Below, one piece after another: positions 1 to 64,000 of a stretch of DNA of 64,000 nt. The position numbers and the translations under genes were made by a program. Each line of letters starts with the position of its first letter. Position 1 is the first letter of the stretch. Under the pieces are notes generated by a model. That model made no database searches. It had not been told where the DNA came from and was given only the letters and a program-made list of their open reading frames with translations. This DNA is from Sternotherus odoratus (lineage: Eukaryota > Chordata > Testudines > Kinosternidae), in contig JAVMKO010000010.1 in assembly GCA_032164245.1 (NCBI GenBank), positions 33,740,189-33,804,188 of the forward strand, written 5' to 3'.

Positions 1-331
1 CCACCTTCGGCACCCGTGCCATAGGTTGCCTACCCCTGATGTAGAGTATGTGTAGCTCCTGCCCTCTGCCTTTGAGCTGCTCCCTGAGGCTCCTGCTTGC
101 TGTGTGAGGGGGGAGGGAAGGAAGAGGGGGGCTGTTAGGGTGTCCCCCACCCCTTGCTCTTGCACCCCACTTACCCCATCTTCCATAGATCAAGGGGGAC
201 ACGTGACAGGGCTCAGGAGCTCAGGACAGAGGGAGCTTCCTGGCAGCAGCTGGTCTCAGCAAGCTGATCTAATTACCAAAGCAGCGTACTTACGAGTCAG
301 CATATTTAAAGGGAAAAGGCACATCTTTCTT

Positions 332-350
332 ACACACACACACACACACA
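332..350. repeat. (CA)n microsatellite
   Basis: A short uninterrupted CA dinucleotide run inside the Tigger-like element. The other copy of that element near 40437 has only a few CA units here, so the array expanded after insertion. Confidence 0.9.
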
Positions 351-380
351 GTCTGTCTTCCCTCCATTCCTCTGCCTTTA

Positions 381-658
381 AGGGCTGGTCTCCACTGGGG
401 GGGGAAATCGACTGTAGATACACAATTTCAGCTACGTTAATAACGTAGCCGAAATCGACGTCTCTACAGCCGACTTACCTCCCATCCTCACGGCGGTGGC
501 AGTGGTCCCCCGTCGACTCCAGCTTGCGCCTCTTGAGGAGCTGGACTTCCGGAGTAGACGGGGGAGCCGCTGGTGATCGATTTATCGCGTCTTAACAAGA
601 CACGATAAATCAATCACCAAAAGATCGATCCCTGCCGGCTCAAGTGAAGACAAGCCCT
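381..658. mobile_element. hAT-type MITE nested in the Tigger-like element
   Basis: The left end reads agggctggtctccact and the right end agtgaagacaagccct, which are inverted repeats of each other with a few differences. The inside holds two strong palindromes, one around 428-458 centred on an AACGTTA-like core and one around 575-613. The matching position in the second copy of the host element (about 40480) lacks this block, which confirms an insertion. No coding capacity. Confidence 0.75.
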
Positions 659-1282
659 AAGAGTGAGTTAATCCTTGAGGGCTCAGCCAATTGCTAGTTC
701 ATCATTTAGCAGCAGTAAGCCATTCCCTGGGAAATATCCCACCCTCTGACTCTTCCACCTCAACCAAGCTTCACAGTCATCATCACTGCATACCAGTATT
801 AAACTGTTTGTTTAAAACTTGTACTGTGGGGGATACATATAATATAGTCGTTTTTATGGTGAAAATTTTTTTACCTGGAATCTAACCCCTCCCCCCATTT
901 ACATTAATTCTTATGGGGAAATTGGATTTATATATAATGGCATTGTATCGTCAGTGTTATTTATTCCTTTCTTTCAAACATAACAGCTAGTTTGCTTTTT
1001 AAACTACCATCTTTAAGTTACCAGAAGTTTTCCTTAACATGGCCACAGTGGTGTTTGCCTGAGTGCCTATGGTTAATATAGAACCCAGAAGGGTAGATCA
1101 GTAATTCAGATATGCATTACCTGGCATGTGTCAATATTGTATTCTATTTGCTATTTTGCTGTTCACTCACCTTTTTAGGTTCTTTTGAAGTTCCTTAGTC
1201 TTATCTAGATTGGACTAACCTAAATAGCTGTCATTTAAAAGCGATACAGCATCATGGCTCATTCCCTTTTCAATCTTATTAG

Positions 1283-2305
1283 GATACAGTCTTTAATTAC
1301 ATGATCACAAACCATTTAATCCCCACAGTATCTTGCTTTATTCAAGCTCTGATCCTGCACTATAGAAGACAAGGGAATTTTGCCATCAATTTAAATGGGA
1401 ACGAGATCAAGTGCACAGGCTGGACAGTGTTTAGGGAATGAATCAGGGCTGTATAGTGAGGGAGACTGTTGGCTGTACATTCCCTGCCTCATTTGTGGCA
1501 GAAATAAGGTGTGTTGGGAATGCGGCAGGTGATTGCAGGGAGAAGGATGGTTTTGTGGTTAGGGCAGTTGGATGTCAGCACCAGCATTGGAGTCTCTCTT
1601 TGCTACAGAGTTCCTGTGTGATGCTGGACAATCCATTTAAACCAAAGTTTTCCCAAGAGGTCACTAATTGTGACCTATCTCTAGCCTGCTTCTTGCCTAC
1701 ATATTTATACCTTACACATTTCCACTGCATGCATCTGACGAAGTGGATATTCACCCACAAAAGCTTATGCTCCAATACGTCTGTTAGTCTATAAGGTGCC
1801 ACAGGACTCTGTCGCTTTTGCAGATCCAGACTAACACAGTCTGATACTTGACACAAATTGTGTGTGCCTCATTTTCTTAGGTGCCCAATTTGAGGCCTAA
1901 CTTGCAGAAATGCTAAGCAATTGCAGCTGCAAAAATCAACTAGAGCAGTGCTTTGAACATACAAAGTTCTCTGGAAAAAGACCAGGCCCTGGGCACCTCA
2001 TGTTGGGCACCCTGAACATCCCCCTACCTCACCAAGCTGGTGTGAAGAATAAATAAATTAATGTTCATGATGTATTCAGATACTATGGTGATAGCCACTA
2101 TAAAAATGAAGAAATTAATAATTCTGTATTCAGGTCTGGTTTTGGAGGGTGTGCAATATATCTGGCCTGATGTCACACTGAATGATTAGAACAATAAACA
2201 CTGAACAGTTCAGCCACTCTGGGAGCACCATCTGTCCTGTGCCCTGGGTGAGGCAGCAGTTCTGTGGAAATAACAGCATGTGATCATGTAATCAGAGACT
2301 GCATC
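1283..2305. mobile_element. Non-autonomous DNA transposon with 26-bp terminal inverted repeats, copy A
   Basis: The left end at 1283-1308 and the right end at 2280-2305 are inverted repeats with 23 of 26 positions matching; both contain TGATCATGTAAT in one orientation. The same element occurs near 34886-36440 and in part near 38744-39510. A Penelope-type fragment (about 1700-1856) is inserted in its middle. No transposase is visible, so the superfamily is a guess; the length and AT-rich ends suit hAT. Confidence 0.6.
1700..1856 (+). mobile_element. Penelope-like element 3' tail fragment, nested
   Basis: It contains the tail shared by all Penelope-type copies in this window: a tgcatctgacgaagtg block, an inverted stem, aagcttatgctccaatac, then a ggtgccacaggactctgt end. 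It interrupts the 26-bp-TIR element. The core CTGACGA at about 1735 is the best-preserved copy of a hammerhead-ribozyme-like strand in the window. Confidence 0.7.
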
Positions 2306-2590
2306 ATAACACACACTGTGCAGGGTAGGGTGCCCAGGCAACCCTAATTCTGACACTTCAACTTTTGAGCTCCTGACTGTCCAACCTTCATGTTCTTTTG
2401 ACTTTTCTGTACATAATTGGTAGATATTTCCTGCCACTAACACCAGAATCCTTGGGGCCCTGTTAGCCTTTGTCCATGCTGAAAACTGGCCATTGACTGG
2501 GTCTCTTCACTAGAAAATAGGTGTGTTAACTCACATTAAATTCCCAGTGAAACCCAGCGAGTCTGTGGTTTTCACATGAATTAAAGAACT

Positions 2591-2815
2591 GACAAAGAGT
2601 CCTGTGGCACCTTAAAGACTAACTAAAGTATTGAAGCATAAGCTTTCGTGGGCTAATACCCACTACCTGCTTCTGGACACTTCCACTGCTTGCATCCGAC
2701 GAAGTGGGTATTAGCCCACGAAAGCTTATGCTTCAATACTTTAGTTAGTCTTTAAGGTGCCACAGACTCTGTCACTTCTGCTATTCCAGACTCACACGGC
2801 TACCTCTCTGATTCT
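2591..2815 (+). mobile_element. Penelope-like tail pair in inverted (foldback) arrangement
   Basis: The first arm (2591-2663) is the reverse complement of the tail at 2704-2773, with about 40 bp between them. The two arms would form a hairpin of about 70 bp. Head-to-head tails of this kind are typical of Penelope-like insertions, in which a partial terminal repeat is joined in inverted orientation. The rest of the element is absent. Confidence 0.75.
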
Positions 2816-3057
2816 TGACATGAATTAAAGTTTACCTTGATGTGCTACTGTGAAAACTACCAACAGCCTTGATTTCACGAAGAATTACCTCAAGTTAGCT
2901 AGCACAGGATGCACACCTTTTTTCCTAGTGAAGAAAAAGTTTTATTCCTTCTTTTAGCCCATTTCTAATCCAGGACAGTAGTTTAGATCTCTCACCTCAT
3001 GACTACTTAGGCTGTCAACACCGCTTCTTAGCAGTAAATGTATAGTTAAGATGATCT

Positions 3058-3078
3058 CACACACACACACACACACTC
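3058..3078. repeat. (CA)n microsatellite
   Basis: A simple CA dinucleotide run in ALPK3 intron 1. Confidence 0.9.
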
Positions 3079-3171
3079 CCTGTGAACTCTTAGTGGAGAC
3101 AAGGCACAAATCATACAGTCTCCCCCTCCACCTATAGCTGACCTTACCTACCTATACTGCAGTAAACGGAG

Positions 3172-3409
3172 GACATGTCTTCACTAGCAACATTAAAGCG
3201 TTACTGCAGCAGCGCTTTAACGAGGCTTGTGTAGTTGTGGCATAGCACTGGGAGAGAGCTCCCCCTGCGCTATAAAAAATGCCCACCTCCACGAGAGGAT
3301 AGCTCCCAGTGCTGGTGCACAATCTAAACTTTACAGTGCTCAGGGGGTGTTTTTCATATCCCCGAGCAAGAAACTTGCAGCACTATAAAGTGCCAGTGTA
3401 GACAAGCCC
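3172..3409. mobile_element. hAT-type MITE
   Basis: The left end gacatgtcttcactagc and the right end gccagtgtagacaagccc are inverted repeats of the same class as those of the MITEs at 381-658 and 58728-59611 (core TGTCTTCACT). The inside has a self-complementary part around an attaaagcg motif. Non-coding. Confidence 0.7.
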
Positions 3410-3550
3410 AAATAGAAGACCTTATCTCTATGAGGGATTTCACAGCAAGGTAATTATCTGAAGTCCGCTCAACCTGTAAAATCATACCTTTTTTTGACAA
3501 TGAAGACCTATCCCTAGTCGTCTTACTAGCAATGGTGAAGAACTGTCAAA

Positions 3551-4290
3551 GGGCTTGGCTACACTTGCAGATGTAGAGCGCTTTGAGTTAAACCAGCATT
3601 CGGAGAGCGCAGTAGGGAAAGCGCTGCAGTCTGTCCACACTGACAGCTGCAAGCGCACTGGCGTGGCCACATTTGTGGAAGTTGCAGTGGCATTGGGAGT
3701 GGTGCTTTATGGGCAGCTATTCCAGCATTCAAGTAGCTGAAACATGCTTTTTAAATGTGTGGGAGTAGGGTGGAGTGTGACAGGGAATGTATTGTGTGTA
3801 TGTGGGAGAAGAAAGAGTGGGTTTTTGAGATGCTGAGAGTGCCAGCATGCTGTCTTTAAGTTCAGGACCCCGACCCCCCCCCCCCCCGCCCACCGCTCTC
3901 ACTCACTCGAAGCAAGCAACTTTCCTCAGTAATGGCTGCTTTGCCCTGGAGCAGATAAGCATTCTGGTTGTCAGAAATGGAGCTTTGAAAGGGCATATCC
4001 ACATTCCTACAGCTGAGTCCAAAATAATGACAAGAGTGGTCACTTGACTTAAGGGGATTATGGGACATTTCCAGAGGTCAGAGCACAGTAATGCAACACC
4101 TTGTTCACACTGACGCTGGGGCATCTCAGCCAAGATGTGTCAAACGTTATTCCTCTCACTGAGGTGGAGTACCAGGAGCACTCTAGCCATGGCGTCAGAG
4201 TGCTCTGTGTCTTGCCAGTGTGTATGGGAAGTGAGTTAGAGCAAACTGGGTGGCTTTAGTGCACTCTGACTTGCAAGTGCAGCCAAGACC
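3551..4290. mobile_element. Non-autonomous hAT-like element
   Basis: The left end gggcttggctacacttgcag matches the reverse complement of the right end (cttgcaagtgcagccaagacc) with few differences, so this is a 740-bp TIR element. A C-rich run lies at about 3874-3890. The open frames inside do not resemble any protein. Confidence 0.65.
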
Positions 4291-4672
4291 AAAGACTCTG
4301 TCACAGTCCAACTACATTAGAGCAATCAGCTCTCCTTTATCCAGTAAAAATAAAGTTAAAAAATTCCAGTAGAATGCAAAGGTAGGACTCCTTTATTTTA
4401 GTTAGCACACCAAGGGAAGCCTCAAGGATCTGCAATTCTCAGATCTCCCGTAATGCATTTTCTTCCTACATTATAGAATGAAAAAATTATACCTATTTCT
4501 CTGGTATAGCAACTGCTTTAAATGAGGCTGCAAGTATCTGGTAGCAGCTCAGCTACTTCATTCTTAAATTCATTCAGAACTCTGGCATGTATTATCTGGT
4601 TTTGAGGACTTGTTTTTCTGCTATTTATGACTTTGTTCCAGGAACTCCTTTTGACACTTCATTCTCTTAGTA

Positions 4673-4965
4673 CAGTAAACCCTCGATTTAACGGACCTCG
4701 ATTTAACAGACTTCGGATGCAACGGACAAAATTTCTGAGCAAGTCTGATGCATCCGAAATCCATTTCTCGGGGGCTGGCTGCCGGCTCCCGGCTCCCGCC
4801 CGGGTCCCAGCAGCGGGCGGGCTGCGGAGCTGCCGCCCCGACCCTGTGGCAGGCGGGCTGCTGCTCTGACAGCTCATGTTTTTTTTATTATTATTAAATA
4901 ATGGACTTTTTGATTTAACGGACACCCCCTCGCCCGAATTAGTCCGTTAAATTGAGCTTTTACTG
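4673..4965. mobile_element. pogo/Tigger-like MITE (CAGTAAAACC family), copy A
   Basis: The element starts CAGTAAACCCTCGATTTAAC and ends with the inverted equivalent, and is flanked by TA on both sides, as expected for the Tc1/mariner/pogo superfamily. The centre is very GC-rich. The same family is at 53511-54005 and 55733-56475. Non-coding. Confidence 0.8.
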
Positions 4966-5628
4966 TACCTCCATTACCAAAGAAGTATAGGTTTGAGATA
5001 GGTACCTCTAGCATCCTGTGTGGCAAAGACTGATGCAACTTGTCTTTTCTACACTGTTCTTATCCCACCTAAATGCTTCTTCACTCCCTGTGATCTATTT
5101 TCAAATTCTCCCAAGCTTCCTGCTTCAAATGCATGAGTTTGTTTTATTTATAAACAATTGTTCTTCAAATTCCCTTGTCACCTAATTTTCAACTTGTATT
5201 TTTACTCCTGTGAAATGTAGCGAACAACTACCGGTACTTTCTAGTGAATCAAGACAATTGTTTGCCAAATTCTACTGGTTGCTTAATAACATTCATAGGT
5301 TGCAAAGATGAGATTTAATGCATAATTTGGCCTGCAGGATACTAGAGCTTTCTCCCATTGGATGTAGGGCAAGACATCACTCTTTGATCACACTGATCTC
5401 CGCCACAGGCAGCAGGCAGACCTCTATGCTCATTACTGGACATGTGATCCACAGTATGAAATGTTGTACACAAGTTAATACTATGCAACCTTAGGGACTT
5501 TGTGGAATACATGTATCACTCCACCATCTAGTAGGGTTCAAGCTACCCAAAGAATCTCCTCCTCTCCACAGAAGCCTTGGAAGAAAACTGCACCCCTGGG
5601 TACAATGGAGCAGTTACAACAAGACAAG

Positions 5629-5738
5629 GGTGACCAGATAGCAAGTGTGAAAACATCAGGACAGGTGGGTAATTCGTGCCTATAGAAGACAAAGCCCCAA
5701 ATATGGAGATTGTCCTTATAAAATCAGGACATCTGATT
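5629..5738. mobile_element. Short TIR element of the GGTGACCAGAT type
   Basis: The block starts gggtgaccagatagcaagtg and ends in atcaggacatctgat, an imperfect inverted repeat of its start. It carries the agacaaagccccaaatat core that I recognise from a very common short repeat of turtle and crocodilian genomes. Non-coding, inside ALPK3 intron 1. Confidence 0.5.
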
Positions 5739-6870
5739 AGAGATTCTAAAGAGCTGGAGGGAGAGCTTTGTTCCGGATACAAATCCGGAGTTCTGCTCCT
5801 TAGCTTTCCACCAGCAATAAAACCAGACCACCACTCACAGAAGTTACCCCTCCCAACCTGAGACTGAAGCAGAGGGCAGTAACAATGCACTTGTTTCTCT
5901 TCTCATAAGCAGCACAGATTCCAGGGTTATGTATAGGAGGCAGGTTGGGTACCTGAGTTTGCAAAATCAGCCCTCAGTTTGTGTAAGCAGCTTGCCCAGT
6001 CACCCAGGAAAGGTGTGACAGAGCTAGGATTGTCACACCAAATACAAGCTCATTCTTCCTCTCTTGAGGATTACTGCCAGCCACTGCCCTCAGGTCTCCG
6101 AAGTACAAAGCTAGGTGTTGTTCCAAAGGACTATTCTACCATTCAGAAACAAGTGCCTCATAGATAATGCCTCTCCACTGAGGGCCCAAAAGTGTCATTC
6201 TTTTTAAGTCATCCATCAAAGTATATTACTAGGTGTTTATACAAAAGTTACAACAAAGCTGCCCAAGTTCCTCACAAACTCAGCTATTGTTTGCGGGTCA
6301 GGGAAGTGGGGTAAGGGACCCACTGTAGGTAGAATGAAGCACTGGGGGTTTGGGTTTTTCTGCCATTACATTTCCCATTACAGATAGAAGCAGCATGCTA
6401 CTGCTCTTCTGCTTCCTACAATATTCATTGCTATTGCCCACTGATGCCATTTTAGTTACCTGGGTGTAATGCACATTGTGAGCTCACCCGCACTTCAGGG
6501 CAAGCCTGGGTATCGGCAGGGAATGCTATTAGTACCTAAACTAGCTGCCAGAATGGCTGGCAGTTACACAAACACACCCAGGGAAATTCACAAGGGGAGA
6601 GGTGAAATGACCCAACACCACACATAGGGCACACATGCATCAGACTCCAACATTGAGTCCTACACTGGGCCCAGCTCTCTTCAGCTGGCTTTAGCCCCAA
6701 TCCTGCATCTGGGACAGTTACCAACTGAACTTCCCTAGGGGGTAGGCCTGGCTACTCCAGGCTGGGCAGGCACAGTGCCCTGGAGGAGACAAAGCACTGG
6801 GGTTTGGCCAGCACTGATCCTGGATCAGATACAGGGGTGCTCCTTTAAGGGCGGCCTTCTCCGCCATAGA
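5739..6870. other. ALPK3 intron 1 sequence with no recognised element
   Basis: No exon, RNA gene or repeat end could be recognised here. I looked on the minus strand for the next ALPK3 exon (start of the first Ig domain) and did not find it, so intron 1 continues beyond position 1. Confidence 0.5.
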
Positions 6871-7160
6871 AACCTTGGCTGCTGCCCCAGGTGCCAGGGA
6901 CCCGGCCAGCAGCGCCCCTCGCCCCGCCCAGCCTCCTTCAGGCCCAAGCTGCACCGCAGCTGCGGGGCGCAAAGAGCTTTAGGGTCAACGCCGAGGCCGC
7001 CCCCAGCTCGCCCCTGCGGCCACCTCCCCCGCCACCCCCGCCGGCCTGGCCTCCAGCCGCGCTCTTCGCCGCACCCCGGCCGGCCCCCAGCCCAGTCACC
7101 CGCCCCCGCATTGCTCGGACCCAGCCCCGCGTCGGGCCCGAGCCCCCGGCCGCCCCCCAC

Positions 7161-7330
7161 CTGTTCTCGGGCCGGATGCTGAGCAGGTAGCTGCGGCTGT
7201 CGGGCCGGCTGCTCCAGCCGGGGCCCTCGTCCTCCTCGCTCTCCGCCCCGGGGCCGCTGCTCAGGCTGGAGAGCGAGTAGCGCCCGTTGCCCGAGTAGGA
7301 GCGGCTCAGGGGTCTCCGGCGGGAGCCCAT
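7161..7330 (-). CDS. ALPK3: ALPK3 first coding exon (alpha-protein kinase 3, N-terminus)
   Basis: Read on the minus strand from the ATG at 7328-7330, the exon codes for 56 residues plus two bases. It starts MGSRRRPLSRS, passes through an acidic EEDEGPGW stretch and ends with SRSYLLSIRPEN. Human ALPK3 has the same layout: an MGSRR start, a DGP-W segment, then SRSYLLSVRPE. The exon ends AACAG followed by a GTGGGG donor (intron starts at 7160). ALPK3 is an atypical alpha-kinase family protein of heart and skeletal muscle with Ig domains and a C-terminal kinase domain; those exons lie to the left, outside the window. An in-frame GTG two codons upstream is not needed as a start. The middle is serine-rich and longer than I recall for mammals. 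Confidence 0.88.
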
Positions 7331-7491
7331 CTCCACCCGGCGGCGCCTGCCCGCCCGCCCGCCCGGAGCCCCGACGACAGGGGGACTGCGCGTCCCGGGC
7401 GCACTGGGGGAGCGGGCTGCCCGCGGGGCGGTCCCCGGCCTGTCCTGTGCCCCCAGCTCCCGGCGCAGCGCCCGCCCCCCTCCACCAGCGG

Positions 7492-7501
7492 CTATTTATA
7501 G
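7492..7501 (-). promoter_or_regulatory. ALPK3: TATA box / MEF2 site of the ALPK3 promoter
   Basis: The sequence CTATTTATAG fits the MEF2 consensus YTAWWWWTAR and read on the minus strand is CTATAAATAG, a strong TATA box. It lies about 160 bp upstream of the ALPK3 ATG, which places the start of transcription near 7462-7467 and gives a 5' UTR of about 135 nt. A combined TATA/MEF2 site suits a striated-muscle gene. It is one of the few AT-rich stretches in the CpG island. Confidence 0.75.
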
Positions 7502-7678
7502 GCACCAGCGCTTCTGTCAGCATTTCCAGCCCCCGGGCGCCGCGCCCCGCCGCACATGGGGCTGTCACTCACTGGGAGCCGACAGCCAGGGGCACCCCGC
7601 AGCCGGGTTCCGGCACCGGGACCTCCCCAAACCGGGCACCTGCAGCCCCGCACTGGGACACTGGGCACCAGGACCCCC

Positions 7679-7916
7679 CTCCCGGGACCCCGAAAACGGG
7701 CACCTGGATCCCCAGACTGGGCACTGGGCACAAAGTCCCCTGCACCAGGACCCTGCTCCTGGACCCCCGAACCGGGCACTGGGCACAAAGACCCCCCCTC
7801 CTGGGACCCCGAAAACGGGCACCTGGACCCCTGGACCGGGCACTGGGCACAAAGACCCCTGCACCAGGACCCTCCTCCTGGACCCCCGAACCGGGCACTG
7901 GGCACAAAGACCGACT
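7679..7916. repeat. Minisatellite, two 119-bp units each made of 55 + 64 bp
   Basis: The motif gcactgggcacaaag starts at 7721, 7776, 7840 and 7895, so spacings alternate 55, 64, 55. The higher-order unit is 119 bp and the two units are nearly identical. It lies just upstream of the ALPK3 promoter. The open frames through it on both strands are repeat artefacts. Confidence 0.9.
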
Positions 7917-7919
7917 GGG

Positions 7920-9610
7920 ACCCCAGTTCCAGAACCTGCTCCCCCCCCCCACTAGGAACCTCCTCAGACAGGCAGCCATTAGGAGCCACCTTACCATGAT
8001 CCCCCCACATCCAGGACCACGACCCTCTCAACCCTCAGCAGGCCACTGGGTCCCCCAGCCACTTCATCACAACCTCCTCTCCCCAGCCCCATTCCCCTCA
8101 GGCACCATGACTCCCCCTCCTTTGCTACAGCCATTGGGGTCCTCCCAGACATACTCCCAGCCCTGCCTGGGTGCCAGGCTCCACTCACACTCCTCTAACT
8201 GCCTGGACACTAATATCCTCCGAACATCCTAGCCTAGGGAGTGGGGACCTCTCCCCACCCAGGCACTGCTTTCCATCACCTCCTGCCCCTCTCCTTGTCT
8301 GCACCCCAGGATTCCTTTCCCCCTCACCCATCCCTCCCTCCACCTAGGCCACCGGATCACTGTACTCCTCCTCTCTGTCAGTGAGCAGGGCATTGCCTCT
8401 GTCAGCACAGGAGCATGCTGAGGGGTCAGGGCCACATTCACTTGAGTCTTGCCCTACCTGCTGCATGTGAGTCTATCCTAAAGGTAAGGGGATGTTGGAC
8501 ACTTTCTGAAATCTAGGGATTTTTTGGTTGGTCCTCTCCCAATAACAGGAGAAAGGGGAAGGGCCAAAGAGGACCCAGGATCCCAGAACTGACAGGTCCC
8601 CAGGGCTAATGGGGGGAGGCCAGCACCCCGAGTCAGCTGATTGACAGGGTGGGCATGCAAGCCAATGAGGAAATCAAGAGTCCAGAGCTCTGTGTGAGCT
8701 ACTGCTGGGGCTGCCAGGGCAGAGTAAAGCAGAGCAAGAGGGTGCAGCCGGCCTGGAGCTGAGCTGGGGAGAGCGCAGCAACCCAGAGCCAGAGGAGAGC
8801 TGGGGAGAAGGCAGTAGCCCAGACCAAGAGCCGGAGCCAGAGAAGCATTGGGCGTGATAGTGGCGGGATGAGTCTCATGCCTTCGTAGCAGAATCATCTG
8901 AGAGGGGAGAGACAAGCTCCTTTCTCAAGTCTGTGGAGAGGGCGTTAAGAGCCGGACTCAGAGTGGGATGTTGCTGATTGGGAGGGCATTAAGTGCCAGA
9001 TGCAGGGAGGGATGTGGCCTGACAAGGGGGCCGGAACTGAAGGTGGAGAACGGGTTCTGTCACCGACAGCCCAAACCCATCCTGGGAGAAAGCCACCAGC
9101 AGCGTCACAGCAACACATCCCACCCAGGAAGAAGACAGCAGACTCGTAAATTTACTGTAACTGTAGGAGTATTGCACTTCAGAGACTGCTGCATTGAACT
9201 GCACCCAAGTCATTTCCTCACAGGCCTGACGCCTTGAAGGCTTCTTTAATCCTCAAAGAAACAGTTTTGGTGTAAATACATTGTATGTATGTTTCCGTGA
9301 ATTGTGGGTTAATAGGGTGACAAGCAAATTAGGCTTATCCTGGAGTAAAGGCAACCTCATCCCTGCCCAGAAATGCCCACATGGAGATTGAGGTAAACAC
9401 CCAGGAGCAAGTTCTGCTCACGTGGGCTGGGGGTACGGTGTGCATAGAGAAAGTCCCCTACTACGGTGGGACAAACCCCCTGCTTACCCAAGGGTGAGTG
9501 GCCACACTACAGACTAACAGTTGATGCTGTAGGTATTGCTACAATGTCTTGTGCCCACACTGGCAATGTGTCTATTCAGATGTGGTGCTAAGATTTCTGG
9601 GTGCACATCC
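7920..9610. other. Intergenic stretch, no gene recognised
   Basis: This lies between the ALPK3 promoter and the first recognised repeat of the intergenic region. The part at about 8650-9240 has the purine-rich composition (repeated gagccagag and gagctgggga phrases) of LTR or other repeat sequence in these genomes, but I cannot assign it. No exon of the paracaspase was recognised. Confidence 0.4.
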
Positions 9611-9617
9611 CATGGCT

Positions 9618-10287
9618 AAGGCTGTGAGTCTGTCATGGAGGTCACGGATTCCATGATTTTCTGTGACCTCTGTGAGCCCTGCCAACTCTCCCCACCCTCC
9701 AGTACCAGCAGGGGTCCCAGGCCTCACATGGCTGCCTGCCCCTTTCCCCAACAGTCCTGGGCTGTCTGCTGCTGCTGCCTGCCCCCCACCCCCAGCACCA
9801 GCGGTAGTCCTGGGCTGCACGCCACTACCCGCTCTCTCCTCCCCCAGCACAAGCAAGGGTCCTGGTCCACATGCCACTGCCTGCCCTCCTCCCCACCAAA
9901 TCACCAGCGGGGTCCCCAGGTGTGCACTACTGCCTCCCCACCCCGAGCATCAGTGATGTTCCTGGCCCAGGGCCAGCTCCAGGCAGCAGCATAGAAAGCA
10001 CGTGCCTGGGGTGGCACTCTGTAAGCCGTGCCTTCCCCCATTGCTCCTCCTCCACCCCGCCTTTGTTTGCTTGGGGTGGCAAAAAGTTAGAGCTGGCCCT
10101 GCCTTGGCCACCTCCCCCCGCACCTGCAGCACCCTCAGACCACGACCCCCAGAACAGCTGCGGCCCCGACTCAAGTTTTAGTTAGGGGTAGATAGTAAAA
10201 GTTATGCACAGGTCATGGGCGTGAATTTTTGTTTACTGCCCATGACCTGCCCATGACTTTTACAAAAAATACCTGTGACTAAAATAT
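9618..10287. mobile_element. Non-autonomous hAT-like element (TAAGGCT family), copy A
   Basis: It matches the intact copy at 24998-25646: the start aaggctgtgagtctgtcatg, a GC-rich centre, and an end with inverted copies of agtcatgggcaggtcatg-like sequence. The right end decays into a CR1 3' end that starts near 10288, so the exact border is uncertain. Confidence 0.65.
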
Positions 10288-10612
10288 GTTAAGGGCTGTT
10301 ATAAAGAGGACTGTGATCAATTGTTCTCTATGTCCACAAAAGTAGGACAAGAAGCAATGGGCTTAATCTGCAGCATGGGAGATTTAGGTTAGATGTTAGG
10401 AAAAGTTTGCTAACTATAAGAGTAGTTAAGCTCTGGAATAGGCTCCCAAGAGAGGTTGAGGAATCCTCATCATTGGAAGTTTTTAAAAAGCAGCTTGAGC
10501 AAACACCTGTCAGGAATGGTCTAAGTTTACTTGGTCCTGTCTCAGTGCAGGAGGCTGGACTTGATGACATCTGGAAGCCCTTCCAGCCCTACGTAACTGA
10601 TTCTATGATTCT
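10288..10612 (+). mobile_element. CR1 LINE 3' end
   Basis: This is the 3' part of a CR1-type element. It has the end of the ORF2 reading phase (a remnant of a VRLWNRLPREVEESSSLEVFKKQLE-type tail, frame intact for about 60 codons) and a 3' UTR ending ctgattctatgattcta. CR1 elements end in such short ATTCTRTGATTCTR repeats without poly-A. 5' truncated. Confidence 0.8.
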
Positions 10613-10639
10613 AGGCCCACTGCTAATCATTCTGTGTCT

Positions 10640-10985
10640 GTGCTGCTTGTGGACCTGGTCCAGAATAGGTGTCCACCCTTATTTACCTCTCTCCATTCTG
10701 AAAACTGACCATTTGTTTCTCCCCTTTGTTTCCTATCTTTTAACCAGTTACCAATCCGTGAGAGAACCTTCTCTCTTATCCCATGACTGTTTACTTTGCT
10801 TCAGAGCCTTTGGAAAGGGACCTTGTCAAAGGCTTTCTGAAAATCTAAATATACTATGTCCACTGGATCCCCCTTGTCCACATACTTGTTGACCCCCTAA
10901 AATAATTCTAATAGATTGGTGATGCATGATTTCTCTTTACAAAAAACATGTTGACTATTCCCCAAAAAATTATGTTAATCTATGT
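10640..10985 (-). mobile_element. CR1 reverse-transcriptase fragment, antisense
   Basis: The reverse complement of 10795-10900 matches the CR1 copy at 63060-63150 almost base for base; both code for the DFQKAFDKVP block of the reverse transcriptase. The fragment lies back to back with the sense CR1 3' end at 10288-10612, so these are separate insertions or a rearranged one. Confidence 0.8.
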
Positions 10986-11309
10986 ATTATTTTTTTCTTT
11001 TCTTTTTTTTAAAAATAACATTTACAGTTTTGAAGCCAACGGGACGGGATTTTTGTATCCTGAGAGGTTTGTGCACATGTTGTTTAATTAGCTGATGACA
11101 ACAGCTATTTTCCTTTGTTTCCTTTCTCAGCTCTTCCCCAGAGAGGGGGCGTGAAAGGGCTTGAGGGTACCCCACAGGGAGGAATTCCCAAGTGTGCCTT
11201 CCTGAGTTCTCAAAGGGGTTTTTGCACTTGGGTGGTGGCAGCATCTCCCCCAAGGTCAGAGAGAAGCTGTAACCTTGGGAGTCTAATACAAGCCTGGAGT
11301 GGCCAGTAT

Positions 11310-11878
11310 TAATTTTGAAGGGTGCAGGTTATTAATTTCATGGGCACTTTTGCAGGCAGTCCTTACAGGAGGGTGCTCTGGGCTGGGACCGAGGGGTTCG
11401 GAGGGTGGGAGGGGGATCGGGGCAGGGGGTTGGGGCACAGGAGGGAGTCAGAGTGGCAGGCTCCAGGTGGCGCTTACCTTGAGCAGCTTCCAGACACAGC
11501 GGCATGTCCCCGCCCCGGCTCTTACGTGGAGGTGTAGCCAGGTGGCTCTGTGCACTTTCCTGTCTGCACGCGCCGCCCCTTCAGTTCCCATTGGCCCTGG
11601 TTCCTGGTCAATGGGAGCTGTGGCAGCTGGCATTTGGGATTGAAGCAGTGTGTGGAGCCCCCTGGCTGTCCCTACCCATAGGAGCCAGAGGGGGGATGTG
11701 CCGTTCCTTCTTGGAGCTGTGCGGAGTGGAGCTAGACCCTGACCCCGCTCCCCAGCTGGAGAGGGACAAGCCCCAGGCCCCACTTCCAAGCGGGAGCTCA
11801 AGAGCTGGATTAAAATGTCTGGAGAGCCAAATATGGCCCCCGGGCTGTAGCTTGCCCACCTCTGGATTAAGGCGTAAC
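11310..11878. mobile_element. Non-autonomous repeat ending in the ATATGGCCCCCGGGC motif
   Basis: The right end reads gagccaaatatggcccccgg followed by gctgtagcttgcccacctc, a phrase found at the ends of a common non-autonomous element of reptile genomes. A relative with the same phrase lies near 31320-32020. The centre is GC-rich and variable. No coding capacity; borders approximate. Confidence 0.45.
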
Positions 11879-11879
11879 T

Positions 11880-12740
11880 AGAGCCCTAGCTCATGGAGTG
11901 ACATGATGGTCTCCATTTCATTTTTTAATAATTTCTAACACCCATGGTTGGGAAAAACCATTTGAAAACATGACCTGAAAGTAACTGCTGTAGCCTCTGC
12001 CCAAGTCTGCAAAGATCTTGAAACAATAGTACTAAGGGGTCTTCCCCATTCATCTCAATGGGGTGTTAACTCCAAGGCCTGCTGCTCTGGACAGCCCCAC
12101 CAGCAGCATCACCCCAACACAGGACTCTGTGGCAGGAGAGAAAGAGTGCAGTAGATGGTCCATCCGCCCCAGCAGATATGCCCTGGTGGCTGGAATAAAC
12201 ACTGAGGGCCTCCCCTGCTGCTTCCTCTGTTTCTCTTGGGGGAAAGGGGTCCCCTTCCACCAGCCCTCCAAAGGAGGTGTGTTAGACCACAACAAAGTCT
12301 GGGCTGGACGAGCAGGGCTATGGGGCATCCCATTTTGGGGGGAGCCAAAGGCCCCAGATTGCTTTAAACTAGCCCTAGTCACAACCAGTTTCTGAATCAT
12401 CTCCAGATTTCTAGTGATTCATGCTTCCCTTTGAGGTTCCCATGATTCTTAGGGCAAAGTAAGATGCAGCTGTCTCTGGTTCTTTTTCTGGCTTGGCCTC
12501 TCCCATCCCTCTTCTGAATCCACACACTCAAAAAGATGCAAAATAAAGTACTTTAAAAAGAGGGATGACCGTTTCTCCCCTGTTTAACCTGATTATCTGG
12601 CAGCAGTGTTGGCTTAGTTACAGGGCAGAGCAGCTCTTTGTGGTGGGCAGAAACGGCAGAGAGGATGAATATGTAGGGGTTGTGGAGAGAAAGAAGCAGC
12701 CCTATGACTAATGACTGCTATTGCTCCTTTAAGAAACACT
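11880..12740. other. Intergenic sequence upstream of the paracaspase, nothing recognised
   Basis: No repeat end, exon or RNA gene could be recognised. It directly precedes the candidate promoter region. Confidence 0.4.
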
Positions 12741-12960
12741 GAGTTCTGGAAGGAAATCTGAGCGCTGATTCATAGGCAGGCTGGCCTGCTGTCTGGGAAG
12801 TCCCCTTCCAGGGAAGCCTTTGGCAGGAAGATTTGTTCGCTTTGCCTATGCTGAAATCTCTGCTTGTGTGGGACCAGTGCTGGTAGCAGATCTGTTTCCT
12901 CGGCTAACATGTGTCTCACCAGGAGGGAGGAGACTCACTTGCACTCAGAAGTTTTTCCCC

Positions 12961-13093
12961 AGTTTCACTTTCAGGGCTTGGACTGGTTTTGGGATTGGCT
13001 AGTGACTCAGCCTGTTGTGCTGGAGTGAGACTCCTCACCAAACTACTGCAGAAATGAGGAAGTGCTGGATCACTGTACAGCCAGGAACTTTCC
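12961..13093 (+). promoter_or_regulatory. Candidate immune-type promoter of the paracaspase gene
   Basis: Within 135 bp there are five recognisable sites: an exact ISRE/IRF element AGTTTCACTTTC (12961-12972), a reverse CCAAT box ATTGG (12994-12998), an AP-1/NF-E2-type TGACTCAGC (13003-13011), a PU.1/ETS site GAGGAAGTG (13056-13064) and a kappaB-like GGAACTTTCC (13084-13093, fits GGRRNNYYCC). There is no TATA box, as is usual for PU.1-driven promoters. A strong splice donor follows at 13145/13146. Each site alone could be chance; the cluster together with the donor and the next gene's identity makes a promoter plausible. Confidence 0.5.
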
Positions 13094-13145
13094 GAGCAGC
13101 AGGTTGCGAAGTGGCTTTCCCACAGGTTACGAAGCCGAACACCTG
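13040..13145 (+). other. Candidate 5' exon of the paracaspase, probably untranslated
   Basis: The only support is the near-perfect donor ACCTG|GTAAGT at 13145/13146 just downstream of the regulatory cluster. The start is set arbitrarily near the PU.1 site, since ETS-type sites often lie at the start of transcription. No clear protein is encoded. It may instead be an unrelated non-coding exon or chance. Confidence 0.35.
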
Positions 13146-16100
13146 GTAAGTTCCCTGGCGTTTTCCCCAGGGGAATCACTGTCTTTTCTGATGTCTGTGG
13201 CTTGTTTTCTTTTCTTTTGTGGGGAAGGCAGAAAGAGGCACAAAGGAGGCTTCTGTGATCCCCCCCATGCAGCCTGCCAGCCTGGAAATTGCTAGTTAAG
13301 CTGGAGTTTGCTTTGTTCAGACCTGGTGAGAGTCACAAGACTCTGTCTTTCTACCAAGGGGCTGAATGGGGGCCTCTGGGATCTTCTAGAAAAGTTCTGA
13401 AGCTTCACATCTAACAGGAGGCTGAAGAATGCTGGTATCTTCTGAGCCTTAAAAGGGATGTGAAAGCATTAATATGTGAGAAATGATACTTTCATTTATC
13501 GGGTGGTTTGCTGGGGCCTGAGGCGGGGCGAAACCTACAGGTCTGGTTTTAAATATTATTCTTAAGATGTTATAACCAACTAAAGCAATGTTACTTTCAG
13601 CTCCCTATGCCACTTGGCATTGTCTAGACTCTAGAGCAAATTACAGGCGGTGGTAAAGTAACATTTCTACAGATAAGAAGGATCCCAAACACCACCTGTC
13701 ATTGAAATGAAGGGTTTTATTTTCTCAGCATACACCAGAGTTGTAGAGATTCAAGAAAACAGCTTGAGTAAGACCCGTCCATCGTCCACAACCCTGAAAA
13801 CCCATAGGCACATCAGTAACTTCATGTACTTGTACACAGTCCCTTTGAGTTCACTGAGACTATTCTCATGTGTCAAATTATTCACATGCCTTAATATTTG
13901 CAGGATCGTGGCCATTGTTTGTTTCACGTGCATGTGTGATCTGGCTAGGTACTTGCTGTGGGCCCATCACCATAGCATCTGACTACCTTAATGCAGTGAT
14001 GCCTGTGGCAAGACTTATCCTACAGTGAGGCTGACAGTGCTGCTGGTAAAGTTCATATGTTAAAAGCCACGATGCCAATGACAGCAGATTTGCTGAGCAC
14101 AGCTGGGGGCTGGGCTTTAGTAAGATTCAAATGTGAATGTGAGGCTATGGCTCAGAGTCTATGCTGGGGTCTTCCGACCCGGCCCCTGGGAGTGTTGGTG
14201 GAAGGGATCCACCTCGAGAGGCTGGGGCAGCCCTCACAATTTATCCCTGCCACTGGGATGTGTCAGGGTGGGCTAAATGGGAGTTCTGAGAAATACACAG
14301 CAATCGTCAATGAATAAGAGATTTCTGTGTATTTCCATACCTGGGACATGCCACGTTGATCTGTGGTGCTGCCGGCAGCAACCACTGTTATCGTCACATT
14401 GCTGCTCATGTCACACTGAGCCACACACTTCCCTGGAGAGCTTCCCCTGAAACCAGGGAGTTCCCCACGCCACTGCATCTTCCTGAAAGCTGCTATCACG
14501 GCAACCTTATCCGAACAGCCCTCACTTGCTACGTAGACTGTGCCCTCTCAGCAATACGAATTGTGGGTAAGCCAGGAGATCTGCCAGCAGCAGGCACCCT
14601 GGCACAGTGAGAGTGTCAAGGATGTGGCTGAAGTGCTGGTGCCGTACGGCTGCTCTAAACTACTCCACAGATCGGCAAAACAGACCTGGGACTGGGGAGC
14701 TGCATCTGACTCCTTTGCAGCCCCCCATCCCCCTCAGCTGGACTCTGATCCTATATTGCAGGGTGGAGGAAACAAAGCGGGGAGGGGAACAGGCTGGCTC
14801 CCAGTCCTCCTGGGCTTGTCCTGTTGAGGTCTGTGAATGGCGGAGGGATGGAGCTGGGCGGGGAAAGGGGGGCAGGGCAGAGATTGTGAGGAGGAAGATG
14901 GGGGTAGAAGCAAGGATATGTGGGGGGCAGGGGGAAGGAAGCCCTGACTACCCAGTCCATGTCTTTGAATGTTCCCTGACCTCCCTCTGTCCAAGCTCCA
15001 GAACTACCAACCCTCCTGTAGCATCTGCCCCCATGCTCCCCTTGGCAGATATCAGGCAGTTTCCCCACCCCTCTGGGAGAGCACAGGCCCCTCTCCCTCT
15101 GCACACCTCTGGTGCCCCCTCTACCTCCTAGCCTGGCAAAGTTCTGGTTGTTCTCAACCCCCCGTTTCTGGGTTCCCCGATCCCCCACTCTGGCACCTTT
15201 CAGACTGACCCCTTTGCCCCATTCTCCAAGCACAGCACACTCCCCACCCAGGAAAACTAAGGCCCCTGACACCATGCAGTACCGCTGACCTACCCCTGTT
15301 CTACTTTCTCCTGTCTTGGGGCGGGGGGTGAGAGTAGAGAGAGCATGTGTCTGCTTTTGTTACCCCAGCGTGCTGCTGCAGCAGCAGGCCACCAAAGGAA
15401 CAATCTATGTGCCAGTTACTAAGGACTCCATGGTGCGCAGTTTCCTGTGGGCTCTTTATGCTGGGTAACATGGCAACAGCCAGCTGCCTCTCTGCTTTGA
15501 TATGCTGGCATGTGGGCCAGAAGTTCCCTTTCCCACAGAGACCCTCTGCCTCTTTCCAGGGAGGTGCTGCTTCCTAGAGGGAGAACCGCCAGGGAGTGAG
15601 GCACTCAGTTGCTGACGCAAGCCCCGTGCCTGTGGAAGACCAAGCTGCTGATTAAGCAATGCCAAAAGGTGAGCGGCGCTCAACCATGTTCAGGGGATAG
15701 GGCTCCCATCACTGAGATCCGTAGTAGCTATAGCTCTCTTCTGCCCACCCCCAAAGCACAACAGATGAGTTAAATACACAGCTGTATTGCTATGCTGCAG
15801 GTGTAGCAGACCACTGTGGGTCACACTCTTTGGTGCTTTTCCCAAAGCCCCAGCTGCTGGAATCATGTGATTATGGGAGACTCTCAGCTTCCATTTAAAA
15901 ATCAAGTTCCTGTCCCCCTGGTTTGCAGAGAAAAGCTGGACAACACGTGCCAGGAACTCCCCAACCTCAGAAAGCAAAAAAAACCACAATGTGTTTTCTT
16001 GAATTCTCACAATATTTAAAATCATCTCATGTTTTCTGGGTTTGACTTGTGAATTTTGAATGTTTGGGGTTGACGCTGCTGGTTTTTTTTCCCCTCAAAA

Positions 16101-16772
16101 CTTAACTGACCCTTAATGATGGAGCCACCATTGGTGCTTCCAGAAGTTCTGGAGCATTTCTGCAGGCCGTCTTTATTAACGCCACCAGATGTGCAGTTGC
16201 AGCGTATCCTGCTGTTCAAACGATCAGTATCCAAATCGTACCGCTCTGGGCACAGGGGCCCATGGGGTTAAACACTGTAAAAGTGGTGATGGCAGCACGC
16301 CAGCCCCCAGCCGCTGAGGAGATGTGCCCCGCAGTTCTACAGGCGAGGAGCATCAGCCTGAGCAGCTGGACGCAGCCCCTTCCAGAGTTTCTCAGCACAG
16401 GGCAGGAGCACCCTTCGGATGGTGCAGCATCATGTGCCTGGCCAGCTGAGTGAAGTGGCACAGAGAGGGATGAGCCCAGGGCCCCATCTTGCTCCCATGG
16501 AGGTGGCTCCTCACCCGGGAGTCTATGGTGTCTCGAGCTCAAGAACTGCATGGAGACCAAGATGAGGGAGGGCTCAAGTCATCACCCTTCCTTGAAGGGC
16601 TCAGTCTAGCTCTACAGATTGGCCTGGCAAGAGAACGCCCTGCAGCATGGTGGGCCATCCAACTCCAGGGAAAACAGGGTGAATATTTAGGGCCCAGAGC
16701 CCCAGGCCACTTTGCTGCTCCTCTCTCTGTTCCTTTAACTTCCATTACCACTCTGCATCTGCTTCTCTCCAG
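13146..16772 (+). other. Presumed first intron(s) of the paracaspase; death-domain exon not found
   Basis: The first recognised coding exon starts in phase 1 at 16773, so at least one coding exon must lie upstream. In MALT1 this part encodes a death domain. I read all plus-strand frames here and saw no convincing death-domain helices. One spliceable open stretch at 15369-15464 was considered and not accepted. The intron also has no repeat that I could assign with confidence. Confidence 0.5.
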
Positions 16773-16891
16773 CTATTGTGATCACTGAGCAGCCAGCCTC
16801 CGCCTCCGTCCCCGTCGGTTACTCCCTCACGCTGAGATGCAGGGCCACAGCCTGCACCTCCCCACAGTACCAGTGGTTCTACCAATGCCAG
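16773..16891 (+). CDS. MALT1-like: Paracaspase exon: first half of Ig1
   Basis: It encodes two bases of a split codon and 39 residues from IVITEQPASASVPVGYSLTL to the end of the C strand. The first Ig cysteine is in LRCRAT and the core tryptophan in YQWFYQ; MALT1 has CCRAT and YQWFK at the same places. Acceptor tctctccag at 16772, donor CAG|GTAAGA at 16891/16892. It begins in phase 1 and ends in phase 0. Two extra cysteines (ACTSP and YQC) are unusual for this domain. Confidence 0.9.
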
Positions 16892-19800
16892 GTAAGACCA
16901 GGGGAAAGCACATCTGCGGCTGCAGGACGGAGGCTCCCCTCCCCACCCCAGCCACGGTGCCACGTGCATCAGTGATGGGGATGGGCAGAGAACACCCCTT
17001 AGCCCTGTCAGTGCAAAGCTTCCATGTCTGAAAGACTGACTGGCCAGGAGTGGGCTGCATCTGGGGGCCATGTGCATGGGCTGAAGGAAGATGGTAGGAG
17101 CAGCAGCTGCCAATCAGATTGGCGTGTGGCAGGGCGGCCTGCTGATTGTTTGTGCTAGCACTGTCTGTAAGGAAGCTGGTAGAGAACAGAGGGGCAGAGG
17201 GTTGGAGGAGGAGCTGAAGGTAGAAAAACAGAGCTGGCCACTGGAGGTGCCGGAGCAGTTCAATGAGATATCGGTTTGTTTAGCAAGGAAGGCAGCAGAA
17301 CTGGAGGAAAAAGAGCAGAGGGGGAAATCCCAAGCTGCTGGCTTCAGAGGTGTTCAGCTCAGGGAGAGGAGCTTGTCCGGGGAGAGTAAAAGCCTGGGGT
17401 TGGGGAGGAAACCAAGGAGTCAGCAAATGCAAGAGAGGCCAGTGTCCTTGAAGGAGGAGGTGGAGAGGCTGGGGGGTCTGTGACTGGGTGAGGGGCTGGA
17501 GAGGAGTGAGTGGCACTGAGGGCTGAGGAGGAATGAAGGCACTGGGAGAAGGGGGGGGCGGTATCCTGTGTCTTGGGAGGGATGAACACATTGGTCCAGT
17601 AATTGTTGTCAAACAAGGGAGCCGGGAGAGGAAGGGAGGCAGAAGAGCTGGAAGAACTGCCAGCAGGGCCAGTGAAGTCCCTTAGGGAGGAGTCGGGGGG
17701 ACAGGTTATAGCCCTCCAAGGGAGAGGGCAGCGAGAGCTGGACCAAGCCAGCTTAGAGGAGGGAAAGGTGCCTGCAGGGGAAGCAGGAGGGTATGAGACA
17801 AGACACGGTGAGGTTCACTGGGGGGCCAAGTGACTGTGCAGGATGGCAGCCTCTTCTCTTGGGCATGCAACGGGAGCCCAGGAATCTCTGCTCTCCGGGC
17901 CTGATTCTCCATTACCTGGCATCTGGAGTCAGTGCTGCACCTGGGCACGGCGCCCAAACCAGTCCCCGCCCATCATTGCCACAGGGGTAAGAGCCTGACT
18001 GAGTCTGCACTGGCATCAGGTGACAAGGGGCCAGATAGCAGAAAATCAGGCCCTCAACATTGATAAAGCAGAGCAGGGCACAGGTGCTGAGAACCAGATG
18101 GAATAGTGACACTGCATCCCCTTGGGCCTGGGCCTGCTCCACCCTCCCCACGGGCTGCTCTGCTCCACTTGCCATTAACATCTGATTTCAGATTCAAACA
18201 TTGGAAACAGCCCCTCTTCCTACGAACCCGCTCCACCAACGTGCAGACCACGCCCACCGTGCCCTTCCTTGGCATTCCCATCCACCTCGGGCAGGCTGGG
18301 CACTCCCCAGCTCACCCCAAATGCTCATCTTGGCGCAGGAAAGGAAGCCAATTAAATGGAGCAGTCTGGCTCAGTCATCTTTGCTGGGATGAATCCTGCT
18401 GCTAGAACAGGTTTGACAAACACGCACAGGAGAGCAGGAATAGGAGCCCCCATCTCTGCATTCACAGCTGTGCTGGATGCTCTCAGCTCCATTTCCCTAC
18501 CTGGCGATACCTGACTCCGTGCTCCGCCTTTCTGGCTCATTCGGATCCATTCTGTCACCAGGACAGTCTGTTTCAGCCAGCCCTACAGCTTACACAGCCC
18601 TGGTGTAACAGAGCTGAGTACATTCTGGAGTTGGCCAGGTTTGGAACCAGGCAGCCAGGAAACCAAAACCTAAGAGAATGGGGGGGAAGCGGGATGTGTT
18701 TGCTTATTCAGACCCATGGTGCATCAATGGCAAGTTGCTGCTGGGAGCTGTCAAATGAGCTACTCTCCCCTTCACCCATCTCTGCATCATCCATCAGTCT
18801 TGTTGAAGCAGGGAGGTTACCATAGCAACGGGAGAATGTCTCTCTCTAAGAGCTCGCTGGTGCCTTTGGGTTACAAACGTACTGGTGAAGAGAAAGGACT
18901 TTGTGCCATGTCCACAAGTTGCATTTTCTTTTCAGTCTGCTTGCTGCCAGATTGTGGGGGCCACGGAGCCAGATTTGCTCATCACTGCAGAGGAAACCCA
19001 ACTGTACATCTGCCGAATCAATGACCTGCACAAAAACGTCACCTTCTCTAACTGGGTGAGAGTAGAGGTCCATCAGCATATTGCCAAAGGTACAATCTCT
19101 TCCTTCCCCCACGTACATAGCCCACATCCCTCTAGTGAGAGCTCACCTTCCCTTAGAACACAGGGACCCTCCGGATATCCTCAGTAGAAGCATGCTAGGC
19201 CAGCCCACCACATGATAACAAGGGAACGCAGGCTCCAGCAATGTGATCCTGCCCAAGTCAGACAGCTGTCTCTGTGCTCCCAAACCTTATGCCCTGATTG
19301 TGTGGCTCTGGATCTCCATGTCTCCTGTTTATAATACTCACCCCAACACCATATTCATCTCTGAAGCTATGAGAGAGGGAGCAAAATTAACACCTGGACT
19401 AACAGATAAAACACAAATGGGTAACTAGCTGGTGCCTGCCAGATCACCAAATCACAGTGGGGAACAGGCCGGCTGGCTCCTTACGCACCTATCTACAATG
19501 TGTAGGGGAAAAAGCCATGTGATCATGGGGAACTTCAATTTAAGGCACATATTCTGCCAGGACTAAAACATCCCTGGAATTTCAAAACATAAATGATGAC
19601 AATTTCTTAACTCAAAAAGAATTGTAGCCAGCATGAGGGAATTCTTTATTGGACCTTGTTGTAAGAGATAAAGAACAGATAATCACAGGACTAAAAATTG
19701 ATGATCGCTTTAGGTACAAGTGTTCATGACTTGATCACATTTATAATGCGCAAATAGAATTAAGTCCAGACTAGTAATAAATATATTTGGTGCTTGGGCC

Positions 19801-22800
19801 AATTTCCCCAAACTGAAAACAATTTATGAGCCAAATGAGCTGGGAGGAAAAATTTAATCAGAAAAATATGAATGATAGTTGGGAATCATTTAGAAAACCT
19901 TACTAAATCCCCCCCCCCCTAATCCCACAACTGAGGAAGAAGGCTGTAGTGGTTAAAACAAATCAGCCTGTCTTAGAGGGGAAGTGAAGGCAACTGTAAA
20001 AAATAAGTTAATATGTAACAAATGGAAGAAAGAGGAAACTGATAGCAATGAAATAAATCAGAAGTTGGAAATTGTTGAAAACCAATAAGGAAGTAAGAGG
20101 ACACAAGGAGAAATTTATGGTCAGCAGAGTTAAAAAGAGTAAGAAGGAGTTTTTAAAATATATTAGGAACAAAAAGAATCCTGACAGTGATACTGGTCAA
20201 GTACTAGCTGGAACTGATAGAATTATCAATAATAATGCTGAAAAAGCAGAAGTGTTTAATACATTCTTCTGCTCTGTATTTGGGGAAAAACAGGTGATGC
20301 AGTCTCCTCATATGGCCATGAGAACACACTTTCCATTCCACAAGTATCTCAGGAGGATGTTAGACAGAAGCTACTAAAGTTAGACATTTTATAATTAGCA
20401 TGTCCAGATAACTTGCATCCAAAAGTTTTAAAAGAGCTAGCCGAGGAGTTTACCGAACCATTAATGTTGATTTTTCATTGTCCTGGAGCACTGGGAAAGA
20501 CTTTCTTCCAGAAGACTGGAAGAAAGCAAATGTGTCAATTTATTAAAAAAGGTAAATGGGATAACCTGACCAGACATCAATCCCAGGCGAAATAATGGAG
20601 CAGCTGATACAAGACTTAATACAGAATTAAAGGACGGTAATGCAAAAGTTTGGTTGTTAAAGATAATAATGTTGACATAAAAGACTTCTGTAAGGCATTT
20701 GACTTGGTACCACCTGACATTTTGGTTAAAAAAACTAGAATATAAAATTAACATGGTACACATTAAATGGATAAAAACTGACCAACTGGTAGGTCTCAAA
20801 ACGTAACTGTAAGTGAGGAATTGTCATTGAAGGGGGTCCTGCGAGGATTGGTTCTTGGCCTATGCTATTTAACATTTTTATCAATATACGGGAAGGAAAC
20901 AAAATCATCACGGGTAAAGTTTGCAGATAATACAAAAATTGTGGGAGTGGTAAATAATGAAGAGGGCAGGTCAGTAATTCAGAGTGATCTGGATTGCTCG
21001 ATAAACTGGACACAAGCAAACAATATGCGATTTAATAAAGCTAAATGTAACTGTCGACATCTAGGAGCAAAGACTTGCAGGCTTGATTAAAAATACACTG
21101 CATAGTGATAGACTGTAGGAGCTTGATCTATTTAGTTTAACAAAGAGAAGGTTAAGGGGTGACTTGATTACAATCGAAGTATCTACACTGTAAACAAATA
21201 TTTACTAATAGGCTCTTCAGTCTAACAGAGAAAGGTCTACTCTAACACAATCCAGTCGCTGAAAGTTGAAGCTAGACAAATTCAGGCTAGAAATAAGGGG
21301 TACATTTTAGGGGGGGGCAAGCAATTAAAAAATTAATCATGATTAATCTTGAGATTAAAAAATAATTGCAATTAATCTGTTAATTGCACTGTTAAACAAT
21401 AATAGAATATAATTTAAATAGTTTGGATTTTTTCTATACTTTAATTATCAATTTCAATTACAACAGACTACAAAGTGTACAGTGTCATATTATTTTTCAT
21501 TACAATTCACCTAGTGCAATCTTTCATGAAAGTTGAACTTACCAATGTAGAATTATTATTTTTACATAACTCCCTTCAGCTGAGTGAGCCCCTGTTTGCA
21601 AGGGAGGATGTATTTTACCTCAAGAACTTGCAGCGGAGGAGAGGTGGGTGCAGGGAGACTGAGCTCACCAGGCCCCTGTTCTCTAAGTTTGAGTGTTTCT
21701 CAAACTTTTTGTGCTGGTGACCCCATTTGTACTTTACAAAAAATTATGACCCCCTACTTTCAGCCCCCTTCAGGGCTCCCAGCAAGCTCCTGCCCCTCTT
21801 GGTGTTTTAGCCCCGCCCTTCCCAATGCCTCCTGCCCCACCCAGATCTATGCAATTAACCCATTAATTTTGTTTTCAGTTAATCAGAGGTGTTAACTGTG
21901 AATTTTTAACAGTGAGGGTAATTAACCATTGGCACAATTTACCAAGGGTCATGGTGGATTCTCCATCACTGGCAATTTTTCAATCAAGACTGGCTGTTTT
22001 TCTAATCTAAAAGATCTCTCTAGAGATTATTTTGGGGCAGTTCTCTGGCCTGTGCTCAACAGGAGGTCAGACTAGATAACCACAGTGGTCCCTTCTGCCC
22101 TTGGAATCTATGAACGCCGGGCATAGATGCCTTTAAATCTTGTGTGGAAGATGAGCATGAGTCGGGGCCTGGGGTGCCACTGGGGGGGGAGGGTGCATTC
22201 ATCTTGATGGAAGGGGAGTATTGCAGACTGCGCCATGAGCTGTTTTGGGGAGGCAGAGTGGGATAAAAAGCTTAATTCCAGAAATTGCCTGGTGGATGGA
22301 GAAGGCTTGCTATGGGATAGCTAGAGCATTTGAGAGGCATGGCATGCCTTACAGGGGACGGGAAACACATGGGAAGAATTCACACTTGTGGATTTTAGTG
22401 CAGATGCCAGCTTTGGGGAGCCATTCATCCTCTTTTATCATGCTGTGGCAAAGAAATGCTTTCTAATTCAGTTGTCATGTTGCTTGCCAGGCCTGCTCCC
22501 TGAGCTGTGGCAAGGAGAACCTGTCATAGTCCTCAATCCCACTGCGCCAGAGGTAAAGGTGGGCAAGCCACTCCAGCTGCAGTGTGCCGCTCTGGGGGTG
22601 CCAGCCCCACATTACCAGTGGTACCACAACGGAACCCCCATGAAGCATCAAAAGAAGAAGAAACTCTTGGTAACGTTGTCTTGAGGTGGTTCATAAGCTT
22701 TGGCTCAGTGTAATGGTGCAGGGAGGGGAAATGTCTGGGCTCTGAGCATGAGAGTACTGCCCTCCATCCCAGTCAGCCACAAGAACACAGGAGTGGTTCT

Positions 22801-25800
22801 TGGAATTTCATCTACTGCTGGCTTGGAATAGGCATGAAAGACCTGTGGGTGACTGATATCGTAGTGTGTCATCACCACCTTGGTTACTGGAGCCCCAGAT
22901 GACTGCTTTTCTCCAGCCATGTGGGACATGTCTTGTGGTAGCTGGGACATCCCCCATAGCTTCCAGGGCTTTAGTTTATGCAATCAAGCAAAATTCCATG
23001 CAGTTCCCTGCCTCTTTGGCCTTACAGAAACCACCTTGAATTGAGTCAGGTTTCCCTGCAAAGCAGGCTGTAAGCTCTTTGCACTGTTTGGGTCTCTGGG
23101 GATGGGTGGCCACAGCCCAGGTACCCCCTCTCTCCCTTGGGTGCTGTGACTTTGTAGAGTCCATGTCTGAGTACAGGAGAATCCTAGAAATGAGTGAAGG
23201 GCTCTGCCAGACAAATAGGCGACAATGCACAGCCCTCTCAGGGGAGCAATATAAATGGTCACGTTAAATGGCAAACCACTCCTATACCTGGAGACTCGGG
23301 GGTGCTGCACTGGGGGCATGTCACAGGGTCTGCTGCTCACTGATGCTGCTGCACCTCCTCCTGGTCACTCTGGGGATTAGCTGATTCCACATCGGATGCC
23401 TCCATTCCGCCGCATGCCCTGCCTTCTCTTCCTGGCTCTCGGAAAGGCAAGATGCTCTGTGTTGTGGTTTAGCTCTCTGGCCAAGTCACATGTCCTCCCT
23501 TTCCAGGGTGTGAAAGTCTCTTCCTATGATCAGGCTCAGGCAACCTTCCCATCCAGTGTCACTTCCCCAGTGGCTGACAGAAACCCAGGCCCACCTTCTA
23601 CTCCAGATTAGGGACCCTCTAATTAGCAGCCATGGTTTGTTCCATTCTGGCCCTTACTGCTTCTTTTTTTCCTAACCTGCTAGCCGGCTCTCTCCCTCTT
23701 CTGTGGTTGACAACCCCAAAACTCCCTCCTCCCAGGGAATGACCATAGGTTACTTTGGTGCGATAGCTCCCAAACACCCCTCCCTTCTTCCCAAGAGTGA
23801 CTGCAGCCTCTTGCTTCCTCTCAGCTGCTAGCTTCCTGTCTTTATAAACCCCACCCAGCTCATTCCTCCTCAGCTGGGCTCCCTCATTTATTCAGTCAAG
23901 GGATTACTAAAGCCATTTGATTCACCTAGTTGTGGCCTATTTGGTTAATTAGCCCCTTCTTAGCCTCCATTAACTCCTTCAGGGCAACTGTGGGTGAACA
24001 CCGCATCACAGAGCAGGACACTGTCCTTTCTTTAAACCTTTTTGAACCAGGCTCTCTCGACAGATAAGCAAAAGTGGCCACTATTTTGGGGTGACTCAGT
24101 TACTGGGTGCCCCAGCCATTTAAGAGACACTTTGGGCCTGATTTTGGGAGGTCCTGAGCAGCCAGGAGCTGTGGGTGTTCAGCACCTCTGACAAGTAGGT
24201 TGGTTTCCTGTGTATTCTGTCCATTCCATGTAGTACAGGTTTAGAATCAGACCATCGATGTACCTCCTTGTCCTCTTGTCAGAGCAGGAAACCCCCCCGT
24301 CATTAGTTTGCAGACATGCACGAATCTCCCTACCAGTGTCTCTGGAACACTTTTTATACCGGGGATGCTGGAAGACAGCAAAACTGCAAAGCAGCAGTCC
24401 CCAAAGTTTTTACCTTGCGCCCCTCCCCCTTTACCTCTGTCTGTGTCCCCCTCCCCCCACCTGTAGAGCTCAGGCCAGCAAAAGGACCAGGGTGGGGGGG
24501 GGAGGGGGAAGGGGAGGATGCAGACAGGGACTCTGGGCACAAGGCCAGGAGCAGAGCCCAGGCACAGCGCTGGGAGCAGAGCCCTGGGTGTGGGACCGGC
24601 AGTGGGACCCCAGGTGTGGGCCCTGGGGCAGAGCCCTAGGGCCAGGAGCTGGGACCCCACATGCAAGGCTGAGAACAGAGTCCTGGGCGTGGGACCAGCA
24701 GCCAGGATCCCAGGTGTGGGTCAAGAAGCAGAGCCCCATGTAAAATCTAGGGATGCTGCAGCACCCTCCCACCCCCCTAGTCCCCACACCTATGCTCCCC
24801 ACTGCAGAACGTGGCTGTGATCGTGGGTCTTAGCGAGGTAGGACAGGCTTCATTTGAGGTGTTAGTGTGGGACTCAGGAGATCTGCATTCACTCTGGTTC
24901 TGCCATAGACTCCATGTATGGATGTGGCCAAGTCTTTGTGTAATTCTCCCTTGTCTAGATGGGGACAGCAAGCTCTTTGGGACACGTTCACTATGAGTAA
25001 GGCTGCGAGTTTGTCACAGAGGTCATGGAAGTCACCGATTCCATGACTTTCCGTGACCGCTGTGAGTTCTGCAGTGGCCAGTGCACCTGGCTCAGGGGCA
25101 GCTCTGGCAGCCCCTGCACCAGGGACACCGATGCTGATGGGCAGGCTCGGGCCCCGCAGCACCCCCTCCCCAAAACAATAGAATTTGGGTGTGGGAGAGA
25201 GCAGGGAATTGGGGCATGGGAAAGGGTGAGGCAGTCTCCGGGCAGCACTTACCTGGGGTTCTCCCCAGAAGTGGCAACATCTCCCTTGCTCAGCTGCTTG
25301 GCAGAGGCATGGCCAGGCAGCTCTGCATGCTGTCTCCACCCAGAGTGCTGAATTCACAGCTCCCATTAGGCGGGATCCACAGCCAATGGGAGCTGTGGGG
25401 GCAGTGCCTATAGGTGCCAGCACAGTGGGGGTCCAGGACTGTGCACCACTGAATGGCCTTTCTTTCCACCCCCAGCAGCCAGGCCACCTTCTCTTAGCAC
25501 CCGTGGGGCCCTGGGCACCCTCCCACCAAGTTTTATTCACTGGCATTTTTAGTAAAAGTCATGGACGGGTCACAGGCCATGAATTTTTTGTGTATTGTCT
25601 ATGACCTGCCATGACTTTTACTAAAAATACCCAAAACATAGCCTTAACTATGAGGCCTGATAAGAAATAGTGAGAGGCTTTGGGAAAATGGCTACTTGGC
25701 AGCTGTAATCTGGGGACACAAACTCCAGGTGAAAACAATTTGATGTTACTGTCAATCTCTTCAGATCAACTCTGCAAAACTGAGTGACACTGGCACATAC

Positions 25801-28800
25801 CTTTGCTGTGCAGCCAATGGCCAAGGGGAACACTGGACTGATGCGGTGGAGATTCCCGTAGGTGAGCAGATCTAATTGACATTCTGCTGTGTTACAAATG
25901 AGGGTTCGGTTTGAAAGATAATGGTGTGGATTGCCACGGACTCGCAGGGGCGAAAAAATGCAGGCCTGTTATTTACCAGGCTGCACGTGGCAATAGACTA
26001 TATGGTAAGGGATGCAAGGAGAGTATGGGTCACGACATGAACTACAGACACACACACACAACTAAAATTAATCAATTTAGAGTTTTATTGGGGATAATTA
26101 CAAGGGGTAAGGAAGCAGCATTTGATTTATAGACTTAATGCAACTTAAAATACACAATGACTAAAATACCTACTAACGATATTTATAAACAAAGATGCAG
26201 CATTTAGTAATAATTGAAACTTACAAATACAAATCAACGCATAATGACCAGCAAACGTAGAAGCTCTGTTTGAAAACACGTGAGCAGAGAGAGAGGCTTT
26301 GAGGCGATCAAGCTCGGTTACGGGGGTACAGGACAGGATACACAGGATTCGTTTTTCTTTCTCCTCTCTCTGTCTGCACATGGCAGACAGGTCCATAAGT
26401 ACCAACTATGACATCACAGAAGTGTCATAGGGGAGGGCCCCCAAAACCTGTTTGTGTTCCTTTCCAATTGGCACGTGCAATGTTTACACCAAGTAAGGGA
26501 GCAGATGCCTTAAAGTCTGGCTTTGCCACAAAGGTGAGGCACATTGTTTTAGAATGCGCGCGAAACTGAACGACAAAAAAAGAGGCCAAGGGCAAAACTG
26601 GTCTGGGCAAGTTTTACAGAATGCAGACAGGAGCTCATCTGAACAAATGGGAGAGGCTGGATTTCAGAGCAGTGACTTGGAGGGGCCAGTGTAGGACTGA
26701 GCGCCGTGGGGTTGGGTATCCAGCATGTGGGCTTTGACACTGACTCCCTCTCTGGCCTTGGGTGAGCCAGGTCAGCCAACATCTGCAAAAGGGGCTGGTA
26801 ATTCTGTGAGCCCAACTCTTTTGATGCATGCCTGAAAACAGGCATCCCAGAAATCAATGGCCACTGTCAAAACTTTGGCTTTTAACTTCTCTGTCTCAGT
26901 TTCCTTATCTGAGACATGTGGGTGATACCTATCTACTCCTGGGGTCCTGGTGGATGAGACAGGGTTTGGAGTAAAATCAGGGCGACTCTTGCTGAGCCGA
27001 GAAAGCTCTCTGTAGCTGTAGCAACTCAAGGTCCCGTGGGCCACAGAGAATTCACAGGTGTCCTGGCAATGCCTGTCACACAGACAGCCTGTAGAATGGT
27101 TTCTCATGCCCAGTAAATACCTTGACTCGAAGCAGTGGCCTCAGTGGAGCTGCGCCAGCTCACTGGAGCTGAGAAAGTAGCTGTCCACCAGCCCCTGCTG
27201 ACAAGCCACTCAGAGCAGCGATAATGGCATTCCTGGAATTCCATGGGAAGGGCAGAGTTTTAAATTTAGCCCAGGAAGTGGACTCTATAATTATGAGGAG
27301 AAAAAATAACATCTGTGCTGCCATTCAGACAAGGAGTGTGCCTCTTAGTCCACTAACAAAAAGATAGAAATGCCAAGGGTCGTCCTGTGCTTTTATCCTG
27401 CAAGACTCGGAGTTATATACAGCACATGAAATTCCTTGGTAACCCCAGAGAACAGTGACTTTGTCGAATCAAGCAGAGAACTGAGCTGGGTCTAAGTAAT
27501 TCATTCACTAGCCCTGCAGATCTACTCTACACAGGGAGCTCAGGTCAGGAGCCGGCTGAATGCTAAGAGCTTGGCCATGTGTTTTCTGTCAGTATCAGGT
27601 TTAAAAAATAGCTTGTTTCTAAGGAATCCCTAGCAGTGTCCTAGAAAAGCTGTTGCATTATAATGTGCTGCAAGCTTCTCACTTTGGCATTCTTGGTCTA
27701 CTCTACGGAGATGTTGGTTTCATAGTTCTTGCCCAGAATATCTCGGATGAAAAGTATTGTTTGCACTGCAGGAACTAGTCTTAGGAATCTAACATACCAC
27801 ACCAGCAAATGCTGAACACACAGAGCTGGTATAAATGTCAGGGATACCTATGCCATAGGGACATGGAAGTCAGTAGGCCCGATTCTTGGATCTGGCCAAG
27901 CTGTGCTTGTCTTGGGACCCGGGAGGATGGGGAAAAGGCTGGGGCACTGGAACTGGGGGGGAACCAAGAGGGCCATGCCCACCTATTTCTTAACATGAGC
28001 ATAGTTTGGCAGGCAGGGGGCTGCATTGACACCCCCCCAAACTGCAAGCCTCGGGCAGGCACAAGGCAGCTCCGGCAGGGGCTGTGCTTCCCAGCAGGGG
28101 AGCTGATAAAATGATCAGCTCTCCCTGCTGCAAAGCGCAGCCTATACCAGTGGCACCAGCCTCTTCCTGGTGTGTGTGTGTGTTTGTGGGGGGGGGGGGG
28201 GGGAGACTGAGGTGGGCCTTAGCCCTCTCCTTGCCATGAGGTCCGGTCCCTCACCATGGCTCTACCCCTGCTCCTCCTCTTCCCCCTGAGGCCCCACCCT
28301 CTGGCCAGCAAGCAGGGTAAGAGCTGCCAGGGAGCCCAGGCCATTGTGGGGAGCCCTGGACCCTCCACCTGTCTTGGGTGGGGTGCCGGGGTGCCTGAAT
28401 GAAGTTCCTGGCCCCGCCCTATAGCAGGGCCTACGAGGGAAGAGGAGAAAAAGGGGGTGGGGCCATGGAGAGAGCCTCAGGGGAAGAAGAGGAGCAGGAG
28501 TGGGGCCTCAGGGGAGGAAGAGGAGTGGGGGGGGGCACAGAGAGGGGCAGGTCCTCATGGGCCCCCCACTTCTACTGAGGTTCCGGTGCTGTTGGATAGC
28601 TTCCCAGTTGTGGGGCAGTCCAGGGACTAGTTTGTTTGCAGTGTAACTCAGAGCACTCTGCCCGCTGAACTGGTCATGCCCTAGCCACCCCCCTGGTGCC
28701 GGCCAAGCCTTTTGTCTGGGGTTTGAGGCAGTGGTGCCGTAAGGATGGCTCTGCCAGATCTGCATCGACTGGGGAGTCTCCTGGGGAGCGGGGGGGGCGG

Positions 28801-31800
28801 GGAGGGGGGAGGAGTCCTTGGCTAGCCGGTTCAGCTAGCTTTACAGCCCTTTGCAGTGCAAATGTGCAGACTGGGGGGGCTAGCCCCCTATCCCCACTAT
28901 CTCAGTAACTGGTGGAGCTGTCACAGGATGGGATGACACAGAGCACTGCACGTATCCAGACAAACTGAAACAAGTAACAGCTGCCCTAACCTACACGACC
29001 GAGCCCGTGCCCACAAGATACAGACTGCCAGAGGGAGATGGGGACAAATGGGGAAATGGACAGAGTCAGACCCGTCTCCCCCAATAGAAGAGTCACCACC
29101 CGACACGTTCAAACTCATGAGTCATTCCCCCGCCCGAAAAATCATGAGATTGGCTTAAAAATCATTTATAAAATAAATGGTGGTGGCCGAACGCACTCCT
29201 GTATTCACACCCCCAACTACCCACACTACCCGCTGTGGTGGTAATCTCAGTATAAAATATGCCTCGGGAGGTAGCATTTGAAAACGAATATATCGCTGGT
29301 GTGTGTCAGCGAGTGAGGTGTGCTATCCTGCTGGGTTCAGATAATCATTCCAAACCACATGGCAAGTAAGATGGGTCACCAAAGATCTAGGCCAGTATTT
29401 GTTAACCAGTAGGTCACACCCCCGGTGGGTCACTAAGTTAGAGGGGGCACAAGTCTAAAGCAAAGAAAACCTCCCATTCCCACACCTGTCCCCCCCCCCT
29501 TATCCTGCATGGTCAAATGCTCTCCATCAGCCTCTCAAAACACACGTTATCTATCTAAGCTTATCCCTGTTAACACTGACATTCTTTTTCCTCTGACTTC
29601 TGTAATAAATATGAGGTGGTCAGGCACATTTTTGGCTTTGAATAAGTGGTTGCCAGCCTGAAAAGGCTGAGAACTGCTGGCCTGAGCGATTTGGGCTGGA
29701 GGCTGATGTGGAGGTTTTGATTTTGTTTTTCTTGTCCTTTGCCATTCGGGGAGCAGATAGTTGCACAGGCAGAGAGTAGCAACCCACTTCTATGGAGAAG
29801 TGATAGACTACATCAGGAATGAGAAGAGACAGGCTGGTGGCATTTGGCTCCTCCCCTTCATCCTGCCACCTGTCCCTGGGCCATTTCCATCCTTCCACCC
29901 TCAGCCCCCTCCTGCCCCTCCTCTGACCTTCATTCCATCAGACTTCCAGGTTGCTGCCACCAACCCCTGGACTCTTCCTTGTCTCCCTCCCTCTTGGAGT
30001 CTGACTCTGTTTCTCTGCCTTCTTTGCCAATCCATCCCTGACCTTTGTTTTGGGGGGAATTCAGCTGCCATCCACCCACCTTTCCTGCCTCACACACCAT
30101 AGTGGGGAGCTGGTTTTTGAGGAGTGGGTACTCGGTCCTTGCTGAGAACCACGCCCCTTTTAGGGGTATCCGCTAAATACCCAGAATGCTCAGTTACTTT
30201 TGAGAAGCTAGGCCAATATCTTTAGGGCAAGGCTGGTTTGCTAGAGGGCCTATGCATGGGGCAGCAAGTAGCTGCTACCCCTGGGGCAGGGAAGGCCTAG
30301 TGCTCCTGGGAGGCACAGCTCCACCTGCCTTCCTCTTGCGCTGGGGGTAGTAATGTTCAGTGATCCCAGCAACTCGGAGCTGTGCCGGCTGACGTATTGG
30401 GGAGTAAAGCTGGGCCCCGCTCGCCTGTCCCCTTGGTGTGGAGTAGCAGGCATCACTGACTTACTGCAGTGTAACATGAAAGCTCAACGCCTCCATCTTG
30501 GCCTTGGGCTTCTCCCCCTTCACTGTTCTGTGTCAGAGCAGAGTGCAGAGCTGTTCGATCCAGTTTTATATTGCGGGGGTGGGGGGACTGTTTAATCAGG
30601 GACTGTTGGTGTCAGACGACTGACCGGAGTTAGCACTCGGAATCCAGGGTATGTGCTCGGGGGTTGATTTCCTCCCTGTCTTTTTGCAGGTACATGTCTG
30701 GACGATCTGTTTTTTGGTGAGTACTGTGTTTGTCTCTTCCTGTCAAAACAAACCTCTGTCTAAAGTGCCATGAAGCTGTAACTTAGTTTGATTGAAACCC
30801 TTCTCCCGGAGGATCCAGCACCTCTCCTCTGCTCTAACAGCGCCTTGGCGCATTTGTCAAATACAGCTGTACAAACATACCACGCCAGGTACCCCTCCCC
30901 CACAGCCAGCATGTACCAGCTCACACCACAGTCTCACAGATAAAGTAGGAAACATCAGTTCTTTGAGTGATTGTCCATCTCCATTCCACTGCCGGTGTGT
31001 ATGCTCCCCTTGAATCACGGTCAGAGATTTTTCCCATCAAGGCGGCACATACATCCTCCGCAATCTTACGCTGTTGTACAGTGGTTTAAAGGGTGGAGCT
31101 GCCTCTGACCACTCTTAAGTTCCTTCTCCCCACCCATGACAGATAGTCAGAGCGCCTGGGCTTGCTACTGCAAGTCTCTCCCTTTGTAAAGTTTGTGGTA
31201 TTCATTAGTGTTAGAGTTGTGTAGATTTTCTGAGTTCTTTTTTCTTGGGGCATGGGTCCCCCTTACTCACGGAGTACTGATGCCTTGAATAAGTGGTTGC
31301 CAGCCTGAAACAGATGAGAACTGCTGGCCTGAGCTGATGCCTTGTTGCTTGCCCCGCTCCAGCTGGGGAGTGGGGTTGGGAGCTTACCCAACTCCACACG
31401 GCTCCCAGAAGCAGCAGCATGTTCCCTCTCCAGCTCCTACACGTAGGCTCTGTACGCTGCCCCTGCCCCAAGCACCGCCTCCACAGCTCTCATTGTCCGG
31501 GAATCGCGGTGAATGGGAGCTGCAGGGGTGGGTGCAGACAGGGCAGTGCTCAGAGCCGCCTGGCTGAGCCTCCGTGTAGGAGCCAGGGGGCTGACATGTC
31601 ACTGCTTCTGGGAGCTGTTTGAAGTAAGCGCCGCCTGGAGCCTGCACCCCTCACCCTCTTCTGCATCCCAACCACCTTCCCCAGCCCTGATCCCCCTCCT
31701 GCCTCTGAACCCCTCGTCCCAGCCCCGAGCACCCTCCTGCTCCCAACCCCTCGGTCCCAACCCCTCATCCCCAGTCCCACCCCTGAGCCTGCATCCCCAG

Positions 31801-34800
31801 CCAGAGCCCTCAACCCCCACACCCCAATCCCTTTCCCCAGCCCTGATTCCCCTCCTACACCCTGAACTCCTCATTTCTGGCCCCATCCCAGAGCCCACAC
31901 CTCCAGCCGGAGCCCTCACCCCCTCCCACATCCCAACCCCCAATTTCGTGAGCATTCATGGCCTACCATACAATTTCCATACGCAGATGTGGCCCTCGGG
32001 CCAAATGGTTTGCCCTTCCCCCCCTCCCCCCAGTCTAGACAGGTTATCTCTCCACCCATGGATCCCACCTATCCCTGGGACCTAGATCTGGTGCTAACAA
32101 AGTTGGTGGATTCACTCTTTGAACCAACAGCTATGTTCTCTTTACTGGATCTTTCTAAGAAAGCAGCATTTTTTGGTAGCTATGACCTCAGTGAGAAAGT
32201 TGCTGAACTTGTGAGCATTAGCAACGGAACCTCCTTACACAGTTTTTTATCGGGACAAGTTATACGTATGTTCACACTTGAATTTCCTGACTAAGTAGCA
32301 TCAGAATTCTACCTCACTCAAGGCATATGCTTACTGACTTTCTTTCCAAAGCCCTGTTCTCATAAGAATGAGAAGCTCCATAGCTTGGGTGTTAGAAGGG
32401 CGTTAGCTTTTTACTTGGACAGAACTAGGCCTTTTAAATCTTCATCAGCCCATCTGCTTGTGTCGTCTTGGCCAGGAAGAAAGGCCTTCCAGGCTCGACG
32501 CAGAGGATTTTATCCTGCATACGCCTGCCCTGTGACGTTGCCAAGGTGCCCTCTCCATGCAGTGAGGCAGTGCTCTGCAAAATCTCAAGCAGCTTCCGCA
32601 GCTTTTTTGAACCAGGGACCTAGAGCAGACATTTGTAGAGCTGCAACTTGGTCACTGGTAGCTACCTGTACTGCTCATTGTGCTATATCTCAGCATTGGA
32701 GAGACGATGCCAGGATGTGTAGATCTTCAGCCACTGTTCAGGTCGACTCCAAAACCCACCTCCAGATTGAACTGCGTTTGAGTTACCTGAAGTGGAATGG
32801 ACAGGGGCAATCCCTCGAAGAAGGAAAACACAGTTATTAACTTCTTCTGTAATTGCTGTTCTTCTGGAACTGCTGTCCATCACCCTTCCATGACCCACCT
32901 TCCTCCCCCTCTCTATCGGAGTCTGTCTAGTAAGAAGGAACTGAGGAAGGTCCAGAGTGGCTCCACCCACAGCAGTCTGAGGTGGTTGAGGGCACATGCC
33001 CCACCCTGTCAGGGAAAAATCTCTGATTCTGGAGCACGGGGTACACACACACCTGAAGTGGAATGGACACGTGCAACGCATCTCAAAGAACAACAATGAC
33101 AGAACAGATTAACTCTTTGTAGTGCCCCTCTAGCCAAATCCAGAGCACAATGCCAGCCAAAGTAGCTGGGTCAGGCCCTGGGCTAGATGCATGGGGCAGG
33201 GTGCAGGAGCTTTTCTCCAGTAGAGCCCAGTCTGTGGCCTTTGTGCCATCACATTTCTGTGGCTTCTCTGGCCTTGTTCCACACTGTGTGCTGCCATGCA
33301 GGGAGTTCAATGTACCAAATCCTGCAGGGACTGCCCCTGTTCAGCCCTGACTGGAATGAGGCAGAACGCGTCTCCAACAACGAGCAATCAGATCTCTGCC
33401 TCCCCCGCTCTCCTTCCTGGGCTGCTTCCTGATCAAACAGCCTCGAGGAATGTTGCAGTTTATGTATAATCTTGAGTAACCAGCAGAACCCATTCCAGGC
33501 ACTTTGGATGCTGGTAGATCAAGCAAGGGCCTTGCTCCTTGCTTAGACATTTACATCTTTGCTTGTCACTTGATATTTCTGCCAGCAACAGACAAGGTCG
33601 CACTTTTGGTTGGCAACAACCATTACTGGAACCATCCACACCTGATGGCTCCCATCACTGATGTGTTTGAACTCAGCCTTCTCCTAAAGCGACTGGGATT
33701 CCGGGTGGTCTCCCTCTTGGATCTGAACAAGGCGGAGATGCTGATAGCCGTCAATCAGTTCCTGCAGCTCCTGGGGAAAGGAGTCTATGGTAAGTTGCAA
33801 CCCGAGAAGCTCTCCAAAGCCGCCTTCATCAGAGTACAGGCCAAACAGACAGCCACCAGGAGCAGCAAATCAGAGAGCAGTTAGCAATAGTCATTATTGC
33901 AAGGGGTGTGGCAGAGAGCCCTGTGTTCAGGTTTCCTTACATTTTCTTTATACAAATTGTTACGATTGTTGGGTGTGGTTTTTTTGGGAGGAGGTGGTAA
34001 AGCTCTAGATTCTCTATGGTTTGCAGCAGAACTTTCTCCCATAAAATACCCTTTGGCCCTGGGGTAGATGCACTGGTCTGGGAAGCAGGACACCAAGAAA
34101 TCACAATTCTTCTACAGATTGGTGTTAATCACTGTGCCCTTGTCATGCACTCACAGGCCCTGTGCGCTCTCGACTCCATATGGTCCCTGGGAGGCACCCT
34201 CTTCAGTGTTACAGCCCTTGTCAGTGCTTTCCTAGATAAACAGATCACTGGGGCCCTCTTTCCTCTGCCTTTTGTCCTCCCACTGGCCAGAAACAACTGG
34301 CTTCCAAGCTGCGGTGGATCTCTGGGTCACCAGTTGCTATGTATCACTGTGTCCAGGCCGTTGTCTGGGATCCAGGCTGCAAGGTGAGGTCACCTCTGGT
34401 CCTCTGCTACAACAAACACTCTCTTCCGCCCCCTCATTAAACATGCAGCACACATGCAAACCAATAAAACAAATCTCCCGCTTCATTACAGCCCTTCACA
34501 AACCTGTGGCATTGAGAAATTACATGAGCTGGGAACAGAATCCGTTCTCCAATATGGTAGCCCCAACTCTTAGCCACATTTTTGCACTTGGCTGTACTGT
34601 CAGTAGAACAGAGCTAAGCATGCATATTTAACCCACTGTTTCAATACATTATGTGTCCTCCCCTAGTGGCTAGTGCCTGTAGTATAATAGCCGTCTGCTG
34701 CTTGTTGATGTAGGTAGCCCTTTAGCTCATGTCATCCAGCTCTGTGGTGTAATGTTGAAAGTGGGGGGAGCAAATGCTACTGATAACGGGGTGGGAGAGT

Positions 34801-37800
34801 TGTGCTGTGCAGGCGGTCAGACAAGATTATCACAATGATCCCTTTTGGCCTTGGAATCTATGAACTCACCCCCCTTGCGTGCATGATGATACAGTTTCCA
34901 AATATATGATCACAGAAATTTTTTTTCAACAGGCCCCCTGCCTCATTCAGAGCAGGCTGGAGCTGCTCGGGATGAATCAGGGCAGTGTAGTGAAGGAGGC
35001 TGTTGACTGTAGGATCCCTGTCTCATTGGTTGCAGAAGTTGGAAGGTGTGTAGTGAATGTAGCGAAGGTGTAACTGCTACCCAGAAGAACTGGGATCTAT
35101 TGCCCGCTCTGCCACAGAGCTCCTGTGTGGTGCTAGGAACTCATTTAAACCACAGTTTCCACAGCTGGACAGGAATTGTCAGTTCCTCCTTTTCGGGGGG
35201 CCCACCTTGAGACACCTGGCATTTGGTTTGCGGAAGTGCTACAATTGAAGACAGTTGGAGCTGCTCTTTAAAGCTGTAAAGTGCTACAGAAATGCTCAGG
35301 CCTCGGAAAATGCAGTTCTTCTGTGTGTCTCAGTTTGGGAACCCAAAATTAGTGGACACTGTTGACAGTTTTGGCGTCAACCTCTCTATGCCTCACTTCT
35401 GCACGTGTCAATTCATGCTCTGTTATCTCATGTGAGGACAGTGAAAATAAATGTATTCATGCTTGTGGGGCTGTCATTATGGTGATGAGCACCAGAGAAA
35501 GGTCCATGAAGCGCTTTATCATTTCCTATTCAGTGCAAGGCGTGCAGGGAGTGCAGGGAATAAAGCCGGGGCCAAATATTAAATGTTGAGGATAAAAGCA
35601 ATATTAAGCAGCTGTCTCGTTCCCTGAGCCCTGTCCATCCTGTGCACTGAGTGAGGCCGCAGCTGTGTGGAATGGATAGTATGTGATTGCCATAGTTACA
35701 GGGCCAGCTGAACCACAGTCCTCTGCCCGCTTTCCCTCAGTGCACCCTGTCAGGTGTCAGGCTTCCTGCCTGCACCTCTCCTGGGGCAGTTCTCCCACTC
35801 TGTCTGGGCCCTGGGCTACAGAGCAGTGTATCCACAGTGCTTACCCAGCAGGTTGGACTGGGTTTGGCACCTGCAGTTCTTCCCTTTGAGAGTCCATGAT
35901 CAGTGACCAGACAATCTGCTTACACCACAGTGGTGTTTATTTTAACAATATGGACAAAGCATTTAGAGGAAAAAGGATTATAAAACCACAAACCATCCAC
36001 ACATATCTATCTCACCTAGAGGCTTCCCATCCTCAGTAGGTCCCCGTGTCTCTGTCTGGTTTCCCCCCGGCCCATCTCTTGAGACAGAGATCCTTTTTAA
36101 TCTGCCAGAGTTCCATTATTTCTTCTGCCTTCCCAGATTTGGGCCCTTATGGACAAAACTAGTTTTGCAGGTTGGTTGGGGAGGAGGAAAAATCTTCAAG
36201 CTCATAGTTCAGGCTTTGTCCATGATAACTCTACTAGCGTTTGCTAAGGGGCAGCTTATCTTGAGTTACTCATTTCTCTGCCTGCTTGTTTTTTCCTTAC
36301 AGCCCATTATACTAACCAATGTACCAATACAATCATTTTGTAACATCCCAATAACCAGCTCATAATACAGTATTCATCAGTTACTACAGAACAACTCTGG
36401 TCCGTTGCCATGATCATAGAATTAAAGACTGCATCATAACTGAGAGGAGCATAGACTTACTGTGGGGAATCGGTCAACCTTTAGGTTGACTGGCTCATAT
36501 CCACCGCCCTCCAAGATTCTGGAACCCATGGTGCCGATTGAAAGAAATGATCAATACAAAAACTTGAACTTTCTCTCAAAAAGCAACACTGTTCCAGTTC
36601 AGGTACCAGCTATGGTCTGGCTGTAGGAGCAGTTCTATGGACCACCACCAAGGAGGTCACAGAGTTACCTCCAGTTTATAACCTGATTTTTGAAGTTTGA
36701 AAATTGCTATCTTTAAGTCTGCTACTGAGTGACCAGAGAGGTTGAAGTGTTCTCCTACTGGTTTTTGAATGTCCATCATGTACCAGCAATGCCCCTCTGC
36801 CATTTACATTGGCCAAACCAGACAGTCTCTGCGCAAAAGAATAAATGGACACAAATTCGACATCAGGAATCATAACATTCAAAAACCAGTAGGAGAACAC
36901 TTCAACCTCTCTGGTCACTCAGTAGCAGACTTAAATGTGGCAATTTTGCAACAGAAAAACATCAAAAACAGACTCCAAGCAAAAGCTGCTGAACTGAAAT
37001 TAATTTGCAAATTGGATACCATTAATTTGGGCTTGAGTAGAGACTGGGAGTGGCTGGGTCATTACACAAATTGAATATATTTCCCCATGTTAAGTATCCT
37101 CACACCTTCTTGTCAACTGTCTGATATGGGCCATCTTGATTATCACTACAAAAGGTTTTTTTCTCCTGCTAATAATAGCTCATCTTAATTAATTAGCCTC
37201 TTAGAGTTGGCTCTCATGATCTCTGTATGTGTGTGTGTATATATATTGTGACAGAGTCAGACCAGAAGGGTATAGGAGAGTGCTGGAAGGCAGGTATATC
37301 AGCCTCAGGATGGTCCCTGTTCCCTGGATAGCCAAACAAAGGCTACGCCAGGCTAATCAAGACACCAGGGGCCAATTAAGAAGCTTCTAGAAGGCAGTAG
37401 AAATAGCTAGCCTGATTGGGACACCTGAAGCCAATCTGGGGCTGGCTGAAACCAGTTAAAAAAAAACCCTAGTTAGTCAGGTGGGTGTGGATGTCAGGAG
37501 CTGTGGAAGGAAGTTGTGCTGTTGGTGAGACTGAGTGGTAGACAACATATATGCAAGGAAGGAGACTCTGAGGTAAAGGTGAAGTGGAGTTTGAAGAAGC
37601 AGGGGACTGCTGTGGGGAAGTAGCCCAGGGAATTGTATTGTGTTTGGTGGCTAAAAGGTCAGCCATCTTAACTAATACTATTAGGGTCCCTGGGCTGGAG
37701 CCCAGAGTAGAGGGTGGGCCCGGGCTCTTCCCTTTCTACCTCCCCTAACTAATCACTGAAATTGGGAGACAACTGAGACTGTGCCAGGAAGGATAGCTTC

Positions 37801-40800
37801 TCCTCACTGGCTTGTGATGAAAATGGCTCAATAGGCTGTGACCTGGTCTCTAAAGAGAGAAGTGAGGGTCACAGTGAGCCTCTGAGGCTAGCATAAACTG
37901 CCTGGAAGCACGGAACCCACAGGGACAAGGCCAAAGTTTTGCCACAATATATAGATATATCTTCTTACTATATGTTCCATTCTATGCATCCGGTGAAGTG
38001 GGCTGCAGCTCACGGAAGCTTATGCTTAGATAAATGTGTTCGTCTCTAAGATGCCACAAGTACTCCTCATTTTTTCTCCTCATTCCAGTAACTCTGGGCA
38101 TGGAAAATCCACAGACCAAAAATCTACAGTCAGTCAGTCAGTCAATAAGCAGGTGTGTAGGTATTTTGAGATGTTTGAGGTCATTGGCCAGCAAATAGGC
38201 ATTATCTCAGCCATCCTAATAAAAAGTCCCAACTCAAAGATAATTTCAGAAATACAAAGATAGCAAAATGTTTTAAGTGATAATTCAGGAATGCACCAAG
38301 CCTACATCTACTCAGTCATGGCCAGAGAGGGGCAGTTCCTGTTTTACAAACAGATGCTTCTAGCTTCCCCTTTATATTTTGTTATTCAGCAGCTCATCTT
38401 TGAACAATATTTTTTTGCCACACAAAATCTGGGAGAAAGGTTAGACTTTATCTTGGGTAGAGTAAAAAGGTATTTTCTTCCTAAAATCACAATTTTGGGG
38501 TTCAGTTTTTATATGCAGGCATATCTGCTTAACATAGTGCATACACACAAGGGGTCTGAATTACATTTGCATGGGCAACATAAATCTGGTGTAAGGTTGA
38601 TTTAATAGCAGTACTGTATTGTAATGTAGTTTATAATTATATATTATATCAAAACACATTAATGTTAAGGTTGCAAAAGTTAGGAAATGACAGAGTCCAG
38701 GCTGCCTGTGCAAATTTAATTCACCCCCTTGTAAATATTCATTGTGGTACAGTCTTTAATTACATGATCATGTACTATGTTTTCCACAGCAACCCTGCCT
38801 CATTCAGTGCACAGGATGGGTGGTGCTTACTGGATTTTTAACTTCATATTCAGTTTGTGGGCCCCTTCATTATACAGAATTATTCCTGGGCTATCTTGTG
38901 GTGCTCTGGTGGTCTCTGAATTCTTTTCAAACATTAATGCATTTATCATCACAACACCCCTGTGATGTAAGGGACTGGTATTATCTCTATTTATATATGA
39001 AGAATTGCAGCACAAAAATTAATGGAAAAAATTGTCAACTAATTAGGGGGCTGAATTTGAGAAGTTTACAGCCTTTTGTAGCATTTTATATCACTCACAT
39101 AATCATTGCACAACTCACGTTGACTTCAGTTACAGTTGTGAGTGTTCGAAACCTCTGCAAATCAAGCCACCGGTGTCTCAAGTTGGGTAAACAGAAAATG
39201 AGAAACACACAGAGGCCACCTGTGAAAACTGTGGTTTATGCAACTTGCTTGGTACCATGTAGAAATTCTGGTGGGACAGGCGGCAATAGAATCCAATTCT
39301 CCAGGGCAGCATTCACCTGCCCTAACTATGAGATCATCCTTTCTGCAGTCCCCTGCCTCATTCACTACACATCAGTGGGAATGAAGAAAAATGATGCAGG
39401 AGTCCTATGGAAAAAATTGTGTGTGTGTAATTATAGACTATCATCATGCATAGGCACAGGGGAGGTGAATTAAAGTTACACAGGCAAGTTTAATTCTGAC
39501 ACTTCCTAGTGTTTGACTTACCAGACTTTAATAATGTTCTTTTAACACAGTTTTTTATATAATTTCCTAAGTTTTTTAAAAATGTAAAAATTGAAAACAA
39601 AAATTCCATCCTGTTGAACGACGCTGAACTTCATCATCAGTAGCTGGAGGTCATGAGTAGGGTTGGGATCCTGAGATCCAATGCACGGTTCTCCTACACT
39701 AGAGCTAACCGAGTAACTGGGAGCAGCAGAAGGCTTTTATTTTCTCCGTGGAGCAGCCACTAGAGAGGGGTGGAGACATGTTTTGGTGGTGGGCTTCACA
39801 GCTATATGTTGAGACTCAGAACTAATGGGTTCATTTCCAGTTAGGGCAGTATTCTGTAGTGGTTGATATCACTGTACAGTAACTCCTTACTTAAAGTCCT
39901 CTCGATCAATGTTGTTCCATAGTTGCATTGCTGATCAATTAGGGCCCATGCTTGTTTAAAGTTGCACGATGCTCTCTTATAACGTTGTTTGGCAGCCGCC
40001 TGTTTTGTCCACTGCTTGCAGAAAGAGCAGCCCGTTGGAGCTAGCTGGTGCGGGCTTGGAGCCAAGGTGGACCGACAGCCCCACTCCCCTAAGTTCCTTG
40101 TGCAGCAGCCTCCCAGCAGACTATCAATTGCCGGCAGTTCAACTGTCCCTCCCCCCACTGTCGTGTGCTGCTCCTGCCCTCTGCCTTGGAGCTGCTCCCG
40201 GAGACTCCTGCTTGCTGTGTGAGGGTATGGGGGGGAAAGATGGGGGCTAATGTCAGGGTGTCCCCCTCCTCTTGCTCCTGCCCCCTGCTTACCCCATCTC
40301 CATAGAGCAGAGTGGGGACACAACCGGGCTTAGGACTGAGGGAGCTTGCTGGCAGCAGCTGCTGTCTCAACTTGCTGATCTACTTAACTTAGAATGGGGT
40401 CAGCAGACTTAAAGGAGCAATGTGCATCTCTCTGTCACACACAGGGTGTGTCTCTGTCTGCCATGCTCTCTGCCTCCATTTGTGTTACCTTGTAGAGTGT
40501 GAGGCTCATTAACAACAATGTGTTAACCCTGGAGGGCTCAGCCAAAAGCCAGTTCATCATTTATCAGTAAGGCATTCCCTAGGAAATATCGCACCCTCTA
40601 ATGTCACCACCACAACCAAGCGTCACAATCATCATTGCTGTGTACAATATTCTTGTCTGGAGAAAAAAGATTCCCTGTAACTTACCCCCTCCCATTTACA
40701 TTCATTCTTATGGCAAAATTAATTTAGTTCCAATTTTCTGCATGATACAGTGGCCCTCGCTTAAAAAAATCACAGAATCCTAGACTATCAGGGGGTTGGA

Positions 40801-43800
40801 AGGGACCTCAGGAGGTCATCTAGTCCAACCCCCTGCTCAAAGCAGGACCAACCTCAACTAAATCATCCAAAAGCAAAGGTTAGAAGAGCTGATGTGCTAG
40901 TTTCCCTCCGCAACCAAGATTCACTCAGCACAAGAGGTGGGGAGGGCACCATTCATAAACTGGTTACAGCTCCCTGATTCCCAGGTGCAGCTACTGCAGC
41001 CGCACCCCTGCAGCTCCAGAAGTTCTACTGAACTGAGGAATGAAGTGACGAGAGGTGACGCTTTCAGGTGCTCAGGTCCCCAGAAAGGAGCTGCAATCCA
41101 TGGATGGATTTGTCCAGTCAGGAGGAGCCATGATGAAGGGGGTCAGCAGACGCTGTGGTGAGGACAGGTTTAGGCTGATACTAGAAAGGACTTCTCTTAG
41201 GGTTTAGGACTTAGGACAATTCGCCATGTGATTGTGAGGGAGCAGAGTAGGTTAGACCGACAACATAATGAGGTCTCCCCACCATGAATGGGGGGAACAA
41301 CACACCTGATTTGAGGCCTCACAGAACCTGTGAAGATGGGGGCAGGGGGAGTTGTGTTGCCACATACCCACTCTGAGGTGTTGCAGTGCCCAGAAGGAGG
41401 AGGTGGGATGTGGTGCCACACACCTGCTCTGAGGTGTTGTAGCATCCAGGACCGGAGGGTGGGCTGTGATGTAACACACCTGTTCTGTGATGACCTAGGA
41501 TCCCTTGAGGAGGGGAGCGGGCTGTGGTGTAACACATCTGCTATACGGTGGGGGAAGGGGGGCATGCTGGACATTGGAGCAGTTGCCCTGGTAACGAAGA
41601 GCACCCTGCATTATTCTTGCCTCTTGGCGCAAAGCCTGGCCTCTTCCCATAACTCTCCCTCTTATCCATGGTTTGCAGCCATATTCTACTATGCTGGGCA
41701 TGGATACGAACATTCTGGGAGAAACTACATGGTCCCCATCGACGCCCCCCAGCCCTATGCCCCCGAGAACTGCATCAGCGTGCAGAGGATCCTCCAGAAG
41801 ATGCAGCAGAGGCAGACGGCCCTCAACCTCATCCTGCTGGACACCTGCAGGAAATGGTAGGCTCTATTCCTTTCCCCCACCTCCCAGGGACAGCGGGGCT
41901 AGCAGTAATTGCGTTCATGATCCAGAGGGGAAACAGGGAAAGACCCCTGACTTTGGCCCAGTTCAGCTGGCTCCTTTGGCACGGGCCTAAAGTTCATCGT
42001 GCGAGAGGTGGCCATTGGCTTCTAAGGCACTGCTCATGTGATTAAAGCTACACATTCAGCTACTGTGTTGAATCTAGGCTTGAATGAAGAGATAATGACA
42101 GTGAACTTAACTCCAGGCCCACTGGGGCCCACAGACCCCTTTGGCGTGAATGTCCCTCAGCAGGAGAGTAAGCTGGACAGTGCCTTGTCCGAGCAGGCCC
42201 CTCACCTGAGCATTTTGTGAGGGCAGGTGCTGGGGGGGAAGCTGTAGCCCTCCCCTGGGTGTCACTAGCCCTCCCCTGGGTGTCACAAGCCCTCCCACCC
42301 TCCCCAGGACTGTGACGCATAGTAAAGAGGAACCATTAAGGCAAGCACTGGTTTTCCCTTCAGGCTCCCAGGAGGCTGCCCAGATCTGGGAGGCTGGGTC
42401 TTTCCCTAACACCAATAACCGTGCCTGTCAGATTGAAGCATTTTAGGATTTATGTCCCAGACTAGATTAAAAATGGCGCTTTAAAGACACATTAGGCTGT
42501 TTGTCTCCCCCCATGTTTTTCCCGCCATGGCAGATGAGCAGTTTGTCTGGCTGCTTCACAGCGCACCCCAGCCTAGCGCAGCCTCATGCTTCACGCACTC
42601 AGATTGCTGTGGTGATATGTGAACTGCTCCACACAAACAACCAGCAGCAGCCTCCAGTGAACAGCAAAAGGCTGTGGGTTTATTTTGCCATTGGTGGGTA
42701 ATCAAACCCATGTAATGTGTCAGAGATGTCATCAAATAGGTTCTTTGTTTACTATGTGCTTAGACCTGGCTTAGGCCTGAGGCCATCGGTATGTAGCTGA
42801 ATTAATATCTTTAGAGTATAGGGTTTTCCGTAGCTCCCACTGCCATACTATCTCTGTGCTTCTCGGATAAATTACCTCTGCTCAGCAAATTGCTGAGGAG
42901 TTTTCTGCCCTTTTCCCTCGCCTGGCTGGCTGTCGGCAATGATGTTTATAGAGCCCCTCTCCACCGGGTTATCTCTTTTAGTGCCAGTCTCCTAACAGGT
43001 TTTGGTGTACGGGCCCTGGTTCATCTGGATCCTACCTCCAGCTCTGCAGGGTGTAACTTCCTTATTTTCTTTGTGTATCCATTTATTTGGTGGTGCCTTC
43101 ACCCCCCTTGCTTCTTCCAGGCTGGGTCACTAGAGCAGCTTGGGAGGAAAATTGCAACCATGGAGTAACCTCCACTTACTTGCTAGCTAGTTGGAGACTC
43201 CCAAGAAATAACACAGGCATACTCAATATTTTCAACACATTAATTATATTAAACAGGAAATAGAACAGGGTGAAAAGGGTTACCGGTGTCCACACTGATA
43301 ATACCTGTGAATTTCCCCAGTCATGAGACCTGATACAGCAAATGAAAAAATTAGTGTCCCATTGGTATGCGTACTTGTAGGGGCCCTTGATTACCTTTGA
43401 AGAGTTTTGTACCATCATGCTTTGGAGCAGAAACATGACATTTGGCAAGGAGATGGTCCCGGGGTTAGAGAAGAGTCTTTTGTTGTATCCATCAGAGAAG
43501 TAGCCGTGTTAGTCTGGAATTGCAGTAGTGACAAAGAGTCCTGTGGCACCTTAAAGACTAACTAAAGTATTGAAGCATAAGCTTTCGTGGGCTAATACCC
43601 ACTTCTCATATTCTCACCAGCAACAGCACACCGTGCTATGATAACTCTAGCTCAGGAACCAATCCATGCAAAAAACCTCGATGCCAACTCTGCTCACATA
43701 TCTACACCAGCAACACCATCACAGGACCTAACCAGATCAGCCACACCATCACTGGTTCATTCACCTGCACATCTACCAATGTAATATATGCCACCAATGT

Positions 43801-46800
43801 CCCTCTGCTATGTACATCGGCCAAACTGGACAGTCCCTACGAAAAAGGATAAATGGACACAAATCAGATATCAGGAATGGCAATATACAAAAACCTGTAG
43901 TGTAGGGGAACACTTCAACCTGCCTGGACACACAATTAAAGATTTAAAGGTCACTATCTTGCAGCAAAAAAACTTCAAGACCAGACTGCAAAGAGAAACT
44001 GCAGAGCTGCAATTCATTTGCAAATTTGACACTATCAATTTAGGATTGAACAAAGACTTTGAATGGCTTGCTAATTACAAAAGCAGCTTCTCGTCTCTCG
44101 GTGTTCACACCTCCAGTTCAGCTGCTAGAGGAATACCTCATCCTCCCTGATTAGAGATAACAAGCTGGTTCAGCTTGATTGGACTAACCTTTTTATCTCC
44201 AACCTGGTTCTTGCCTACTTACTTATACCTGCCCCTGGATACTTCCACTGCATGCATCCGACGAAGTGCGTATTAGCCCATGAAAGCTTATGCTTCAATA
44301 CTTTAGTTGGTCTTTAAGGTGCCACGGGACTATTTTGTCACTTGTTGTCTCCATGGAAATCTGCCCAGATTTGGCTAAGTTGTAAGCCACATAAAATCAC
44401 CGCTTGCACATTTGAAGCAGAGCTTGTTAGAGGCTTGTTGCTCAAATCTGTGATCATTCCGTCTGCACTGAGCATGCTCCCTAGCAGGGCCAGCATTAGA
44501 TTTGCTGGGGCCCAGGACAGAAACTAAGGAGTTGGCCCTCACCCTTGCTCACACATTGGATTTCTGCAACATTCCTGAAGCTGAACATTTCTGAAGCTGA
44601 AGCCCTCCTCCTCCTATGAGCAGGGCCGGCGACAGGAATTCCCCCCCCCCCCCGTCTCCCACCGCCCGCGGCCCCCCCTCCCCCGGTCTCCTGCCGCCCG
44701 TGCCCCCCCCCCCCCCGCCGATCTCCCGCCGCCCCCCCCGGCCGCTCTCCTGCCTCCCGCGGGCCCCCCCGCTGATCTCCTGCCGCCCGAACCCCCCCTC
44801 CCCCCCGCCGGTCTCCTGCCTCCCGCGGGGGGCCCCCCCCGGCCAATCTCCCGTGCCCCCCCCCGGCCACTCTCCTGCCTCCCGCGGCCCCCCCCCGGCC
44901 TCCCCCCACCCGATCTCCCGCCGCCCAAGGCCCCCCCCCCCCCCCGGCCGGTCTCCTACCTGCCGCGGGCCCCAACCCTCGCATGTGCTGCGGCCGCGTG
45001 GCCCGGCCAGAAGCAAAGGGGGGCGGGGGAGGCTGCTGGGTGCCGGGGGAGGGGGCTGGTGAGTGCGGCAGAGGCTGCCCGAGCCGCGCCTCGCTCACAG
45101 CCCCGGCGACAACGGGTACAGCTGAGTACCGGCCCCTGAAGTCCGGGGCCCGGTACAGCTGTACCCGTTGTACCCCCCTGTCGCCGGCCCTGCCTATGAG
45201 TAGCAGCGCCATAAAGAGTACATTAAAATGAGCCAGTTGGTAGATGCAGTTCCCATTTTCTGTTCTATTTAGGTTTTTAGCCTATATGCATCTACAGCTA
45301 TCTGAGCACTTTGGGCTCTTGGGACTATGGGGACCAGGACAAAGTGATCTGTGTCTGGGGCTGTAACTATTTGGCCACCTTGTGCCAGACTCCAGTTGTA
45401 CTTGCACCTGCTTTGCACAGGTATTGCGCTATTGAAGTCAGTGGAATTGCTCCTGGTTTGCCCCAGCGTGAGAACACAATCAAGCTTATTGTCTTGTTGG
45501 CATTTCTAGGGCATGTTAGCTAAGACCAATGGACATAAATCTCCTCCCTCCTACATGGCTACAGTGATGTAAATGAGATGAGAATCAGGCCCAGTGTCTG
45601 GGCGCTCACCCTGCCCACCATTTCCATTGCCAAGGATGTCTCTGTTCCATCATCCTCTGGATGATCCATGTTCCAGCTGAGCCTTGTCCTCAGTCAGGGC
45701 AAACAAACCTGAACTGATGTTTCCACTCCCAAGCTGGCGTGTGTGTGTGTGTTGCCATCTGCAAGCTGCTTTGCCCCATGGATTAGACGCACACTGTGTG
45801 GGACCAGTGAGGGCTCTAGCCTATTCTGGGAAATGACGTCTTGTTGTTCCGCGTGTCTGGAATCCTCTAGCTGCTCATGTGTTTGTCTGCAGCAGCTGAG
45901 GGCAGATAAATCTATTCCATTCTTTGATTTTATTTAGAAATGTACCTCATGCCTGTCATTGTCACTTCTGGGTGTGTTTGAACGGTGGGTGCAAGCCAGA
46001 CAAACACTGCCATCCAGTGGCCCCCTGGTTTCTGGCCACAAGTTGTAAACAAACAGCCTGCTATCTGCTGCTGACTCCATGAAACAGGGACATCCCGTAC
46101 CTCCTCCTCAGCAGGCCAGATCACAACAGAGCAGATAACACTGCCGCAGACAATAAATACTCTGGGCCTGGCTCTGATCTCAGTTCCACACTCCGAAGTG
46201 ACTCCGCTGCACTGGTGTAAACCTGGTGTAAAGGAGAAAGACCCAGAGTCTGGCTGGGCTGGGGGAGCTCTCAGCTGTTGAAAAGATTACATGGCCATTG
46301 CTACACCCTCATCCATGGCTTTCCTTGCAGGTAAGTGTTTGGAAATTGGGTCTGATATAACTGTTGAGTGCATTGCTGTCACTCAGCAGACGCCATTGCG
46401 TTGGATATATGGGTTCTGTTTGTGCCCAGGGACGAGGCCATCCTGTATATGTCTGAAAGCAAATCCCCTTTCACCCAGTTCACCCTGTTACATCCTTTCA
46501 TCTCTAGGTACAACCCACAGTGTGCGCTGTCACAGGTGCAGCCGCTGGAGCCCTGGGGGAATACAGTTTATGGCTATGCCACGTAAGTAGCTGCTGATTA
46601 ATAAGGTCAGGCTCGACAAAGCCCTGGCTGGGATGATTAGTTGGGGACTGGTCCTGCTTTGAGCAAAGCGTCTCTCTGAGGTTTATGGGTGCTCCTGCGC
46701 CATGTCAGTGTGGCAAGCAGCTGAGGGTCGTGTGCTTGCCTTCGAAGGAGTGAAGATGCCGAAGCCTATGAAGTGCAGGATGGGGAGTTCAGCTCCGGGA

Positions 46801-49800
46801 TCTTCATGAAGTATCTGAAAAAGCACATTCTGCAGAAAAAGAAAGTGACCCACGTGCTGGAGGATGTGTTGGAAGGTAAATATTGCACCAGAAGGTATTT
46901 AGTTAAAGCTGGACGCTACTTGTTCCAGGTAGTAGAGGTGAGGTACAGTCATTGATCAAGGATTCAAAGCAAGGGGAGATGGAACAAACAGACAAATGAA
47001 AGGTGAATGTGTCTCCAGGCCCAGACAGTGCATCCAAGGGCATCAGAGTGAAGGGGCCGAGCTGCTAACAAAATCCATCTCTCATTAAAATCAGTGAATA
47101 TGCAGGGGGGTGGCCAATGTATATTTCTTTACAAAAGGCTCTAGAGGTGTTCCAGGAAGCCTCACATCAGAACAAAGTCAACTGATTTCATTAGAATAAC
47201 AAACCACCTGGGTGAAACTGGCATGCTGGGTATAAACTAGCACAGCTTCTGCAAACAAAAATCCTGCCTTTGCTGTTCTCTAATCATGGCAACCACAAAG
47301 CAGGGGCAAAAGGAGAACCAGCTGATAGCATTTACCCAGTCCTCCAAAAACCCTTGGCAAAGTCCCTTGCAAGAGGCTGTTAAGGAAATGAATTAGTTGT
47401 GTGTAGATGTGACACGTCAGGAATGGGCTGAGACCGAAGCAAAGCGTAGAAAGGAATGGTGAGTGTTCCTCAAGGCACAAGGGAAGCAGTGGGATCCCCA
47501 CACCGAGCCTGGTGCTGTTTGACATATTTGTGAATAATCTGGAGAAGTGAGGTGGCAATGTTTGCCAATGACTCAGGGGCCGTTGAAATTCAGGGCGACA
47601 AATGCGAGGTGAGGAGTGATCTGAACTCTTCATTCACACTGCTGGGTTTTCAATGGACTGTACTCACTCGGGACAGGGACCTGGGAGTTGCTGCAGGGCA
47701 GCTGCGTGAAACCTCTGCTCAGTGTGCAGGAGTGGTTCGGAAACCCAACAAGATGCTAGGATGTGTAAGGAATGGAATGGTGAATATTCCAACACCCTCA
47801 TATTCCAACCTTTGCTTGGCTCACGGGCGCAGTACTGCTCAGTAGCTCATAGAATGTACAGTTTGGGGGGGGGGGGAGAGGGGCTCGTTTGAGTTGGGCC
47901 AGGAGCGTGAGAGGAACTGTGTATGTGGAGAGACCAGGATGGTTGCAGGCACGGTGTGAACCAAGCCTCCAATTTAGGGGAGAAATTCAACGGCACAAAA
48001 AGGAAGTGGGTGCCCACACCCCGCTGACTCTCAGTGGGACCCCTCAGCACCACTTGTGCCTTTGAACCATTCCTCAGGCAGCTCTTTCTCCCCCAGACAT
48101 TGGCCGGGATCCCTTGGTAATGGGGAAGCAGGTGATGGAGATCAAGCACACTCTGAAGGAAGCCCGGGCACTGACAGACCCCGTCTGCACCACTGGGCCG
48201 ACTGCAGAGCTCTGGGGACACAGCCATGGTAAGAGACCGCTGCAGAGCCCTTAGCCATGTTGTGTCAGCCTGGCTGAGGGTCCCAGGCAAGGTACATTAG
48301 CAACTGGCCTTTTAAATGCGTCTTACATCAATAGTGCAAAATGTTGTATTTGGGTTTCACTGTTCCTGCTTTACACTGCGCTGTGTTGACAGCCACACTG
48401 CCCCCCATAAGGGGGCGCTCTGGGTGCTGCTTCTCTGACACCCACTCCAGGAAGCGGTCCAGGCCATGGAGAGGGCTGGCAGAGCTGAGGGAGCCATTTT
48501 GGGAAGGGGTTGGGGTAGGGCTGCTGCTGGGGTCTGGGCATACAGCACGGAGTGGGGTGGAGACCTAAGGGTCTCTTGCCATAAGAGTCAGATGGGGAGA
48601 AGCAGCACCCACACCCAAGATGTGGGGAGCAGCAAATAGACTGAGGAGCCGCTGTCATTGTCAAGCAAGAGGCTTTTCCTGGCAGGTTCAGGCCCTGCTG
48701 GGATTGGAGCAGGAAGCTTACAAGGCAAGCCAGCAGCTTTGAAGGAGTGAGGCTGGTGAGGAGGCGACTCAGCTGCTGGCTGAAGGCTGATGCAATTCTG
48801 GGCCTGCGAATGATAGTGGAAATAATGGGATGGGGCAAAGAGAACAGCAGCAGCAGGGAATTTGCAGAATGGCAGCGGCAGGCTCAAAGAGATTGATCCA
48901 CTGGTACCCAGCCAAGCAGGCTGGGCCAGGGCAGGGCACATGGAGTATCCCAGGGATCACTACCCAGCCATGGCCTGGGGCCAGCAATTTAGAACCACTA
49001 TACATACCTTCCTACACTTCCAGGGTAACTCAAGCACTGCGGGCAGAGAAAATAACGGCTTGTAGAGGAGGGGCGCCCTTTCAAAATGTAATTGTAAACA
49101 GAGAATCCTCATCAAATGGGTGGGGTTCCACAGAGATCAGTTCTTGGCCCTATGCTATGTAACATGTTTATTAACGACCTGGAAGAAAACACCCATAAAG
49201 TTGGCAGATGACACACAAAGTGGGGAAGTGGTAAATAATGAAGAGGACAGGTCTCTGGTACAGTGATCTGGATCGCTTGGTAAACCGGGTGCAAGCCACC
49301 AATGTGCATTCTATTACAGCTCAATGTAAATGCATAGCGTGTCCTACCAGGGTACAATCCAGACTAATGAGCAGCTGGGTCACCCCTGCCCTGCAACCTC
49401 AGGTGCCTCTGTTTGCCAGAAGCTGGGAATGGGTGACGGGATGGATCACTTGATGATTACCTGTTCTGATCATTCCTTTTGGGGCACATGGCATTGACCA
49501 CTGTCGGAAGACAGGATACTGGGATAGCTGGATGTTTGATCTGACCCAGTAGGGCCATTCTTATGTTCTTACAATGCCTTGCTAAAGTATCTCCCACTTG
49601 AGCCACTCACAAACAGCCACCAGCATGAAAGTTACACCCAGAATGTCTGTGTGACTGCAGCCTGCCAGCCATACTTGGGTTATACTCTGGCTCTCACCAG
49701 CCTTGGTTATACTGGAGGGTGACCCCAACACACACCCTGGCCCAGATATCCCCCCAGAAATGTATGTCGTGTTCTGCCTACCCCTCTTGTGGACAGTACA

Positions 49801-52800
49801 AAGTATTTTAAGTTCGTTATTCTTTAAAGGGAATAATGTGCAGGGTTATGATGTCAAATAGTTATTCAAGCACTTCAGTTTAAACACACTGGATTAGATA
49901 AAACAGTAAAACAAGTCTGATAACTACAAAGGGAGAGATTTTAAGTGAGGACAACTCCTGAGGCATAAGTCAGAAATGGTTACAAGGAAAATAACATGTT
50001 TACTAATACCTAACTTAAACTGTATCCGATTCAAGCAAAGCATATGGTGAGAAATTTTTAAAATTTCAGTCCCTATGCTGGAAAACAATTCTAGCTAGGC
50101 ACTAGGAGACAGAGAGTCTATATGGAAGGATGTTCCCTTTTTCTTACTTGTGAGCATCCTTTATTTCCCTTCATCTTGATGACTCTGTTTATTGCTTAAG
50201 GCAAACTAAGTAAAGCACACATTCCCTTGTTTAGGACAGACCTGTTTGCCAACCTCTGTTTGAGCAGGGCTGTGGGGGTTTGGCACATGTGTTAATAAAA
50301 TCATACAGGGAAATGTTCTAACTTTACCTACAATGTTGCCACACATATTTTATCAGGATGATACTGACCAGTAAATAAGTTTTTTCAAATGATACCTTAC
50401 AAGGCATATCGTGTACAAAAATATTACAATAACATGTAGGGTGTGAACACCCGGGTATATTCTGTCACACGTATATCTAGGAACAAAGAATGTAGGCCAT
50501 GCTTACAGGAAAAAGATTTGAGGGTCGTGATGGATAATCCGCTGGTACAACACAGTGACTAAAAGGGCTAATGCATAAACAGGGGAATCTCAAGTAGGAG
50601 TAAAGAGGTTATTTTATCTCTGTATTTGGCGCTATTAAAAATCTTTTAACCTTTTATTAAAGGTAAAGAAAAGAGGGGAACACAGTTAAAGCCTTTACAA
50701 TATAAAATACTAACTAAGGCTCTCATTTTAACAGTGTGCCTTGTTCCTTTTCTCATTAGCTGAGAGAGTTTTTAGAAGGAAGAATCCCCATGTCGGACAG
50801 TCTCTCAGATAAAGCTGGAATAACTGTTCTTTTGGAGAACAGAGAAGAAGTTAGTTGAGATGGGCTGGAGCTGTCGTTATTATTAAGGCCCAATTCCGTT
50901 TCATACCAGGTGGTGGTTGGGAATCAGCTGGAGCCAGTGGATGTGGTGATGTCATCTGGGTCCATTTCTCTGTGCCTGTCGAGTCAGGACATCTCTCAGG
51001 ATCAGGATGATGAAGGCCTGGGGCCCAGGAGATGGTGGGGAAGGGGGTCATAATTGTGAATCTCAACCCACTAGCCAGTTTTTCTGCCAAAGTCTCTTTT
51101 CTTCAAGGACCCCAAAAGGGAGTGATGGGCAGAATAGCCCATCCCCTCATTATTTTGTCCACTAATTAACCACTGGAACAATTTACCAAGGCTCATGGTG
51201 GATTCTCCATCACTGACAATTTTCAGTCAAGGGTGGACGTTAGGTCTGCTCTAGGAATTATTGTGGGGCAGTTTTCTGGCCAGTGTTACAGAGGTCAGCC
51301 TAGGTGACCACAGTGTTCCCTAAAATCTATGAATCATTCCCATCTGCTGGCAGGGGCAAGCAATAAGACAGAGAGTGCTTAGTGTGCTGTGCATTCTGGC
51401 CTCTGCAATGACTTCTCTGATTTCACTTACAGAGTTGCTGAAGGAGACACTGACTTTTCCATGTGGCATCCAAGTGGAGCTGCGGTTCCAGGTGGTTTTC
51501 TCTAACGTAATGCACGTGAGTGCAAAGCTGCAGGCTCCCCCTCCGCATGTCACCAACATCCGACTCCTGCTCTGCAGACCCATGGTGAGCTCCTTCATGT
51601 TCTCAGGCCAGTGTCCTGGACTTCCCCTCAGTCCCTTTCTTCATTGGGATTGAAAAGGCAGCAGAAATAGTAATGCCAGTGCTTGGGCAGGAAGGAGGAA
51701 CAGTGTTCAGGTGGGGTTTGTGTTGTGGGGGTAAAGTTTGGGGGTATATGTCCAGGAAAGGCTGAGGGGCTCAGTGTGTAGAGAAGCTGGGAGATACATT
51801 TGGAGGGGTTGGGAGCCTGGGGTAGTGTTGTCGGGGTAGGTTTGTTCAGGGGCCAGGCAAGGGGCAGCGTGTGTTGAAAGGCTAGTTGGGGATGAGCTGC
51901 AGAATGGGCATATCACTCTGTTTGTAGGGTGTCTGGCAGCCCTCTGGGGAGAACTACATTTCTGACCATCATAAAGTGGGGGGTCTGGGTGTCTTTGCTC
52001 TGCCCAAGGACACTCACTTAGTGAGGAAGAGAGTCCTGCCTGGGATCCTGTAGTCAGCAGGAATCAGCTATGCCTGGACCCGACGTGCTCCAGCATGGGG
52101 ACAGAACACCACAGGCTGGTTTGAGGCTGTATCCTGGTGACAGAGATGCTGGAGGGATGTCAAATGCTACTGGAGACAGCGGAGTGCCATGCCCTTCCCA
52201 GAGGGAGGAGCCCGTGTGGGCTGAGTGACATTGCATGAGCAGGGTCTGAAGGGCTGTGAGAAGAATGCTTCCCAGGAGTGTGTTCCTCTTATGGGAGGCG
52301 CTAGCCATCTACAGCAGCAGCAGGCCCAACCAGCACCAACAGGGGCCCATTTCACCCCTCCTGGGAGGGATGGCCCTCCGCTCCTGGCAGCAGTCAGGAT
52401 GAGCGACCCAGGACATCCCCTGAGGCTGTCCTGCGTTCCATCAGTGCAGGCCACAGAACAAACGTCCTCAATGCAGAGGCGATGTGCAATGCCAAGGGTT
52501 TGTTTATCTTTCATGTAGCTGTGTTTCCAATGTCTCTTGATTTACCTCAGAGTTACATTCAAGCCGGTGAAATCACATTTTTCTTCAAGTGATCACACAT
52601 GTCCCTTCCACGGTAGGGTTTTCTGTGCTCCCGTGCATAGTTGTCAGAGAGTTTTTATCTTTAGCAGTAGGCATAAAGGGCTGAGTTACCCCAGACCCTC
52701 CTCAGTTCCTTCCTGTTGCCCATGATGGTTGTTGGAGCTCCCTGGCCTTGCTTCTGCAAATCTTTCCTGTTATCTGCATATAGCACCTGTGTATTGTTAG

Positions 52801-55800
52801 TGTAGTTCAGGGGTCTCCAGACTTTTTGAGATGAGAGCTATATTAGATTTCTGAAGGGGCTTACTGGCTGCGGGAACTGCACAAGAAGGGTTAAAACTGG
52901 CCACCTTGGTCAAGTAATCAACGGCAACCAACCCAATTGTACATCCTTGGGAGTGAGAGAGTTCTGCTATGAAATCCAGGGATACAGTAGACCAGGGCTG
53001 GGAGAAGGTGCATGTGGACTGAAGGAGAACACAAGGGTTCTTGGCCTGGGAACACCGATCACAACAGGAGTTAGTGTATTTCCTGCCATATGAGCGTGTT
53101 CCCAGCCACCAGAAATTTCACAAAACCAAGTTCCTGGTTTTAGTTTGGCCAAAATGGCTGGCGAGCTGGGGACTCATGACATACTTCAAGACCCTTGTGT
53201 CTAGGCTGGGAGTCCGGAACAGGAATGTGTTCTCAGCTGTACAGAATTCCATCCTGCACCCACAATTCTGAACAGGCCAGGCGTCTGCACCACCCAGGGT
53301 CTGGCAGGGCTGGGTGGCAAAGGGGTTGTGAGGCAGCAGCGATTGAATGAGTGTCACCAGGTCCCTGTCCCCTGGTCCCAGGACAAAGGCGGATGGGATA
53401 AGGATGGTTGAATGTGGTGTGGTGCATGACCCAGCAAGTTCATTCATGCGGGACAGGGCATCTGCCTTCCACTTATATGCATATGGTGTGGATGATACGT
53501 GTTGTTAATACAGTGAAACCTCGATATAACGGACTAATTCAGGCGAGGGGGTGTCCGTTAAAGCCGAAAGTCCGTTATTTAATAATTTTTTAAAATCATT
53601 AAATAACAGGACTTTTGGCTTTAACGGACACCCCCTCACCCGAATTAGTCTGTTATATAGAGGTTTTACTTATCATGGCCGGGAGCCGGGAGTCAGACCG
53701 CCCGGCGGCAGCCAGCAGCCCGCCCGCCCGGATCCCGGCTGCTGGGACCCGGGCGGCAGCCAGCAGCCGGGACCCGGGCGGGCTGGCTGACGGCTCCCGC
53801 CCCGGTCCCAGCAGCCGGGACCCCGGGGGGCTGGCAGCGGGGAGCCGGCAGGCAGCCCGCCCGCTGCCTGGACCCCGGCGGCAGCCGGGTACCGGCAGCC
53901 AGCCCCCGATTTAACTGATTTGGGATGCATCGGACTTGCTCCTAAATTTTGTCCGTTGCATCCGAAGTCCGTTAAATCGGGGTCCGTTAAATCGGGGTTT
54001 TACTGTATATTTATATGGTAACCAGCATACGTTAGTCAACACAACCATGCCTGCAACTGTTTCCATCACTCCATATGGACTCAGCCATTTACGGCTTCAG
54101 AGTGACTCCCAGACAATTCCTGGAGTCTGGATATATAGATTCTAGCAGTGCCAACCCCTATAATAACACTTAACCCTTCTCATCGGTAGCTCTCAAAGCA
54201 CATCATAATCTTAAATGCAGTTATCCTTGCCATGGGTTAGGGGAGTGCTGCTATCCCCAGTGTACAGAGAGACTAAGGGGCTTGCCCACGGGCACAACGG
54301 AAGTCTGTTGGAGAGCAGGGGATTCAGTGATGGTGTGTTTAGTCCTAGACTGGGACCCTCCCCACTGGGCCATCTGTTGGGCACTTTACAAACACAAAAT
54401 GAGGGACAAGCCTTCCCCACGAGAGGCGACAGACAGACAGAGGATAGGGAGAAGAGATACATCATGTAAGTATAGGATCACGATTGTGATTGTTCATGTC
54501 TTGGCAGGGGAGAAAGAAAAACTGAAAGCTTACTGGTACGGGGCCTTGTCAGAGCCCCCCAGCCAGCCCTTCTAGGCTGTCAGGCCCGGCCCTCCAGGGC
54601 TCCAGTAGCTAATTAAAGGGCCCAGGGCTCCAGCTGCTGCTGCTGCCGCTACTGAGGCAGCGGCTGGAGCCCGGGGCCTCTCTAAATTGCCGGCCCCTGG
54701 GCAGCTGCTTCTTTTGTGTCTCCCCTCCCCACGCCGTTGGCAGCCTGGGGGCGCCAAAGGGGCAGGGACACGGCAGCACTTTCAGCAGGGTCATTGTAGC
54801 AGCAGCGCTTAAGGACCCTGCTTAAAAAGAGCTTTAACGATGCTTCCCCTTTTGCACTCTGATGTCGGTGGCCCTTCTTTCTACGGACCTGACAGGGCCA
54901 CCCCCCGGGAGAGGGGGCAAAAACAGCTTTAAAGTAAGGCGGTAGGGGCTGGTACCTGCAGCCACTTTTTACCAATCCACTCTAGCGGCCCGTACTGCCT
55001 GACTTTCACCCCTGTGTCTTGGGGATAGAGTATCACCATTTTTAACAGCTGGAAGATTTATGATGTACAGCGAGGCTGCCTGCTAAGGATGTTCCTGAGA
55101 TTGCAAAGCCAGACACTCACAAGGGAGCCACTACAGACTGGGTAATGCATGCCCACAAGAGAGGAGAATGGATGCTGCAGGCAGCAAGGGAATGGCAGGG
55201 GAGGAGCTGCCTGGAGAGACACTGAAGGAAATGCGGGTGAGGAGGGAGGAGGGCAGTGAGCCAGGAGAAGACAGGATACAAATGGCAAGAGAAAATAACA
55301 TGTCAAAAGCAGCAGTGAAGTTGAGATGAAGGTGGCACAGAGGCTTGAGATCTGACCAGAAACTGATCATTAGAGACCTGGGCAAGAGCAGCTTAAGGAT
55401 GGAGATTCAGTGTGAGGAGGGAGGTGGAAGTAGTGGCTGTGAAGTGCAAAGGGGCTGTGGTCCAAGGAAAACACACTGGGTGGAATATTTCTTCTGTTCT
55501 GTTCCAGACTAACAACCTGTCTGCCCTGCAGAGTTAGCTCCAGATATAACTCTGCTCTTACCCCAGCCAAACTCCCATACACATAGACAGATCTCTATCT
55601 AGCTTGAGTCCAATGGTGCTTTCAACTCGTGTGAGCTGGCCAATCAGGAGTTGGAGGTTGGAGCTTGAGTGCTGCTGATGCTGGAGCTACTAACAGTGCA
55701 GACGCAGCTACTCTATGCTTGTCATACAAATACAGTAAAACCCAGATTTAACAGACCCCGATTTAACGGACTTCGGATGCAACGGACAAAATTTATGAGC

Positions 55801-58800
55801 AAGTCCGATGCATCCAAAATCCGTTTTTTCGGGGGCTGGCTGCCGGCTCCCGGCTGCCGCCCGGGTCCAGGCAGCGGGCGGGCTGGCTGCCGGCTCCCCG
55901 CTGCCTCCCGGGTCCAGGCAGCGGGCGGGCTGCCTGCCGGCTCCCCGCTGCCTCCCGGGTCCAGGCAGCGGGCGGGCTGGCTGCCGGCTCCCCGCTGCCT
56001 CCCCGGTCCAGGCAGCGGGCGGGCTGCCTGCCGGCTCCCCGCTGCCGCCCGGGTCCAGGCAGCGGGCGGGCTGCCTGCCAGCTCCCCGCTGCCAGCCCGC
56101 CCGGGTCCTGGCTGCTGGGACCCGGGCGGGAGCCGTCAGCCAGCCTGCCCGGGTCCCGGCTGCTGGCTGCCGCCCGGGTCCCAGCAGCCGGGACCCGGGC
56201 GGGCGGGTGGGCTGACGGCTCCCGCCCGGGTCCCAGCAGCGGGGACGTGGGCGGGCTGACGGCTGACGGCTCGCGCCCGGGTCCCAGCACCCGGGACCCG
56301 GGCGGGCTGACTCACGGCTCCCAGCTGCCGTGATAGTTTAGCATTATACAGTAAAACCTCGATATAACGGACTAATTTGGGCGGGCTGCTCGTTTTTTTT
56401 ATTATTATTAAATAACGGACTTTTGGCTTTAACGGACACCCCCTCACCTGAATTAGTCCATTATATTTTTTACTGTACTGTGTTGCTAATCCAGTCGCTC
56501 TGTGCAACTCCAGTGCTAGCTCACAGCGTGGCTGCTCTCACTTGAGCAAAGCTAACTCAAAGTGTTAACTCATGCTCATTCAGCAGAGAAGACATTGCCT
56601 AGTCACTCACCTCCCACCAGAGGCCAAACAGAACAGAGCAGCAATTTCAGATGGTTTGAAGTAACTGACCAGGGGGTTGGACTGGGCATGGAACTCCACC
56701 TCTTTACAATGCTCTGCTCTCCCCTCACCAGCAAGAATGCTGCCCTTTAAAGTTTCCTCCTAACTCTTTGCCTCAACCATTGTTGCTCTTTTCTGAACTC
56801 CCTCCCATCTGCATCTCTCTGGTGCACCGAGTACTTGGAAATAGACACATCTTCAGGTCAGGTTGGTTTGTACAAAAATAGTCTGCAAGGTGTTTGCAAT
56901 TACCCACTTCCTCCACAAAGAAGCCTGAATCGTGATAACAGGAGCTAGGTCACTGATGGCTTCTGTTCATGCAGCAAACCCTCCTGCTGTCACTAGCCCT
57001 TAATGCACGGACAATCCTATTAGCAGCAGGGTCTGAACTCAGGAGTTTCAGCACCAGTGCATCAAGCCTGTGCCAAGACTCCACAGCTCCCCATGTGCCC
57101 AGATGAGAGATCAGAGGGGATGTGAAAATTGCTGTGACATGCCCACTTGTTCTCTCTTGCTGCCAATGTCACTTTTTACACCCCCTGCCCCATTCTGAGG
57201 GCTGTACCACATTACAACTGCCCGCAATGGCCACATGGCATTGAACAGCTAGCTCGGGGTCAGTGCAGCATCAGTCCCATCCCTGTACACTGACTGCAGG
57301 GGGCTTTGGTGGGGAACCAGCCCGTGCCACAACAGTTCACACTTGGCTCGGGGTAGGCTCCTCGGCCATTTGGCCGCTCGTGCAGCCAGCGAGAACAGCC
57401 AGCACACCTAAGGATCTGGCCAAGCCTTTTAGGGTACCTCCACCCAGCCCATGTCAGTGAGCTTCCCAGCCCCGGTCGACAGACTGTGGTTAGCGGGGCT
57501 CACACCAGTTCTCAAAACAGCTCTGCAGACAGCGCTTTGAAGTAGTGGCTTGGGCTGGAGAGCAGGCTCTGAAGCCTAGGAAGTTGGGTGGGCTTCAGAC
57601 CAAGCTGAACATCAAAACACTATCTACACAGCTATTTTTAGCACACCAGCGCAAGCCCTGCTAACCTGAGCTGGGAGGCTTGCTTCTGGGCTGTGCAGAC
57701 ATTACCCATGAATTTGGAGAGGCTGTTGTAGTGGCTGGAACATGCCACCAGAGGCCCTCATGATCCCACAGAGCAGCCAGCGTATTCTGGACACCCTGTT
57801 AACCAAGGGGTAGGTAGGTAACATCAAGTAGGGAGGTACACTTTTTTTATTACGATCTTTATGCTGGCAAAAGGCCTACAATTCTCTGGCTGCTTTGTGC
57901 CACCAGAACAGCAAAAAGTGAATGCTCAGAAACTGTCCCTGTGTTCTCACAGTTCCCATTTGTAGCATTTGTATTAGGAAATGCAGGATTTACCTTAACC
58001 AGAGCTCTCCAGGCAAGTCCAGCCCCAGATACTGCTGCGTATGAGTAGCCAGGTGTATGTGTATGGGGGGGGGGGGGTATTACTGGGCTTCTTTGGCTTG
58101 CGCTGAAAATGCTTTTTTGTTTGTTCTTGTCTGTCTGCCCCAGGAGGTGCAAGAACTGGCCATGCTGAGTGACATCCAGTCTGACCGGGTGGTGTCGCTA
58201 CTTGTCTCACTGTATGAGCAAGAGGAATTGGACGGTGTGCTCCGGCTCTGTGGCCTACAGAAAATTCAGGTAAAAAAACCATCCTCTGGGGAAATCTCGC
58301 TGAGAGAGCGGCTGGTGCCTTCCAGACCGTCCTTGCAGGAGACATCCATCATCCTCACACATTCCTGATGTGAAGGGAAATACTGCCTCAGATATGGCCT
58401 TGGTGCAGCGGCCTCTCCCTGGGCCTTGAACTCTCCTGTGGCAGATTAATGACCAAGCCAACACCTCTGCTATTGGGGCAATTCACTGCTGGGGCACAAA
58501 AGATCTGTCCCCTGTGCTCACACTTCCTTTCTAGCCTCTGAGGCCAGACAGCATATTTTCCCCAGTCCTTTTGGTTTCAAATAGATGGCTGGGCCACAAG
58601 CAAGGCCCATTATTGGCTCCTTTTTCTAGCCTGTCGCCAAGAGAGCTCATTTCAGTGGAAGCCAGGAAGTCCAGTAGGTAGATAATGGGCCAGATTCACT
58701 GGTGGTGTAAGCAGATGCAATAACACAGGGCATGTCTTCACTACCACTTTAATTCGACCTTAACGACGTTAGGTCGAATTAAAGGTGTACCTGTCTTCAC

Positions 58801-60177
58801 ATACATGCCCTTAAAGTCGATTTAAAGGGCCCTCAAGATCGATTTCGGAACTCCTGCCTAACGAGAGAAGTAAGGCTAAATTCAACATTACAAGCTCGAC
58901 TGTGGGCTAGTGAAGAGGCATCAGAAGTTAAGCCTCCGACCTCCAAGCAGCCCCGCGAGGGGGGGGGCTGTTCGGGGGGGGGCTGTTCGGGCGGGGGGGG
59001 GTCCGCGGGGCTGCTGAGGGGGGGGGGAAGCCCGCGCGGGGCTGCTTGAGGGATCGGCTCAGCTGTCTGGTCAATTTCACCAGACAGCTGAGCGGATAGC
59101 CCCGCGCCGGCTCCCCCCCCCCCTCGGGCGGGGGGGGGGTCCAGCGGGGGGCTGTTTGGGCGGGGGGGCTGTTGGGGGGGCTGTTCGGGTGGGGGGGGGG
59201 TCAGCGGGGCTGCTGAGGGGGGGGGGGAAGCCCGCGCGGGGCTGCTTGAGGGATCGGCTCAGCTGTCTGGTCAATTTCACCAGGCAGCTGAGCCGATAGC
59301 CCAAGCAGCCGCGCGCTGGCTCCCCCACCCCCCCTTGGGCGGGTGGGTACGGCGAGGGGGGGGCTGTTCGGGCAGGGGGGTCCGTGGGACTGCTTGGGCG
59401 GGGGGGGGGTCCAGCACGCATTGCACTGTGGGCTACCTACCCACAGTGCAATGCGGGCTATGTCGACCCCCTGCAAAAGTTCAAGGACAGACAGTGTCGA
59501 CCACTGTCGACCTGCTGTCCTGGTGGGGACACACTGATTCGATTTTCTAAACTCGAGTTTAGAAAATCGAATTAAGGGAAATCGACCTAGACCTATAGTG
59601 AAGACATACCCACAATTAGCTAGTAGGGAATTTGTCCCAGTGAAGTTTGTCAGTGACCTGGGTCTCCTGGCCAGAGTTGCATGCTGCAGACAGTGTTTCG
59701 AGGCAGCGAGCTCCCAAGAACATCCAGACCTTTGGTCCCTTGCTGGTGGTTGAAGTGAAGCCTGCTTTAGGTTTTCATCTCTGATTCGCTTTGTGCCCTC
59801 TGCTCTTCCCCCAGACTGATGTGCTGCTGCAGCTGGATTTGCATTACACCCAGCTGGGCAGCAAGCAGAGGGTGTGCGAGAGTCTGCAGAAAATCCTCCA
59901 GAAACCTCTGCTAGCAAAACTGTTCAGCCAGAAAATCTCTGCAAATCCATCCTGCGTGGCAGCCCAAGAGGCTGCTGCCACCACGTGCCCCAAAGAGGCC
60001 TCTGCTGTGAATGCAGCCCATGAGGGGCCCAGATCTCTGAGAGCAGAGCCCAGCCACAGCTGGCAACGTAGCAGCCAGTCAAACATCTGCAGCGAGCCAG
60101 AGGAAAACGACGAGAGTGACCTGAGCAGCCTCTGCTCTGCGCTGCAAAGGGCTGGCCTGGGGCAGGATTGTCCTTGA
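16773..60177 (+). CDS. MALT1-like: MALT1-like paracaspase (paralogue absent from mammals, PCASP2/PCASP3 class), 13 exons
   Basis: Coding exons: 16773-16891, 18936-19089, 22491-22669, 25765-25861, 30690-30716, 33586-33789, 41679-41856, 46508-46582, 46748-46875, 48097-48228, 51433-51584, 58144-58269, 59815-60177. All have AG acceptors and GT donors, every junction keeps phase, and no stop occurs in about 643 residues before TGA at 60175. Domain order: Ig1, Ig2, short linker, caspase-like domain, Ig3, acidic tail, as in MALT1. The catalytic His is in YYAGHGYE and the Cys in LLDTCRKW. Asp in ITDVFEL, Asp in LLDTC and the last Glu of AEAYE match human Asp365, Asp462 and Glu500, which bind the P1 arginine. 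MALT1-type proteins cleave after arginine and act as scaffolds for TRAF6 in BCL10-dependent NF-kappaB signalling in the cytoplasm. Flanking ALPK3 rules out MALT1 itself, which neighbours ALPK2. The N-terminus is missing from this model. Confidence 0.93.
17091..17833 (+). other. Coding-like stretch in intron, origin unknown
   Basis: An open frame of 130 codons (17091-17480) encodes a charged, helix-favouring sequence with phrases such as ARKAAELEEKEQRG and SLKEEVERLGGL. After a break, a second frame (17603-17830) continues with AEELEELPAGPVKSL and LDQASLEEG. The composition is like a coiled-coil or gag-type protein with frameshifts. I do not recognise the family. It lies in the intron between the two Ig1 exons and has no matching splice phase, so it is probably a decayed element and not part of the paracaspase. 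Confidence 0.35.
18936..19089 (+). CDS. MALT1-like: Paracaspase exon: second half of Ig1
   Basis: It encodes 51 residues plus one base, with the second Ig cysteine in QLYICRIND and the G-strand in NWVRVEV. The usual DxGxYxC signature of Ig domains is altered to EETQLYIC; MALT1 has DAGFYVC. Acceptor cttttcag at 18935, donor AAAG|GTACAA at 19089/19090. A second possible acceptor in the same frame lies at 18950 and would remove five residues, two of them cysteines. Confidence 0.88.
19490..22113 (+). mobile_element. Degenerate CR1 LINE interrupted by other elements
   Basis: Remnants run in order. At 19510-19730 there is an endonuclease-end phrase GNFNL and a SLLDLVV motif. At 20070-20600 comes the linker and start of the reverse transcriptase. 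At 20820-21060 comes an RT palm block with FADNTK, followed at 21890-22113 by a 3' end with ggaatctatgaa. Many frameshifts and stops; dead. A second repeat (21310-21890) splits the RT from the 3' end. The whole lies in the intron between Ig1 and Ig2. Confidence 0.8.
21310..21890. mobile_element. AATTAATC-rich non-autonomous element inserted in the CR1
   Basis: The left part is built of repeated ATTAATC/GATTAAT motifs in both orientations, followed by an AT-rich stretch with caaagtgtacagtgtc. I recognise this as a repeat common in turtles. A different repeat starting near 21690 (ctcaaactttttgtgctggt) appears nested in it, and gcaattaacccattaat sequence returns near 21850. No coding capacity. 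Confidence 0.55.
22491..22669 (+). CDS. MALT1-like: Paracaspase exon: first part of Ig2
   Basis: Two bases and 59 residues covering the A to D strands of the second Ig domain. VKVGKPLQLQCAALG carries the first cysteine and HYQWYHNG the tryptophan, close to MALT1 LVLQCVAVG and HYQWFKN. A basic run of lysines precedes the donor. Acceptor tgcttgccag at 22490, donor TTG|GTAACG at 22669/22670; phases 1 in and 0 out. Confidence 0.92.
24390..24800. repeat. GC-rich element with imperfect tandem repeats
   Basis: The segment begins agcagtccccaaagttttta, a start seen in other non-autonomous elements here. From about 24530 to 24740 it has degenerate repeats of a phrase like gggaccagcagtgggacccc and ggagcagagccc, about 45-65 bp apart. 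Non-coding, in the Ig2 intron. Confidence 0.5.
24998..25646. mobile_element. Intact non-autonomous hAT element (TAAGGCT family), copy B
   Basis: The element is flanked by a perfect 8-bp target-site duplication ACTATGAG (24990-24997 and 25647-25654). Its ends are short inverted repeats (TAAGGCT). An internal hairpin at about 25546-25627 is formed by two copies of tttttagtaaaagtcatgg in opposite orientation. The 8-bp duplication assigns it to hAT. It ends about 120 bp before the second Ig2 exon. Confidence 0.85.
25765..25861 (+). CDS. MALT1-like: Paracaspase exon: second part of Ig2
   Basis: It encodes 32 residues plus one base. LSDTGTYLCCAANG contains the canonical D-x-G-x-Y-x-C Ig signature with a doubled cysteine. 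Acceptor tctcttcag at 25764, donor GTAG|GTGAGC at 25861/25862. It ends in phase 1, as does the next micro-exon. Confidence 0.92.
26050..26640. other. Repeat-like AT-rich to GC-mixed stretch, possibly an LTR
   Basis: It begins after a short CA run (26041-26060) and contains TTTATT-type sequence at 26088 that could be a polyadenylation signal read on the minus strand. A possible antisense LTR resembling the one at about 35700-36400. No internal gag or pol sequence; unproven. Confidence 0.3.
26640..29380 (+). other. Paracaspase intron without recognised genes
   Basis: I see no exon or RNA gene here. A GT run followed by a poly-G tract lies at about 28170-28204 and G-rich runs at 28788-28812. 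The GC-rich part 27860-28560 has repeat-like composition but no borders I can define. Confidence 0.4.
29388..29695. mobile_element. Non-autonomous element related to 31275-31340
   Basis: It starts near ccagtatttgttaaccagta and ends tgagaactgctggcctgagc. The end phrase ttgaataagtggttgccag is repeated at 31284, so the two share a family. hAT-like, non-coding, borders approximate. Confidence 0.45.
30690..30716 (+). CDS. MALT1-like: Paracaspase 27-nt micro-exon between Ig2 and the protease domain
   Basis: The exon encodes GTCLDDLFF between a good acceptor (ctttttgcag) and the donor TTTG|GTGAGT. It is 27 nt long and phase 1 on both sides, so skipping it leaves the frame intact. It sits where human MALT1 has exon 7, an 11-codon cassette that is alternatively spliced and adds a TRAF6-binding motif. 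No PxE motif is visible in this version. Its small size makes it less certain than the other exons. Confidence 0.72.
30955..31275 (-). mobile_element. DIRS-type retrotransposon end, antisense
   Basis: The start cagttctttgagtgattgtc matches the reverse complement of the end of the DIRS fragment at 33060-33090 (gtggaatggacacg...ctcaaagaac). A similar antisense piece lies at 52565-52810. Non-coding terminal sequence. Confidence 0.65.
31320..32035. mobile_element. Non-autonomous GC-rich element ending in gatgtggccctcgggcc
   Basis: The end phrase resembles that of 11310-11878, and the centre is made of short repeats of the type ccccagccctgatccccctc. No coding capacity; the long open frames in it reflect composition. 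Confidence 0.45.
32050..33110 (+). mobile_element. DIRS retrotransposon fragment with tyrosine-recombinase remnant
   Basis: At 32385-32840 an open frame encodes VRRALAFYLDRTRPFKSS, then a HAVRQ box (the H-x-x-R of tyrosine recombinases) and ADICRAATWS, all typical of DIRS recombinases. The position where the catalytic tyrosine is expected reads TAHCAIS, so the enzyme is inactive. After the frame comes the element's 3' terminal repeat (32780-33110). The reverse transcriptase part is missing. Confidence 0.8.
33586..33789 (+). CDS. MALT1-like: Paracaspase exon: start of the caspase-like domain
   Basis: Two bases plus 67 codons and one base. KVALLVGNNHYWNHPHLMAP begins the domain, followed by ITDVFELSLLLKRLGFRVVS and LLDLNKAEM, close to MALT1 throughout. 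The Asp of ITDVFEL matches human Asp365 in the P1-arginine pocket. Acceptor tttctgccag at 33585, donor TATG|GTAAGT at 33789/33790. Confidence 0.96.
34886..36440. mobile_element. 26-bp-TIR element, copy B, with a nested insertion
   Basis: The left end gatacagtttccaaatatat and internal phrases such as catgaatcagggc and cagagctcctgtgtg match copy A at 1283-2305. The right end (gatcatagaattaaagactg) reappears at 36410-36436, separated by about 700 bp that copy A lacks. That block is therefore an insertion. Confidence 0.6.
35695..36405 (-). mobile_element. LTR-like insertion nested in copy B
   Basis: The block has no equivalent in copy A of its host element. It has a TTTATTTTAACAATATGG stretch at 35937 (a possible AATAAA signal on the minus strand). 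The assignment as a solo LTR is a guess based on size and composition. Confidence 0.4.
36690..38085 (+). mobile_element. Penelope-like element with GIY-YIG endonuclease, split by a solo LTR
   Basis: An open frame at 36769-37071 encodes SAIYIGQTRQSLRKRINGHK and continues to a conserved EHFNLSGHS box; this is the GIY-YIG endonuclease domain at the C-terminus of Penelope-like polymerases. The segment at 36690-36769 is an inverted copy of 36880-36960, giving a foldback at the truncated 5' end. The tail (37975-38075, tgcatccggtgaagtgggct...aagcttatgc...tgccacaagtactcc) follows after the inserted LTR. The reverse transcriptase is lost. Confidence 0.82.
37247..37947 (+). mobile_element. Solo LTR, probably Ty3/Gypsy, inserted in the Penelope-like element
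   Basis: The sequence starts TGTGACAGAGTCAGACC and ends GCCACA(A), with TG...CA borders and AT-rich flanks consistent with a 5-bp target duplication (tatat). Its start is one I recognise from Gypsy LTRs of turtles. No internal region remains, so it arose by recombination between two LTRs. Confidence 0.7.
38690..39515. mobile_element. 26-bp-TIR element, partial copy C
   Basis: The left end tacagtctttaattacatga at 38750 matches the left TIR of copy A. Later phrases such as ctgcctcattcactacac and gcatagg-type sequence are shared in part. The right end could not be found. Confidence 0.45.
39877..40745. mobile_element. Tigger/mariner-like non-autonomous element, copy B
   Basis: It starts CAGTAACTCCTTACTTAAAG after a TA, the typical end of a Tigger-like family of turtles. 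The interior matches 1-960. A further CAGTGGCCCTCGCTTAAA end at 40749 suggests a second related copy cut short by the CR1 end that follows. Confidence 0.65.
40768..40872 (-). mobile_element. CR1 3' end, antisense
   Basis: The reverse complement reads gttggtcctgctttgagcag, ggggttggactagatgacct and ends in a bgattctgtgatt-type terminus, the classical CR1 3' UTR. The sense copy of the same segment is at 61510-61607. Confidence 0.85.
41294..41550. repeat. Minisatellite of five units upstream of the catalytic exon
   Basis: The motif cacacctg (or close variants) starts at 41301, 41361, 41417, 41477 and 41533, so spacings alternate 60, 56, 60, 56. The higher-order period is 116 bp. Units share ctctgaggtgttg and a G/A-rich part. 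The array ends about 130 bp before the acceptor of the exon with the catalytic residues. Confidence 0.8.
41679..41856 (+). CDS. MALT1-like: Paracaspase exon: catalytic His and Cys
   Basis: It encodes FYYAGHGYEHSGRNYMVPID through to LILLDTCRK. The His of AGHGYE and the Cys of LLDTC form the dyad (human His415 and Cys464); the Asp two residues before the Cys matches Asp462. Both catalytic residues are in this one exon. Acceptor ggtttgcag at 41678, donor AAATG|GTAGGC at 41856/41857; the codon for Trp after CRK is split across the intron. Confidence 0.97.
42000..43480 (+). other. Paracaspase intron, nothing recognised
   Basis: No exon, RNA gene or assignable repeat. A short duplicated phrase (tagccctcccctgggtgtca) occurs twice in tandem at about 42246-42290. 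Confidence 0.4.
43490..44345 (+). mobile_element. Penelope-like element with GIY-YIG remnant and inverted tails
   Basis: It starts with an antisense tail (43490-43605). There follows a sense region encoding a decayed GIY-YIG part (YIGQTGQSLRKR-like at about 43800-43860, then VGEHFNLPGHTIKDLKV), and last a sense tail (44245-44342). Tails in opposite orientation at the two ends are characteristic of Penelope-like insertions. A frameshift lies near 43900. Confidence 0.82.
44621..45192. mobile_element. Intact non-autonomous hAT element with perfect TIRs and target duplication
   Basis: The ends are a perfect 16-bp inverted repeat, CAGGGCCGGCGACAGG and CCTGTCGCCGGCCCTG. They are flanked by a perfect 8-bp duplication CCTATGAG (44613-44620 and 45193-45200). 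Both features define hAT. The centre (44640-44970) is built of C-tracts of up to about 17 bases alternating with ctcctgcc(g/t)cccg units. A palindrome around 45110-45170 contains gtacagctgtac. The perfect ends suggest a recent insertion. Confidence 0.93.
45201..46507 (+). other. Paracaspase intron, nothing recognised
   Basis: No exon or repeat could be assigned in this part. A short GT run lies at 45736-45753. Confidence 0.4.
46508..46582 (+). CDS. MALT1-like: Paracaspase exon: core strand after the catalytic Cys
   Basis: 75 nt coding for YNPQCALSQVQPLEPWGNTV then YGYA, ending two bases into a Thr codon. MALT1 has a loop and NIVFGYAT here. Acceptor catctctag at 46507, donor CCAC|GTAAGT at 46582/46583. 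The loop after CRK, which follows the active site in MALT1, has a quite different sequence. Confidence 0.9.
46748..46875 (+). CDS. MALT1-like: Paracaspase exon: C-terminal part of the protease domain
   Basis: The intron before it is only 165 bp. It encodes SEDAEAYEVQDGEFSSGIFM and continues KYLKKHILQKKKVTHVLEDV. The last Glu of AEAYE matches human Glu500 of the substrate pocket and GIFMKYL matches GIFMKFL. Acceptor ttcgaag at 46747 has a poor pyrimidine tract; donor GAAG|GTAAAT at 46875/46876. Confidence 0.94.
46960..47860 (+). mobile_element. Degenerate CR1/L2-type LINE remnant
   Basis: Broken RT-derived phrases occur in order: a lysine-rich start, aaaaggctctagaggtg (also at 62882), an ANDSGAV remnant of the FADD box (47557-47585), DRDLGVAAGQL and VRKPNKMLGCVRNGM (47670-47780). 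Heavily mutated and without a 3' end. Confidence 0.75.
48097..48228 (+). CDS. MALT1-like: Paracaspase exon: end of protease domain and linker helix to Ig3
   Basis: GKQVMEIKHTLKEARALTDP aligns with MALT1 GKQALEIRSSLSEKRALTDP. Near the end, ELWGHSH followed by EL in the next exon aligns with MALT1 QWAKAHEL, so the Trp corresponds to human Trp580 of the allosteric pocket between protease and Ig3. Acceptor tcccccag at 48096, donor CATG|GTAAGA at 48228/48229. Confidence 0.94.
49060..49578 (+). mobile_element. CR1 LINE remnant with 3' end
   Basis: An RT palm fragment (tcttggccctatgctatgta, then ggcagatgacacacaaagtg for the ADDTQS block) leads to a 3' UTR with ggatggatcacttgatgatt and ends gccattcttatgttctta. 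The terminus is typical of one CR1 lineage. Confidence 0.8.
49580..50460. other. Repeat-like block between CR1 pieces, possibly an LTR
   Basis: The block separates the CR1 3' end at 49578 from CR1-like sequence at 50465. It starts with acaatgccttgctaaag, contains gttacacccagaatgtctgtg, an AATAAA at about 50295, and ends near gtgtgaacacccgggtat. Size and position suggest an inserted LTR, but I cannot prove its borders. Confidence 0.35.
50465..50620 (+). mobile_element. CR1 fragment
   Basis: The frame YLGTKNVGHAYRKK and VVMDNPLVQHSD is the block just after the RT palm of CR1 elements (decayed). It is 5' and 3' truncated. Confidence 0.6.
51160..51332 (+). mobile_element. CR1 3' end
   Basis: It matches 21910-22113 (aatttaccaaggctcatggtg, tctctggccagtg, aaatctatgaatc). 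It stops about 100 bp before the acceptor of the first Ig3 exon. Confidence 0.75.
51433..51584 (+). CDS. MALT1-like: Paracaspase exon: first part of Ig3
   Basis: 50 codons with TFPCGIQVELRFQVVFSNVM, close to MALT1 KFDCGVQIQLGFAAEFSNVM. It ends in phase 0 at CCCATG|GTGAGC (51584/51585); acceptor ttcacttacag at 51432. The next recognised exon also starts in phase 0, so the two may join directly. Confidence 0.93.
52565..52815 (-). mobile_element. DIRS-type end, antisense
   Basis: Phrases ttcttcaagtgatcacacat, ccttccacggtag and gcataaagggctgag parallel 30955-31200, the antisense DIRS end. Non-coding. Confidence 0.6.
52845..53508 (-). mobile_element. Ty3/Gypsy pol fragment (RNase H end to integrase), antisense
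   Basis: On the minus strand from 53500 downward the sequence encodes the ADALSRMNE motif that ends Gypsy RNase H. It then gives a spacer, a zinc-binding-type CSQAKNP segment, and PWSTVSLDFIAELSHSQGCT, the start of the integrase core with its first catalytic Asp. Several frame breaks. No LTR is attached. The integrase is cut off after the first catalytic residue. Confidence 0.78.
53511..54005. mobile_element. pogo/Tigger-like MITE (CAGTAAAACC family), copy B, composite
   Basis: TA-flanked, starting CAGTGAAACCTCGATATAAC and ending in its inverted form. The first 157 bp (53511-53667) are a complete small element of their own, with both ends and a hairpin around ttaaataatt. The rest (53668-54005) matches the GC-rich part of the other copies in reverse orientation. 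It is therefore a composite of two units. Confidence 0.8.
54010..55720 (+). other. Paracaspase intron, unassigned
   Basis: No exon was recognised, although a further Ig3 exon could be expected here by comparison with MALT1. The region 54560-54990 has the mixed GC-rich composition of a non-autonomous element without clear ends. Confidence 0.4.
55733..56475. mobile_element. pogo/Tigger-like MITE (CAGTAAAACC family), copy C, composite
   Basis: TA-flanked. It starts CAGTAAAACCCAGATTTAAC and ends tttttactg. A second left-type end (cagtaaaacctcgatataac) at 56350 shows that the last 126 bp form a small unit of the same kind as 53511-53667. The middle contains the 47-bp tandem array. Confidence 0.8.
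55850..56105. repeat. 47-bp tandem repeat, five units
   Basis: The phrase gcagcgggcgggct starts at 55871, 55918, 55965, 56012 and 56059, an exact 47-bp period. Units are ggctccccgctgcc, tcccgggtcca, then the shared phrase. The array lies inside a pogo/Tigger-like MITE and gives long open frames on both strands that are not genes. Confidence 0.93.
56480..58143 (+). other. Paracaspase intron, nothing recognised
   Basis: I see no exon, RNA gene or repeat border. A G-run lies at about 58062-58078 just ahead of the next acceptor's T-rich tract. Confidence 0.4.
58144..58269 (+). CDS. MALT1-like: Paracaspase exon: middle of Ig3
   Basis: 42 codons ending LDGVLRLCGLQKIQ, which aligns with MALT1 YTRLSSLQKLK. 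The upstream 30 residues, rich in leucine and acidic residues, do not align with MALT1. Acceptor gtctgcccag-type at 58143 after a T-rich tract, donor CAG|GTAAAA at 58269/58270; phase 0 on both sides. In MALT1 the region before this has a PEETGSY TRAF6 site that is not seen here; a further exon between 51585 and 58143 cannot be excluded. Confidence 0.85.
58728..59611. mobile_element. Long hAT-type MITE with duplicated G-rich modules
   Basis: The ends GGGCATGTCTTCACTA and TATAGTGAAGACATACCC are inverted repeats. Next to them are perfect hairpins: ttaattcgacctt with its complement at 58749-58783, and cgattttctaaactcgag with its complement at 59540-59570. In the middle a block with gaagcccgcgcggggctgct, gagggatcggctcagctgtc and tggtcaatttcaccag occurs twice (about 59027-59095 and 59227-59295) among G-runs of 7-10. 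The element ends 204 bp before the last exon. Confidence 0.8.
59815..60177 (+). CDS. MALT1-like: Paracaspase last exon: end of Ig3 and acidic C-terminal tail
   Basis: 120 codons and a TGA stop (60175-60177). VLLQLDLHYTQLG and KPLLAKL match MALT1 LVFTVCLSYQYSG and KPLIAKL at the end of Ig3. The tail of about 85 residues is low in hydrophobics and contains CSEPEENDESD, in which P-E-E-N-D-E (60097-60114) fits the TRAF6-binding pattern PxExx(aromatic or acidic). Human MALT1 has TRAF6 sites in the same tail position but a different sequence. Acceptor tcttcccccag at 59814. Confidence 0.93.
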   Translation, partial: TDVLLQLDLHYTQLGSKQRVCESLQKILQKPLLAKLFSQKISANPSCVAAQEAAATTCPKEASAVNAAHEGPRSLRAEPSHSWQRSSQSNICSEPEENDESDLSSLCSALQRAGLGQDCP

Positions 60178-61500
60178 CGTGGGGGAGTTCATCTCACTAT
60201 CCGCAAACTGTATTTCAAGTTACAAGCCAGACAACTCCCGTAATCTGTATTCTAGTCTGAGCTCTTCGCCAGCCTGGCGTGGATCACAACCAGATGGTCA
60301 AGGCTGCTATTGAAAGGGTTTCTCCTCTCATCCCATTAGCAGGGAGCCCTAGTGAGTGTTATCTGATTCCCAGGCAAAGCTCTAGGCTCTTTAAAACAAG
60401 GGCCTTCTGCAGAGGGGTGATTTTACTGTCCACTACACAGTGTGACTGACACGAGTCATCACATTCCCGCACAACAAACGTCATTCATTGACAGCCAGGG
60501 TTGGCAACTGAGCTGCTTCGAGAGTCACACTTTCATACGCAAACATCTGCATCAAGCACTGACAAAACTGCAAGAAATGGGAAGCGAAGAGACCTAAGAA
60601 CTTTGCAGGCACGTCTGATACAACCACAGATGCAATTAAAAAAGCAAACAATTCCCTCAACTTTGTATAAATAGTACAAAGAATTAACAAATGAAGAATG
60701 TAAAATTGTATGAATGGGTAGCTGTGTTCAGTATGTGTTGCTGAAATGGTGTTAAGCTTTTCTCTCTAATAGGAACATGCAACAAACAGTAACGTATATT
60801 TATGTTTCTAAGGGGTATATTTGATCTTTGTATTTGGGATTATCTCCCAAATGGTTCTCCAAACCACATTCTGATATCATTTGGGGAATTCACATAATTT
60901 TAATATATTTTAACATATTTATTACATGGTTTCCCCCTGGTTCTAACATGGGTCAGAGTTAAGGGTTTTATTATGTTCTAAATGACGATGTTTGCAGGAT
61001 GCGTTTGATGTAGCTGGATGCTTTCACCTAGTGTTCTCTAGTGTCTGAGTGGTTGTAGGCATCTGTGGGTGAGAGTCACAAGGGGGATTTAGGCATCTAA
61101 CTGCCACTGTAGGTGACTCGGTCCACATTTAGGTGCCACTGGCATTCACAAAACTCCTTCTCAGCTACCATCTAATCCTGGGGTGTCCATTGCCAAAGTC
61201 CCTGGGGTGCCTAAATTTCAGTGGGTGGGCAGGCACACAGAGCGTGTTTTCTATTAAATATTCTTTGAAACAAGGGCCGGGCATGTGGGTCTCCCTCTTC
61301 CCAGGTGGGTGCTATAGCTACTGGGCTATAGAGTCATTGTCATTCTTTGGCCCATTGAATATCTAACTATTCCCCTTTGTGACACCCACCCTTGTGTGGA
61401 TTTCTTTCTAGTACTTAGATAACATGACTGTAGCCTTCACTGTAAATTGTCAGTTTTCCTGGTGTGGAAATTGCTTGGGGTTTTCCTTTGGAAGAAATGA
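60178..61500 (+). other. MALT1-like: 3' UTR and flank of the paracaspase
   Basis: No AATAAA occurs close to the stop codon. Variant ATTAAA signals lie at 60635-60640 and near 61253; the first is followed by a GT-rich stretch at about 60710-60760. Which is used cannot be told from sequence. Confidence 0.35.
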
Positions 61501-61608
61501 AGGACCCTGCCAGTGATTTAGTTGGGGTTGGTCCTGCTTTGAGCAGGGGATTGGACTAGATGACCTCCAGAGGTCCCTTCCAACCCTGATATTCTGTGAT
61601 TCTATGTA
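61500..61608 (+). mobile_element. CR1/SINE 3' end
   Basis: gttggtcctgctttgagcag, gattggactagatgacctcc and gattctgtgattctatg make a CR1-type 3' end. The tRNA-Lys-derived SINEs of turtles carry the same tail; no tRNA-like head is visible here, so a truncated CR1 is the simpler reading. Confidence 0.75.
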
Positions 61609-61619
61609 GATAGCACTGC

Positions 61620-62730
61620 TGTAGCAAATGATTCCCCTGGCGGGAAGCTCTCCTGTTGAATGGTTGTCACAAACTGAAGACACCAGTTAAATGTCCTGTA
61701 AATCCTATTTTGAGGGCTGAAGAGATCCACTGGCCTTGTGCTGCCTCCCTGCAGAAGAACGAGAGGTGGATGTTCAGCGGCTATATAGCTCCACTGAGGT
61801 CTGTGTGCTGAGAAGAGAGATGGGAACCAGCCTTTTTGCACTGAGCAGCGGAGGTGGGCGAGGAAGCTCTGCCGGAGCGCACACTCAGAGCATCGTGCAC
61901 AATGCCTGCCACAGTGTACAGTTGTGTCTTACCGGGGTGGTGGGAGTCACCAAGCCTCCCTCCCCACCCCTGCCGAGTCTGAATGTGGGCCCGCAAGGGG
62001 CCACCCCCTGCAGCATGTGCCAGTGACTTTGTAACATGTAGATGGCATCCCGGAAAGCAGCTCAGCACATCACAATACCACTGGGTGTGTGGACATGTCT
62101 GGTGTAGTTCCTTGGGATCTGAAGACTGATTAGATATGTTGGGCCACAGCAAGCTCCAGGCCAACATCTGCTGCTTACATATCGGATCATGAAAAGCCCA
62201 AGGAATTATTGGCTGGGTTTGGTAGGGTTGCAGGATGGTGTAAGTCACATGACATTGGGGCTCAGAGTTCTTTTGCCAGTGACTCTTTATTTTATTTTTT
62301 TTTAGACACCAAACTAATAGTAACTTTAAAACTTTCATTAAACCTCCATAACAAAAATTAACAGAACCTGGCCCTATGACTCTGTGCTAAAGGTGCAATG
62401 TTTCCTGGGGGCGAGAGAGAGTCTGAATTATAGTGAAGTTTCCCTGACATACCCATTATAAGACCCTGTTTTCATTTGCTTATCACTTTGCAAAACTTTA
62501 TCCTTCTGAACTGAAATTTTCTATACAGGGTTTCTGCATTGGTGTGATTTTTGAAGTTAAACCAGAGTGTGGGAGTACTGCGGTGGGCAGAACCCCAGGG
62601 CAAAGGGCACCGGGGCCTGGGAGGGACACGGGGGCCAGTGACAGATAAGACACCGGCCTGCAGAGAGTGCTCCGGAGCTGGAAAAGAGCTAATTCCCAGC
62701 CTTCCAGCAGGAAGCGCTGTGCGGGTGAGT
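61620..62730. other. 3' flanking region, nothing recognised
   Basis: No gene or repeat end could be recognised. The stretch at 62560-62730 directly precedes the CR1 element. Confidence 0.35.
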
Positions 62731-62739
62731 CTCGCATCG

Positions 62740-64000
62740 CTACACTGGCCCACAATGAAAATATTGTGGAGACTGATTGATGATGAAATTGCGGAACTGT
62801 TTACTATGGTTTGTAACCTGTCCTTTAAATCAGATTCTGTACCCAATGACTGGAAGATAGCTAATGTAACGCCAATATTTAAAAAGGGCTCTAGAGGTGA
62901 TTCTGGCAATTACAGACTAAGTCTAATGTCAGTACTGTGAAAATTAGTTGAAACAATAGTAAAGAATAAAATTGTCAGGCATATAGGAGAACATAAATTG
63001 TTGGGCAAAAGTCAGCATGGTTTCTGTAAAAGGATTCTTTGAAGGGGTCACCAAACATGTGGACAAGGGGGATCCAGTGGACATAGTGTACTTAGATTTC
63101 CAGAAAGCCTTTGACAAGGTCCCTCACCAAAGGCTCTTATGTAAATTAAGTTGTCATAGGATAGGAGGGAAGATCCTTTCATGGACTGAGAACTGGTTAA
63201 AAGATAGGGAACCAAGAGTAGGAATAAATGGTAAATTTTCAGAATGGAGAGGGGTAACTAGTGGTGTTCCCAACAGGTCAGTCCTAGGACCAATCCTATT
63301 CAACTTATTCATAAATGATTTGGAGAAAGGGGTAAACAGTGAGGTGACAAAGTTTGCAGATAATGCTAAACTGCTCAAGATAGTTAAGACCCAAGCAGTC
63401 TGTGAAGAACTTCAAAAATCTCACAAACCTAAGTGACTGGGCAACAAAATGACAAATGAAATTTAATGTGGATAAATGTAAAGTAATGCACATTGAAAGA
63501 AATAACCCCAACTATACAAAAAATATGATGGGGGGCTAATTTAGTTACAATTTAATCCGGAAAGAGATCTTGGGGTCATCGTGGATAGCACTCTAAAGAC
63601 ATCCATGCAGTGTGCAGTGATAGTCAAAAAGCGAGCGGGATGTTAGGAATAATTTTAAAATGGATAGAGAATAAGACAATGTGCCCACATCTTGAATACT
63701 GCATACATATGTAGTTTCCTCATCTCAAAAAAGATATACTGGCATTAGAAAAGGTTCTGAGAAGAGCAACTAAAATGATTAGGGGTTTGGAACAGGTCCC
63801 ATATGAGAAGAGATTAAAGAGGCTAGGACTTTTCAGCTGGGAAAAGAGGAGATGGGGGATATGATAGAGGTATATAAAATCATGAGTGGTGTGTAGAAAG
63901 TGAATAAGGAAAAGTTATTTACTTGTTGCCATAATATAAGAGCTAGGGGCCACCAAATGAAATGAATGGGCAGCAGGTTTAAAACAAATAAAAGGAAGTT
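62740..64000 (+). mobile_element. 5'-truncated CR1 LINE, reverse transcriptase largely readable
   Basis: From about 62780 the ORF2 phase reads through the start of the RT (PNDWKIANVTPIFKKGSRGD). After a stop and frame change comes the core (63017-63436: DIVYLDFQKAFDKVPHQRLL, then GVTSGVPNRSVLGPILFNLF). The catalytic box reads FADNAK (63353-63370), with Asn for the second Asp. Later blocks (DLGVIVDSTL-like, then [15 protein letters not shown]) follow to 63960 with frame breaks. It continues beyond the window. The element is dead but young compared with the other CR1 copies. Confidence 0.88.

Follow-up and report, generated by a model that had tools for sequence, protein, structure and literature searches.

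A MALT1 paralogue with no recognised death domain lies beside a probable ALPK3 gene in the turtle Sternotherus odoratus

Gene content of the window

The window analysed here is a stretch of 64,000 nucleotides from the turtle Sternotherus odoratus. It contains a paracaspase gene on the plus strand (15659-60177) whose 14 coding exons join in phase across 13 GT-AG introns and encode 647 amino acids and a stop (Table 1). On the minus strand upstream lies what is probably the first coding exon of ALPK3; the two genes are arranged head-to-head (divergent), with their start codons 8.3 kb apart. Databases already list the paracaspase gene, for other turtles among others, as ‘MALT1-like’, and it is therefore not a new gene.

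Table 1. Coding exons of the paracaspase gene and the neighbouring ALPK3 exon
Feature	Position	Strand	Basis
Coding exon 1, initiator MPK, phase 0 to 1	15659..15668	+	Turtle orthologues start MPK
Coding exon 2, Ig1 first half	16773..16891	+	tblastn E 7e-5; phases
Coding exon 3, Ig1 second half	18936..19089	+	tblastn weak, E 2.6; phases and orthologues
Coding exon 4, first half of Ig2	22491..22669	+	tblastn E 8e-10; phases
Coding exon 5, Ig2 second half	25765..25861	+	tblastn weak, E 13; phases and orthologues
Coding exon 6, microexon of 27 nt that could be skipped in frame (phase 1-1)	30690..30716	+	Orthologue match; shuffles
Coding exon 7, first part of the paracaspase domain with the Asp matching D365 of MALT1	33586..33789	+	tblastn E 2e-19
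Coding exon 8, His in GHGYE matching H415 and Cys in LLDTCRK matching C464	41679..41856	+	tblastn, motifs
Coding exon 9, paracaspase domain	46508..46582	+	Phase-restricted scan
Coding exon 10, paracaspase domain with the Glu matching E500	46748..46875	+	tblastn E 4e-7
Coding exon 11, last part of the paracaspase domain with the Glu and Trp matching E549 and W580	48097..48228	+	tblastn E 3e-5
Coding exon 12, Ig3 first part	51433..51584	+	tblastn E 2e-4
Coding exon 13, Ig3 middle	58144..58269	+	Phase-restricted scan; fit to next exon, orthologues
Coding exon 14, last part of Ig3 and the disordered tail containing EPEENDE; TGA stop	59815..60177	+	tblastn weak, E 0.52; phases
Probable ALPK3 first coding exon (MGSRR...SRSYLLSIRPEN)	7330 to about 7161	-	Match to human N-terminus, E 3e-10, 46% identity

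Several other features were observed in the window. A reverse transcriptase fragment (RVT_1, E 1e-10), which we take to be CR1-like, occupies 62987-63433 on the plus strand, and a second, sub-threshold RVT_1 trace was found on the minus strand within 1-14997. Stop-masked frames were scanned with Pfam in full for both strands of about 1-15000, for the plus strand of 60001-64000 and for the minus strand of 58000-64000, and in part for the plus strand of 56001-63998 (one frame) and the minus strand of 15001-29998 (two frames); in these frames reverse transcriptase gave the sole matches. Rfam and tRNA scans gave no matches. A perfect inverted repeat of 63 nt (2602-2664 and 2703-2765, with a loop of 38 nt) is possibly the remnant of a transposable element, and GC-rich tandem arrays are found at 7616-7912, 44641-44943 and 55833-56311, the last two within introns of the paracaspase gene.

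Structure of the paracaspase gene

A tblastn search with human MALT1, the query being a 100% match to its database record, gave seven HSPs at E < 1e-3, all on the plus strand and collinear with the query. In 20 dinucleotide-shuffled windows the best E per window ranged from 0.012 to 4.5. Exons that were weak or absent in tblastn (E 2.6 and 13, for example) were placed by splice sites, phase and turtle orthologues. Exon refinement resulted in 12 exons with fitting phases, and adding the 27-nt microexon brought these to thirteen, covering 16773-60177 and about 643 codons. The thirteen exons joining in phase of the original prediction were thereby all recovered. For the middle of Ig3, the candidates topping a first exon scan were false; the exon listed in Table 1 ranked second in a scan restricted to phase 0, and was selected by its fit to exon 14 and later to the orthologues.

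The exon at 16773 opens in phase 1, so the start of the gene lies elsewhere. We place it in an exon of 10 nt, ATGCCAAAAG followed by gt, a pattern that occurs once in the window and is directly preceded by an in-frame TAA. The turtle orthologues also have MPK as their N-terminus. By chance 0.16 matches to the pattern are expected on both strands of all 64 kb, and since 15 of 100 shuffles also contained at least one match, the weight of the initiator exon lies in its agreement with the MPK start of the orthologues. The earlier description of the gene as complete-looking is right for the thirteen exons, but it fell one exon short at the start and left the missing death domain unremarked.

Seven of the nine residues encoded by the microexon are equal to the corresponding segment of a turtle orthologue. 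None of 300 shuffles reached seven residues, and 16 of 300 reached four. The microexon lies between Ig2 and the paracaspase domain, at the same place as exon 7 of MALT1, which is 33 nt long and alternatively spliced (PMC4832065). One protein of the clade described below (P0086) was flagged as being without the microexon, among the matches listed, and this may be a prediction fault.

The best protein match is Trachemys MALT1-like isoform X1 (P0001), which also has 647 residues and an identical start. It aligns to the model with zero gaps and 608/647 identical residues (94.0%), differing by 39 substitutions, and is a cluster representative from another species. Other best matches, among those listed, were from Natator (607/647, gap-free), Pelodiscus (550/646) and Crocodylus (523/647), followed by birds. 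In the phylogenetic tree the window protein joins Trachemys and the sea turtles to the exclusion of Pelodiscus and Carettochelys (support 99/97), the position of a hard-shelled cryptodire. Judged from its sequence, the turtle gene is intact and most likely functional. Selection had been predicted from the lack of a stop over about 643 codons; the open frame was confirmed but is weak evidence, the gap-free match to Trachemys being better.

Protease and Ig domains

The protein contains a paracaspase (caspase-like) domain (PF00656, E 8e-26), with Pfam matches to Ig_3, Ig_2 and MALT1_Ig before and after it, and these confirm the predicted domain order Ig-Ig-paracaspase-Ig. Conservation was followed in a clade set of 181 proteins, combining the best 120 of 1184 and the best 120 of 1374 matches, and in a MALT1 set made up of the best 120 of 1578 matches to human MALT1, which are mammalian wherever the name was readable.

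Equivalents of H415, C464, D462 and E500 of MALT1 are present in 181/181 clade proteins among the matches listed, and the His and Cys also in the window. In rows with a letter, again among the matches listed, the D365 equivalent is found in 164/164 and that of E549 in 176/176, while the W580 equivalent is kept in 173/176 and changed in three. We take H415 and C464 to be the catalytic pair of MALT1, and D365, D462 and E500 to be its acidic S1 pocket for arginine; the role of W580 is likewise assumed. With equivalents of these three acidic residues kept, an acidic S1 pocket for arginine is predicted. The column of K644, presumably a ubiquitination site in MALT1, is not kept, with Lys in 1 of 31 rows. 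E549 is the dimer Glu of MALT1 (PMC3747146). With its catalytic, S1-pocket and dimer residues kept, the protease looks intact at the level of sequence.

The Trachemys protein as modelled with AlphaFold2 (33 rows; mean pLDDT 69.8, pTM 0.52) matches in fold the crystal structures of MALT1 Ig1-Ig2 (3k0w) and paracaspase-Ig3 (3uo8), which match in sequence too. The active-site loops and the tail (residues 565-647) have pLDDT below 50, and the model is silent on active-site geometry. A protease of the MALT1 type would be expected to cleave MALT1 substrates such as CYLD. Zebrafish PCASP3 has been used as an active control (PMC5978004).

Absence of a death domain

Type 1 paracaspases are described as having an N-terminal death domain (PMC5978004), and that of MALT1, residues 30-121, binds BCL10 filaments (PMC6168461). 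Pfam found no death domain in the window protein or in two shark members of the clade; the death domain of human MALT1 itself is only a sub-threshold Pfam match (E 0.006). Ile5 of the window protein aligns with residue 127 of human MALT1, just past the death domain. The last Met is located 10 residues before the Pro11 column of Ig1 in 140 of 178 clade rows among the matches listed, as it is in the window, and in 22 of the 178 that column is preceded by more than 40 residues. A search of 1-16760 for an upstream death-domain exon, by motif, tblastn and a phase-restricted exon scan, gave only weak, unlike candidates, and Pfam found no death domain in the six stop-masked frames of about 1-15000. 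As the rest of the protein sits among MALT1 relatives, the absence of the domain reads as a derived loss.

Phylogeny and naming

The tree was built from 41 of 301 proteins and the window protein; its MALT1 sample is mammalian only, and PCASP2 is not represented. The clade broadly tracks the species tree, from sharks and rays through ray-finned fishes, coelacanth, lungfish and amphibians to sauropsids, though the branching within amphibians is weak, as is that of crocodile, birds and turtles. Under a midpoint root, mammalian MALT1 falls outside the clade and its branch is long, at 1.8 changes per column. Trees joining MALT1, mammalian only, into one clade with sauropsids (p-AU 0.0004) or with all tetrapods (p-AU 0.008) were rejected; both groupings were picked after viewing a quick tree. 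In one alignment, the identity of the whole window protein is 36.0% to human MALT1 and 48.4% to the shark member P0131 (51.0% when the shark protein was aligned pairwise), and within the paracaspase domain the values are 52.7% and 70.8%. Since the clade extends from sharks to birds, and the identities are closer to its shark member than to human MALT1, the split from MALT1 most likely predates the jawed-vertebrate ancestor.

These results agree with the original prediction of a MALT1 paralogue rather than MALT1, which had named placement in a phylogeny as the check: within this sampling of mammalian MALT1, and with groups chosen after the quick tree, the window protein is not inside the MALT1 clade. 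The absence of the paralogue from mammals, also predicted, has been published as a loss (PMC5978004). Among readable organism names in the matches listed there were no squamates or mammals, with frogs, coelacanth, birds, crocodile and turtles present, and squamates may likewise have lost the gene.

In UniRef, two members of the clade are named ‘MALT paracaspase 3’, one from gar (P0151) and one from medaka (P0168). Both have the PEENDE tail discussed below, and the gar protein starts directly before Ig1, although it is only about 51-54% identical to the window protein. Other members are named differently (‘MALT1 paracaspase’ in Latimeria, ‘gene 1b’ in Nothobranchius), and many are named MALT1. 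The putative PCASP3 label used here rests on the gar and medaka names and on a tree without PCASP2. Compared with human MALT1 (P0182), the paralogue has the same order Ig1-Ig2-paracaspase-Ig3, the catalytic pair, the S1 acids, the dimer Glu, a microexon at the same place and a C-terminal PxExx-acidic motif, whereas the human protein differs in having a death domain, the TPEETG site and the exon 7 TRAF6 site.

Genomic neighbourhood and origin

The predicted position beside ALPK3 was supported by the probable first coding exon recognised upstream, the query being the human N-terminus and the donor position read by eye from the sequence. The exon is found within 7001-7500, the sole CpG-rich segment when the first 44 kb are taken in steps of 500 nt. 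Beyond it no ALPK3 coding exon was recognised in the window, and there was no alpha-kinase Pfam match in the scanned frames. Human ALPK2 and MALT1 are presumably divergent in the same way, and we take ZNF592 to adjoin ALPK3.

In cattle, ALPK2 is flanked by NEDD4L and MALT1 (PMC8391191), and a human 18q deletion removes ALPK2, MALT1, ZNF532, SEC11C and GRP together (PMC5050361). ALPK2 and ALPK3 have been dated to the 1R/2R doublings, and in mammals ALPK2 was relocated to a different chromosome (PMC13143021). Because ALPK3 lies head-to-head with the gene here, whereas the neighbour of MALT1 in cattle is ALPK2, the ohnologue of ALPK3, the window gene is most likely a 2R ohnologue of MALT1 that mammals have lost. 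No description of this synteny, of the ohnologue link to MALT1, of the death-domain loss or of the tail motif was found among the literature titles and abstracts listed, a search that left subscription journals outside its scope.

Other identities for the gene have to be weighed against this. The domain order equals that of MALT1 after the death domain, and databases name many clade members MALT1, as would be seen if this were turtle MALT1 (PCASP1) itself with its death-domain exons missed. The greater identity to a shark clade member than to human MALT1, the rejection of the grouping of MALT1 with sauropsids and the presence of ALPK3 rather than ALPK2 as neighbour make this hardly credible. 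Equally hard to accept is a decaying pseudogene, a reading that absence from mammals, and perhaps squamates, might suggest; the frame has no stop and no frameshift, all 13 introns are canonical and the match to Trachemys is gap-free at 94%. The gene could on the other hand be PCASP2, not PCASP3, in the published numbering, as the tree sample holds no PCASP2 sequence and the reported TPEETG in all three paralogues does not fit the clade (PMC5978004). Against this stand the UniRef names of the gar and medaka members, and we regard PCASP2 as unlikely, though deserving of more weight than the two preceding readings. A PCASP3-clade ohnologue of MALT1 remains the preferred identity.

The tail motif and TRAF6

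Residues 565-647 form a tail that is modelled as disordered and is divergent in sequence. Within it the letters PEENDE are each conserved at 99-100%, and the preceding Glu at 94%, of about 170 rows among the matches listed. In the tail N-terminal to the motif the commonest letter is found in 24-78% of rows, and after the motif in 31 to 91%, highest near the very end, where 105-113 of the rows from the matches listed have letters. The TRAF6 consensus is PxExx followed by an acidic or aromatic residue. It fits 168 of the 169 rows having all six letters; 12 of the 181 proteins from the matches listed are without the stretch. PEENDE aligns with P804-D809 of human MALT1, PVETTD (P804/E806/D809), although the alignment of such divergent tails is weak.

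Signalling in Jurkat cells that carry MALT1B depends entirely on its C-terminal TRAF6 motif, and mutating the Ig3 site TPEETG had no effect there; in MALT1A the exon 7 site can substitute for the C-terminal site (PMC4832065). Among the matches listed, TPEETG occurs in 0/181 clade proteins versus 114/120 MALT1 rows, and the exon 7 site DEAVEC in 0/181 versus 31/120. The E653 column has Glu in 3 of 31 rows. In PMC5978004 the C-terminal TRAF6 site is described as specific to PCASP1, and TPEETG as shared by all three paralogues. This differs from the clade studied here, where a C-terminal motif is present and TPEETG absent among the matches listed. The mismatch could come from a looser alignment in that study or from the naming of the paralogues.

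Two further alternatives concern the ends of the protein. That EPEENDE is some other conserved binding or modification motif, and not a TRAF6 site, is a serious possibility to which we give somewhat less than even odds: conservation of all six PEENDE letters among the matches listed goes beyond what PxExx-acidic demands, whereas the alignment with the human C-terminal TRAF6 site and the fit to the consensus speak for TRAF6. At the other end, the gene might also make a death-domain isoform from unrecognised upstream exons. Exon 2, starting in phase 1, is usable by another first exon, and the length of the N-terminus in the 22 longer rows alone permits a death domain in a few members; furthermore, a divergent, exon-split domain could escape Pfam, which barely detects the human one. 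We nevertheless consider such an isoform improbable, given the lack of a convincing exon in tblastn and the exon scan, the empty Pfam frames upstream and the shared place of the last Met. A protein without the death domain, probably binding TRAF6 through its tail, is the reading followed below.

Proposed function and significance

Overall, the locus is best explained as an intact and most likely functional type 1 paracaspase of the PCASP3 clade, most likely a 2R ohnologue of MALT1, that would signal through TRAF6 without docking on BCL10 (probability about 0.75). From its conserved residues, the paralogue is predicted to be an arginine-specific cysteine protease activated by dimerisation like MALT1. 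MALT1 binds BCL10 filaments through the death domain, which is absent here, so the paralogue would be unable to dock on BCL10 CARD filaments in the manner of MALT1 and would be recruited by another route: its Ig domains, TRAF6, or a dimer with MALT1 formed through the conserved interface. NF-kB signalling would probably proceed via TRAF6, bound by the fixed tail motif PEENDE at the position of the C-terminal TRAF6 site of MALT1.

On a wider scale, we tentatively suggest, as a view that may well prove wrong, that jawed vertebrates kept a second paracaspase pathway, one independent of BCL10 filaments. It would consist of a death-domain-free ohnologue of MALT1 that engages TRAF6 via a single EPEENDE motif, which has hardly changed since sharks and bony fishes diverged, and the gene would have been lost in mammals and perhaps squamates.

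Drugs against MALT1 are of interest in lymphoma and autoimmunity, yet its work as a scaffold is difficult to tell apart from its work as a protease. A naturally occurring relative that has kept the protease and seemingly one TRAF6 site, and has no death domain, would provide a test of which functions depend on BCL10 filaments. The head-to-head position beside ALPK3 suggests that the gene arose in the vertebrate genome doublings, and shows where traces of its loss in mammals may lie. It is the loss of the death domain together with the frozen tail motif that makes the gene worth a test at the bench.
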